Shown here piece after piece: positions 1-64,000 of a DNA stretch of 64,000 nucleotides. Source of the DNA: Ianthella basta (Eukaryota; Porifera; Demospongiae; Verongiida; Ianthellidae); the NCBI GenBank assembly GCA_964019415.1, contig OZ025877.1:5363742-5427741 (forward strand). Direction: 5' to 3'. Under the pieces are notes generated by a model. It was not told the DNA's origin. It made no database searches and worked only from the letters and a program-made list of their open reading frames with translations. The position numbers and the translations under genes are program-made. Every line of letters begins with the position of its first letter. The stretch's first letter is position 1.

Positions 1-65
1 GGTCAAGGAAAAACACAAAGTGAATATATGAGATCATAGCACACACATAGTGTGGCTCATAATAC

Positions 66-1449
66 CTGGTGTCTTGATGAAGAGTCCCAGAGAAGCCATA
101 TTGCCATTACCAAGGCATCGGTAGACACCGTTCATAAACATAGTGAGATCACTTACTACCAGTTCAGTATTGTTTTCAGTCGGCATTTGATGCACAGGGA
201 GGCTAGCGTTCCCCGTCACAATTGTATCATCACTGTGCATCCACATAGGGTTAGCACCAGTACTGTGACACACCACAACAGTGACATTGGATGTGAGGAG
301 TGAGTTCGGGGGGAAGAACATGGAGTTGTCCTGGGAGGAGAAGGCGATGCCACCTGCAGGGGATAGCAGTGATACACTTCACCAAGCCATGACTGATTGA
401 CTCTTCAGAAGTGAACAAGCAATAAAGACCCACTTCAGGCACAGACACTCTCTTCAGTACTTCCTAGTGCAATCATAGCATGCATAAACAATGTGACTTG
501 ATTGCTGAGCATATCAAGATGTTCGTAGTAATGAATATCAAGCATGACATATTCTGATAGAACTAGTCCAGCCAGCTTTGGACCCACGTGTGGTGAAAGC
601 ACCGAAGCGCCGGGGGCGGGAAGGAAAAACGTGGCTCCAGCAACAGTGGCTTAGGATTGCACAATGTTCAACCAATGAGATCGTTTAGACCAAAAACTTG
701 GTCAGTATTCATAGCTTGTGGTAATATATAGCACGGGCGAATGGCAAATGGAGATGGACCACCGCAGATTCTAAGAGAATGATGTCGTATACCGGGAGCT
801 TTGTAAGTCTATTGCATTTTCTTACGCTTGGGCATCTTAACTTCAGTTGGAGAGGTTGTCAATGTCAGGCGCCATGTTATAAAGATTACACAATCCAAAG
901 CCACTGTTGCTGGACCCACGTTTTTCCTTCCCGCCCCCAGCGCTTCTGTGCTTTCGCCATACATGGGTCCAAAGCTGGCTAGACTAATAGAACTGCTACA
1001 TGATGTCTGGTACTCAAAGTGGGAGTTCCCCATTGTTTGTAGACCCAGTAATGTGCAGGGGCACAGTGGGTGTGCCCAACAAGACTAACATTCAGTGTGA
1101 ACTATGTTAGCCATTTCTCAATGAATGTCATCTTGACAACACCAGCTCTAACAGGTACACACAATAGAGTGCAACTCACTAGTGACAACAAGAGTGACTT
1201 GTAACATCAAGACAGATGCAGCTCCGACATCAACGTTGCAAGCATACATCCCACCATGTGTGGCACTGTCAATGACATCCACCAGAAGCACATTGCCCTG
1301 TGTTTGTACTGTACCAGTGGAACAGTTCCCTCCAGGGCATGTCCATGTGAAGGTTGGAGTCACAGAGGACAATATCCCCACCACTTGGCATACCATTGCT
1401 ACAGTGGTGCCCTGCTCCACAGTTGTACTGGGGAAGACATCAATGATGA
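66..1449 (-). CDS. Immunoglobulin-domain protein, two internal exons (partial gene)
   Basis: Two exons are supported on the minus strand: 1180-1449 (upstream) and 66-353 (downstream). Each is bounded by AG acceptor and GT donor sites, and both are phase 1-1, the usual symmetry of extracellular Ig exons. They join in frame. The first translates to an Ig-like fold with Cys in 'VAMVCQVVG', Trp in 'FTWTC' and the closing 'GGMYACNVD'. The second has 'VVVCHSTGA', 'PMWMHS' and 'NGVYRCLGN', the Tyr-x-Cys of strand F. A donor at 65 and an acceptor at 1450 show that the gene continues both ways. No signal peptide or membrane exon was found, so the family cannot be named; a cell-surface adhesion or receptor role is inferred only. 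A MITE sits in the intron between the two exons. Confidence 0.72.
564..986. mobile_element. Non-autonomous DNA transposon (MITE) with long inverted repeats
   Basis: The ends TAGTCCAGCCAGCTTTGG (564) and the matching complement ending at 986 belong to inverted repeats of roughly 90 bp with a few mismatches. The repeats include a GC-rich GGGGGCGGGAAGGAAAAACG block. The direct repeat ATAGAAC lies immediately outside (557-563 and 987-993), possibly 8 bp with one mismatch, which would suit a hAT-type target duplication. The interior has no transposase reading frame. It lies in the intron of the Ig-domain gene. Confidence 0.8.
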
Positions 1450-1715
1450 CTAAGGAAAGGTTGCATGAGAGAGAAAGAGACAGTGTATGCAAGGGTTGAG
1501 TTGACATTAGATTATGTAAGTATGTACAACTGCACAACAGTACAATAGGACAGTTTCAATAACTTGAACTGGAACTTACTGTACATACAAAAGAAGTCTA
1601 TGTATAGTCTTTGACTTCAGTCTCACCACAGGAATGGCCAGCATCCAACTACCTTATTCAGCGCATCCACACATGCAATCACCACACACATTCATGCATG
1701 TGCATGCACATTCAT

Positions 1716-1880
1716 GCAATGAAGGTATATGAGCTTCAAGCGCTGTATTAACTTCAATAGGGTACAGAACGTTTCGATTCGTAGATCTTCATTACAGCTG
1801 ATGAAGATCTACGGATCAAAACGTTCTGTACCCTATTGAAGTTAATACTGGCTTGAAGCTCACAAACTTCCATTGCATCG
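1716..1880 (+). ncRNA. Hammerhead-ribozyme-like palindrome H1
   Basis: An inverted repeat has arms at 1716-1795 and 1800-1880. On the plus strand, TACAG (1793-1797) can pair with CTGTA (1826-1830) as helix I. Between them are CTGATGA (1798-1804), an extra A, the stem GATC-TACG-GATC (1806-1817), AAAA where GAAA is expected, and CGTT. This is the small hammerhead layout in which ACGU can form helix III only in a dimer. The G12 position is A, so self-cleavage is probably lost in this arm. The opposite arm keeps GAAACG but has CTGTAATGA in place of the core. Confidence 0.6.
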
Positions 1881-2341
1881 TGACCACACAGTAATGAACC
1901 TCTACAGTATCATACACACTCATGCTAACACCAACAATGTTGGCAATTGTCTAGTGCACAATTTGTAATGTAAACTACGCACCTGAGAACACACATCAAA
2001 CTCTAATGGTCACAATACGAGATTTCCACACAGAACATTAAACAGCTCATTAGAGCTGAAATCCCATAAGGGCTGATGATGACCACTGGCCTCAGTAGAG
2101 CAAACCAAGCACTGAAGCATTGGCTATAAAAACAACCCTCAAAACACACATCACATCTCTGCACTAAACACTTTCATTGCAACTAGTGGTAAATAAAGAC
2201 TACTAGACAACCTGAGGAAGACAAAATCTTGATAATACGTAAGTGAAATAGACACATTACAGCACCTCAGGGTGATCATATAAGGAAAGCTCAAATTTGT
2301 AATGAATGTGTCTTACAGAGCATGGCCACCGCCTCTATGTA
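1881..2341. other. Non-coding stretch
   Basis: No open frame with splice support and no repeat boundary was recognised between the H1 palindrome and the foldback element that starts at 2342. Confidence 0.5.
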
Positions 2342-3917
2342 TTAGTTATACCACGGCGCTGAGGTGTATATGGATTTTAGGCGCACGATGCCCGAGGGCG
2401 AGTGCGTCTAAAATCCATATACACCGAAGCGCCGTGGTATAAGTGATATATACCCCGCCTAGCGCGTCTAGGCTCTTATTCGAAAGGCGGGCTTCTTCCA
2501 GGACGGCAGCTCTGAAGAGCGGCTGTCACGTTTTGTTGAATTCGCAAGTGCTGTGAAGTTTTTGCCTTTTGTTAAACCACTGGAGCAACACTCTAAGAAG
2601 CCAGTGAAGCGATTGAGGCATCTGCGACGTTCTCGGCTTTTGAGGGTTCTTTGCGCTCACTGCTCGACTTTCTATTCACCGTGAAACAGTGCGTTCCCAC
2701 TGCTGCAGTAATTTTGAATGCCCTTGCGTACGAGTTTGCGCACGAGCAAGCTGTTTCTCGTTTGTACACTGTGCGGGTCGCGTACATGGTTTATCTAGCT
2801 CGGTTACGAAGCGCTTTACGTTGTTAGCTTGTGTGCATTGATTGCAGCGTGGTAGAGTGATGTATGAGGCTTTTCAATGCTTTGCGGACTCTCCCGAAGC
2901 AACGTAAAGTTGAAGCTGACTGCAAGTTGCTGCATTTGTGTGTGTGCTTTGGTGTGATTTGACACCTTCGTTGTTATCAATAACAATCCTTGTTATCTTT
3001 CACACCTTCCATATTTGGGCTGGGATATAACAGGATTTAAGCGCCCCTGTGCATATATATGCTTCTTAGCTCCTGTTATATCCCGGCTGGCTTGTTTACG
3101 CGATATATTTTCGCGCGGTTGCCATGGCAACGGGGTATATGTGTGCATATACTCCGTTGCCGGGGCAACTGCCGGGATATAACTGCAATAAGAAGCCGTT
3201 TTTGGGGTATAACTGCAATAAGAAGCTATATACTGCACAGGGGCGATTAAATCCTGATATCACTGCCCAAAAATGGAAGTTGTTATTGATAACAACGAAG
3301 GTGTCAAATCACACTAAAGCACATACGTACAAATGCAGCAACCTGCAGTCAGCTTCAACTTTGCGTGGCTTTGGGAGGTCCTGCAAAGCATTGAAAAGGA
3401 GAATGCTTTGGCGAAGGAGGAAAAGGCGGAAAAGGAGAATACAGCGCTCCATAGCCGAGCTAGATAAACCATGTAGGCGACCCGCACAGTGCACAAACGA
3501 GAAACAGCAGGCTCGCGCACTAATTCGTACGCAAGGGCACTCAAAATCACAGCAGCAGTGGGAATGCACTGTTTCAAGGAGAACAGAAAGTCGAGTAGCG
3601 AGCGCAAAGAACCCTCGAAGGCCGAGAACGTCGTAGAAGCCTCAATCACTTAACTGGCCCCTTAGAGTGTTGCTCCAGTGGCTTAACGTAAGGCAAAAAC
3701 TTCATAGCACTTGCGAATTCAACAAAACCTGGCAGCCGCTCTTCAGAACTGTCGTCCTGGAAGAAGCCCGCCTTTCGAATAAGAGCCTAGACGCGCTTAG
3801 GCGGAGTATATATCACTTATACCACGGCGCTTCGGTGTATATGGATTTTAGACGCACTCGCCCTCGGGTCTCGTGCGTCTAAAATCCATATACACCTCAG
3901 CGCCGTGGTATAACTAA
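2342..3917. mobile_element. 1.58-kb foldback element with a hairpin at each terminus
   Basis: The element is an almost complete inverted repeat with its centre near 3130, and arms of about 700 bp. Ends TTAGTTATACCACGGCGC and its complement abut TA dinucleotides at 2340-2341 and 3918-3919, suggesting TA target duplication (Tc1/mariner-like), by inference. Each terminus is itself a 97-bp palindrome (2346-2442 and 3817-3913) with stem TTATACCACGGCGC/GCGCCGTGGTATAA and a GCCCGAGGGC tip. There is no transposase. Reading frames inside, such as one near 3124-3636, are basic and low in complexity and mirror the frames on the other arm, so they are not called as genes. Confidence 0.85.
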
Positions 3918-3925
3918 TACTTATA

Positions 3926-4106
3926 CAGTGAAACCTGTCAAAGACAGCCACCTTGGACCGGATACAAATTGACCTTTATAGAGAGGTGGCAAATTAACAG
4001 AGGTAGACTGCAATGTTTTAGTGCCATTTAGGGCCAGGGAGGCTGGTTGCTTTTTGAGAAGTACATGGCTGCCCTACATAGCGACCATCTCAAACAGGTT
4101 TCACTG
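3926..4106. mobile_element. Pogo/Tigger-type MITE
   Basis: A 181-bp element with terminal inverted repeats CAGTGAAACCTGTC and its complement GACAGGTTTCACTG-like end, flanked by TA on both sides (3924-3925, 4107-4108). CAGT-initial termini with TA duplication are typical of pogo-group Tc1/mariner elements. It has no coding capacity and sits only 8 bp from the neighbouring foldback element. Confidence 0.8.
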
Positions 4107-4108
4107 TA

Positions 4109-5974
4109 TATACAGATGTACTTTAGTGCACAGGTACTGTAATGCAGTTGTAGCTGTGTGCTGGGTGCACTTGAGTGTGCACAAATGGTCTATGCATATA
4201 TGTGTGTGTGAGGAGGGACTAATATGAAAGGATATGTTTGAGTTGCACACTACACATGTACATACATACAGTACAGTATATATATGCATATACATACATA
4301 GTGTATTCAATTCACATGTGAATGTGAACTACACCTGGTACATTACTACGTAGCTCAGGAACACATACAGCTCAATGCAGTAATCCCAGCAGTGAACATG
4401 AAGAGGGCAGTTGCCAAAGGGGCATGGAGCTACCTATTTTGTGGGGAGAGCAAGGAGGCAGGCTCACAGCAGCAGACCTGTGCCTGCAGCACAGAGGCGG
4501 AAGAAGGAAGGACTGCCTTCTTTCAGGGTCACTAGCAGACAATGCTTTGTGGTTTGATGCCTTCAGCCATTTCTTGCACTCCCACTCTAAGACTTGGTCT
4601 GGTCCTCAAACAAAGTGTTGTTCAACATATTACGGAAATTCAACTTGAAACACTTCATTGTTGTGTGTACCATATTCCAGTGATTCCTACTGGTGCATAT
4701 GTTGTTTGAAATTGAACATGTATGAATACAACAACTTCATTTCAGCTCACTGAAAGTGCTAGATATATTGAAATAGAAATATAATTCTCACTGAACACAG
4801 TGGATGCATTGATGCAGTGTACAAATTAGGCCAAGTAGATTAACGAGGCAAAGTTAGCAATACACATGTTCAGTGTGTACGTACTTAATCAATGATACCA
4901 TTAGCATAACAAATTGAGTTATGTATAGTGTAAGGAGGAATACACACAGCAGTGGGTACGATATAGGTCACTTGTAAACATCACTCAAGTAGACAACAGT
5001 ACTACACCAAAGAGCACTTATATGGAGTTTTCCTCACACCTGAAGTGGCTACATTATGACACAGTTGCACCAATGAAGAGTGTAAGAATGTAGTGTGTGA
5101 AATAGCTACTATACCACACTCAAGTGCAAGACGTAAGTGATACTGCAAGTCCTTGGACGGTGGTGGGCATATCACTTGCCTCGCACTTGAGTGTGGTATG
5201 TGTAATTGATTCAAGATTCCTACTGCCGATTAACATTTGCACTCTGCACTTGGTCATGTGAGTAGAGTTGCCAATTGATGTTACCACACTTGCAACAATG
5301 CAATGTTCCAAATACGTACTATAGTCGGGTGCCTAGTGTAGTAGCCAATGGCTAAAGGCCTCAGTAAATCAGCAATCCAATCCATTACAGTACATACATG
5401 ATGGAGTGCAGAGCACATTGGACAATTAGGACAAGACACTTTGAATTGACTGGATACCTATATTATGCATCCCATGCCTTAGTGTGGGGTCCAGAACATA
5501 TTTCTGAGAGAATTTAAGGTCTGGACAGTTTCCTTATGAAGACATTGTGTGAGAGGGTGGAGGTAACACATACCTGTGCTGCTAACACAAGTGCAGTCAA
5601 ATGGAGAAACGTGAACTACTAGTGGCATCATCAAGCATTCCTGTGCTTACGTACCTCCAGCAGAAGCTTTGGTACAGCCTGCACAGCTCCACCGTCACTA
5701 CCACAACATAAGGCTAACCAGCACTACAAAATATCATTGTTGTATGCACATTGCAGGAATAAGCACATTATGCATCGTACACAACTTTTAAGCACATTTT
5801 GCAATCTGCATGATTGGCCATTCCCAAAGTCTGAATCTACACAAACCAATACAGCAACTGTACCAGGCACTTTCCCTCTTTCAATATTGTGCAATCAAAG
5901 GAAAGGGGCTTACGTGCCAGACTACCTGCCCTAAACAAAAGTTCCTGTAGGTAATAGAAATAGGCTTGGTACCT
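4109..5974. other. Non-coding intergenic stretch with a small hairpin
   Basis: No supported exon was found. The only structure is a perfect 17-bp inverted repeat ATACCACACTCAAGTGC at 5111-5127 and its complement at 5183-5199, separated by a 55-bp loop. It could be a tiny MITE remnant; its boundaries and target duplication are not clear. Confidence 0.5.
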
Positions 5975-6177
5975 CAGAAAGGGTTGGTTCTCCAATACCA
6001 GCTTCACAACAGGGTTGAAAACCTTGCCGACGTTTCGACCAGATGCTCTGGCCTTCTTCAGGGCGAAGATTGAAGAAGGCCAGAGCATCTGGCAAGGTTT
6101 TCAACCCTGTTGTGAAGCTGGTATTGGAGAACCAACCCTTTCTGATGCCTGAGCCAACTGAGAAGCAGCCTCACTTC
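5975..6177 (-). ncRNA. Hammerhead-like palindromic insertion H2 with 13-bp direct repeats
   Basis: A 203-bp palindromic unit lies between perfect 13-bp direct repeats AGGCTTGGTACCT (5962-5974 and 6178-6190). The left arm, read on the minus strand, has GCC (6064-6062), CTGAAGA (6061-6055), an extra A, stem GGCC/GGTC (6053-6050 and 6040-6037) around a 9-nt loop, GAAA (6036-6033), CGTC, then GGC (6028-6026) pairing back to GCC. The predicted cleavage site is after C6029. All core bases are present. The right arm is nearly identical but lacks exactly 12 nt covering GAAAC and the cleavage site. The sequence resembles small Penelope-associated hammerheads; catalysis is not shown. Confidence 0.68.
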
Positions 6178-6720
6178 AGGCTTGGTACCTGATTGTTTAT
6201 CATTGCTATAATGAACACAAGTAATTGGTCCCACACCGGGGGTTTCACCTCTAATTCAAACGTGGCACAGTGGTTTGCTAAAGACTGTTACAAATGACAA
6301 TCACTTCACAGATCACCTCTGAAGTTGGCCCAGTAGGGCATGTAACATATAGTTCCCTGCTCATGGCCTTCCCAAGTGAGGTCAAAGGCCAGAGGTGAGT
6401 TATGAGTCAAATAACATTGTAACAACCATTTTGCAAAATGCTGTATGCAACACATTTACCCCCATTCATTTACTCCACAGTGATATCTAACATTTACCGT
6501 AACAACAGGGGCAGGGGTGAGACATGTAATGACAGAGCAGAAACTAACCACCACGCCCAGATACTGGTTGCATGGGAAAGCTTTTCTAGTGCTAATCACA
6601 TGGCTAACTGATTGACAAAAACGGCATCTATTAATTATATTCAACCTCAATATGTCCTGTCAAATGTGCACTTGCCAACCATATTTATTCTGCTGCTATG
6701 TGATTTGTGTTGTATCTTTA
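6178..6720. other. Non-coding stretch
   Basis: No exon or repeat boundary was recognised here apart from the right-hand copy of the 13-bp direct repeat at 6178-6190. Confidence 0.4.
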
Positions 6721-6759
6721 GCAACTGAAAAAGGCCCACTCGAGGCCGAAACGTTTTGC
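6721..6759 (+). ncRNA. Degenerate hammerhead-like core H3
   Basis: GCAA (6721-6724) can pair with TTGC (6756-6759). Between them are CTGAAAA (6725-6731), an extra A, stem GGCC-7 nt-GGCC (6733-6747), GAAA (6748-6751) and CGTT. The layout is identical to the other copies, but the G8 position is A, so the motif is probably inactive. No palindromic partner arm or target duplication was seen. Confidence 0.55.
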
Positions 6760-7950
6760 CCCATTGAACAAAGTGGACCACATGGTTAAAACTCACAAAA
6801 CTTTCCCAACCAATAACACTGTACACATGGAATAATAAACAATCCAAAGTGTAAAATGCATACAGACAACACTGTAGACGATCCACGTCATGAATTGAAA
6901 CACCATATAAGCAGCCAAATCAGTCAAAACTTATCAGCATCTTCTCCGATACACCACTAGAAACGCCTACATTCCACAGGTTAGATGTGAAAGCTGTCAT
7001 TGTTACCAAACAATTATCTGATACCGTCTCTGTGACAATTGAATGGAGTGCATGAAAGGCAGGGAGTTCAAATAACATGCTTTTCTGTGGCCCACTCTTG
7101 CAAGGAGTGAACTGCCAGGCTAAGTTCAGAACAAACGAATCATTACAATAATCCTGTTCTACAGATGAATACAGGTATACATCTAGTGGCTAGCGTCCCA
7201 CATCTGATCGTGCACCAGGTGCTTCTACAAGAACACCAAGTGTAGAACCGACTGACATGCATGCACACACACACGCACGCACGCACACAGGTACACACAT
7301 GCACGCATGCATGCACACATGTGTGCACTACACATTGACAGTTTCCTAATCATGACTACATTGACCAATGAACATGTGCTATACAATGTTACCATGCATT
7401 TAATCAAGACAGCCAACAATACACCATGAGCAGCATGGACAGAACATGACATCAACCCCTTCACTACCTCATGGCACTTCCTACCTGAGGCAGTAGACTC
7501 CTGTCCATTCACAGCAACAGGCACTGTATAGGAAAGGAAATGGTAGAAGTGCCACCCACACATGAGGGATCAGCACTACATGCACAATAGTGAGCCAACA
7601 GACATTAACTTAATGATCATGAAAAGCAAGCATTACACTATATGACTGCAGAGGCATAGTCAAAGACTACATACTTAGCTAAAGGACAAACCATTGTGAA
7701 AGGTGTTTAGTGGAGATTCGCAAAACATGGTGCATTAATTGCTACAAAGCAAACAGAAGAGTAGTCTAGGCGTGGTGTTGGCGGTCTACGCCTTGTCTGG
7801 AGAGCTTTCGCTGGAACAACATGGAAACCTGTTAATAGTATTCAGTCCTCCTAGCAATTTACGCGCAAAAGGCCAGGAAATCGTTGCCAGCTCAGCTAAA
7901 GGAAAGTATGAGGCAAATGTTTTATGAGCTATCCGTGTAACCGTACACCA
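6760..7950. other. Non-coding stretch with CA-rich microsatellite
   Basis: Mixed CA/CACG/CATG simple repeat occupies about 7256-7325. Short open frames here lack splice support or family resemblance. A 62-codon open frame at 7739-7927 has somewhat higher GC than its surroundings but was not recognised. Confidence 0.45.
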
Positions 7951-8320
7951 CACTACTACTGGAGTGGGTTACCGGACACCTTCTGCGCCATTTAATTACA
8001 ACGGTGAACCTACGTATAAGCGAGATGAGTCACCTCACAGCCTGCACTCTTCACCAGAGGAAGAGCTCGCTTATGAAGAATAGCACTCTATCTCGGCTTG
8101 TATTGCAACTCACGGCTTTCGATCCAAGCAAGCGTGAGGATCAGCCACGCCAGATAATACGCCATGATATCCTTCGAGTCAGGCTCGTTCTTTCACCTGA
8201 CTCGCCAGATGGTACACACCGGGTACAAGATGGTTATAATGATATTCATCGAACCATCCCCCGCGGTCACATGACATGACATGAGGAGCGTCAGCTGGGG
8301 GAATGCCCTGAAGCTTGAAA
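7951..8320 (+). promoter_or_regulatory. Probable promoter and 5' leader of the YOD1-like gene
   Basis: About 370 bp upstream of the YOD1 start codon is richer in CpG and GC than the flanking sequence (several CG-containing blocks from 7960 to 8290). This is the only such region close to the gene, so it is inferred to hold the promoter and leader. No TATA box or initiator could be assigned. Confidence 0.35.
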
Positions 8321-11300
8321 ATGGCTGGTGCACAAGCAATGGTAAGTAGTTTACGATTCTTGTCTTTACTGATGTCTAGAAGGTGTTTTATGCATGATGT
8401 ATTCCTTCCTTACTTTCCATGCGATACACTCCTCTTGTCTATGTACTGCACTATTGTGTTGTGAGCGCGGGTAGACCTGTTGTTATCGACCACCAAGATC
8501 TCTTTCAGTGCGTGTGCATGACACTCGCTCCATTTGATGCGATGTCATTTGGGAATTTGCAGTGCATTCTAAGAGTGCCATGCCTTTCTTTTCAGAATCA
8601 CAGATGTATATTCCTTAACTACATTCAATGACACCATTTTTAAATTTGCTCTGCCTCATTATTGCCATGTTATCTAGACTAGCTTCTAGTCATCACTGCG
8701 AACAAATACACACACACATGTATGATACAGGTGAGGGTGCCTATTTCCCAATGGTGTATGTGTTAGTGAGGTACATATAAGGCAGGAGTCCTCTGTGCTT
8801 ATCTTCACTCCTTAGGACTCTGGAGGTATTTCAGGTGGTAGTTCCTCATCGTTAGATTTTGTTACATACTAATTGGGTTTGTCAGCCCTATACATTCATA
8901 CTGATTCGACCACTTAGCTGCAAGGGAGCCTGCAAGGAGCCTCTTTTTGCAGGTTCCAAAGCTTTTAGTGGATTCTTACAGGATACCTGTGTAACGTGGA
9001 CAGTGCCACATTTGTTCCCTTACAATAGCAGTGAGTGTCAAAGTGGACAAAGGCAGTATGCTTGAGTCTCTACCTTTTACCTGCAAAATGAACTGTCAGG
9101 TGTGCACTGCAGGCACACATGCGACCAGACACTGCATACCACTCCAGGAGATTATATGTCCAGCAGTGTTCTGATCCCGTGCTGCTGGCAAGCAACACTT
9201 GGGTTGTCACTGCCAGCCATAGTATGTTAATCTTTATGTTTTGACAAGTGTTCATATTCTCATGTAACCAGCGCCTTTCCCTATCTATTGTGTGCAATCT
9301 CACTTGTACTGAATGTCTAGTTTATGTACTAGCTAACTGTTTTACTATGCAACAGCACAGCAGTATAGTATCAATGATGGGAGCTCAGTAGAATTATGTT
9401 GCTCTCCGGTGTCTTCATTGTCTACTGTACTGATCATATACGCATGTTCTCTTTGTCATAGCAATTGAGGATCAGACACGGAGGAGAGCAGTTTCATCTG
9501 AGTGGTTTCTTCTCTCATTCAAGACTGAGCATTGTTATGAAGGCAATTGAAGAGAAAACAAGCATTTTACAATGCAACCAAAAGAGTGAGTTACAGTAAG
9601 GCATGTACTTCAGCTACTGCTGTTACCTTAGCTGACATGTTGTCCAACTAAGGCCAGTCTTGCAGTGTGTATGGCATTGCAATGTGCTTTTTGTAGAGTA
9701 TGTTGCCTAACTGTATCTATTATTAGAAACTGCATGACCTCATGGTTTTGTATGCATGCACAGCTCTGGACCATGTGCTGCCTCGTGTGTGCGTGATTGA
9801 ATAGACTTCTTCTTGTATGAGTACTCTGGTGTGTACTGTATGTGTGCCTCCCCATCATACTGACTGCAACAGTACACTGTGTGAGAGTGGAGTGCATTTA
9901 TGCACCTAATCAGCTGCCATACAAAGACAAGCACACTTTCAGTTTGGAAGTGCTTACTAGTGCAATTACATAATATATCCTGTGTACATATCTGTAACAA
10001 ACCTATTGCTAGCACTTATACTGATCCAGTAATTGATGTTCTGTTAACCAAGGCTTCACTGTAGAGGTGTTGTATTACCACTTGTTACATGAGGAAGCCA
10101 TACATCAAAGCAAGCTTCATGCCCTAGTGTGATAAATCAGCCAGCGCCCTCGCTGCCATGTTATACCTAGTACTTGTGCATAGGTGGTTTTAAATTCTAA
10201 GGTATTTATTTGTACATGTACTTTCTGAACTTGTGGAGTTAGAAAGTATACAGCTTGTGAAATCTGTAATTGATAAATTGTGACCAGGATTGTCACCAAT
10301 TGCAATCAACTGAGTAAATTGCTATTAGCCACCCTATACCTGTGTATACAGTAACCACCCTATGACCACCTGTGCATGCAATAACCCAGCCTATGACCAC
10401 CTGTGCATGCAATAACCCACCCTATGACACCTGTGCATGCAATAACCCACCCTATGACACCTGTGCATACAATAACCACCCTATGACACCTGTGCATACA
10501 ATAACCACCCTATGACACCTGTGCATACAGTAACCACCCTATGACACCTGTGCATACAATAACCACCCTATGACACCTGTGCATACAGTAACCACCCTAT
10601 GACCTCCTGTGCATGCAATGCTTAAAGTGGCTGCCAACCCATTCCCTGAAGTGAACTAATAACAGTCTAACAGAGCCCATAACATAACATCACATGCGAA
10701 CTCACTAATGTGGCTTAACTATGCACACAGCTGTAGCACCTCACTACTTTGTGTGCATGCAGTTATGTATTGATGAGATGGTTATGTGGTCATGCTTACA
10801 CGTAGATAAAACTGCATCAGCACTTCATGGCAGTTTGCCACATAATCCTACCACATCGCCATTTTGAAATATTTCTGGCCCACTTGTAGAAGACCCATAG
10901 TAGACTGGTTTCACTGTACATAGTTTGACTTTGTTGTTTGCTGATGGGTGCTGTAGTACAGTTTGAACGGATTTCCTCCTTTTTCAAAGTTTTGATAGGT
11001 TTCCCTCCTAAGGAGATATGCTCATATGGCCCATCTGTGACATTGGATGATGTAGGCATCAAGTCAAGAGAAACCCTAATCATCAAAGAACTTCCTCCAG
11101 AAGAGAGAAGGATACAGCAACACATGGCAGCAGGAGTGGATCTCCAAGAGCCTGCACCATCTGGACAGTTTGTGCGACAGTAAGAGCAATTCACTGGTGG
11201 AAGGACATCTTCATTTCATGTCCTATAATTGTATAATTCTCATGTGGCACTAGATGTGTATACTTCTACATACGTAGGTCTATTAGTGCATATGTTTAGT

Positions 11301-14300
11301 TCAAAGTGGAAATTAATTGTATGCAGAGAACTGGTGATAAACAATTCTAATTCAGTAAGCAGTTACATGAATTTGACAGTACAGACAGTATAGTGCTTTT
11401 ACAAGGTTGTTGCCAACACGTTCAGGAGCAGTGAGGACATACACCTGTTAGAGTGGTTAGCATACACTGGGTTTTGGATGGTTAGGTCAGCTGCTTCCAG
11501 AAAGCTAATTGTGTGCACAGTCATGGGTGTAAATGTGGCAGAGATGTGTCGGCTGTTGAGTAGCTAGGTGTCTGGATCATGGTTTCATCTGCAGAGTATG
11601 GTAGTAACTGCCTGTAGGCATTTTGGGAGGTTGATCATCACAGCCTGCACTATGGATGGAATGCCATCAAGGCCAATACACTTCTGACATTCCTTCTCAT
11701 CTCATGTCATGAGGCATTCGTTAGCATGTGAGGGTAATCAGAGTGTTAAGTTGAGCTGTGCACCTATTGATGACCTCCTACGTATAGACACATAACCCTC
11801 AACCATATTGGTGTTCTGACTGGCTGCTCCTCACTGATGCGTGCAGTACCTTCCTATTACACCATATGCTTGAAACGTGTTAGTACCTTAATTAGAAGTT
11901 GTCTAAACTAGTCCATTGTGTAGCAGGAAGCAAGTACAAATTTGTGCATGTTACAAAACGTAGAAGTACAAATTACCCAAGGTTTGAACAGCTGCTAAAT
12001 ATGATTGTAACATGATATAGGGGATGGTGTCCTGTGGGCATGTCAAGTCAGTTGATGTTGTATACAGATATAAGTTGATTTGTGACCATACCATTGAATG
12101 TTGTGCGTTCGAGACTACCACCAATGGATATCACAAAATAGTTGAAATGTGTTAACTGAGACAAATTGCAATGGAAATAACGAACAGTTATAAAAGCAGA
12201 TGCACAGGACTAAAGCACATGCCACAAGTCTACATGTTGGGTAATGACCTGACCTTTGTGAGCTCGCCAAATACTGTATATGGTACAGTTTCCTGAGCTG
12301 GAGCCTGGTGAAGTATGTATACATGTGTGTTGGCTGGCTGCAGTACTTGGGGTTTGTGGGTCAGAGGGATACAGTGAGTTTATATTTGAATTAACTACAT
12401 ACTGTATGTGATAATATCAGTGGTTGTATTTGCCCTCAGGGTAGTGGTTGAGAGGATGCCCAACACAGAGGGTGTAGTCTGGTAGACTCTATGTTGCAAG
12501 TACACACAACAGTGTCATTGAGCTTCCTAATGCTGCTAGTAATGTTTGTGCATGTGTACTGTTTGATGTGTGTGTACATTGGTGTTAGCTTTGGATACTC
12601 CTCGCCTCCTTCACTCCAGGGCTGTGAAAGAGAATAATTCTTGTCTCTTTGAGAGTATAAGGTTAGTAGTGCCACATTTCTTGGTGCTGTACAGTAGCCC
12701 AGTGCACCTGCTCAGCATGTGATGACTGTGTGTGCATGGTTTGCCACACAGTATCCTCACAGATGGAGGTAACACTCCAACCAAAGAACTACGACAAGTG
12801 GTGGCGGGGATCATCCTATCTGACCCAGTCACATACACAGACTCTGTCCTTGAACGGAGCAGGGAGGAGTACATTGAGTGGATTCAGAGGGATGAGAGCT
12901 GGGGAGGTGAGTGGTTCACATGCAACACTGGTGTAGCACTGAACTAGCATGTACAACATCTCTTGTTAATTAAACTAGATTTCTGCCAAGGCCAATGGAC
13001 TGTGCACCCTCCAGCTGTGCACTGGGCCATACAACTGATCTAGACATCTGTAGTTGATAAGGTAGCAATCTGCTACTGTGAGACGGGCTCACTGAGACTA
13101 CAATACTACATCAATGTGTAGATGGTACTTGCTTATGACAACAGGACACTGATAGCATACTTAGGTCTGCTGGTTAATTCCCCACACATTCAGCTCCTAC
13201 TGTGTACATACCTTTGCCGTGGAGGCTCATTAGGGATGTAGTGGCAATAGATTGAAGTGGAATGGTTTGTTTTTGGCCAGTCCTTCGCCAACTGTTTGGC
13301 TGTGTATACCTTCTCTCAGTTATACCTTCATATATCTAACTGTAAATAAACATTCTTATTATGGATACTTTATCTACTGTCTGATGTGCTGAATTGGTTA
13401 TTGCTGATTATTGTTTGTGTATTGCGCATGCAGGAGCAATAGAGTTGGCCATCCTGAGTGAACACTTCAGACTTGAATTTGCCGTGGTCGATGTGCAGAC
13501 ACTCAGAGTGGACCGGTTTGGTGAGCAACACCTTGTGCATGTGTCTGTGTATCAATGGGGAAAGAATTACAAATATAGTAGAAATGAGACCTCATCATTA
13601 AAATGCCTATTTGGCTTCTTTAGCACTGTGTACAGCCATGTGGTGATACCCTTGCTCTAGCTACTGTATCTGACTGATGTATCAAAGTCGTTTGCACCAA
13701 GTTAGAAGGAAAATAGGAAATAACTTTTTGTCCTGAGTCGCTAGCCAATTTTGAAGGTACATGTCTTTTCACTGTCTGAATACCCACCTAGGCTTAGGTG
13801 GGCCTGTCAACTACAATTTCGGCGTTTAACCAAATAGGATTGTCCATTCATCAGATCATTCCTATTGTACAGTATTGCCATTTGCTATGACATCACACCA
13901 TTTGCCATTTACCTTTTGGACAACCATTCTGAATTCGGCTGTATATATTTGCATCTTATAAAAACCGGATACCGAAATACCGGTTAGTTACACAGTATTC
14001 CCTTGTAAGTGTCACAGATCACGTATATTATTGATTCTGCTACAATTCGTTTGCCTCTAAAACGTTTCTAACGCTTTGTACGATTCTAAGCGACTTAATT
14101 GTTACCTTTGCGCACAGCAGCCATTTTGTGATGTCACACTACTATGCACGAACCTTGTCTACTGCGTACACAAATGAAGCTACGAAGTGTATATCACCAT
14201 CTGTCCTAGCCATAGAAGTTATAATCTTCCATATATATGCAGATAACAGCGATTTGCATGGCAGCAATTCATTTTGCTCAAAATAGTAGGTATGTGCGTA

Positions 14301-15799
14301 GTTATACCGCAATAATTTTATCTAGAATACCGAGGCATAACATTTGCCAATACTGCCCACCCCTACTTTGCACAGTCCTTACTGTAGATTGCTGTAATGT
14401 AGCTTGCCATGTTTGATGTAGATGGGTAGAAAGCTATCAGAGGAGTTCTCAAATATCCTGACCTCAAGAAGGTGGTAATTCATTTGATGAGATGGTAGCT
14501 GTCGAAACCATTGGGGTGGTGAATGTTCATCATACTCCCATACTGGGAAGAAGGCTTCCCACCAAGCCAGGTCAGCCTGAAATTCAGCAACCAATTTTAA
14601 TCCAGTGCCTTGCCAATGTGGATAGAACATCGTGTTTGGCAAGAATACCTGACCTACCTGCACTACTATAACTAATAACTTCAGATTTTCAAGTTTTCTC
14701 TTAGACAGGTGGATCTCCCTTAGTTTGATATTCAAAATACGTATGTCCAGGATAGTGAGTACAGACATGGGGCCTTCATGCACTGTTCTCTACCTTCAAT
14801 GGAACACCAATTCCCCTACAAGGACCTCAGGATTGTATCCAATGTGCTCTAAGGCACCACCTGATGGAGAAAAACCATTCCAGCACACCAGGTGTGGGCG
14901 TGGGCACGAACCTACAGGCCTGACTGCCAAAAGACACTCACCAATGAGTGGACTCTGTTGGGATCAGAGATTGCCACCACCCATCCAGTGCAGCTTAACT
15001 CCACAAATGCACACATGACCCTTGACCCTTACACATGCTCCTGGATACTAGCTGGAACTCACTACCAACAATCACCCTTTAAACTACTATAGTGTTAAAG
15101 ATGATTTATCACCTTCGCAAAATCGCATCCCAAACTCTACCTCATTCAACAACCTAGCTATGCGTGTGCACTGCACATCTCCTGCCACGCTCATGTTCCA
15201 TATATAGTTGTTATATAATCCTCCTGTCCTTGTTTGTGTCTCCTTTGGATTTCAATTTCTAACGTTGATTGTGCTAATGTAGTAGTAATTGGTGCACTTG
15301 ATGCAGGATGCAACAAGGACTACCTGAGCAGAACATACCTCCTTTACGATGGAGTGCACTATGACCCACTGGTGTTCAAGCAAGCAGATGGGCGGCTAAA
15401 GTACAAATTCTCAACAGATGATGACCAGTACACTCTCTTGGCTTTGGACGTGGCCAAGGAAGCTCACAAGGTATCCAGTACAACTGCTACAAGTATATTC
15501 AGTAGCTCAGTCAGTGTGGATCATTATGTGTTACGTTAGATGTTAGTCACACATTGATTCGCTGTCCAATACCTTTTATTGTTCTGTAGTAGTCATGTGA
15601 CCTTAGTCTATTTCATGTGGATTCTGAGCAGGTTTAGTGTGACCCGTACTGGTCTTTCTTGCAGGCATTCCAGTACACCGATCGGTCAGCTTTCTCTCTG
15701 AGGTGTTTGAATTGCAACAAACTGCTCAAGGGGGAGGTGGAGGCGCTGAGACATGCACAAACTACAGGGCACCAGAACTTTGGGGAAGTGAAGAAATAA
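8321..15799 (+). CDS. YOD1: Ubiquitin thioesterase YOD1/OTU1, complete 8-exon gene
   Basis: Deubiquitinase of the OTU family; in other eukaryotes it works with the p97/VCP segregase in ER-associated degradation. Exons: 8321-8341, 9462-9585, 10990-11179, 12620-12661, 12752-12906, 13434-13520, 15307-15470, 15665-15799; 918 nt, 305 residues, all joins in phase. Order of domains: an N-terminal UBX-like domain (residues about 8-85, 'LIGFPPKEI'), then the OTU core with catalytic Cys120 in 'NNSCLFESI', 'REEYIEWIQRDESWGG', 'VDVQTLRVDRFG', and His224 in 'YDGVHYDPL'. It ends with a C2H2 finger (Cys275, Cys278, His291, His297) closing 'GHQNFGEVKK'. The length agrees with yeast Otu1. The usual Asp three residues before the catalytic Cys is Asn117. 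The start was chosen because ATGGCTGGTGCACAAGCAATG runs directly into GTAAGT and splices in frame to the UBX-like exon. Introns hold a minisatellite and transposon debris. Confidence 0.93.
10328..10620 (+). repeat. Minisatellite, about 30-bp unit, roughly nine copies
   Basis: Tandem copies of a unit of the form ACCACCCTATGACACCTG plus TGCATACAATA-like sequence fill this part of a YOD1 intron. Variants alternate between TGCATGCA and TGCATACA and between CAATA and CAGTA, so the array has begun to diverge. The units are contiguous, with no unique spacers. Confidence 0.9.
13790..14366. mobile_element. Probable non-autonomous hAT-like element
   Basis: The left end carries TTAGGTGGGCCTGT and the right end, read in complement, GTAGGGGTGGGCAGTATT, close to the common hAT terminus. 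Internal blocks with TACCGAAATACCGG and TTGCGGTATAAC-like sequence are also typical of short hAT derivatives. It has no transposase frame. The exact ends and the 8-bp target duplication could not be fixed by eye. It lies in the large YOD1 intron before exon 7. Confidence 0.5.
14379..14783 (-). pseudogene. Retroelement fragment, possibly DIRS-like RNase H region
   Basis: A 134-codon open frame on the minus strand contains 'FQADLAWWEAFFPVWEY', resembling the 'DLxWWxxFLPxWNG' motif after the RNase H domain of DIRS-type tyrosine-recombinase retrotransposons. No reverse transcriptase or recombinase could be recognised next to it. It lies antisense in a YOD1 intron. The assignment rests on this short motif only. 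Confidence 0.35.
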
Positions 15800-17312
15800 C
15801 AGTACACCTCCTTGCATGTGTTACAGACCTTGTTGTAACAAAAGGATCACAGCATGCTCTGTATAATACATTTCACCAACAGTTGTGGCTATTGAATTCT
15901 TCTTTTCATGTAGTAAATAAGAAACAGTGTGGAACATGAACCCACATTTTCTGCCATGCCCCTTCCTCCATTGCATGCATGTTTGTTTATATACGTATGT
16001 CACCATGCCACGTACATTCTGATCTACCACATACTGATGAAGTGCATGGATTGGGGAGAATGACAATGAAATTACTCTGACAAGTGGCACCTAACTCTCA
16101 ATTTATCTATACATCACAACTGTAGTTAAGTTCTAATTTCTGATCATTGAAGCACATGTACTACCATGGGCATTGGTACTGAGGTGTTGCTTGCATCTTG
16201 AACACTGTATATATATGTACAGTCAGTCTTGTCTGTCCATCAGAGAATGGCATTCATAAGAGCTAGCCTACCACGTGCACCTATTGAGCAAGACAGCTGC
16301 AGTGTAAGGCAAAACACAACGCATGGTGGCAAGATCTCATGCACTAGATCTCCGGCCCTGCAGGTCACCTGCAACCATGCGTTAACTGTATAGCACTGCA
16401 GGTTGTTTCTATAGCTGCATATCACCATGCAATGCAAACAGTGAAATGTGCACAATTTCAAGCAGCACATGAATGCATGCTACATGGACATTTGTACTCC
16501 CTGTCACTGTGTGTGTGTGCTTATGGGCACAAACATCCAGCATGCTCACAGCATACACATGCAAACGGTGCATATTGCACACAAGCACATGTACATTCTA
16601 TACACATTTTGTGCCTACTACTTTAATACATACAATGTCGCACCACAACAGTGGATATTATATAAGTAATGTTTCCGCTAGTTATGAAAGAATTAGAAAT
16701 TGCACTGTGCCTCCAGTATAAATAAATCTATTTGTATAAAGACTTTGCATTGCGAAATTATTCAGTAGCCAGGAGCTAATGGGTTAACAGTAGCTCACTA
16801 TTACACATACATGAAGAAATCACTATAGCTACTTATAGATGTTTGAGCACATTTTCTCTCATATCCACATCTGATGGTAGCTAGCTATCTGGAGGAACAT
16901 TGCAGTGTTCCCAGCCATGCAGGGCCTAGGAGTAGTAAAACAATTCCTATAATTATATGTGGGGATGACTGTAAATGTGGGCAGTACAGGCATGCAAACA
17001 AACACCATTCACTACATACTTAGCATGCTTTCCTGGGATCAATATCATCACTCTCTACATCATGATCAGTCCTGCTTGATTCTCTGAAAAAGTGACACTG
17101 CTCCATCATCCTTATTTCAGAATTTTCGAGCATACGTAGCTACAGACAGGGTGGGGAAACAGCTAATCGATATACAACACCCTATTACGAAATAGCGGCC
17201 ACGGAGGAAAGGTTTTGGGCCAGGACATCGCCTACAGCCACGCCCTACAGCTACAGCGGAAAGCTGCGTTCGAAGGATTCTCTTACAGCAGTAGACACAC
17301 GAAGTTAGCAGT
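15800..17312. other. Intergenic region between YOD1 and the TRP channel gene
   Basis: No exon was recognised. There is a short 10-bp inverted repeat AACGCATGGT (about 16318-16327) with its complement near 16373-16382. Sequence just before 17313 becomes more GC- and CpG-rich and presumably holds the leader and promoter of the TRP gene. Confidence 0.4.
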
Positions 17313-20300
17313 ATGGCAAGTGGCAAGGAGTACGTGAACCACCTAGCTCTGGAGCTTGATGTGGTGGAGGGGGAGGGGCGGAAGGTGTACTTGCCAGCAG
17401 ATAGCGGACTGGAAGAGTGGGGGACGTCCGGCTTCAAGGCTAGATTCAGAAACATCTTGACCGGCTTCGCTTGGGAAGAACTATACCCGGTGGAGAAAAA
17501 CGATGATCTTCTGCTTACTCTGGAGGAGGATGAGGAGGAGAAGGCGAGCCGGGAGGCGAAACAGGAAGCGTTGAGACAAATGTGGTGGGAGGCGGTACAA
17601 GAAACTGTCCGCGAAGATGCAGACCTCTTTGAAAGGGTAAGAGCATCAATGACACACCTAACTGTGCCTCTCTCCCCCTCCCTTCCTCTCTCCGTCCCTT
17701 CCTCCCTCCCTCCTCCACCCCCCCCCCCCCCCCCCCACCCCCCCCTCCCATCCCTCCCTCTTTCCATTCCATACAAAATCTGCTAAATTGAGTCTAAAAG
17801 GCATGCATGTGCTGCTAACTTGAGTTAGCCAAGAAGCAATGCTGATGTAGAAACCTTTGCAGTCTCTATTGTTCATGCATGTGTATTGGTGAAGTGAATG
17901 TGTATCTCCTTTCTTTTGTCATTTCAGGTTCAGAAGAAATGCAAGGAAGCACTGTCCACTGGTGTGGAGTGGAAGAAGATAGTGCAGGAAGTGCTGACAG
18001 ATGTGATGCTTGAGATGGAGGGTTTGGAGCCGAGAAAAGCTCTGGAGTTTATTTTTGAACAAGGATTCACCTACTTCCCAGTAAGTGAGGAAGCAGTTTT
18101 ATAACAATTTGTTTGGTAGGATAGTGAGTCAGTATGTAAGGCTGTGATAACTACTAGGGAAGGTAATAATATGTGCATTACAAGCTGTGCAAGCTATGCA
18201 TGTAGTACATAGCAATACTTGTTTGCATAAGCTACTAGGTTGCCTGAAGGAGTGAATGCCTGTGTTGCCTGCCTACCCAGGCGATGACATGTGATTTGCA
18301 TGTGCTCTAATATACATAGCAGAAGCTTGGTTACTTTATTAATGGGAACAAGATCAAGCAAGTGGTTGACAATGTTGGATATGTGGTACTTGGTTCCTGC
18401 CTAGAGTTATGTGGTCCAATATTTTTAGCACTAACAGGTATTTTGTAGCTTCTTACTATACTTTGAAATTTCAGATCATCGTCGACCCCTAGTGGCATTA
18501 TTGTGCCTACGATTCAGATCGAGAAAACCAACTGAAAAGATGAAGAGTTTTGATGTTTCCAGGTTTGGAGATGAGAAGTGTGCACAAGACTTTGACAAGA
18601 CTGTAGCTGCAAAGTACCACCAACTGCCTGAAGAACCATGCAAGAGAAAATCTGGAAGCAAAATGGGGAGAGCTATGTCAGCACTGACGTCGGCAACAGA
18701 AGAGCACCTCAGACCTATAATTAAGGGAATCCAATCAGACTTGCAATCAAGTGAAATAGCAGATGTGGTGGAGTGTAGACGAAAGGCATTCACTGAAGTG
18801 AACAGTAGACTGAGCAAGAAGCAGACTGGTGTAGCCCAGCATAACAGCAAAGTCAACCTAGCATACAAATCTGATACTGACAGGCTGTGGAGTGAGAGGG
18901 CACATGAGGTGGATAAGGCAAGTGCAGAGGGAAGTACGCAACAACAGTATGCCCTGATCAGACACCATACAGGGAAGAGGAAATGGAAAGAACACTACAG
19001 CACACTGTATGATCACCAACCTGAACCATTCATTTTGGAGGGCCCTACATTTGACACTCCACTTAAAGATCTGACAGAGAAGGAAGTGGACGACACTGGT
19101 ACCTAACTGAAGATGAATCGCGCTTGCAGATGTGATGACATACCAGCTGAGGTGCATAGATACTCAGCAATGGCTAGGCTCTGGCTCTTTCATATTATCA
19201 TGATTATTTGGAGATTATTTTGTACGCAGCTGACGAAGGCCTTCGGGCCGAAACGTTCTTTATTAGTTGTTGAATAATCTGCTACGTATTGCCCACAAAC
19301 TATTCGCCCACATCGAACAACGTAGCAATGAGCCTCTTCTTCTACGTTATTTGAAGACTCTGTATCTTGCCAATTGATTGGGGCATGTCCACCATCATCC
19401 CCATACTGAAACCACACAAGGACCCCTCAGGTCCAACAGGGTACAGGGGCATCAGTCTGTTGGTAACCGCATATAAGGTATATGCACGCTGTGTGTACGA
19501 GAGGCTGAAGGGATACCTGCTCGACATTGCAGGTCCAACCCAAGCTGGCTTTACACCCAGTAGAAGCACTGCTGACAACGTACATCTGTGCAGTCAAACA
19601 ACTCATTGATGAGCCACCAAGTTCAACCGGCCCATCTATCTGGTGGCTATAGATTTCACCACAGCCTTTGACTTTGTAAGCAGAGATGCCATCTGGAGAA
19701 TTCTGTTGAACCTTGAAACACCTGAATCACTAGTAAGACAGGCTAAGTGTATTTACAGTGCATGCCATGCAAAGGTGAGAACTCATTTTGGCACTACTGC
19801 TGAATTTGAGATGCGTGGGGGAGCAAGACAGGGTTGCTACTCTGTTCTTAGTAGCAATTGAATGGCTAGCACACACACTCAACTATCTGTTTAGTGGGAA
19901 TCTGTGTCATCTTGAATATGCTGATGACATGATACTAGCATCACATTACCTAGACACCCTACAAAAGGCCTTAGACCTGCTGGCAGAGAAGGGGTGGAGT
20001 CTGGGCTTGGTCATTCATCCTGGGAAAACAATGGCATGTGGTAGAGGAGACCCCACTCCATCAAGGTCCCTTCAATGCTCTGGTGTACATGTCAAATGGG
20101 TGAAGTGTATGGTGTACCTCGGAGCAGTCCTGACTCAGCTCAAGATGAGGTGAACAGATGAACTGCAGGTGCAGGGCACTCATTCCAACAGCTACAATGC
20201 ATTGTTTTCAATGATCCTGAGATTAGTGCAGCCACCAAACTTAGGGTGTTTCAAACCATGGTAATGCCTGTATTCCTGTATTGTATGCACCCAGTGCCCC

Positions 20301-23300
20301 TGGTAAGACAGACCAACGTCGGCTTGCATGACTCTTGGTTCCACATCAGAGTAAGATGGATTTGAGCATCCGATGGGAAGAGAAGATTGCCAATCAAGAG
20401 GTCCAGCAACGTACCACGGCCATGCTGGGTCAATCTTTGTGTGTAGCTGTTGGAATGAGTGCCCTGCACCTGCAGTTCATCTGATCATCAGATGCACACC
20501 TAATGCTGTATTCTATACTGTCTGTGACTTTCCCTTGACGTTTGGTATTTGCAGCTATTTTGATGTCTTCATAATTGTCAATATGATTATCTTAATACTG
20601 TAAAGCATTATTAAGAACAGCCACTCATAGTTACAGGGGGTCTGTATTTTGTCTGGTGCTTGTTTCCCTCTCATACAGCTGACCCTGTAGGGTGAGCAAA
20701 AAAAATACAAAGGGAATCAATATAATGGTCACACAGAAGCCACATTGTTTACATAGCTCATGTGGAACATTGGCTGTGGCCCTAGCACAAATATGTATAT
20801 GTATATGCTTGTGTTCATATAGTTGCGCTGTCAAGTTTACACAGTTCAGGAAAGACTTGCACCCACCAGATAAGAATAGCATATAAGAGTTGCCTCACAA
20901 CATGACAAGATGGCATATGCACGCTTGAGCCTTATGAGGTGGATGTGGCCACTATGGAGTTGTCATGAAACAATACAACACAATTATTGTACAAAAACAA
21001 TACAATACAGTGATGCTGCGTAGTACATATGCTTTGAATAATCATTTTGCTAGGTTACATCCATGATGTAGGCCAAGCATGGAATAGCGCAGTGGATCAA
21101 TGCAATGCATTATGATAGAGCTATAACTGAAAGATGTACTGAGGAATTGTGCTGAGTGTAGACATGATTGAACTGTGATAGTGTATGTGGCAATTCTGCT
21201 ATGGTTTATATTTATGTGTGCTTACTGAGAACATTACTTACTTACTTACATGGGCTAGGAGGTGCATGTCAACTGTACTGTATGTTGTCCATTATTATAG
21301 ACTCTGTTTCTGCTTCAAGAGTTGTTATCACGTGAATCAGTCCTAAGCCCAGGGGCAGGGACAGAAAGCAACACTGCCTTTCGCTTGGCTATTCGCTCTG
21401 GACAGATAGATTTTGTCAAAGAATTTACCGACAGTTTTTTGCTGGACTTGTACGATGGTGATGGAGATGACTACCCTGTTTTGCTTGAAGCAGCTGCCAC
21501 TGGAAATGTGGAGATTTACAATCTTCTTGTGGAATTTGGAAAGGACGAAAAAGTGCGAGACAAAGAAAACAGAACAGTTTTGCATGTCATGGCTGAGCAC
21601 AACCGTCAACAGCTGGTTATGAAGCTAGTGGAGGAGGAGAAGGCTGAGTTTGCAGTGCAGGATAACAATGGCCGGACTCCCCTCCATCAGGCAGTATTCT
21701 CAGAGTCATCTGAAGTCGTTGAGATTCTTGTGAGAAATGGTGTGTTTTGCATGTTGCTTGCTTCAACCTCTCTATAACATTATACTGTAAGTTGAAAGGA
21801 CCTGAGTGGCTAGGTACGTAGATCAGACATTTTTTGTGTTTGTAGCTAAAGTGGACACTTGTTTCCAATGTTTAGATAGCACCCAGCTGCTTTCATTAGG
21901 GAACAGTGACAAGTGGAGCACTCGCGCAATTCCATAGGTCCCTGATGACAGCAGGTGATGTGCTAGAAAGTGTTCTTATAATTTTAATGTTAATTTTAAC
22001 TGTCACCAGACTAGTGTACTGTAAGTGCATAAGTGCTCCACTTGTCATTATTCACTGGTGAAGGTGGCTGGATGCTGCCAAATTGTTGGAGAACAATTGT
22101 CCATTTTGGCTAGTGTCTACAGACATTGTCATCATATGATATTACACTCGTGCAGTTTACAGTCCTTTCTTCCTTCCGGTAGCCTGTTGTGCACACACAT
22201 ACGTATGCCTCAAATCCTTTTAATGCACTTCACTGCCATGCTAGCTCACCCTTAGTATGACCTAAAGTGGGAGATTGCAGGTAGTGTGGATGCATGGTCT
22301 ACCGTGCAGGTTCACCGGTGAACATCCAAGATGCTAAAGGCCAGACCCCCCTGCACATTGCTGTGGAGAAAGAGTCCATGTTCATCGTGCAGATATTGCT
22401 GTACTACAAGGCAGATGTAGGCATTGCTGATCACAGCGATGAAACTCCCATGAGCTTGGCTGTGACAACCTGGCAGGAGGGCTTTGAATACTTGCTGAAT
22501 CACTGTTATGAAGGAGAAGGGAGTGAAGCTCCCAAACAAGCACTCAAGCAAGCAATGGAAGGGAAGAAGGACAAACGTGCTGCAGAGAAGATTAGGGAAC
22601 TCCCCCACTCTGTGTAAGATATGGATGACATTGTGTTTTATGTCAATTTTTACTGTATATGGATGACTTGGTATGTCAGGCATGAAGGAAGTGTAATGTT
22701 GTTGTTGCATTGGTTATACTGTGCTAGATTTACAACCCTTTTCTATGTCTACAGAGTTGTGAGAATGTTGCAGCATGATGACAGTGAAGACGCCCTTCAA
22801 GGTTCACAGGAGCAGAAGCTACAGTTCTCCTTCATAAAGGACTTTGTAGACAATCCATCAATGAAGGTAAACAGCAAGGAACTAGCTCGTTAGTATGCCA
22901 GATTATCTGCTTCTTTCTTGTTACCAGAGGTCAACCCTTGCTATATTGGATCACTTTGTGCTGGCCAACACTTGCGTCAATAGTGAAGTGATGGAGAGTG
23001 ACATCAAAGGCTGTACACCCGACAGCAACTCTTTTGAGCCAAAATCAAAGTCCTTTTTGGCTGCACTGTCAGAGCGAGGTATTAAGGTACGTATGTGTAG
23101 ATACATTGTGAACTGTGCCAGTTACTGTTTGTGTTTGTGATGTACACGTACATTTATGTATGTCAGTGTGCGTGTGTGTGTGCGCGCGTGCGCTTCTGCA
23201 TGCATCTTCTGTGTGCATGTCTTCATGTCATACTAGACGTATCACTAAAACTGGTCACTTTTGTAGTGTTTCCTGAGTGTTACAAGCAGTTCTACTTCAT

Positions 23301-26300
23301 ACCCTGCCCCCTAGGACATAGCCCTGCACCCAGCAGTGAAGACATTGATGGACCACAAGTGGAATTCTTTTGGGTGGTGGCTCTTTGGGTAAGTACAAGC
23401 TGTGATACTGTTCCGCTCAGTGAAATGTAACAACTAGCTGAAGACCTGCCCTTCTGTGGGTTCCCAGCCTGGTGGCAGCATTTGGACAATTATCTGTGCA
23501 CATGAGCCCCAAAATCCACAGCACAAACTTTCCTTTGAATATTGGTGGTCTAAAGGGGGCAGGCCAGTGGCAAGGATTCCAATAACCTTACATCACCCTC
23601 TGGGTTGTTGTGACGACATCTGCAACATTTGATGTAGATGGATTGATAATCATTTGCCAGAGGATGTTGCCTAAAACCAAATCTCTACCTATTTCTTAGA
23701 TAGTGTGGTGCCTAGAAAAGTTGCACAAAATTTGGCAGAACAACATTTAATAAAGCTCATCTTTGGCTCAGCTATGTCCCTCTCCCCAATTCATCTTCAC
23801 TGTCCACCATGTTTAGCTGCCATATGCCAAGAACTGATAGAGTGGTTCCCAGGAACATTTCATTGTATTTATGATTGCATTTTGTTACCCTTTAATGTAC
23901 TGTATGTGTACCACTTCTCATTTAGTTTTAACTACACATCTCTCTCTGTGTGTGCCTACCTTGGACCTCCTGTTTGCAGGTTCCTGTTCGCTCTGTACTT
24001 GCTCCGGATGGTCATTTTTGGTGCAGCCCTCTTCATTGCAGCTCGGCCAGACCTTGACAACCCTGGTTGCTATAGAAATGGATGGGATTATGCAAGAGGA
24101 GTGTTCGAAGGAATCTCATTCATCTACTTTCTGTACAAGGGATATGATGAAATCAGTGAAATGATTCAGTAAGTGTTGAATAGGACACTATGCTTATACA
24201 GTATATATTGTGGGCTGATCCTGTTTATCTACACATTGCTTACTAGGTTCAAGAAGGCTTACTTCAAAGACTACTACAACTACCTGCAAATAGTATCAGT
24301 GGTGCTGCCACTGCTGATTATCCCTTTTCGTGCTGCCACCACGTGGTGTGCTTCCACTGGAGGGGGATACTGCACCTTGCCTGTCAACAGCACAGCGATG
24401 GGGAACACATCAATCAGCGAGTCTTGTATAGTGGCCTCCAGTGTGCAGTGGATAGTAGCCTCACTTGCCTACCTGGTCAACGCATTACTCATCGTTGAAT
24501 TCGTTGCTCTCTTCAGGTATGCACATATATGTGGCCAAGTCATTACAAATCCTCACAGACTTATATACGTACTGTGCCTTCTGCTGTAGTTTTACTAATA
24601 ATTCATTCCACATGCACTTTTCTTTGTGTGTGCATGAACACTATTTTACATTAGTACTGTTTGCTAAGTATGTACGTATGGCCAGGGGTGTACGAAACAC
24701 ATATTTGTATCATTGCAGGAGAAAAACTAGTTTCTAGTTACGTACTTCAGCTTGGATTGCTTTTCTTAGAGAAGGCATGGAGTATGCATGGTTTGTGCAA
24801 AGTGCAACTTCTGGAAGATCTGCTTATTTGTTGCAGGGAACATGATGAAATATGCTTTCATAGCAGACAATAAAGGCTTGGCATAGCACTAGCAAAGCAT
24901 CTCTGCTGTGGCAAGTAATGGAGTATGCCATACATGCAAGCAATTACCGCACTTTAGCCCTACCAACAACCTTGCTATGTCACAAAATCATCAGCGACTA
25001 TTTTCTTCTAATGCACAGGGAATTGCACTGCATTATAGTACCACATCTACGTAGGTAACTGTTAGCAGGGAACAGATATTTTCCATACTGACTATTCCAT
25101 CATTCCCTCCGCACCTATCTTTATGCACATTTACAGAAGTACACAGCATTTTGCTCCTCAATTTTTAGGGGGCTGCAGGACCAACAGTACTGAGACTGTT
25201 CATGGACAGCCTAGTACAGAGTAGGACTAAGTTGTAACCAGCTGGATCCCTGTTTCACTGCATTCTAAGAGTATTCCTATCACTCCATGTTCTGCTCACC
25301 ATGAATATTTTTGATTATCTGCTTGCAGGTTAACAGGTGTTTATGTCCGCATCTTGCTGAAGATCCTGGCATCTGACATGATTAAGTTCATGGTCATATT
25401 CTTTGTTGTGTTGTACATCTTTGTTGGCACCTTCTACCTCGCCCTGCGAGCCGGTGTGGTCATCTCTGCAGATGGCCAAATTTCATCAGACCTACAGCTA
25501 TTCCAGCTACAGACTCTGTGAGTGGTGAATTAAAGTCAATTCTACAGCAGCATGCATGCCATTGGTGTTTCTGTAGTGAAAGAAGAGGCAACTCTAGTGA
25601 TGGTGCAACTGTCTGAAACTTTCCCGCAGGTATCCCTGGCATGTGTTGTTCACAGGCTTTCGTATACTATTTCAGACTGAAAGTGTTATAGATGGTTACT
25701 TTGCAGCTGATACATCGTCTGGACAGTATACTGGCTACCAGTGAGCTATGTGGACTGGCATGCACACACACACACACACAGTATCACCATGTAAGCAGCT
25801 ACTGTGTACATCAGCATGTGTGCATTCACACAACTACTTAATTACTTTTAAGAAATGTACTCTTCTGTCATTGTCCAGGTGGTTCTCCGTTGTGCTGTAT
25901 CTGTTCTTCCTATTTGTGGTCATTGTGGTCCTGCTGAATCTTCTGATTGCCCAGATGAGTAACACCTACTCAAACATACAGGACGAAGCTGAAGGGACCT
26001 ATGCTGTGGCTAGGGCTAGAATCTTAGCCAGGCTGGAGAAGACTCGACTTATTGGCTGTGGAGAGGTATGTCCCATCTTGGTGTGCACATGTATGTGTTA
26101 CCATATGTACATGGCCTGGTCTTGGTACCACATGTGTATGCAGATAGTGTAAGGTATTGAAAGAGGGCCTCTCATCTGGTTTGGCATAAGAAAGGATAGT
26201 TCTCTGAATACAACCTTGAAACAACAGATTGGAACCATGCTGACATATCAACCAGATGTTCTTGGCTTTTACTTGGTTTACTTGGTTTTTGCCTCGAAGA

Positions 26301-27907
26301 AGACCAGAGCATGTGGTTGAAATGTCAGCAGGATTGGCACCCTGTTGTTTCTATAGCTTGTATTTGGAGAACTGCCCTTTCTCAATGTAAGGTATTAAAT
26401 CACACCACTGCACACTGTACAGTAAGTCATACCCTACCCCTATTACTCTGCCTATTCCCACACACGTATGCAGCCATTCCGAAAGGCGTACTATCAGCAA
26501 CTCCTGTGGTATTATGGTAAGATTGTACATTAAGTGGTACCAACAGCTCTAGATGTGTTACTGCTCTGTTGTGAATGTTTCTGTGCAGAGAAAAACGACA
26601 AAGAGGTTGACCGTGATAATAATGAAGAGAAGTTATTGTGAGTGTGTAACTTTGCCATGCATGTCCGTTGCTGCTGCTATCCTTTTTTATCATATGCTAT
26701 GCTGTCCAAGTTAGCAGGTCATCCTTATATTAAGCCTGGGCTGGAGATGGTAGGACACACCAATAGTATTAGGACATACTGTACAGTACGTAGATAAGAG
26801 GCTACATCCATGGGCACACACTCTTACATGCACCTACACACAACTGCTGTAAATAGGTTCCTATACTACACAGTAGATTGCTCATGCATGCAGGATTTCA
26901 CCTGTGAAACATGGTTATAATGTTGTGGTGAGTGGATAAGGCAAGGGTACTCACACATGACCCACACACAAACACCAGGTGTACATAGCAGTCTAACCAT
27001 GCATCATCTCGCACCCTGCATAAAATGGCTGCAGCTCTCTGCACTCAGCATGCACAGTGGACTGGCGGTTCCTTGCACTGAGTATGTGCAGCACATCACT
27101 ATACAGTATGGGGACAAGCAGCAAGAGTAGCTGGGGTGTTTTAAGTCTAGGCTTTGTTCCACCATGTACACAGCTCAACACATTATTTCTTGATCCTTGT
27201 TTCCACTCTGTTCTCTTCGGGTGGTGTGAAAGTGTTGTCGAGCTTGTCCCTTGGAGTATCCTATATACGTAGCTGTGAGGTTCAGTATGCTGTGCAGGTA
27301 CCCATTGAGTTTACATAAAGGTCATAGGGGTGGACCCAAGCCAGTGCACCAGCAGTAGATTGGCTCCATGGTAATAGTATTTGGCAAGGAAATAGAACAA
27401 GATACAGTAACATTAATTAGGATAGGGTCAGGGCATGACAGCCAGACACCTGAACATGCAGAGGGTATTTGTGTGGCATGCAAAGAGATGTATGACATTA
27501 AGCAATACAAAACTCTAATAGCACACATCATTATAAACAATATGCATCAGTAAATCAGCACCACTGTGCAGTTTGGGCATTCTCTCACTGCTGGCACATG
27601 GACTGAGTTTTGAGGCATGCTACAGGCCATCTTTTGTGTGTAAGTTAATTTGCAATCATAACTATTGCCTGGGCTGGGCTAGTACTGTAATTCTAACACA
27701 AAACTTGGTATTTAATGTACTGCTACAAACATTTGCCTTTGCTGCTCTAGGTCATTGGAGAAGAAGGTTGATTCTCTGACTAAGATGGTAACAGAAATTA
27801 TTGAAATCCATCGAGCAAAGCAAGCCCATAAGGAGGAGATGCTACAATTCACTTTACCTGAAGCACCAACGTCTCCACTAGATAGTGACAGTGATAGTGA
27901 TGAATAG
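17313..27907 (+). CDS. Ankyrin-repeat TRP-type cation channel, complete 15-exon gene
   Basis: Exons: 17313-17636, 17928-18080, 21322-21739, 22310-22613, 22755-22866, 22928-23086, 23315-23388, 23980-24168, 24247-24516, 25329-25517, 25630-25740, 25879-26065, 26474-26516, 26589-26637, 27751-27907; 2,739 nt, 912 residues, all in phase. An acidic N-terminus (1-159) is followed by ankyrin repeats (about 165-375; 'NGRTPLHQAV', 'KGQTPLHIAV') and the pre-S1 'HPAVKTLMDHKW' (about 494-505). Six membrane segments follow: S1 'FLFALYLLRMVIFGAALF', S2 near 552-572, S3 'YLQIVSVVLPLLIIPF', S4 near 635-660, S5 'FMVIFFVVLYIFVGTFYLAL', S6 'VVLYLFFLFVVIVVLLNLLI'. The pore loop reads 'LFTGFRILFQTES'. The S3-S4 loop has two N-glycosylation sequons. 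After S6 comes 'QMSNTY', then a basic helix and a coiled coil ending in an acidic Ser-Asp tail. TRPV/TRPA-like in architecture, but the subfamily is not settled. Confidence 0.9.
17665..17770 (+). repeat. Polypyrimidine and poly-C tract in TRP intron 1
   Basis: About 100 nt of almost pure C/T, including a run of roughly 18 C residues broken by a single A, sits 30 bp after the exon 1 donor. Long frames on either strand here (Pro-rich or Gly/Glu-rich) arise from composition only. Confidence 0.9.
18474..20160 (+). mobile_element. LINE (non-LTR retrotransposon) remnant, interrupted
   Basis: In TRP intron 2. The frame beginning near 18474 reads 'SDHRRPLVALLCLRF', the C-terminal SDH motif of the LINE endonuclease, then a 200-residue linker. 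The reverse transcriptase begins near 19107 with 'DDIPAEV', breaks near 19215, resumes at about 19357 with 'LPIDWGMSTIIPILKP', and continues through 'GYRGISLL', 'AGFTPSRSTADNVH', 'VAIDFTTAFDFVSRDA' and the catalytic 'YADDMILAS' (near 19917). Several frameshifts and stops show that it is dead. The break is an inserted hammerhead-like element (19215-19345). The 5' end of the endonuclease and the 3' tail were not delimited. Confidence 0.85.
19215..19345 (+). ncRNA. Hammerhead-like insertion H4 inside the LINE, intact core
   Basis: About 131 bp interrupt the LINE reverse-transcriptase frame between imperfect direct repeats ATTATTTGGAGA (19203-19214) and GTTATTTGAAGA (19346-19357). The core is CTGACGA (19230-19236), an extra A, stem GGCC-TTCG-GGCC (19238-19249), GAAA (19250-19253), CGT and U19257 as the predicted cleavage base. 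Only two helix I pairs (AG/CT) follow directly. All catalytic core positions are present. There is no second, inverted arm. The copy is a useful control because the LINE frame on both sides fixes what was inserted. Confidence 0.65.
21907..22047. repeat. Short inverted-repeat element in TRP intron 3
   Basis: Perfect 16-bp inverted repeats TGACAAGTGGAGCACT (21907-21922) and its complement (22032-22047) bound a 141-bp unit without coding capacity. The sequence just right of it (22048-22105, TTATTCACTGGTGAAGG onward) is related to 28140-28210 downstream of the gene, so the unit is probably part of a longer dispersed repeat. Confidence 0.6.
26159..26385 (+). ncRNA. Hammerhead-like palindromic insertion H5 with 11-bp direct repeats
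   Basis: A 227-bp palindrome in a TRP intron lies between perfect direct repeats TGTAAGGTATT (26148-26158 and 26386-26396). The right arm, on the plus strand, has CTCGAAGA near 26293-26300 (the core with one extra C), stem GACC-9 nt-GGTT, GAAA (26319-26322) and TGTC. Loop and flanks (AGAGCATGT; TATTTGGAGAAC) match element H2, so both derive from one subfamily. The core is decayed. Confidence 0.6.
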
Positions 27908-28956
27908 TATATCTAGCCATGTTGTAGTTTCTAGGTATTCAGTGCTTACCATAGCATCAAGTAGTACTGGTTGTATGATTGTGTATTGACATTGTTTGAA
28001 TGGCTGCTGATCACTCTTCACAGTACTTGTGTTAGACTAGAATAAGTGCACTAGATGAGAACACCTGCACGATGTGTTCAGCAGTCCATCACTTGTCATC
28101 ACATCACCTATAGTATGTACATGAGTGATCCATGTACGTATTATTCACTGATGAAGGGACGTAGATAGATGCCAGCATGTTGTATAACAGTTATCCATTT
28201 GACCAATGTCAACAAAACCCATATCACTGATTTAATCACAGTTCTCACTACCTAAAGAGTAGACCCAGCTGAGGAGTAATGTCCATACATACAGTAGCTA
28301 TGGGTTAGTGTTCACTATTCTACAGATCAGACTGTGGTAGCACTCTACTGCAAGTAAGGAGGGGATAGCACAAGTTGTTTCACTTTATGTTTGTACACAT
28401 TTAGATATACCCGGTAGAATTTGACCTTTGTCATGATCATTGCATTAATTGAAGATATTCATTCTTATGATCACTGCCAGAAAGTACATATTGTGCATTG
28501 ACAAATCAATGGCTTTGGCTACCTTGTCATGTATGGCTGAGAGTGAAGGGAAGACTTACGAGCAATTCACACAACATAAAGTTAATGGTAAAAACATCAA
28601 GTACACTTTGACCTGAGGGTCTTCTTCAGCTGAACCTTCTATCATTTGAGTTAATTGCTCAAAAGTCTTTGCCTTTACATATGTCACAACAATGAGCCTC
28701 TGCAGTGTCATCCATAGCTGTGAGTACTTTTAATTTCATGAAGCAAGTAACATATGTACATATGTTTGCCTTCATTCTTGTATTGCACAGTACCCATACC
28801 CTTAGTTACGTACATTACTGTACATGCCTTTAAACATAATTATGTAACACACAGTACACATGGCCCACTACGCTTACTTCCAATGCTGTGTATGCACAGT
28901 ATGTTTGTTATGTAATGTGTGTAGCAAGTACGTATACACAACACAGCCACTCCCTT
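27908..28956. other. Intergenic region between the TRP gene and NCAPH (tail to tail)
   Basis: The two genes converge here. A diverged repeat related to 22048-22105 occupies about 28140-28210, and a hammerhead-like relic lies near 28603-28633. No other structure was recognised. Confidence 0.5.
28603..28633 (-). ncRNA. Degenerate hammerhead-like core H6
   Basis: On the minus strand CTGAAGA (28629-28623) is followed by an extra A, stem GACC-CTCA-GGTC (28621-28610) and AAAGTG in place of GAAACG. The G12 position and the ACGU block are lost. There is no palindromic partner and there are no clear direct repeats. Confidence 0.45.
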
Positions 28957-31900
28957 CTACATATGCTGTGGTACTGCAACATCTACGCTAATGCTCAAGT
29001 CTGCCATGTCTTCTCGTCCAGAAATAAACAACGTCTAATGTTGGGACAAATACAGGGAAAGAGGCAGATTAATACAAATCTTATACATTGTATGGAATAG
29101 TACTCAAAATGATGGCTACTGTACATGTATAGTGATCTTGTGCATCACAATGAATGCTAGGTCAGTAGGTCTGCACTACTGCACACAGAAAGCTGCTTAC
29201 CTTTTCATTAGCCAGATGCAGAAGGCAAACAAAGCAAATAGGCACTGAGAGGTTCCTTGACATGGACTCGCTTTGTCCCTTAGAAACATTCTCACACAAA
29301 TTTTGAAAGGAGACAGGCTCACGCAAGCTACCAGGGCAATCACCATTCTGCAATCAGTAAATGACACAGTATGACATACTGTAGTACATACTGTCCAGTT
29401 ACCGACTTTCACTAGCACTGGTAATTTAGTGGTGCATGGTAAAAGACAGCGCTGCTTACATCCTGCTCTGCAGATGAAGCCCTAATCAAGGACCACATTG
29501 TCCCTTTCACTTTCTTGACATCAATTCGTTTAGCAACACGAGCATAGTTGATAGCAACAGGTTGTGCCTGAATACAAGAGGGACACATGTACAGTGTACA
29601 TGACAAGTTGGAACACAATGGAGTGTACCACCTCTACCTTCTTAGGTTGAGCCACTAGATTATCTCCACTGAATGCAGCAATCTTGGTATCAGGGTCTGA
29701 CTGCTGCAGCTGAGAGGCATCAACTAGAGTTGCTCTTGTCTCATCAACAAAGGGAACAAATGTATCCTGAAAGTTGGCAGAACCCTCAGCAAACTGTGGA
29801 GGTTCACAGTCATCATCATCGTCATATACCTCCTACAAATGGGTGAGATATGGCAAGCACTCATGAGAGAGAGAAGGACAGAGACAGTCTTCTACAGACA
29901 GATGCAGGATTGAAGAACACATCAAATTGCAGGACTCACCTGGATAGCTGGGCAAAAATTCCTCACATCATTTTCATTGGCATAGTTATAGCAGTCACTA
30001 GCATCTGAAATGAGAAGTAAACAACAATTGTAAGCTGGGAACAATGGCAATTCTAGAGTGTTACATGACAGTTGAAGTGCTATTCTCTTCGAATATCTCA
30101 TACAGATGTAAACAGTCAAATCTTTATGCTCTAAATCACACAGGCACCTCTCAGTCAGCGCTATTACATGGTTGGGCATTAATGATTCATCAATAGTAGT
30201 ACATGTAGTCAATTACATAAAGAGTTCCACCTTGCAAGAAGAAAGAAAGCGTGCTCATCAATATAATTTCCTAGTACATATTTGAATGGAGTACATATTC
30301 ATATACATGTGGTTAATTTGACCAGGTGAGGACAGCACACTATCAATATAGCAAGAAAACAATTAGAATAGAATGGCATGCAATAGAGTGACAGGACAGC
30401 AAACAACTGTACTTTATATGGTGTCCATATAAAACAAGAAGTGGGTGTAACTGCCCATTCAGCTAGTGGTGTCCTAGAGGGACATATACGTACGTACCAT
30501 CAACAGCTTCCTCTGCCCTTTCTGGCTGAGCCCTGCACACAAACTGTCAAGGTGAGAATGGCATATTATTTAATACGTTTTGCCACATGAAACCCCATAT
30601 ACACACTATACCATCAGATCTGGTCTTTGAAATAGCTTGAAAAGAGCATCCACTTCCATCTGGTCATCATGGGGTAATGTAGTCAACTCTGGAGTCATCT
30701 TCTGCACAGTTGCCTTGGACAGCTGAATGCTGGCCTTCATGCAACAAAGATTAAAATGACATGTAATTTGTAATCCAGTACACAAACACTAGTACCTAAA
30801 ATAGTATTATGCTGTACCCTTCCAGGGAGAAAATCAGTTTCCACAACAGGTCCAGAGAAGTCAATTCTGAACACTTTTTTGGGCTCCTTCTTCTTGGTGC
30901 GAGGGACTTGGGCTGGTGCTACGTATGAACAGTGATAATTGCAGAACTACCAGGAATGCAAACACAAGTAATTGTGCATTATAGGTAAGTACCTTTCACA
31001 TCTGCCTTGACCTTCCAGTGCTGAGGACCGGCCCATGCTGAGAGAATGTTTGACTTGAAATACCCATACTCTGAGTCTTGCAAGGCTTCTGATATACAAA
31101 GGGTTCCACTTGCTTCATACATTTCTATATTTTGAGGCTGAGTCCTACCAACACAAGAGCAAATACACACAGCTAACTTCAACTTCCACAATAGAAAGGA
31201 TAGTGCTCTCCCACGCATACATACCTGGAAGGCAGTTTGACATACTGTGCTGTGCCACTCTCCATACATTGAGCATCCAGGCCAACGTCTAAAGTCACTG
31301 GCACTCTAGCAAAATCACTCTCACTGATCTGTTCAAACAACACATACAGCAAATTGAGCAAAGCATGAAATCAAACAGCACAGCATACTGTCTATGCAGG
31401 AGTGCAGTCATTACATATCTATGTACCAATAAATGAAAATTAATGCAATGGAATGGAAACAAGTAGAGATTTAAAGGGATGTTACTGTCTCTACAAAAGA
31501 TATCCACCTATACAGTGACAAAACACTCCGAACCAAAGAGGGGTGGAGAAGGGGTTCTCATTGGTACATAGCAAAACTACAGTGGCTTACCACTTGAAAC
31601 AAACCCAACACATTACTCAGTCACTTGGCAAACACATTATCGCAATCTCCAAGTGAAGTCTGCACAGCACAAGATATAACCAGTTGTAGGATAGATGACA
31701 ATGTGTGCTGGCAAGTTTGCAACAGTGTAGTTATTTCCATGTAATGATGAGCAATACTGTCCTCCCCTCGTTTTTGAAAAGCTTAGAGACATGGTACCAT
31801 CCCTATGTCCTGACTTGTTTTTCTGGCACATCCCATAATACAATGCAAACAGCGTTTGTTGCATATGCTTACTGATTCATCTTGTTGGTAATCCACAGCT

Positions 31901-34900
31901 TCATTGTCACTAGCAAATGATTCTGTCCCTTGAGATGCCAGTGGACTGCACACAGCATCCACAACACTATCAGCCGTCACTACACAAATGGATGGCATGG
32001 TTTGGACAGCTGCCAAACAATCTAATTAAATCTTAGTGTACGGCATGTAATAGTTGTACGCAATACACTAAAGTTCACCTTGGTCAGACTGCTCAAGCTG
32101 TGTCACAGTACAACGGCCTACTCTACTGTCTTCAAGTGACTGAGCATCCTATCCAAGCAAGAAACAAATACAATACCAAACATACGTAGTGGGTGTACCA
32201 AGAGTGTATGCTACCAGATCACTGCACACAAAACAGCGGCACTGAGTCAATAAACACATTCACAAGAGCTACCTAAACATGTACCTCTTGGAAAGTAAAG
32301 TCTGCAAATGTTGAGCACATCTGAACAACCTTGAAGTCAGTGGACTTGAGCATTTCTAAGAACATACAGTAAATGTAAACCACAGTATTTACAAGATACG
32401 TTTGTAGAAGCTGAGTGGGGTGCAGTATACACATACTGGTGACATCACTCATGTCCACCTCTACATCATCCACCAGGTGTTCTGTGGTTTGCAGAGGAGT
32501 GGATGAATCAAGAAGAAGGGAAGATCTGTCATCCTTCACCCTGAGGTGGTTCAAGAGAAGCCCTTCTATGCCTCCCTCATCAAAGGCAGCTGCCGTCCGT
32601 TTGTACAAAGGATCAACCTGAGGAATGACATACGTATGTAAAGTATGCATGATAGACAGTAGCTGTCTGTGGACCTGTTTACAAACTGAGCACTACAGAA
32701 GGCACACAAAGCCAGCACATCTACCAGTTTCATAGTCACATTGTGGCTCACTGCTAGCAGCTCATAAGTAGATATTAAACCAGAAATGTACAACATCCTC
32801 CAATATAAGCACCGTACAACCATATAAGGCCATACTGTAAATACAGTGTACAATACACATTAAGTGACAATGGGTCATACAGTACCTCAAACTCCAAGTC
32901 AAATGTGGTAACATCCAGGTTCCTTGTGGTCTTTTCAATAGTTTGCACAGAGCCTCCAGGTAGATTCTAAAGGCATAAGCACAGCATTATTGATGCACTT
33001 CACAAGGTACGTACACACAGGTAGTGTGCTAGTCAACAGTGACATCATGCACCAACACTACACACCATACAATGACATACAATGGCACTTGAGTATAACA
33101 ATAAAGGCACAAGCATACTTTCTTTGACTTCTTCTTCTGCTCACTAGTTGCATCATGGCTGCCTTCATCTTCCACTTCACCTTCAGGGAAGTTAACACAA
33201 AGTGCAAGAATCACATCCAGAACAAGAATCAGAGACAAGTGTGCGCCTATGCCACTTACCAGTGTCATTGCTTCCTCCCCTTCCAAGTCCTCCCAACATT
33301 TTGAAAGCATCATTATAAATAGAATCGACCCTACCAGCATATATCTTGGCCCCTGCATCCAGAGTGCAACCAGCTACCTGCAAATTCATAGACAGGCTTA
33401 ATGAACATACATACAGTACGTACTGAGTAACAGAGCATTTCCCCACACCCAAAACTATGTTTTCTCAATAAGAGAACTATAAGCCTTAACTAAAATGAGT
33501 TGACAAGAGGATGCCAGGAAGTACTAGGAACACCTGGCATGATGTACAAATTAAATTAATTCAACTCAAATTCTAGATGCAGAGCATGTGTTGACCTGAA
33601 AGTTCGTCATCTCTCCATTCTTCTTCAGCATTTCCTCCATATAGTCAATCAAATGAAGACCAAAAGCATTCCTAGAATTGATTTTCTGAAGGGAAGAAAG
33701 TTTGAGAATGTAAGTAAACATTCATTTTAAGTAGCTAACAGTAAAATAAATACCAACAATGAAGATTGCATACGTAGATTACAGGGTGACATTAACTGAA
33801 AATTCCAGACTAATCAGTACAGGTTCTCAGTGACAAACCAATGTCGTCATTAATACCAACAGGTATAACCGGATCCCATTTGGCATTGCTTCCGCTCCTG
33901 CCCTTTTCCAGAGGATGACTGAAGGGATTTTGCAAGGAATTCCCCATGTGACGGGGTACATTGACATCTTGGTGACAGGTGCAACTGGTGGGAAGCACCT
34001 CCAGAATCTACAGGAAGTCTTGACATGCCTGGAGAAGGCAGGCATCAAGCTAAAGAAGGGCAAGTGTGCCTTCATGTTACCCTCTGTGGAGTACCTGGAA
34101 TACATGATCTCAGAGGAGGGGCTGAAATCTACTGCCGACAAAGTCAGGGATCTTGCGGAGGCGCCAGTACCAAAGGACATTTCCCAGTTGCGGTCCTTCC
34201 TAGGACTGGTGAATTACTATGCCAAGTTCTTGCCGAACCTGTCTAGTGTCCTAGCCCCATTGAATCAGTTGTTGCAGGAGTCCTGGAAGTAGAGATGGGG
34301 AAGTCTTCAAGCAAAGGCTTCCCAAGCAGTGAAGATAGCCCTCACTTCGGTGACAGTGTTAACACACTACAATCCTGACTTGGATTTGGTACTCGACTGC
34401 GACACTTCACCCTATGGGGTAGGAGCAATATTGTCACATTGTTTGGAGGATGGGTCAACAAGACCTGAACAAGGAGGGTTTAGCCATTGTCTACGAGGTG
34501 AAGAAGTTTCACCTGTACCTGTTTGGTCGCAAGTTTGTAATCAATTCAGACCACAAGCCCCTTTGCCATATCTTTGACGAATCAAAGCCCATACCATCCA
34601 TGGCATAGGCTCATCTACAATGCTGGGCATTTACGCTAAGTGTGTATGATTTTATCACTGCATAGAAGCCAGGAACACAGAATGGCAATGCAGATCTGAT
34701 CAGTCATCTACCTTCGCCTGCAGCCCCCACAGAGGTTCCCTTGCCAGGTGAGACTGTGCTACTGTTAGAGACTTTGCAATCTTCTCCCATCACAGCAACA
34801 CAGATCAAACCCTGGACTGCCCATGACACTGTGCTATTGAAAGTTGCTGAACAAGTCCTCTCAGGTTGGAGCAGTACTACTGACAAGACCCTCATTCCTA

Positions 34901-37900
34901 CCAACAGCAAATAGATGAGCTCTCCCTGGAAGATGGTTGTGTGATGTGGGGAAGCCGTATGTTGGAGCCAGAAGTTGGTCTTCAGCAGGTATTGCAGGAG
35001 CTTTACGTGGGCCGTCCAGGAATATCCAGAATGAAAGACAGTGCAAGAGGAGTTGTGTGGTGACCAGGGATCGACTCAAACATTGAGAACCAAGTTCGGA
35101 CATGTGTTGATTGTCAAGAGAATCAGAAGTCATCAGCAGCTGTGTCACTCCATCCATGGGAGAGGACAGCCCATCCCTGGGAATGTCTCCACATAGACTA
35201 TGCTGGTCCATTCTTGTGGAAAATGTTCTTCGTATTGTTGGATGCACATCCAAAATGGCTCGAGGTAGAGATAGTACCTACAGCTACATCCACCATAACC
35301 ATTGCCAAACTAAGGTGCATGTTAGCAACACATGGCCTTCTGCACCTTGTTATGTCAGACAACCGCTCAGTTTTCACCAGTGGTGAGTTCAAGGAGTGCC
35401 TGGAACGGAATGGAATACACCATGTACGTACGTAGGTTCGGCGCCCTACCACCCTGCATCAAATGGTTTGCAGAGTGGTACATTAAAACATTCAAGACCT
35501 CACTGAAGAAGTGTGGTGATGATGATGTACGTACAATGTCAGTTGTCTCAGTTTTCATTCCATTGGTGTACCCCCCCCCCCCCCCCTCATTCCACAACTG
35601 GAGTACCTCCTGTTAATTGTTAAAGAGACATCGGTTGCAGACTCATCTGGGTTTGATGCGTCCTAGTATGACCAGAGTTCGCGTCAGAAATCAGGTCACA
35701 ACAAGGCAAGCCATGTCAAGACAGTTCAGACTGGGTGACTCAGTGTTTGTTCGGAACTTTGCAGCTGACCCAACATGGGTACATAGCTGGATGTGTGCAA
35801 AGTGATTGCATCGTGACTGAAGTCGATACTACAATAACCAATACATGTTCACTTGCCAATGTCACTTTACACCAATGGATTATGTCACTTTCTTGCCTTT
35901 AGACACCTGTACACAATTTCCCATGTACGCTAAGTAGCTCAACCCACATATGTTCAACACATTGTTATGGGTGCTATGTCTAAAGGGGGAACAGTCAAGT
36001 TGTTGACCCTAGGGTGAAGCAGCTCAGCCACCACCACCTACATGTAGGCCCTAACAACAAAGTGTCCTGGTAGTATGAGGCAGTGGTGCTATGGAGCTAT
36101 CAATTTCCTCCAAATGTGTATGTTGTTCATATGCCATATAGACAACTTCTAAGTACACTGTAGGTTCAATAACATTATCATGTTTCCATTCCCAGCTCTC
36201 TTACATCCATGCTAACAAATATTAGAAGACAGGAAAGCAGTCAGCCATTACAACAGCTGTGGTTGCATACCACAGACAAAACGTTAGGATGACCATGTTG
36301 TACATATCAGTGTATACAATAGACCCTGGAGCTATGCCACTGCTATCTGTCATTACTTGGCATTCTAATATTCCGATTAATCCGACTGTTACAGTGACGC
36401 AGTTCAGTACTACAGTTGTAACATAATTGCATCTCATTACAACAGCTGCCCAATACAAACATATCAAAATCAAACTAAGCTCACATTCTCTGAGGAGAGC
36501 TTGATACACTGTTTGTAATGGTCTGCAATTTGGGCATTGGACAGCTGGGAGGCAGATGGGCACTGCCGTCTCCTACAGTACAGGAAATAGAGAGGCTCAA
36601 ACATATAGAAAAGCATTGGTGTAAGGTAATGCACCTATCAATTGTTGTCCTCACCTACCCCACCTCAGTATGCCCCAGGTAAGAGGTGGGAATTGTCACT
36701 TTGCTGCTGCTCTTTCCCCCACCCATTCACAGCTGTTTTGAGGTGGCAACTTAGTTTTAGTGGAAACTGGGAACCGGAACCAGACTGCCCAATGATAAGG
36801 AAGGGGCTAAGGCGTTTCCCCTTGATTGCAGGCAATATTGCCACAAATACTTAATAGAACAGTGCTATTGGTAGTGGTCAATGTGTCTTTCAGGTTAAAA
36901 GTGTTGTTTATGCCTTATATTGCGTACATACAATTTTGGCATACACTTGTTTTGGTTAACTGCTTGTAGCGCACCTCTTGAAGTTTTCCTGGCATAATGA
37001 CTAACATGTGAAGATAGCCCAGCCATCGTACAACACCATACTGGTGCAACTTTTCTGCTGCCTTTTTTATATCACCCGCTTTAAGAGCAAATAAACTATG
37101 TCATGCATTATATACGCCGCATATACCGTGGTCTGCGCAGTACAACTTTCTGTTGAGCTCAAATAATGCCACAGCAGTTCAGATTACCTATAGAATCATT
37201 CCAAACGAGCAGTAGCCAACATTACAAGGGCAACGCTGCAGTGAAGAACCCATTTAGCATATAGCAAGGAATCGCTGTATTATTTATGTATGTAATGGTA
37301 CAACTTCCCGTGAGCTCGGATAATACTGTAGCACTTTAGAATGTAAACTGCTGCTCCTTTGGGACAACTCCATAGGCATTCTGAACTGCTATGGCATTAT
37401 TAGAGCTCACTGGGAAGTTGTACTGCGCAGTCCAGGGCATATGCACAGTATAGCTTATTTGCTCTAAAAGCGGGTAGTAAGAAAAAGGCAGCAGAACAGT
37501 CAATCCGGTACAATGTTGTGCAATGGCTGGGCTATCTCCACATGTTAGTCATTATTCCAGCAAAAACTTCAAGAGGCACACAACAAGCAGTTGAACGTAA
37601 ATCAGTTTGTGCCCCTGATTTTACGAACGAAAGCCATTGAAACAATTCTAAAATCAAAATCACCTTACTTACTACCAAGCACACCGTTCTGTGACGTGTT
37701 ACTGGTAATGTGGACTACAACCAAGGAGAAATGGGCTGTATACATAGTAACCTCCATGTGAGGGAAATCTCGCTGCCGCGAGGTCGGTTTCCAAATCAAA
37801 ACTAAGTTGCCACATTTTACATTGTCAAAACAGCTATGCCTTGGGCGCAACTTTGGTGTGAATGCCTACCCCAATAGGTGGGAAGTACCATTCTAACAGT

Positions 37901-38405
37901 TGGTAGCAGATCAGGGATTTCTACAGTGGGGACAAACATTGATATGTGCCTATTAAATTCTTACAATGAGCTACAGAGTAGCTGTACGAATGTGCTTTCC
38001 GCTGAGAAACAGAATTAGTTAATAGCATGATTGGATACAGTCACTCTGTACAAAGCATCCTCAATTACAACCACTGTCACCATAGATTGGCACATGTCTT
38101 TGCACAGACAATTCGACTTACCTATCTGAATCGCTGGTAATGTTTCTTGGAGTATGCCCACCGGGACTCATGAACTCTTTTCTCTGTGATTCAAGCCGTC
38201 TTCTTCTCCTTTCCGCTTCATCGTCATTGATAGGCACAGATGCATTGGAAGAGGCAATCGAAGGAGACTGGAATACGAAGCCAGCAGCAATGGATGGAGT
38301 AATAGTTGGAGTCTTGCCAGAAGATGGAACCACGCGTTGAACTAGCGGGGTTTTGCTGCTAACGACTGCAGCTTTTGAGCTGTTACTGCACACTAGAGCC
38401 GCCAT
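28957..38405 (-). CDS. NCAPH: Condensin I kleisin subunit NCAPH (barren), complete 20-exon gene
   Basis: Bridges the SMC2 and SMC4 heads in condensin I for mitotic chromosome compaction. Exons in gene order: 38405-38122, 36572-36485, 33685-33596, 33377-33260, 33180-33119, 32966-32886, 32617-32437, 32355-32285, 32148-32079, 32009-31873, 31328-31225, 31144-30993, 30918-30818, 30734-30612, 30525-30498, 30004-29940, 29832-29638, 29567-29460, 29347-29201, 29034-28957; 2,283 nt, 760 residues (human about 740). Landmarks: 'IADHYKQCIKLSSEN' and 'NAFGLHLIDYMEEML' (SMC2-binding N-terminus), 'AGCTLDAGAKIYAGRVDSI', 'VDPLYKRTAAAFDEGG', 'SAWAGPQHWK', 'ENDVRNFCPAIQ', 'RVAKRIDVKKVKGTMWSLI', and 'FVCLLHLANEK' of the C-terminal winged helix. 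The acceptor of the 28-nt exon (30525) was chosen on phase and is the least certain join. Met at 38405 was preferred over one 33 codons upstream, which would overlap the divergent gene. Confidence 0.94.
33833..36000 (+). mobile_element. Decayed Ty3/Gypsy retrotransposon, 5'-truncated
   Basis: Antisense in an NCAPH intron (between exons at 36485 and 33685). In order: reverse transcriptase from 'IPFGIASAPALFQRM' (33870) with 'GYIDILVTG' (one Asp of the usual catalytic pair is missing); RNase H near 34370-34600 ('LDCDTSPYGVGAILSH', then after a frameshift 'FVINSDHKPL'); and integrase near 35080-35450 ('CVDCQ', 'HIDYAGPF', 'VMSDNRSVFTSGEF'). Multiple stops and frameshifts rule out activity. A purine tract TAAAGGGGGAA near 35980 marks the usual start of a 3' LTR, but LTR ends could not be paired. 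Gag, protease and the start of the reverse transcriptase are absent. Confidence 0.88.
36650..37890. mobile_element. 1.2-kb foldback element in NCAPH intron 1
   Basis: Two diverged arms of about 500-600 bp mirror each other around 37277. For example, AACTGCTTGTAGCGCACCTC (near 36960) matches the complement of sequence near 37580, and AGCTGTTTTGAGGTGGCAAC (near 36731) matches the complement near 37830. There is no coding capacity. The outermost ends are too diverged to place exactly and no target duplication was found. Confidence 0.75.
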
Positions 38406-38481
38406 CAGCGATTTCTTTCGATTTCTTCCCGCCAAATATTGCCATAGCGATGAATGGGGTTTCCCCATGCTTTGTGGCAAA
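38406..38481. promoter_or_regulatory. Putative bidirectional promoter between NCAPH and R3HCC1L-like gene
   Basis: Only 76 bp separate the two divergent start codons (38405 minus, 38482 plus), so the two genes must share or overlap their promoters and leaders. No TATA box is evident. The intervening sequence lies in a CpG-containing block. Confidence 0.6.
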
Positions 38482-41400
38482 ATGGCCGAAGACCTCTCCT
38501 CCAAGCTTACGTCCCTGTCCCTTCGCGAAACAGAGTAAGACTTTATAGAAAAGCGTAAGTAGCATTATATTCGTTCATTCCTCTAGCAGAGCTGACGAAA
38601 TCGTTTAGATATTAAGGTAAAGTAGCTTGTGGAATGCCAAGCAAGTTGTGGTTTCCAAGACCGCACCGCCTTACGCCTGTATGCAGTAGAACTTTTCGTG
38701 CGCATTTAGCGCATGAGTCAATGTGCTGGAAGACTTAATGAGAAGCTGTTTCTTGTCGTACAGTTGGAGGGACGCCCTGTGCACGGAAACCCCATCTTGT
38801 TCGGAATCTCCTACTTTACCTGCTAGGGCCAGCACTGTATGGTTAGATTAGATAGCCAACTTCATAGACTGCCCACCATAATAATCTTGTCTGCTACACA
38901 AGGTATTATCAGTCCATGGGCCATTACTGTTTGGCAGCATTTTAGAATTATAATGTAGAAGTTCTTTGCTACTGATGTAGAGAATGCTTCATGGCAACTA
39001 ATGGATGTCTATGATTGTGTGACTGACTAATGGTACTTCTGTAAATCACAGTTCTTTGATATTATGGCCACCATTCATGGTAGGATGCAATCATGGTCTT
39101 AACAACTACAGACCAATCTTAGTGTTCCCTTTCTTGATAAGGATTCTTGAAGCACTTGTTCGAGATCAAATCAAGTTCTTGAAACAATCCAGTTTTCATC
39201 ATGAACACTCAAGAGATTGTAGTATGTCACAGGGAGAAGAAGACAATTACAATATTACAATAGTCAATTAATGGAGCCTACGAGGGTTGCCCTAATGGCA
39301 GCTAACTGTCAGTCCCTAAATCTGTTCACCCATGTGATGTCATATGATGTGACATTACTACATTCTCTCAGAATTGTATGCTATGATTGGAAATTTGCCA
39401 AAGACAAAGGTATGATTTTTGAACTGTACTGTAGTGGTAGAATTATAAATAAGGCTTTTGACTCGATCATCCACGATACTTATAAATACTAATAGTTACG
39501 TTGATGAATCACTAATACGAAATTCTTGAGCAAGACACAACTGGTTACTGTTATGGTTGTGTATGTGGCTAAGTGTACTCACCTTACCTACCTTTGAGCA
39601 TGATCAGTTATGTTGTTATTAGTGATATGTTTTTATCCAGATCACGTGTGCTCATCTTAGTCACGTTTGAGTCTTGAGATCTTGTACTGGTTGTGGATAG
39701 TCTGAGTTGTTAGCTGCTGTTGTTGGACTTGTTTTGGTTGAGTTGTAGTTGTCCAGTGTAGTGCTTGAATCGCTTGATCATTGAGTGTGGGTGACTTGTA
39801 TTGATATCGTCAAAGATATCACAGTATTAATGAATCAAATGCAGGATGTTTAAACCTGGAGGTCTTTGCATACAGTTTGCAGTTGACAAAGACCTCCAGG
39901 TCGAAACATCCTGCATTTGATTTATTATTACCAGTTGCGTCTTGATCAAGAATTTTGTATCAGTGTATCAATCATCCACTCTGATAAGTTGTAGGTATGG
40001 CTAGAGTGACTTTTGCGTTGGTTGAATAAACTTCATTGTCAGAAGTCTCAACTCAGAGTACATGACTGTCTGTATCCTGTCACAAGTTATGAAGAATAGA
40101 AGTTTTGGGAACATGCATCAAATTCTAGGAGTTAACTGATTAATAGATGGCCTGAATTGTAATTGCTGACGGTTGGAAGTTTGGGATACACCTGCCACAG
40201 CACTGGATTATGGGCATGTATGTGATATAAGACATGAAACCGCTTCTCTAATCAATGGGGTGAGGGCATGTTACAGACATCAGGCCTCTTGTGGGCTATC
40301 ACTCTGGTTGCAAAGCTTAAAAGGTACTTGGTTCTGTGTTGTATGAATTGTTTCTAGTGTTGGGTTAGGTAGCTAGCATAACATTGAGGACACACACTTG
40401 TAGATGCTACAGCCGATCTGTTGTACTACACCTAAATGTGTACATTCGTTTGCTCCAATATGAGGTATAGTTCTTGCCATGATAAATTGTTTCTATGTAC
40501 ACTGTAGCCAGTGTCTCAAGTAAGTCTCCTTGCCTCCTGATCTCTCCAGGGAACACCACTGTCCAACTAAAGATGAAGCATGTACGTGGGAAGATGCCTT
40601 TGATGAGAGTGGTAATGCTGTGGGTGAATCAAAATTGGTTTCAGATGGAGGAAAACCAAATTATAACTACTATTCAATGGACGCCCACGACTTAGCTTCC
40701 ACACATGAATGTAAACCAGACAAGCCTTCAGTGACAAGTATGTAGGTTCTGTAACTTGTAACTAGCAGCTATCTCTCCCTAAGCATGCTAAGTGATATAG
40801 CCTGTGTCCATGTGCAGATGTTGTATGCTCTTGCCATCAATAATTGAGTTATGTTTGCATCTTGTGCATATCATGTCATAATTTATTGTTGTGTTACCTA
40901 GTGTTACATACCCTGACCTCTATAGAGCTGTACAACTGGGTACTGGAAGCACATGATTTCAAGCCAAGCCTCAAAACAGCAGATATAGTAGCAGGCCTGC
41001 AAGGAATCAAGTGAGCCACTTGTATACATACGTAGTAGTTTTATGATTTCTTGTCTGAATTGCACAATGTGATGATGTGAGTACTGTATGCGATGTGCAA
41101 TGCACATCAAATGATGCACGAAGCACCTAACAACTTGCACATGCCACATGATATCCCTAATTGTCACTTCTCACACATCTCTCTTATCTTAAGTTCTTAA
41201 CTTCCCTCTTCTTGCCATAGTACTGTACTTGGCAGAGAAGGATCCACGTGAAAGGGGCAAAGTGATATATCAATATCATGTTGCACATGCATTTCATTAC
41301 TAGTGTATAAATTTCCTTTAAAACTTTCAATGGATTTAGGAATGGCCAGTAGGAGTCGCTGAACTGCTGGGTGTTATCCCGCTGATCACTTAGATGAACA

Positions 41401-42849
41401 AGTATTCAACAGCTTGCTGACCCTTGCTAGCCATACCAATGTCACTACCACTCTGTGGTCAACACAGGTTGTCTTCCTGTTCTTGACTGCAAACTTCCAT
41501 TTTGTACATAGATACAGTAATGTCCTTGTAGATACATACTGTAATTATGTGTATTTTCCATGAAATCACATCTCAGTGAAGTGCCCAATGCTACTCACTC
41601 TCACCAGATCCAGGACCTGTATATTGGGTAGTGACATGAAACACATATGTACAGTATGCATATACACTTGTATAGTTATGGCATCATCTGGTTGTACCTG
41701 GGAAGTGTTTGCATTCTTTGTGGCCATGGAACACACTGCCCTAAAGAACAAGTACGTAGCTATCAGACACAAATCCTTGCATATTGACTGTAGCTCTGAT
41801 GTGCTTCAAACCTCTTTTGGCAACTCACTTGGTTTACTTAGTCATGTCTGTCCCAGTAACAAAGAGGTGTAAGAAAACTACAGTACGTATGGACAACCAA
41901 CAGCAAGACAGAGCAAGTTGCTACATAACACAGGGGTAACTGCTCTGTGCCCATTTATGTACTTTCAGATTACGCACTCTGAATTCATATGACAATGGTT
42001 TGATTATTCACAGAGTGCCAAACCACACAGAACCAGTGTAATTTAAGCAGGATATGACCATTTATCAATTACTGTTATGGTATGGTGTTCACTACCATGT
42101 GTCCTATTTATCTTTACATGTACGTACACCTCTTCAGATCTAGCACTTATGGCATTAAATGGGTGGATGACACCCATGCTCTGATTATCTTTGCTACTGA
42201 AGAATTAGGTGAGAATTTACACACATGGGGAGTATGGGAACAGGCAGTAGCTATGTTAGCATCACAGTTCAGCTTTACAAATTCTTTCTGTCTTTTATTC
42301 CTACAGCTGAACAAGCCTTAACGGCGTCTTATGCAGTGTTTAGGTTAAGACACATTTGTGAAGGAACTGCCCAGTCACTGAAAGTGGCTGAAAGATGCGC
42401 TGGTAGGCTTTGCAACATGTAACTTCTTTTTAGTCGATCATTGGTACCAGCCTAGTGAATGGTCATTGCAGTAGTATTGGGATTACAGTATGTGTTGTAT
42501 TGCTAATCTGACTTGGACATTGATCATCTCCAGATTATTTGCGACCATGCCAAGAGAAGCCAAAGACAACTTCTAGTGTAGCACGAAGAATGATTTCTAG
42601 TGCATTGGGTGTGAAAATTGCAGTCAGCAAAGACAAATTAGAGGAGGAACGGAAAGCAATGCAAAAAGCTAAAGGTATTGTGCTGACACATTAGCTTTTG
42701 CAGAAGCCATGCAGTCTCCTTATTGCAAAGAATTTCTTGCAGCCTTATGCATGGCCGCAGCATAGAGCATGTCTTCATTGGTTGCTACCCTTGTAGAGGA
42801 GAAGAAGGCAGCATCCAAAAGAAAGGATTACTGGGCTGATGATCTCTGA
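38482..42849 (+). CDS. R3HCC1L: R3HCC1L-like protein (RRM-like fold with C-terminal coiled coil), complete
   Basis: Exons: 38482-38534, 40550-40737, 40926-41010, 42138-42208, 42307-42402, 42534-42674, 42797-42849; 687 nt, 228 residues, all in phase. The C-terminal two thirds match the conserved core of R3HCC1/R3HCC1L: 'LYNWVLEAHDFKPSLKTADI', 'YGIKWVDDTHALIIFATEEL' (the IKWVDDTHAL signature), 'SVARRMISSALGVK', then a charged helix 'KLEEERKAMQKAKEEKKAAS'. The N-terminal 75 residues are acidic and unstructured, far shorter than in vertebrate R3HCC1L, and no R3H domain is present. Biochemical function in animals is poorly defined; RNA binding is suggested by the fold only. Intron 1 contains a LINE fragment and a hammerhead-like palindrome. 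Confidence 0.86.
39080..39492 (+). pseudogene. LINE reverse-transcriptase fragment
   Basis: In intron 1 of the R3HCC1L-like gene, the frame near 39092 reads 'LNNYRPILVFPFLIRILEAL', the N-R-P-I block of LINE reverse transcriptases. A later frame has 'KAFDSIIHDT', resembling the 'KAFDxVxH' block. The spacer between them is shortened and frameshifted, and no catalytic YADD block or tail follows. It is from a different lineage than the LINE at 18474. Confidence 0.6.
39828..39930 (+). ncRNA. Hammerhead-like palindrome H7
   Basis: Arms of about 42 bp surround a short centre. On the plus strand TGCAG (39878-39882) pairs with CTGCA (39911-39915). Between them are TTGACAA (39883-39889, replacing CTGANGA), an extra A, stem GACC-TCCA-GGTC (39891-39902), GAAA (39903-39906), CAT and C39910. 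Helix I and stem II are perfect, but two core bases (C3, G8) are changed, so the motif is probably inactive. Confidence 0.55.
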
Positions 42850-43936
42850 TATTGTTTGAAACAGTATATGAGTTTATGTCTAGAGTGTTATTTATGCTTG
42901 CGAGGCATGCATCAACTTTTGAAATGGCATTAATTTCCATTATGTTATATGGCTCTTTCATTTTATGTACAGTTGATTACCACCACACTTCTCCCACTGC
43001 AGCTGAATGTCTTTTTAATTGACCCCTTTATTTCTTGTAGCCTGTCATCGAATCAGACTGCCCAAGAATTATATAATCTGGGAGGTGTGTGTATGAATCA
43101 AGATTATTGCATATATATTGACTGCAATCATGTACCCCTTGTCTTCAGTGTGGTATAGGCTCATTGCTGCGTAAGGGTACACACTTGTAGTGAAGAGTTA
43201 TTGAGTGTAATTGCAGCAACTGGATTTCACAATCAATCATGCAATCAATTTCCAGGATATTTCAGTTCGAAGACCTCAAGTGGTACAATAAACTGTTCAT
43301 TGTACCAGTTGAGAAAGGTCCTCATACCAAAACATCCTGGAAATTGTGAAACCCAGTCGCTGTGATTACGCTCAATATCTCTTCACTACTTGTCCTCAGA
43401 TCTAGACCTAGCTGAGCTAGACTACTCATAGACAGCTGAATAAGTCACCAGGTGCAGGTCAAGTGTTGCAGCCGTGCATACAGCTGCAGCCACCAGACCT
43501 ACCTACAAGGGATATACATTTTTGCATGTCCTGTATCAACAGTTAGTGTCATTCTTGTACTGGCACTCTGTATGGAACATGTAACAACATATAATTATCC
43601 CTACATAATATAGACAGCACTACCGTGCTGTCTGATCGATACAAACTATCATATGCATGATAGTACCATTAATTGATGACAGAGCCCTACAGATCTCTTG
43701 TTCTATAATAATTGGCTCCAGAGTTGTTCATGCAAATATGTGTTGAAAACTTGAAATACTACCATGCAATAAATGACAGAAATGCTCACACAGTTACAGT
43801 AAGTGAAAGATGGCATACACTACAGCCAGTTACACTATGTATGTCTTTGTTATGCTGTGATACATGCAAACTACGTATATACAATGAGAGTGTACCAAGA
43901 TTATAGCTAGTTCCATGCACAGTATATATTCAGGAA
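42850..43936. other. Intergenic region between R3HCC1L-like gene and BLTP1-like gene (convergent)
   Basis: It contains the H8 hammerhead-like palindrome at 43149-43388. No exon was recognised elsewhere in the interval. Confidence 0.5.
43149..43388 (+). ncRNA. Hammerhead-like palindromic insertion H8
   Basis: A palindrome centred near 43290, about 215 bp, lies between near-identical 11-bp direct repeats CTTGTCTTCAG (43138-43148) and CTTGTCCTCAG (43389-43399). In the right arm, CCAG pairs with CTGG around TTGAGAA, an extra A, a short GGT/ACC stem, AAAA and CATC, near 43304-43340. The layout is shared with the other copies but several core positions have changed. Confidence 0.5.
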
Positions 43937-46900
43937 TCATTCCTGAGTTTTCTTCCTGGCTGAGAATGTCAGAATGGCCTGCACTAGTTTGGAGAAGAGC
44001 AGGTCAGCTGGATCCATTGCACCTCTCTGGATCCACTTAGGAATGGTCACTTTGGCTTCTTTAAACCCTAGCCAATCAAGCAGCAAGCTCACATGGGGGT
44101 TCAGTTTACCAGATGGCCACCTCTCTCCAGCAATCAGCACCAATGTGGGGTCCAGGACCCAGGTTTCGCACACAAATTCCCGGTTGCAGTGAAGGTTAAG
44201 GGTGCCCTTGTCAAGAGGTGCGTTGCCTGCAATTTGAACACCATAGACAATGATAACAGACAAATATCTGAGAGCAGAAACATATGTAATGCTATCACTA
44301 ACATTGGCTAACCCTTCCGGCAGGCTGACTAAATGTAAACACTACACACTTACCTGATGGCTGCTGCTCCAAGTCATTAATGTAGCTGGTGATTACTTCA
44401 TGCAGGAAGGCATAACGTTGGGCAAAGGCTGTGATAGAGATGCCCTGACTGAAATTTGTCTCCAGGTGGCATTTAACTTTGGGGACAATCTCAGAAGTAG
44501 ATGCCAGTATCTCTGATGATGGCCAAAAGTGGTCATTAGTTAAATCAAAGGTGACAGCAGGAATAGTGAGAATGGGCTCAACTACAACATGTCGAGCATA
44601 GCGCTCAGCAGGGCTTGCTGAGGTATCACTGTGCTCACTTGACAGGAATGGCTCAATACATCGATACATGAGCCAGTCATCAACATTGGTGTTGGACGAC
44701 AACAGAGGGATACCAGCCCGTCCACTGGTCACGTGATACACCCCTCCATATTGTTTGCCGTCACGCTGAGGTACTTCTTGACCAAGTGACACCTGTAGCC
44801 TCTGCTGGCAGACCCTCACTAGCTCCTCCGTACTGCCGAGTGAAATGTCCCTGCTATCCATTTCAGCAAGGCAAGGAATGGCCTGAGTTCCAAAGGTAGC
44901 CTTTACAGTTTGCATGTTGAAAACTCCCCACTCTTTCTCATTGAAGCTAGCACCATGCAGGCACACCAGGCTGAAAGATCCACCTGCCACATGCACCTCC
45001 CCTCCCAAAGACATGTTGCGAGATGCCTCCAGGGAATAGATTCCAAGAGCTTGAAACAATGAACTGGTTCGCTTCTGTGTAGCCCACAGCCAGTGGTGAT
45101 GCCTAAGGACACCTTGAAAAACAAATACTATGGGTTAAAGCTCAATTGGGCTGCCACCCCATAAAGCATTATGCAACATTAGGAATAAGTATACATGGGA
45201 GAACAGGCCAAGGATCAAAAGCACAATCCACAGGCTCCAACACAATAGCACAGCAAACAAACCAAAAAAGAATCAACTGCACATCGAAGCTTTCAGGCAC
45301 AAAATACGGCACTGACACCTGGCCATCTTGGCCATAAGCAACACCCTGTACAACACTCCCCTCAGTGGCCATGACAAGCTTGCGTGGAAAGAAATCTAGC
45401 TCACCTACATCTTCTCTGATTAGCCATACACATTAACACATCACCAATACAGTAACACTGAAATGGTGCTAACAATCCCTCACAAATTACACTAAATACA
45501 AGATCTACCATTAAGATAGCAGGATAAGGGTCAGGATATTATCGTGTATGGCATAAGATAAGATGGCCGATTGATAAGGCAAGTGGCTATAGGGGTCGTT
45601 GAGTTTGGCAGAAGCAGTTGGCTGTACAAGGTGAGCACCTGTTGCAAAGATTTGGATGGCAAGACACAAGTATGGAAGGATCTAGAGGTTTGTCAAATGC
45701 AGAAGTGAAAGAGATGCTGGAGTCCATTGCTTGGAGGAAGACTTGGGAGGAATGGGGCAGGGAGATGGAGGTGAAGTGAAAAGCTGACTATGTTAAAGAA
45801 AATCACTGATCTGAATGAATGGTCAGACTGTACAAGGCTCAGACAGAGGGCAGACAGAAAGATGATGATATAACTGAGAGGTGGTACGGCTGCATTCCAA
45901 ATTGAGATGGGAAGATGGCGGGAGTGGTCAGAGAAGAAAGAATGTGCAAAGAATGTGGAAGTGGTGAGATAGAGGATTCGGAACACTAGTTACTGAGATG
46001 TGAAGCATGGAAGATTCACAGAGAGCCATTACTACAGTAGCTTTAGTGCAAGAGCACCAGAAAGCTGATCATGACAACTTAGCTGCTTTCTCATTATCCT
46101 TTGTATGTAGAAACCACAAAGTTTTATCTGCGATCTCTCATATGCGGCATGCAAGATTTAATTGAGACATTACTATGAATATGAGCATAGTATCACTATA
46201 AGTCTGACTTGAGTAATCTATCTGCTTTTATCTTTGTGCTTGTACACATTAACATGTATTGGTGCTACATTGGACCAAATGTCGGTACTAGCGCCTTTGG
46301 GCATGGCACATCTTAATCACTGAACTGAATTGAATTGAATATACTTAACATGGAAGACTACCATTAAGCCAAATAATTATGAACTTTACCATGGCTGCAA
46401 CTTTATGCAGTTTGCATACTCTGCAGCGCCATTACATAATACATAGACGAATGAAGAATATAGCACTTTTGGTGCAAATAATGTGTAAAATAATCATGCA
46501 GCCAATGTGCAAAACCAACCTTCAGCTGAAGATGGGGACGTGGCATTACTTTCAGATGATGAACTAACAGGCGATGAACCTGTGTTTAATAGGGTCTGCA
46601 AAGGACCTTGTGTGTTAATACCAGCAGGAAGCATCCTCCTCAAAGTCGTCTCACTGCGGGCCTTCTGCTGGAACAAAAAGTCAGTCAATCGCCTGACAAT
46701 ATTCACTATAGATCTTGTGGTTGACTTGCAAATGATGAGCTTCAATGTGTCCCATTTGAAGATGACTACAATGGTAACACCTGGCAATCCTATCTGTCCT
46801 TCATCAGTGGAAGAGCCCTGCCACTGCTCACAAATGTGCAAATCAATATATGTGGCTTTTCCCATCAGCTTAGTGGCTCCCATGTAGTCCACTCGACAGT

Positions 46901-49900
46901 CAATGCAGCCAACCTGTACATAGGCATCATGGACAGGCTTCTGCCCTTCATGGCTGCTTGTGCTCACTACAAAGGATGCGACACAAGCAGACATGAAAAG
47001 TGCAATAATTACACAATGAAATGAAACCAAATCCATTGAAGAAAGTTAACTTATACTTTTTACTCACCTCCAAACTCTGCATTAGACACACTGATAACTC
47101 CTGCCACTACTCCTCCTTTAGCATCCAAATCAACGCTCTGAACAGAGGCTCTACATACAACCTGAACCAGTTCATTTCGCAGAATGTCAACATGACTCTG
47201 CAGCTCAAAGTGAGTCAATACAATCCTGCACAAAGGTAGGTGTAAATAGTGATGCCTAACAAGTACTGACATTGCAAACACATCACAGCACAATGTGTGG
47301 CACTGTGTTGTACAGGAAGGAATACGGATATAGTAATGTTGGTGCCAATGGCAGTGAGCAGGGATGATGCTATGACAGTATGTACAAAGAATTAGCCCAG
47401 AAAAGGTTGGCCACGATTCTGATTGCTCAACCCATTTATGACGTCACCGCATAAGAATAATACTACACAGTATGTTGCACAATGGCTGCAAGCGACCAGG
47501 AAAGGGTTCAGTTGGCAGTTTTTTACGTGTCATCTTTGCAGAAGGAATGACCTGTTTTGCATACCTTCTGTGTGCTTCCTGCTATCTTCACTTGCACGTG
47601 AAGCTCCCTTTTTCACGGCCGTCTACCGCCTCAGCGATGTAGGGGTATGGGAGGGGTAGAATCAGTTTTAGATTCTGCTTCAGCAGCGCTTTCGAATGGA
47701 TTGCAATGTATGCGTATATCTGCAAGCTCGAGTGAGAAAGCGAGGGTTGCCCTACAGTACAGAATATTACAGTGTGTATGTGTATAAATCCGCTACGCGC
47801 GTGCTTCCCGGCCACCGTCACGTGATACGTGGCCACCCTCATCTGGAATTAGCCAACTCTGTGTCCTGGAATCCCAGATTTGGGTTTCTAAAGTGGGAAA
47901 TTTCGAAATAACTCTTTAAGTTATGAATCACTGCACACAATGGTTCTATTGAAAGAGGGTTTGAGATCAATGTACACAAACTACGTAGGGTTGTGTTATT
48001 TCATCATGTTGCCAATTCTCTGTCCTCGTGGACAGCACTCGTAAGACAAGTGTTAATGATAGGAAGTGAGATGCTTTCTATTGTTATTGGTCAAGAGGAT
48101 GTAATTGAAGATAAGGATGAAACAGGGCACAATCATACACTGAAGGAGACAAACATGATGCTCAATAGAAGAGAGAGTTCAATATGCAAGCTTACCCAGC
48201 ATCTCCCATGACTTGTGCAAAATTTGCTGAAAATGTCAAATCACTGATATCAGCAGACACAATGACGCTGGCTGACACAGGCTCTCCTGAACTGGAAGAG
48301 TCTACACAAACAAACAGCATTAATACAGAAAAACTCTATATTCACACAAATTAAACCAGTAACAAGAAATTACCAGCACAAATACCTGATTTTGGCTCTG
48401 TGGGCACAGATGATCTGTTTCCAAACAATACGGCTTCAGACAAGCTCTTTCTGTACCAGCACTTTCTGAATGCTGTAGCATTGTTCAGTTGACGCATGTC
48501 AAACCCCAGCAACACACTTGCCACTTCTGCCACAACTGTGCAGCCACAGAGAACAACACATGTTAGGCATTACATACAGTACCATGTGCAACACATAAGG
48601 AGCAGTTGACAATAAAGCAAGTGGCATGTGTTAATGCCTTGCGAAGAGAATGTCCACCAGTATGCAACTATACGACCATGGAGTCTCAGAAGCCTACTGT
48701 GAAAATTCGAACTTTTGACACACATGGTACATACGCACCACACAACCACTTTCCTTCAAACCACTGAACAGCAATTTGACAACTCTCAGTTTAAAACATT
48801 ACAGAATGTCTTGTAGGACTATATTACAGCTTCTGGTGCAAGCACATGTTTGGCAATCATTCAAGCTACTGGTAACTCCAAAACACTGGAAGGACAAAAG
48901 ACTATGGCTTTCCCAAAGATCTTGTTTCTTTACGCTTCCAGATGGTTGATGTAGGGAGTTGTCACGTGGTTTGTAGCAAGTTGAAGTCAAACATACATAC
49001 GACATCCGTAATGTAATGCACTGTTGGCAACTTTGATTTATCAGTCTGCGTGTCACAACAAGTGACTGGATAGCAATACAGTGCCATGGTGGGTAATGTA
49101 CATACGTAGCACAACTCACCAGATATGTACTGCTTGTCATGAATGACTGAGCCTGTCTTTGCAATGAACGTCTTCCTAGAGATGTGCAGAGAGGCCAGGC
49201 CCATTTGCAAGCTGAACACCTTCCTGGGGCCTTTCGATAGGGGCTCAGCTTTCATACCCTGCAATTTAACTGAAGACACTGGGGGGCAAGTAAGGATCAC
49301 ATAGAAAGACGACAAACAGCCTGTCACTGAAAAATCATTGAATGTTGCAATATAGGACTGATGATCCAATGAGTCAGTCACACTGGTATCCATCTCTTTG
49401 TCGGTAAAAAGAGAAAATGAACTGGCTAGGCGCATGTCTGGAATGCCAATAGAACACTGAACATGTGAGATGGGCTCACATGACAGAATAATGGTTGACG
49501 GCTTTAGGTGAAATTGGATGAAAACATGAATAGGAAAGGTAAGGCTGCTGACATCTGAAGTTTCAGAGCAGTCACCTTCATCTTCATCAACACCGGTGAT
49601 GTCCATTTTAGACGAGAAGTCTTTTGTTGCTGAGCTGATGGGTTGAGCAACTTGCTCCAAAAAGACAGGTAGGGAGGGTGAAAGAACCACTTCTCTCTCT
49701 AAAGACTGGACAGAGACTGACAGAATAAGGGTCCCTTCCCTCTGCTGGCTATCACTATTGCTGTCAAGGCTTGAACTGTCATCGAGTCCTTTCACAAAAT
49801 CTGAGGCATAGTTAGCTCGCACATTCAGTGCAGGAAGAAGTACCACCATGACGTCCCCTCTCTTGGAATGTCGTGCTGAAGGATCTGCAGATCGCGCTGG

Positions 49901-52900
49901 CCTTGGAACAGCTGGGGACCAGAAGCCAACATCTCCCATACCAGACCCATGGCGATGGATTGCAGGGGAGCTGCAAACAAAGGCACAATTAATATACTAG
50001 CAGCACAAGCAAGAATGTAGCTCCTATCTTAGATGCAAATAGTATTTATGCTATTAGTGAACAAACAAACAATACACTGGGCAGTTACACGGGAGGTCAT
50101 CCAGTTTGGTTGGAGGTGGAGAAGACCAACAACAGATTATGTTTCACCACAAGACAGTACATGGCAATGCACATGAGGCAAAAAGTTTCCCAATAATTTC
50201 TCCATCCAGTAAGGAATCTTGAACAGAGAATGCTTACTTGCATTTCATCACACCTCAACAATCAGCTAGCACATACGTACACAACACATTACACACAATG
50301 CCATATGCAAGCATGGCCATCTAGTTGCAGAGCCATGCACTAATGCATGTGATGAAACAAAGCTTGCAAGTGAATACATGCACAGTGATAATAGGGTGCT
50401 GTGCTCTCTATCATTATACTGTAACAACATTGCCATGTAAGAACACCTACGCAATATCAGTAGGAGCAATCGAAGTGGAGGCCATATGCAGTGACAAAGA
50501 TCCACTAGCAATATTCACTGATACATTTACATCCAAGTCCAGGATATAATCCTGAGTAGAAACTGCTGCCTTCTTATGCCCAGTTCCTGTCACCTCTGAT
50601 GGTATGGCTGATTCATGCTCTGAGACCCATTTCAACTGAGAGCTGGGCAGTATCTCTGAACGAGCTCGCTTATGCTGAACTCTACTAGACGATCTTGGGT
50701 TAGTCATAGTAGACCATGTAGAAGGAATTGTTCCTTGAGCTTCCGCTTCTGTTTCTGACAGGCCAGCTTCAATAGGAAGGTCAGATGGCCGAGTTGCCAA
50801 AGACTTTAGAAAGGCATCTTTAAAGTTTAGAACAGACAGACGCCGATCCTTCATGCTTCCTGTTTTCAGCTTACGAACTGTTTCACGCTCCATCTCCCTC
50901 AAGGTGTTCAGTTGCTCAATGTATTCAATCCCACCACCTTTTCGCCTGCATCAGAAAGCACACACAATTAAAAATAATTAGGCAATTGTAAGCAGAATTA
51001 ACTACGTAAATACGTGCATACTTCATCTGGTGTACTCTTCGTCCCTGTTTCCCCAAGTTCTTCTCCATAACATTCAAAGGTGGATCCAGTGGTGAATCAA
51101 AAGGGGACAGTCTTGTTGCAGTTGGCAATGAAGCTTCAGGTGGTATGCCAGAAGACATTGGAACCCTGTCAGAATCACCACTGACAGAAAAGATAGTACG
51201 CGCAAGGGAAGATATTTGCTGCCCAATGTCATGCTTTGTATGAATATCTATGCCAGACATATTCCACTGTAGTGTAGAAACAACACCAATTCTGTTGGAG
51301 CCTGGAAGTAGAGTAAAAGGAACATTTGTGAAAGAGTGCAGGAACAAAACCGGTGTAAGTATATTTCTATAAGAATCACACCTTCTCTAGACTTGATGCC
51401 CAAACAAATCTTACATGATCCCTTGGGAACAGTGGCTATACAAGCAGTAGAAAACAAGAGTACAAGCAATAACAGTGGATAGTGGACACATAGAAAATAT
51501 GCAAGAGATCATGTCATACCGCTGTTTTCAATCCCCTTCTTCTTGTGATCAGCTGACCACTGCTTCTGCCGTACAGTGAACCAATCAGAAAAACGAGCAC
51601 AGAATCCAGCAAACCTACCCACAATCGCAATCTTTTTCAAGACATTAATAGAAATTCTCATTTCCTGGATGGTCACCACCAAAGCAGGCATGGCTGTACA
51701 ATATAATGGATAATACAGTGTGATACAGATACGTAGTTCTACTAGCATGGGTAACAACAAACTGCACCTTTAGGCCTTGAGTCAGCATTCATATGGTTGG
51801 CTGAAAGCGGAATACACACCCCTACATCTGATACAGTAATTTGGACCAGCTTAGGACGGGCAAAGTCCAGCTTAGGAATGCTGGCCTCCCCAGGCTTGTG
51901 AATTCTCTGAAGTAGATGCTCTGTGGCTCTCTGCACCTAAATGAATATACATCCCCATTAGTGGCAATATGGTACACTGTTAACAAACAATCTCACTTCA
52001 TCATTGACAGCATTTCTTTCTTCTTGCCAATACGAGTAAGCTACTTTACAATGGAGCCAGAATGTTAATCCTAAAAAGCACAAGCAAGGCAACCCATGAC
52101 AGAAAATGGACAGAAGTCAATCAAACAAAATCAATACCTTGCTCAACAGCTGATGGCTGAATAAAAAAATGAGGTGAATGAATAACAAGGGTGTACGTGT
52201 CCAACGGTAGCAAGTCAGGTTCATCACTTCCAGAGTCACTTATCTGAGCAAGTATTGAGAGGATAAGGAATATGGCACATGATCCTACTCCACAAACGAG
52301 GACAGTATTAAATCATTATAATACCATGACATGGTAATGTAGTGTAAGTATAATTACACTTGAATCCTGTAGCTAGGGTAGAAGTTGTGGATATGTGTGT
52401 AAGTTTCCTACTAGCACACCATTTCAACCAATGCATTGGGACTTCAAGTATGCAAACACTGCCACCAACCCTAAACAAATCACACAGTGAAAACAGGATA
52501 GGGACTGCCACATTCAGTCTCTCTGGCATCACAGTGTAGCAGCCACGTTGCTGGATGCTTGATCCTCAAATATAAATACACATTCGTATAGTGATATAAG
52601 CGCTGAACCTACCTGGGATGTGTCCTTGATTGAAAGTTTAGTTGTAAACACAGCGAGTTCTGTGAAAAAGTCTGTATCCTCAGTGAAATCCTGAAACACT
52701 CCTAAGGCAAAGTGCACATCAACTTCCACTTTTCCAGACAAACAGAGTAAGTACTCTCGTGTAGCTAAAAATTAGGCAAAGAATAACAGAAGATACTAAA
52801 ACAAGCATTTTGATTTACAAAATGTATGGTACGTAGCTAACTGTCTAATATATTAACAGTACTAAGGCTTTACACAGAGTTGGCAAGTTGTGCTTTGGAA

Positions 52901-55900
52901 TTTCAAGTGATTTGCAAGGTTCATCATCTCTCCTAACACTTAGCAATTACAGCATAAAGCCACAGATGATACTATACACTATGCTATCATTATACAGACA
53001 ATAATGTCTAGACGCTGTACACGAAGCAAAACTGCTAGTGGGAAGACCATGACTCAACTACAGCATTAATGTCTGTGTGGCTTTGCCACGAGCAACTTGT
53101 CTAATGTACTCCAGCAATGTTTGGATATCCACATCTTAGACAAGCAACACAGTCCATGTCTAAATTGCCTTCCCTTGCAACACATTTGCATACTCAGCTC
53201 ATACAATAATGCTATAGGATACTTGGCACTGACATGATAACCTGCTAGCTAACAGTGACAAATGAACAGTGTTTGCAATATGTATATTTAACACAAAGTG
53301 CAGAAGGCATACTAGTTACATAGGTAAGTGCATTACCACACAAATGAATGAATAGCAATTGGACATACCACTTTGCACATTATTGATAAGAACCTCTATC
53401 CTGCCAGTTGTAAATCGTACTGCCGTGAGGGATGGCGTGGATACAGTGACATCAACACCCTGCAAGTAGTGAAGTGAAGTGGTAAATGATGGCACCTCAT
53501 ACCTCCTGGTACCACATTCATAAGTATACTCAGAGAGAAGCTAATCACATTTCAGAGAGCTTCCCCACTGATCACTTTTCATTATGCAGATCATTTTATG
53601 CACCTGCTTCAAGACAAACCTGCACTGAGAATTTCACAGTTTGAAGAGCTGACAGTAGGCTGTCAATACCAGTGGATTCTTTGCCACTTGACTCCTGATT
53701 CTGTACTTGAGATGCAGTTTGGTGTGGCACGGATTGTGGGATTTCTCCTAGAATGTCCACCAATTCATCCACATCCTATTCACACAGCCAAGAGAAGTAT
53801 ACATATTAGTCACTACATACACACTGGATTCATAATACATGAATTGCAGGAAACTCTAACATGTATGCATAAACAGTATGACATCAAAGTGGGTTGGGTT
53901 TATCCGGCAAAGTATATTTCAGTGGTGCTTCAGCTAACAGCTGTGACACCACCAATGTCAATGATGACCATGCTGCCACATGGTGCAATGTCCTCAATAC
54001 GAATATACCTGTATGTCATGCCACCTGTATGTATATCCACCAAAGATTGAAGAACAGACAATGCTAAAAGTTATGTCATTCAACAGAGTAAACAGTTCCT
54101 ACTCTGAACAAGGAGCTAAGAGGGATACAGAGAGGAAGCTAAAGTGAGTGACCCAAATACAGTGGTAGCCAAGTAGAGGAATGCCATTGCTGGGCATGCA
54201 CTGAGGAAGGCACTGGCTACCTGCTCTCTATTTCTTTTCAATGGCATACAGTAAAAGTTAACACTGTTAAAAGTTAAACTAATCCGTGTCAAATTTTCAG
54301 CAATACATACCTTTACAAATGAGCTCTGTACCACCAAAAGTTGATTCAAAATCTCTGTTGACAGGTGAAGGTCTATCTTATTTATGCTGAGGTCCAGTGA
54401 TATCAAAGGCAACAATTCCTTTTCACGAGGCACCAACAAAGTTGAAACTTCAAAGGATGGCAAATTAACATTGCGAACTGGAATATCCTCCAGTTGAGTC
54501 TAAATCAAAAGACAAACTCAGAGGTTGAACATTACACAAACACAAGTCCACCGCTGTGCCTGCGCTTACTTTGGGACTGAACTTGACATTTTGCACAGCA
54601 CAGCTAAGAGTAGCTTTAAGATCACAGTCATTCTCCACAGTGACTGAGAAAGATGTTGCCTAAGCACATATATAGAATGAACACAAGCTGGTGGTAACAG
54701 GGTAACCTACATATAAATATACATACATACAGTGGTATGTACATACAGTATGTAGAGCACTCACAGAGTACAGCAAGGTAAGCGAAGGGAGTACTGTCAC
54801 AACAAGAGCTACTCGACGAATCACCATGAGCGAGCAGCCATGTCCAATCACAGCCAAAAACCTGCTTGGTGACAGAGGCTTATCTTTGGGCTGCTCCTCC
54901 TTCAGCACACCACCAAACGGAGTTGTACCAGTACTGTATGTAGAATGCATCCCACTGTAAACTACTCATGCATCAAGGTTGACAACAGCAGATCATGTGT
55001 GAAACTAAACTATATCATACGTACACCATCCACTGTAACAATACAGATGAAACTAGAGTACTCATAGAGTACATACCCCATGCTATCTAGCAATATAAAA
55101 GCAAAAGAGTGAACAAGAAGATAGGAATGAAAGCATTTAGTGTATATAATGTATGACATGTTAGATATGAAACACATGGACACTGGGTTCATACTGTATA
55201 CATAGTTAATACAGTGCAAGTAACAATAGAATACAGTGACTTTTGATATATGTGTAGCTAGCTGATCTGTGTAGCTAGCTAGCTATAGCTTTTCTACTGT
55301 AGTGTAAGTGGTGAATTTCTATTTTGTATGTTGGGCAGAACAGTCTATGACCATACAGTGTGGAACAGTACCAAGAAGTAGTATAGCTGCCTGCTACATA
55401 TCCACAATGCGTAGGTATATATATATAGCTGCCTACTATTTGGGATCTGCCATTTTACATTCCTAACATAAAATGGTGGCCCAGCAGAAAGCATCACTTA
55501 GTCGGCAAATGCTTTCCACCAGTGGTAACCCCTAAGTGGCGCTTACAAGCAGCGCAGGTGCCTTGATGTTGAGATATGCCGAAATTTGTGTCGACACGGA
55601 CAACAACAACAACAACGACAGAACCAATAACCATACCCCTTGCGCAATTGCGTGGGGTAATAATTATTCTCCTGCAGAAGAAACAGTAACTATAAGTAAT
55701 GTTAGCAGCAAAGACTACGCAGGAGAATAGTGGAGGACTCATATGCACTTACAATGAGTTCTGGTCTTCAGACTTTGCAATAGCTGACATTACATCATTA
55801 TACAAAGATTTGAAAGCAGATATGTGAAGGTGAACCACTTTCTGCAAGATGACTGGTGGCTGTCTGAGGTCAAAATCCACTCCAGAAACATTAAAAACCA

Positions 55901-58900
55901 ACTGATGTGTCAAATTAGTCCCAAGTCCACCAATCAATGTGAGTAAAACAGTCACTTCTGGTAAACTCAATTTCATCAAGGAGCTGTACAGGGGGTACGT
56001 ATAACAGTAACACTGACAGGTGCTGCAACTGGTAATAACAACATGCACACATACGTACATACCTCAGCTCCCAGTTAGTGTCAATAAACTCCATGGTGGC
56101 ATTGCGCACACCAAATATGGTTGAGAATGACCATGAGCCTGAAAGAAGCACAATGTCAGTGCCTACATACATGTCACCATGTCATACACACCCTCTACCT
56201 TTATATCACAGAAACTGCACAAGGAAGTTTAGTATAAAACTAAACTACATGATAATCCTATACATTTCTGAGTAATAATAAATGTTGTAGTACAATACAG
56301 CATGATACTCAATGAACATAATATAGGAACAAGGCATCCAGCACAGTCCAACATGACTGGCATACAGTATCCTACAAAGTACTGGTTATAACATGGATGC
56401 ACAATAATTCTTACCTAACACTGAAGAGAGGCTATTTCTGTCTCTCTGTGATGAAGACAGTGTACACAATGCTTCAATGTGTGTGAGATCCAACTTGCCC
56501 TGCAGTGTTTCCACCTCAACTAACATATGCAGTTCAGCAATATCCATTTGAATAGAAGCACTAATAGATGATAAATTTGGCTTTCGGGAGTCAGTCAAGC
56601 CAACTTCTGCTGTTGGTGAGGAAGACATGACACCCTTCTCATCTCTACTACTCAAACTAGGAGTCATAAAGTGGACTGCTGGCTCAGGTAACAGTGGAGC
56701 CAAATCAGCAGGTGTGTTGCTGCTGAACTGGCTGCAACATGGAGAGGCTGGTTTGGACTGATGGGCATCACTCACACTGCTAGGAACATCGTTTTGGTCA
56801 AACGGCATTGCTATTTCTTCAAAGCATTGCACAATACTGTATCCAAAGTCAGAATATTGCGTTGTATGTTCAGGAGCTCTGGGATCATTATTCCTTGCAC
56901 TAGTATGACCCCTGGATGGCTTAGGTCGAGGTAGCTGAAGAGACTGCATGATCATGATGGCTAATAGCTTTTCTGATGCTGCTGACACACTTACAAATAT
57001 TCCACTCAATCGCATTATCAGCTGGCATTGCAGCCGTATCTTTGAATGGGCAACACTTGAGTGAAAGACTTTGTCTATGTTTCCATTCCCAGTTATTGCT
57101 ATGTCGTGAAGCTGCACTATTCTGCAGGCAGGAGATTCTGGAACTTTCAAGGCAAGAGATGTAGCTGTTACAACAACACGCACTGAAAGACTTACAAGTG
57201 ACTTCTCAGTGAGATCTCTCCTGTAGATCGTTCCAAGCCATGGAGACAGGGCACACACTAATAGATCAATCTTATAAGTACCAAGTTTCTGAAAGATCCG
57301 TCTGTACAGTTGGGTACTATCTACTTTTGAGTTGTACCGGGCAGAAGTAGGTCCCACTCTTTCTGTTACACCTGACTGCATGGACCCCTGGCTTGCAATA
57401 GAAAACCGCCTTGCACTGCTGGAGGGTTTAATCTTGTCATGAAGGACAGAACGCCCTGGAGATTTTGGCTGTCTACTTCGTGACATCACAAACAACTTTG
57501 CACTCTGAGCAGCTGCTAAGGAAAAAATCATGCGCTCCATTTCCTTGGGAGGTAGGTCCACAGCATCAGCCTTAGCTATATTTGGCAAAGAAACAAGCTG
57601 CTGGAGGCACTGAAAGACTGGAGTGTCCCTTAACTTTCTTGAAGACTCAGACAGCAGACATGTAAACTGCAATAAAGTAACAATTGTAATGACATAAATG
57701 TGAGAGCTCTTAAATAATAATGGCTACAAATCTGGCATATATTAGGTAAAGTTCAAACGCAAATACTTCACAAGCGATAGAAACATTCTTGTGGACATGT
57801 GGTAAGAGCAGGAATATGTTACATTTCAAAGCATCTTTGACAGAAAGCTGCGAGCTAACTTTGAACAACTTACAACAACAGAAGGTTAAGCATTGCAGTA
57901 TGCTTGTGCTACAAACCTAATAAGTTTAACACCTGTAGGCGTTAAGCATTAAACTAAATAGCTGAAGGAATATCATCAATATACATAATGCAAATACTAC
58001 AAGCTCTACAGTAAGAAATGTAATTCAGTAAAAAGGCATGTTTTTTGGCCATGACTAAGGTTAGGTCATTGCTGAAGCAATTGCTGAAGCAGACAGCATG
58101 GTATCAGTACTGTACCAACCACCTGTAACTTCACATCATGAAGGCCTTGCCAGAGCCTAGGTTTCAAGGTTGTGCAAGAACTGTTAAACCAACCATGTGT
58201 ATAAATTTATCTGATAGCGCAACTACAATAAATATAAATGAAATGCCAAACAGGTAAAAATAGTATAGGCTAGTATAAAAGCAGCAGAGCACAGAACAAA
58301 GACTGCCACAAAAAGGATAGTTACAGAACATGGCAAACAAACATTAGCCACAACCTACCATAGAGTCGGGCTACATCAAGAACAAGGCCTCATAGAGACC
58401 ATACCCCGTGTGCGTGGAGACTGTGTAGACCTAGCTATATAAAATGATTATATATGTCTGTATCCGTGTACGAACGCGGGCCGTCCGCAAACTCTTTCCG
58501 CATAATTATGGCCGCTGACCGTCTAGTCTAGCTTGCTAGACCGTCCCATAAGTGCCCAGAGGCGCGGAAGGGGACGGAACGTCCGCAAAAGACTAGAAAG
58601 TGCCGTTTTAATAGCTTTTGTGCGATTGTTGCAGTCGTCGATCGTATACAGGCGTTTTTTTGTGAAACCTATCTTTCAGGAGCTACCTGAGCCTTGAAAG
58701 TGCCTTAATCGTGCAAAACGGCCCAAAATTGTGGCTGGACAAACTGAGTCACAAACAAAATGCATAACCCCTATTGCGCAATAGCACACGGGATAATTAC
58801 CATAGGGGCGAGTGAGCCACACATCATGTTCTGGATGCTAAATGAATATAGGATAGCACCCATTGTTGTGAACTGGTTGTGAACTGGTTCCGGCACCATT

Positions 58901-61900
58901 TTTCATAAATGGCCACCTGCTTGAAAGACCTTCATTCCACCGTCAAGACAAGTGACAGGAGTAGCGTAGCAGCTAGTGAATATTGTCAATTGTGTACACT
59001 AAGATTTGCAATCTATTTGTAGCACTGAAAGTTTAAATTCCCCCCGTTACCCTTGTAAGTGGCTAATCATATTCTGTAACATGTTTATTCAGAGCACATT
59101 TCCTTTGTTTGATTCAAAGCAAATGCTAACAAAGATGATTGATAGTTAGGAAAACAGAAGACCCTAGTGAAGAACTTTTCATTACACAGACAGATGTGTC
59201 TGTTCCACCAAATACAGGAAAGCAGACAGATGAAAATGCTCACCTTAGGCAGGAATCGACCCGACTGTGATGCCGCTGATAACAACAAGCTGCATATACT
59301 AGCACTGTGAGCTGCTGCCACTGTATCCAGCAATTCCAACGTGGACTGAATAGCGGGAAGAATATAATGATTGCAGTGATCCTTTAAAACATCCAAATGC
59401 TCAATGATACTGGGGTAACCCTGAAAGGTGTGAATGATGTGACACTGCACTTGCTTCAGTTCAGCAGAAATCACAACATCAGATAATATGTTGGTAAGCT
59501 CTACTGGTATGTGAGCATCCTCCTTTGAAATATCGCTGAAGGTCAAAACTGGCGATACTACTCTTGATTTCCGGAAATGGCCAAAAGCCGTCAATGATAC
59601 TGTATTTACTGACAGCTGGACAAGTGGACAGCATGAACCAGAATCAGGACTAAGGCAAAAGGATAACATCTCAGAGTTCAGAGAACCACTTCCTTTTTGA
59701 CACATAGCTGCTGAAACTGATGACAAATCCAGCTGGATCATCGGGATGTCAATTGACAGGCCAAACGAGCTAGCTTGACTATCTTCATTGCATCCACTGT
59801 CAGCACTCTCATACAGTGGGCCTTGAGGCCGAATCTTTGGACCATTCAGCATGAAACAAACAGTTAAATCATTTGTGACTGCAGTGACATGAGACATGCG
59901 CTCAGCTGTGATACTGTAATCAAGTAACTGGGCTGAAATATATGCATTTTCAGCCATGGACATAGAGAAACACAGTGCTGGGGAAGGATCCAGTTCACCT
60001 TCCTTCTTAGGGGTAGCCTGATGCATGTTCAGAACTGAAGCTAGCCTGTGTTGAGTAGCTAGCACAGACAAGTCCAACACACTCATTGATGCCTGACTAG
60101 CAAGAACAGTCTGAACACTTTCAACAAACCTGCAAAGTAAGACAAATCAGAAGGAATAAACATGTTGCACAAAGTAGACAGCAAGCAGTTGAAACCATGC
60201 ACCGTACTCCTAAGCATACTGCGGCTCAATTACCAATCCCAGTCCAAACTTAAGTGCACAAAATGCCAGCAAAGCGCAAAGTTACTCAAAATTGGTCATA
60301 CAGAATGCCACCATAACAACATTCACCTCCATACAATGAAAGCCTGGATATAATTAGGCTCTACAAATAACACTACAGTAAGAGGTATTGGCCATTGCAA
60401 CATGTTTGATTTACTTGCAGTCCATGTCCAATGTGCCTCTGGCCTGCTATGGTCAGTCATAACGTTACAATAGCAGTGACAATGAGAATTCATGCTGCAA
60501 GTAATTACGATGGATAGGTGACAACAGGGAGACCAGCTGATTTCTAGAAATGAACATGACCAGGATGAGAACAGAGCTTGATGATGAGTTAGATTATCCA
60601 AAGAAGCAGAGTATTGTGCAAGACCGTACTGGAATTGGAGTGGTATGTCTAAGTCAACAATGCTTCAAGCTTCCTGACAACCACAGGGGCCTGCTCCTCC
60701 AGTACAGGACATCAACAGTGGGACAAAAGAAGCATGTTCAACATCTCAAACTGACTGATCTTACTTTCATATATTCTCATACTTGTGGTGTTAGTCTCTT
60801 TGTAAGTGCTGGGGCAGTCGCAGCTTCTTGCTGTGTTCTGCTTCTGCCCTCAGTGTTGCACTTGCTGGGTATCACCTAGATCACTGTTCTGCTACCCTAT
60901 CAGTGATGCTGTCAGATGCAGCGAGAAGGTGCTCCTCCTGCAGGCTGTTGGACATTCTAATCCCAAGCCCCATGGCCAGCAGGTAGTGCCAGCTCAGGTT
61001 ACATGGTGGATGGGCTGACAGGGCTGGCAAAGGCTTTTAGTAAATGGTATCCTCAGGTGCTGCATCAATGATCAGATACCTACAGCAACTCTCAACTAAT
61101 CTAATGACCAATGGACCACAGGTGCAAGCTGAGAAGACAGCAAGGGGGCTCAGGTCTATGTAGCAATGAATGAAAGATATTCTAGCTCGGTTTTCCAGTC
61201 TGTGACCTCTCTATTACAAACTCTTGTGTGCTGAGAGATGCACTGAGGTGTCAATTGCCCAAGCAAGTAAAGTGGACAGCAATCTCTGCAAAGAGTTTCT
61301 CCACCGTAAGGAGGTATTCTGTGTGATAGCCAAATGTTGAGCCAAATGTCAGTCACTTGGTCCCACCAGGTGTACAGTTGCTCCAGGTGTCACTGGCACT
61401 AGGATCATCAGCAAACCATACATATTGGATGCCTGGGGTGCACACAGCATGGATTGGTGGTGTGATGTCCAAAGGTCACCTTGGGCTGTTCCTTCCTGAG
61501 AGAGGGACTGATTCACCAGCTACAAATTTACAGTTCTGCACGGTTGCAGTATGTGTCGATTAAGGCTGGTGCAAAGCTGGGGCAATGGATTGGAATGCTC
61601 AGAAACTTAACATAAACCTATTGAAGGTTTAATCTGCAAGATACAGCTCCAAATGTCACGATGCTGCAAAGTGGCCCTTGTAAAGTGGTGGTGCTCACGA
61701 CTCTCCTCTTTGCTAAGCTCATAATCATCTTGCTGCATATTTCACCAAACATATTGGCATACTATTATGTTGGTAAAAAGCCTACGTAAGTACTGTCCTG
61801 CAAGACACTGCTTGATATACATCAGAAGTCATGCCACCATTTGTCTCTTTGGTAGCCTTTAGCCGGGACACTCCTCCAGGCAAACATAAATAATGTATAT

Positions 61901-64000
61901 AATGTTAATATTAATATTATTAATATTATCATTGTCATTATTACTATTAGCTGAATCCTGTGCATGTCCAGCCCACAGTAAATCAAAATCATCTACTTCA
62001 ATTGCCACATTTCCCGATAAATGCATAAAAGCTTGTGGGTACAGACTCTCTTATGGTGATCCAATTCAACTAAAGGACAGCAGCACAAACCAACCACATT
62101 AATACACCATCTCCTAGATACTGTAGCAAACTCAGAAAAAGAAAGTTAAGCCCCTCTAACACTTCCCCAATGTCTTCCCACAATTATGCATAACACAATT
62201 GACACCAATCTGTCGAGAACTGAAGGACTAGTTCCTGGGACCTCTGTGCACATTGCAACAGGACTATTTACGAAGTCATCTAAACTGTAGCTATACGCAT
62301 TGCATCCCTATGCACATACAGTGAATCCTCGTTAATCTGCCACCGCTTTATGCGCCAAACCCGTTAATCCACCGACATTCGTGCACATGAATTCATTTGT
62401 ATGGCTTTACTATTGATGTAATCCGCCAATCGGTTAATCCGCCTCCGCCACACGTTTCTGACGTCACTTCCTCTGATTATACGTGTTACCTAACACTTTA
62501 TCCACCAATTGAGAAGATGGCTACTGCAAGGAAGAGATTGCGATGCGATTTGACAGTTTTAAAGAAGGAGATGTGCGAGTTCAAAGCCAAGCATGCTAAA
62601 TCAACGCAGGAGAAGATTGCTGAGCATTTTTCTAGCAAACGAAGCTTTCATATTGCGCGAAGGACAGTGGGAGATGTTTTAAAGCGCAAGGCCGATTGGG
62701 AAACCCAAGAATCCCATTAACGCAGCCAGAAGCGTATGAGGAAGTCACTTTTCAATTATTTTGCTTTATAATTTCAACAGTGAATGTAGTCCAGTGCTTT
62801 TTTATTCACCTTGTGTTTTCTTGGTATGGTTGATCCTTTTGCAGTGATATCAGTTTCCATTTACTGCATGTATTTGATAGTTATTTACAGTGATGGTACA
62901 CTGTTTTCAGCTAAAGTCATTAATCCGCCAAACTCGTTAATCCACCAAAAAATGCCAAAACGAATTGTGGTGGATTAACGAGAGTACACTGTACTACAGT
63001 GGCATAGAACCATACTACTGCCCTTACTAATTACAAGCACATTGAACAGGCACTGATCAGGAACTTTGCTTTGGCAAGTAGCACCATTTATGTACATACG
63101 TATGTGCTTATGATTACAAACAGGCAACGAAGACTGAAACAAAACAAGGGGTTCCAAAGGTGTAGCAACCATACAGCAGCAAGATCACTTACTTTGATAG
63201 AACATGAAACGCTTGGGGAACAACCTTAATAGTCAGGTTATCTTTTAATTCAACCTTTATGGTAACATCACAATCAGTTTCCACATCTTGTTCAGTAACA
63301 GGTACTTGTTTCTTCTTTGAGTACCATTGCAGTACAGGATATGGGGTATCCCCATCAGCAGCAAACACTCTGAGTGAAATGTGACCAACATCTTTGGTAC
63401 CATATGCAACAGATAAAGAATGAACCGACTGTGAATATTCAGTCAAAGAAAGTGCACTGTCTTCTTGCTGATGTAATTTGTCCTGTGTGGGGTCATTCGT
63501 GCTGTTGTCAAAGTCAGCATCAAGCTCAAATTTACTAACATGGCTTAGAGCAGAGTGAAATGAATCCAAAGAGACAGTAGAGCCCCTTTCAAAAGAAGAC
63601 TCTTCAGTGGGGGAGATGCTGCATTCTGTTGTCTGTCTAAGTTGGTGGCTCAGGCAGCTACGTGGAATGCTGAACAGAAAACAGTGAATTCTTGCAAGAT
63701 CACAGGGATTCGTGATATTATAGACAGAAGCACTACAAGAAGTCCGCTCTTCTTCATCAATCAAAAAACATTCATCACTCTTTTGCAGGTTGCCTGTGGA
63801 ACTTGCGTGCGAGGTGAACTGACATCCTCCATAACAGCCACACACGGGAATGCCATCATGACTCACTGTACAAGAAGAGGGCCAGAGAAAACTCAGCCGT
63901 TGTGTACGTCGATCACCTGTACGAAGAAAGTCTGCCTGACGATCTGCATGAATAGTCCCCTTAAATCTTACATCCAGAGTTAAATCATTTAGCGTTGCTT
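43937..64000 (-). CDS. BLTP1: BLTP1/KIAA1109/Tweek-type bridge-like lipid transfer protein, C-terminal half
   Basis: Exons in gene order: >64000-63193, 60129-59244, 57666-56415, 56138-56063, 55983-55753, 54954-54765, 54659-54570, 54499-54311, 53775-53620, 53459-53369, 52764-52613, 52243-52138, 52070-51997, 51936-51768, 51693-51520, 51435-51382, 51301-51022, 50945-50451, 49970-49120, 48535-48386, 48301-48196, 47225-47068, 46966-46520, 45112-44354, 44226-43937. All 24 joins keep frame, giving about 2,743 residues to the stop at 43937. The 5' half lies beyond the window. The protein is rich in alternating beta-strand segments separated by low-complexity Ser-rich loops, as in repeating beta-groove lipid-transfer proteins. 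Landmarks include 'KWDTLKLIICKSTTRSIVNI' with 'FLFQQKARSETTLRR', 'FHLKPSTIILSCEPISHVQC', 'LNQLLVVQSSFVK', and the C-terminal 'SLLLDWLGFKEAKVTIPKW'. Family members bridge ER and plasma membrane. The length and these blocks favour BLTP1 over VPS13, ATG2 or BLTP2, but this is by recall. Confidence 0.75.
45530..46345 (+). mobile_element. LINE 3' end, decayed
   Basis: In the last-but-one intron of the BLTP1-like gene, on the opposite strand. Frames near 45920-46010 give 'CKECGSGEIEDSEH' followed by 'LRCEAW', the Cys-x2-Cys...His...Cys knuckle at the C-terminus of many LINE proteins. A G-rich untranslated region follows. It ends near 46316-46345 in a tandem TGAATTGAAT tail, typical of non-LTR elements that terminate in a microsatellite. 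It is 5'-truncated. Confidence 0.65.
47400..47930. other. CpG-rich intronic block of unknown nature
   Basis: Within a BLTP1-like intron, about 500 bp carry more CG dinucleotides than the surroundings (for example near 47440-47450, 47615-47635 and 47795-47830, including CACGTG). It has no exon support and no transposon ends were recognised. It could be an internal promoter, an enhancer, or a transposon of unknown type. Confidence 0.3.
55634..55731. repeat. Imperfect palindromes around a TTGCGCAA block
   Basis: In a BLTP1-like intron, TACCCC (55634) and GGGGTA (55659) flank a core containing CGCAATTGCG. Just beyond, ATTCTCCTGC (about 55666) recurs inverted as GCAGGAGAAT near 55722. A related block ACCCCTATTGCGCAATAG occurs at about 58767-58784. 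This suggests a dispersed repeat with a palindromic end; its class is unknown. Confidence 0.4.
57667..59243. other. Large BLTP1-like intron without recognised element
   Basis: A 1.58-kb intron. A GC- and CpG-rich patch at about 58460-58800 stands out and includes the block related to 55640. No coding exon was found. Confidence 0.5.
62317..62993 (+). mobile_element. Pogo/Tigger element with deleted transposase
   Basis: The left end TACAGTGAATCCTCGTTAAT (62317) and right end ATTAACGAGAGTACACTGTA (ending 62993) are inverted repeats with outer TA, the pogo/Tigger pattern. Sub-terminal GTTAATCCGCC blocks repeat inside both ends. The 677-bp unit keeps only the start of a transposase gene, so it is an internal deletion derivative inserted in a BLTP1-like intron. 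Confidence 0.88.
62517..62720 (+). pseudogene. CENP-B/pogo N-terminal DNA-binding domain fragment
   Basis: Sixty-seven codons from ATG 62517 to TAA 62720. The product starts 'MATARKRLRCDLTVLKKEMC' and continues with 'STQEKIAEHFSSK' and 'RRTVGDVLKRKADW', the helix-turn-helix of pogo-type transposases (CENP-B N-terminal family). The second DNA-binding domain and the DDE catalytic domain are absent. The frame itself is uninterrupted, so a short DNA-binding peptide could be made if it were transcribed. Confidence 0.85.

What the first reader, a model, noticed from the sequence alone, without database searches (positions are those of the whole stretch)
1716..43388. Dispersed family of small hammerhead-ribozyme-like elements with dimeric inverted layout
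Eight sites (H1-H8) share one order: helix I strand, CUGANGA or a variant, an extra A, a 4-bp stem with a 3-9 nt loop, GAAA, then CGU or AU plus U or C, then the complementary helix I strand. ACGU is self-complementary, so helix III can form only between two molecules. Small hammerheads that act as dimers have been described in Penelope-like retroelements. Here they occur in short units (about 130-240 bp) with no reverse transcriptase or GIY-YIG gene in view. Five form palindromes with two copies diverging from a centre. The extra A after CUGANGA differs from the textbook core.
Basis: partly seen in the sequence, partly recalled or inferred. Interest (0 to 1): 0.85.

Follow-up and report, generated by a model that had tools for sequence, protein, structure and literature searches.

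The report
Penelope retrotransposon leader scars with ribozymes
The eight ribozyme-like sites are short insertions left by a known class of jumping gene (Penelope-like elements), mostly two copies of the start of its RNA pasted back to back; the ribozyme type is known, but the copies show unusually clearly how these elements insert.

Summary
A covariance model built only from non-window copies finds exactly eight sites in the window (E<0.01; next hit E=1.4). Helix I and stem II covary across families. One form of the motif has 1,969 exact matches in the genome (reversed-pattern control 3). It has the core of a minimal type I hammerhead with no cis helix III: the self-complementary ACGU stands in its place. 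Rfam does not detect it.

The interpretation needs one correction. The units are not a self-standing family. They are insertions of the 5' leader of Penelope-like elements (PLEs), whose RT/GIY-YIG genes lie elsewhere in the genome. Arms typically run from the predicted transcription start, through the ribozyme, to one of two outer ends that match PLE reverse-transcription start sites. In 22 of 25 head-to-head pairs one end is short and one long (+~33 nt); 18 of 25 show 11-15 bp target duplications. Centre junctions vary. This fits priming on both strands of a staggered cut (inferred). Of 71 arms, 33 begin at the predicted start and 3 at the predicted ribozyme cut. Ribozyme, tail and inverted layout are published PLE features. 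Cleavage was not tested.

The parts
1718..1914 (.). H1: head-to-head PLE leader pair; right arm carries the long tail
   Evidence: near-duplicate target site 1707-1717 CACATTCATGC / 1915-1925 CACACTCATGC (a second left match at 1687-1697 makes the left end less certain); HHR hits 1790-1833(+) 43.5 bits and 1760-1805(-) 27.3 bits; homologous to PLE family of L019/L020
5975..6177 (.). H2: head-to-head PLE leader pair (family A); tails 43 (left) and 74 (right)
   Evidence: target duplication 13 bp AGGCTTGGTACCT; HHR 6021-6069(-); arms match residues 2-33 and 5-40 of the L014 PLE frame at 97% and 83% identity
6717..6763 (+). H3: HHR of a single leader arm, family of L030; homology 6710-6795
   Evidence: 41.5 bits; blastn 6710-6795; target duplication uncertain (10 nt with 1 mismatch)
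19215..19346 (+). H4: single-armed PLE leader insertion inside a degenerate LINE reverse transcriptase
   Evidence: near-duplicate target site 19204-19214 TTATTTGGAGA / 19347-19357 TTATTTGAAGA; HHR 19222-19265; homologous to L028
26162..26385 (.). H5: old head-to-head pair of family A; left arm has the long tail
   Evidence: TGTAAGGTATTGAA / TGTAAGGTATTAAA at 26148-26161 and 26386-26399; HHR 26286-26334(+) E=5e-4; blastn to family A
28545..28716 (.). H8: probable leader pair with a truncated right arm; limits tentative
   Evidence: HHR 28594-28637(-) E=1.7e-4; weak 9-nt duplicate with 1 mismatch
39475..39967 (.). H6: head-to-head pair, left arm split by about 280 bp; left arm has the long tail
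   Evidence: TCGATCATCCAC / TCAATCATCCAC at 39463-39474 and 39968-39979; inverted arms 39824-39868/39887-39931 and 39505-39545/39930-39970; HHR 39875-39918(+)
43149..43388 (.). H7: decayed head-to-head pair; left arm has the long tail
   Evidence: CTTGTCTTCAG / CTTGTCCTCAG at 43138-43148 and 43389-43399; HHR 43301-43344(+) E=0.0066

Best explanation
The eight sites are insertions of the 5' leader of endonuclease-containing Penelope-like retrotransposons. The leader RNA starts at the pLTR promoter, carries a minimal hammerhead that lacks a cis helix III, and includes the first ~100 nt towards and into the ORF, where PLE reverse transcription starts internally. The PLE enzyme makes a staggered cut of about 11-15 bp. 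Both DNA ends then prime cDNA synthesis, one from each of two start sites about 33 nt apart on leader RNA of the same source. The cDNAs run to the RNA 5' end or stop short. They are then joined head to head by microhomology or with filler, giving a palindrome with one short and one long tail inside a target duplication. A transcript that carries only its own first leader offers the start site just downstream of its 5' end, so the product is a leader scar without RT or GIY-YIG; a tandem transcript can give a full copy. Shown here: motif, covariation, coding link, fixed outer ends, 5' ends at the predicted TSS, target duplications, tail asymmetry, varied centres. Inferred: dual priming, TSS identity, the leader-only argument. 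The ribozyme probably can cut as an RNA dimer or with protein help (literature), but few insertions look as if a cleaved RNA had been the template.
For: PLE coding: the L013 ORF has RVT_1 (E 4.6e-7, above cutoff) with YVDD at 160 and GEIYIG at 369; L019 has GIY-YIG (E 2.7e-5, above cutoff). In L014 the motif lies at the start of a 498-aa open frame. Copy number: motif 1,969 exact (control 3); family A tail 2,164 at <=2 mismatches (control 0). Layout: among the 100 listed tail places (first, 0-mismatch ones of 2,164), 24 diverging neighbours lie within 300 bp against 1 converging and 2 same-strand; 3 more diverging pairs lie 1.7-2.3 kb apart (a duplicated stretch counts twice). Outer ends cluster at 39-48 and 70-79 nt past the tail anchor in 69 of 71 arms. 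Tail rule: 22 of 25 family A pairs have one of each (one short end, L003, aligns only to 23). Target duplications: >=10 bp in 19 of 25 pairs; 400 shuffled flank pairs gave mean 4.3, max 8. 5' ends: 33 of 71 at 51-56 and 3 of 71 at the predicted cut; in the 69 arms sampled by tail alone, 32 and 2. The A at 54 lies 30 nt after the first T of TATAAATA. Both arms share the source variant in 26 of 27 listed pairs. Literature: PAc cuts and extends both strands, starts internally, and its tail lies between two RT start sites (PMC11167929).
Against: Three of 25 pairs (L059 twice, L069) break the tail rule; both loci hold more than two arms and look rearranged. [quoted passage not shown] Only family A gave many copies, all from the first 5.4 Mb of one contig plus the window; the other families rest on a few loci read by eye, and one search had no shuffle control. 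The TSS is predicted from a TATA box and the junction peak, not measured. Sharing of source variants between arms also fits self-copying of one molecule. A centre join at GAAGA recurs in L007, L052 and L071 and the same join is seen in L008, so a few palindromes could share history, though recurrent microhomology is simpler.
Confidence: 0.82

Rival explanations
1. Self-priming: one cDNA or antisense transcript folds back at its end and copies itself, giving the palindrome (proposed for Adineta vaga PLEs).
For: Proposed in PMC3846280 (passages); arms share the source variant in 26 of 27 pairs; palindromic centres.
Against: Self-copying predicts equal outer ends and equal arms. Observed are ends that differ by ~33 nt in 22 of 25 pairs, arms truncated at different 5' points, and filler or extra leader pieces at centres.
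Confidence: 0.12
2. The palindromes are a self-standing non-autonomous family (MITE- or retrozyme-like) that multiplies as a unit, as the finding suggests.
For: Thousands of copies, similar size, symmetrical layout; one centre join recurs in a few loci.
Against: Centres range from a 17-nt overlap to 68 nt of filler among 25 pairs; outer ends are unequal on the two sides; the same two ends bound long PLE copies with coding sequence (L016/L017, L075, L019); layout inverted, not tandem as in retrozymes.
Confidence: 0.06
3. The motif is not a ribozyme but a conserved hairpin, for example the protein-binding site for internal RT initiation, or conserved only because it encodes the ORF start.
For: In families with N7 = C or U a cis fold pairs GAYG with CGUC; PAc HHR mutants still insert (PMC11167929); few template ends at the cut site.
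Against: All four letters occur at N7 (3 A, 8 T, 2 G, 4 C of 17), and H17 is C, T or A but never G (9, 7, 1 of 17); the frame through the motif differs or is closed between the ten copies examined; helix I covaries.
Confidence: 0.1

Closest known systems
Penelope-like elements with minimal type I hammerhead (Cervera & de la Pena 2014; Lunse, Weinberg & Breaker 2017; neither held; known from citations and recall)
   Same: Minimal type I HHR without helix III, in the pLTR of PLEs; thousands dispersed in non-coding DNA of animal genomes (PMC7761336 passages)
   Different: The dispersed copies are here explained as leader-only insertions with defined ends; the extra A after CUGANGA could not be compared, as those papers are not held
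PAc, Poseidon of Anolis carolinensis (PMC11167929, main-text section read in full)
   Same: Both DNA strands cut and extended, internal RT start, tail between two start sites, HHR at ORF start not needed for insertion in vitro
   Different: In vitro no strand difference of RT start was seen; here pairs nearly always have one short and one long end
Penelope families of Adineta vaga (PMC3846280, passages)
   Same: Head-to-head inverted pLTRs, 31-bp tail on one of them, short target duplications, palindromic junctions, TATA box in the pLTR
   Different: The families described there are of low copy number; here short pairs (<=300 bp) outnumber long ones 24 to 3 among the listed places; self-priming was favoured there
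Animal retrozymes (PMC7229834, passages)
   Same: Short non-coding units with type I HHR; PLE machinery is named as a candidate for moving them (PMC7761336)
   Different: Retrozymes are tandem repeats that give circular RNA, mostly with canonical HHRs; these are inverted pairs with a minimal HHR

Membership tests
Hammerhead ribozyme, minimal type I (PLE kind) | Core C3UGANGA9, G12AA, U16.1 H17 with variable N7 and H17 not G | tested here: met
   17-row alignment; TGANGAAG and GAAAC were fixed by the search pattern in 9 rows, not in the other 8; C3 is T in 3 rows, G8 is A in 3, G12 is A in 2; N7 shows all four letters; H17 C 9, T 7, A 1
Hammerhead ribozyme, minimal type I (PLE kind) | Compensatory changes in helix I and stem II | tested here: met
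   8 of 9 pairs with double changes, 88% of cells paired, covariation 0.68 against 0.23 shuffled and <=0.16 slid; rows had been filtered for partial pairing; the two stem II pairs left free by the pattern form in 26 and 28 of 31 distinct strings
Hammerhead ribozyme, minimal type I (PLE kind) | Helix III absent in cis, self-complementary in trans | tested here: met
   sequence only: ACGT follows GAA in 43 of 53 distinct instances, family A being the largest part; pairing in trans not tested
Hammerhead ribozyme | Self-cleavage at GUH | not testable with these tools
   needs in vitro transcription
Rfam hammerhead models | Score above gathering threshold | tested here: not met
   no hammerhead hit in the window or in five loci, also at relaxed E-value; Hammerhead_II not found in the genome, but its control also rang nowhere
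Penelope-like element | ORF with RT followed by GIY-YIG endonuclease, HHR in the pLTR at ORF start | tested here: met
   elsewhere in the genome: RVT_1 in L013, GIY-YIG in L019, GEIYIG motif in L013 (Pfam did not report GIY-YIG for L013), motif at the start of the open frame in L014; in the window only about the first 40 aa, in H2
Penelope-like element | Inverted head-to-head pLTRs, tail of 30-40 bp, short target duplication | tested here: met
Penelope-like element | RT groups with telomerase/PLE RTs in a tree | not tested
   no reference set used
Animal retrozyme | Tandem direct repeats with HHR | tested here: not met
   24 diverging against 2 same-strand neighbours within 300 bp among 100 listed places
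MITE / DNA transposon | Equal terminal inverted repeats moved as a unit | tested here: not met
   ends unequal by ~33 nt in 22 of 25 pairs, centres differ

The most novel reading that the evidence does not exclude
PLE integration is a coordinated two-ended reaction. A symmetrical enzyme-RNA complex cuts both strands and starts one cDNA at the proximal and the other at the distal start site on leader RNA of the same source, so every complete insertion has one short and one long tail. Copying the first leader of a transcript yields leader-only head-to-head scars, which would account for the thousands of 'dispersed minimal hammerheads' reported in animal genomes. The ribozyme acts after, not before, template choice.
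Probability: 0.5. Interest if true: 0.6.

Novelty: new member of a known kind. Interest (0 to 1): 0.42.

Why it matters
How PLEs make their inverted pLTRs and what their hammerhead does are open in the papers seen: self-priming was proposed in 2013 (PMC3846280), internal initiation on both strands was shown in vitro in 2024 (PMC11167929), and the ribozyme's role was called a mystery in 2020 (PMC7761336). This genome holds over two thousand leader tails, so its insertions work as a natural record of the reaction: start sites, cut stagger, RNA 5' end, and whether a cleaved RNA was used. The unequal-ends rule and the scarcity of cleavage-site ends can be checked in any PLE-rich genome.

Tried and rejected
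Rfam at gathering and relaxed thresholds found no hammerhead; I read the MIR7993, mir-297 and similar weak hits as palindromes and simple repeats. The family search with Hammerhead_II returned nothing, but its control genomes also gave nothing, so it says nothing. PDB search with the L013 PLE ORF found no relative at E<=0.1. A test of excess 5' ends at the predicted ribozyme cut gave 3 of 71, 2 of 69 in the tail-sampled arms; the 27 ends between 0 and 50 (cut-site arms included) would give about 1.6 in 3 nt by chance, and one of the three (window H2) can also be a microhomology deletion, so no excess is claimed. The idea that the short-tail arm is always the complete one was dropped: by my reading it holds in 9 of 10 discordant pairs but fails in three further loci with tiny short-tail arms (L050, L061, L064).

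Literature searches for prior reports of leader-only PLE palindromes or the paired-tail rule; in the listings and the passages read, nothing beyond the papers cited was seen, in a library without most subscription papers.

One number in my notebook is wrong and is mended here: the notes say 20 of 25 target duplications of 10 bp or more; one search shows 19.
Full report
WHAT WAS CHECKED. The window is part of contig C10 of an unnamed 209-Mb genome in 96 contigs; I treat it as an animal, which no call shows. The finding lists eight hammerhead-like sites. Rfam reports none. A strict rule-based scan finds two and none in 12 Markov-simulated windows. A covariance model made only of 12 copies outside the window finds nine hits at E<0.01 on exactly eight sites, and then nothing better than E=1.4. 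A looser rule-based scan separates only five of them from simulated windows.

THE MOTIF. A pattern of the motif has 976 + 993 exact matches in the genome against 3 for the reversed pattern. Across 17 distinct copies N7 takes all four letters and H17 is C, T or A, never G. Departures from the core exist: C3 is T in three rows, G8 is A in three, G12 is A in two, mostly in decayed window copies. Helix I (5 pairs) and stem II (4 pairs) show double changes in 8 of 9 pairs, with 88% of cells paired; sliding the partners by 1-3 columns drops this to 18-46%. The result is the same without window rows, except that the count of pair types is then not above the shuffles (157 of 500 reach it). These rows had been kept only if most pairs formed and nine came from a pattern that fixes the end pairs of stem II, so one search is the fairer count: the two free stem II pairs form in 26 and 28 of 31 distinct strings. 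The four letters after GAA are ACGT in 43 of 53 instances. This is self-complementary and leaves no loop for a cis helix III, as the finding says. A competing cis fold that pairs GAYG with CGUC is predicted for some families. The reading frame through the motif is open for 494 codons in family A (L014) but is another frame, or closed, in the other nine copies examined, so protein coding alone does not explain the conservation.

WHAT IT BELONGS TO. Loci around the motif contain Penelope-like elements. The L013 ORF (481 aa) has a reverse transcriptase match (E 4.6e-7) with YVDD at 160 and GEIYIG at 369; L019 has a GIY-YIG match (E 2.7e-5). Five other PLE or window pieces in the same two Pfam calls gave no RT or GIY-YIG match over the cutoff, among them L014, L017, L011 and L029. 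In L014 the motif is at the start of a 498-aa frame. Of the 80 loci, 73 hold at least a piece of PLE coding sequence, for most only its first codons (many of L001-L060 overlap, so these are not independent). In the window only H2 keeps such a piece. This is the arrangement published for PAc, whose ORF begins at stem II of its hammerhead (PMC11167929).

THE SHORT UNITS. The family A tail occurs 2,164 times at up to two mismatches, with none for the reversed pattern. Among the 100 listed places, 24 neighbouring pairs diverge within 300 bp, against one converging and two same-strand pairs; three further diverging pairs lie 1.7-2.3 kb apart and hold coding sequence. In 71 separate arms the outer ends fall in two clusters, 39-48 and 70-79 nt past the anchor, in 69 of 71. 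Of 25 pairs with both ends readable, 22 have one end of each kind; the three exceptions lie in two complex loci. In the same 25 pairs the longest exact direct repeat at the flanks is 10 bp or more in 19, typically 12-13, while 400 shuffled flank pairs gave a mean of 4.3 and a maximum of 8. By eye the five palindromes of the window and L012, L019 and L028 show the same inequality; these eight were not scored by script, except H2, which is among the 25. Six of the eight window sites have 11-14 nt near-duplicates at their ends, five of the six with one mismatch (without a shuffle control); H3 and H8 have only weak ones.

5' ENDS AND CENTRES. Of the 71 arms, 33 begin at 51-56 nt before the anchor (20 exactly at 54), 9 at 40-45, 3 at the predicted ribozyme cut (11-13), 15 elsewhere below 57, and 11 further upstream. 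Because 30 loci had been chosen by an intact motif, I recounted on the 50 loci chosen by tail alone: 69 arms, of which 32 at 51-56 and 2 at the cut; the two arms left out are those of H2. Position 54 is an A that lies 30 nt after the first T of TATAAATA in the pLTR, which I read as the transcription start. In L029, of another family, TATAAAAG stands at the same spacing before CAGTTTTG (sequence), without junction data. Centres differ: overlaps of 2-17 nt in 8 of 25 pairs, none in 4, filler of 2-68 nt in 13, some of it more leader sequence. Arms of a pair share the A/G variant of the tail in 26 of 27 pairs (shuffled mean 19.3; pairs of a duplicated stretch count twice), so both seem to come from the same source.

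HOW IT LIKELY WORKS. Published PLE work supplies the steps: cutting and extension of both strands, internal start of reverse transcription, a tail between two start sites (PMC11167929). Put together with the ends seen here, each insertion is best explained by two cDNAs, one primed at each side of a staggered cut, one from each start site, running to the RNA 5' end or stopping short, then joined. Because the start site lies just downstream of the promoter, copying the first leader of a transcript gives only a leader. Dual priming and the leader-only argument are inference. Self-priming, favoured in PMC3846280 (passages), predicts equal ends. A self-multiplying palindrome predicts shared centres. 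The ribozyme's task stays open: PAc HHR mutants insert normally in vitro and no RNA reads began or ended at its cut site; here too few insertions end at the cut.

VERDICT. The hammerhead and PLE link are right. The 'family of small elements' is better described as scars of PLE leader insertion. Each component is known; the data set gives a clear, testable picture of PLE integration.

Noticed in passing
window 18435-20150: Degenerate LINE-type reverse transcriptase in several frames (RVT_1 E 2.3e-5, below Pfam's cutoff; YADD-like stretch), with the H4 leader inserted in it.
   Followed up: partly
window 2336-3923: Large nested inverted repeat (arms 358 nt 90%, 126 nt 96%, further pieces) around a 170-aa frame with no Pfam match; looks like a separate inverted-repeat element.
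   Followed up: no
window 564-986 and 36958-37592: Two further inverted-repeat regions (105 nt 89%; 113-125 nt 79-81%); the ribozyme model has no hit at E<=10 in either.
   Followed up: no
window 10338-10619: 29-bp tandem repeat, 9.5 copies, 93% matches.
   Followed up: no
window 44298-49939, minus strand: Three coding pieces matching the C-terminal region of BLTP1-like lipid-transfer proteins.
   Followed up: no
L001: A family A leader pair is flanked on both sides by diverging hammerheads of another family (1392-1440 minus and from about 1881 plus): apparently a leader insertion nested in an older one.
   Followed up: no
G000 C1 near 4.389-4.417 Mb and 5.369-5.397 Mb: Three groups of family A places repeat about 979.6 kb apart: a segmental or assembly duplication (L069 and L079 share flanks).
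   Followed up: no
family A pairs: Where only one arm reaches the predicted RNA 5' end, it is mostly the short-tail arm (9 of 10 by my reading), but L050, L061 and L064 go the other way.
   Followed up: partly
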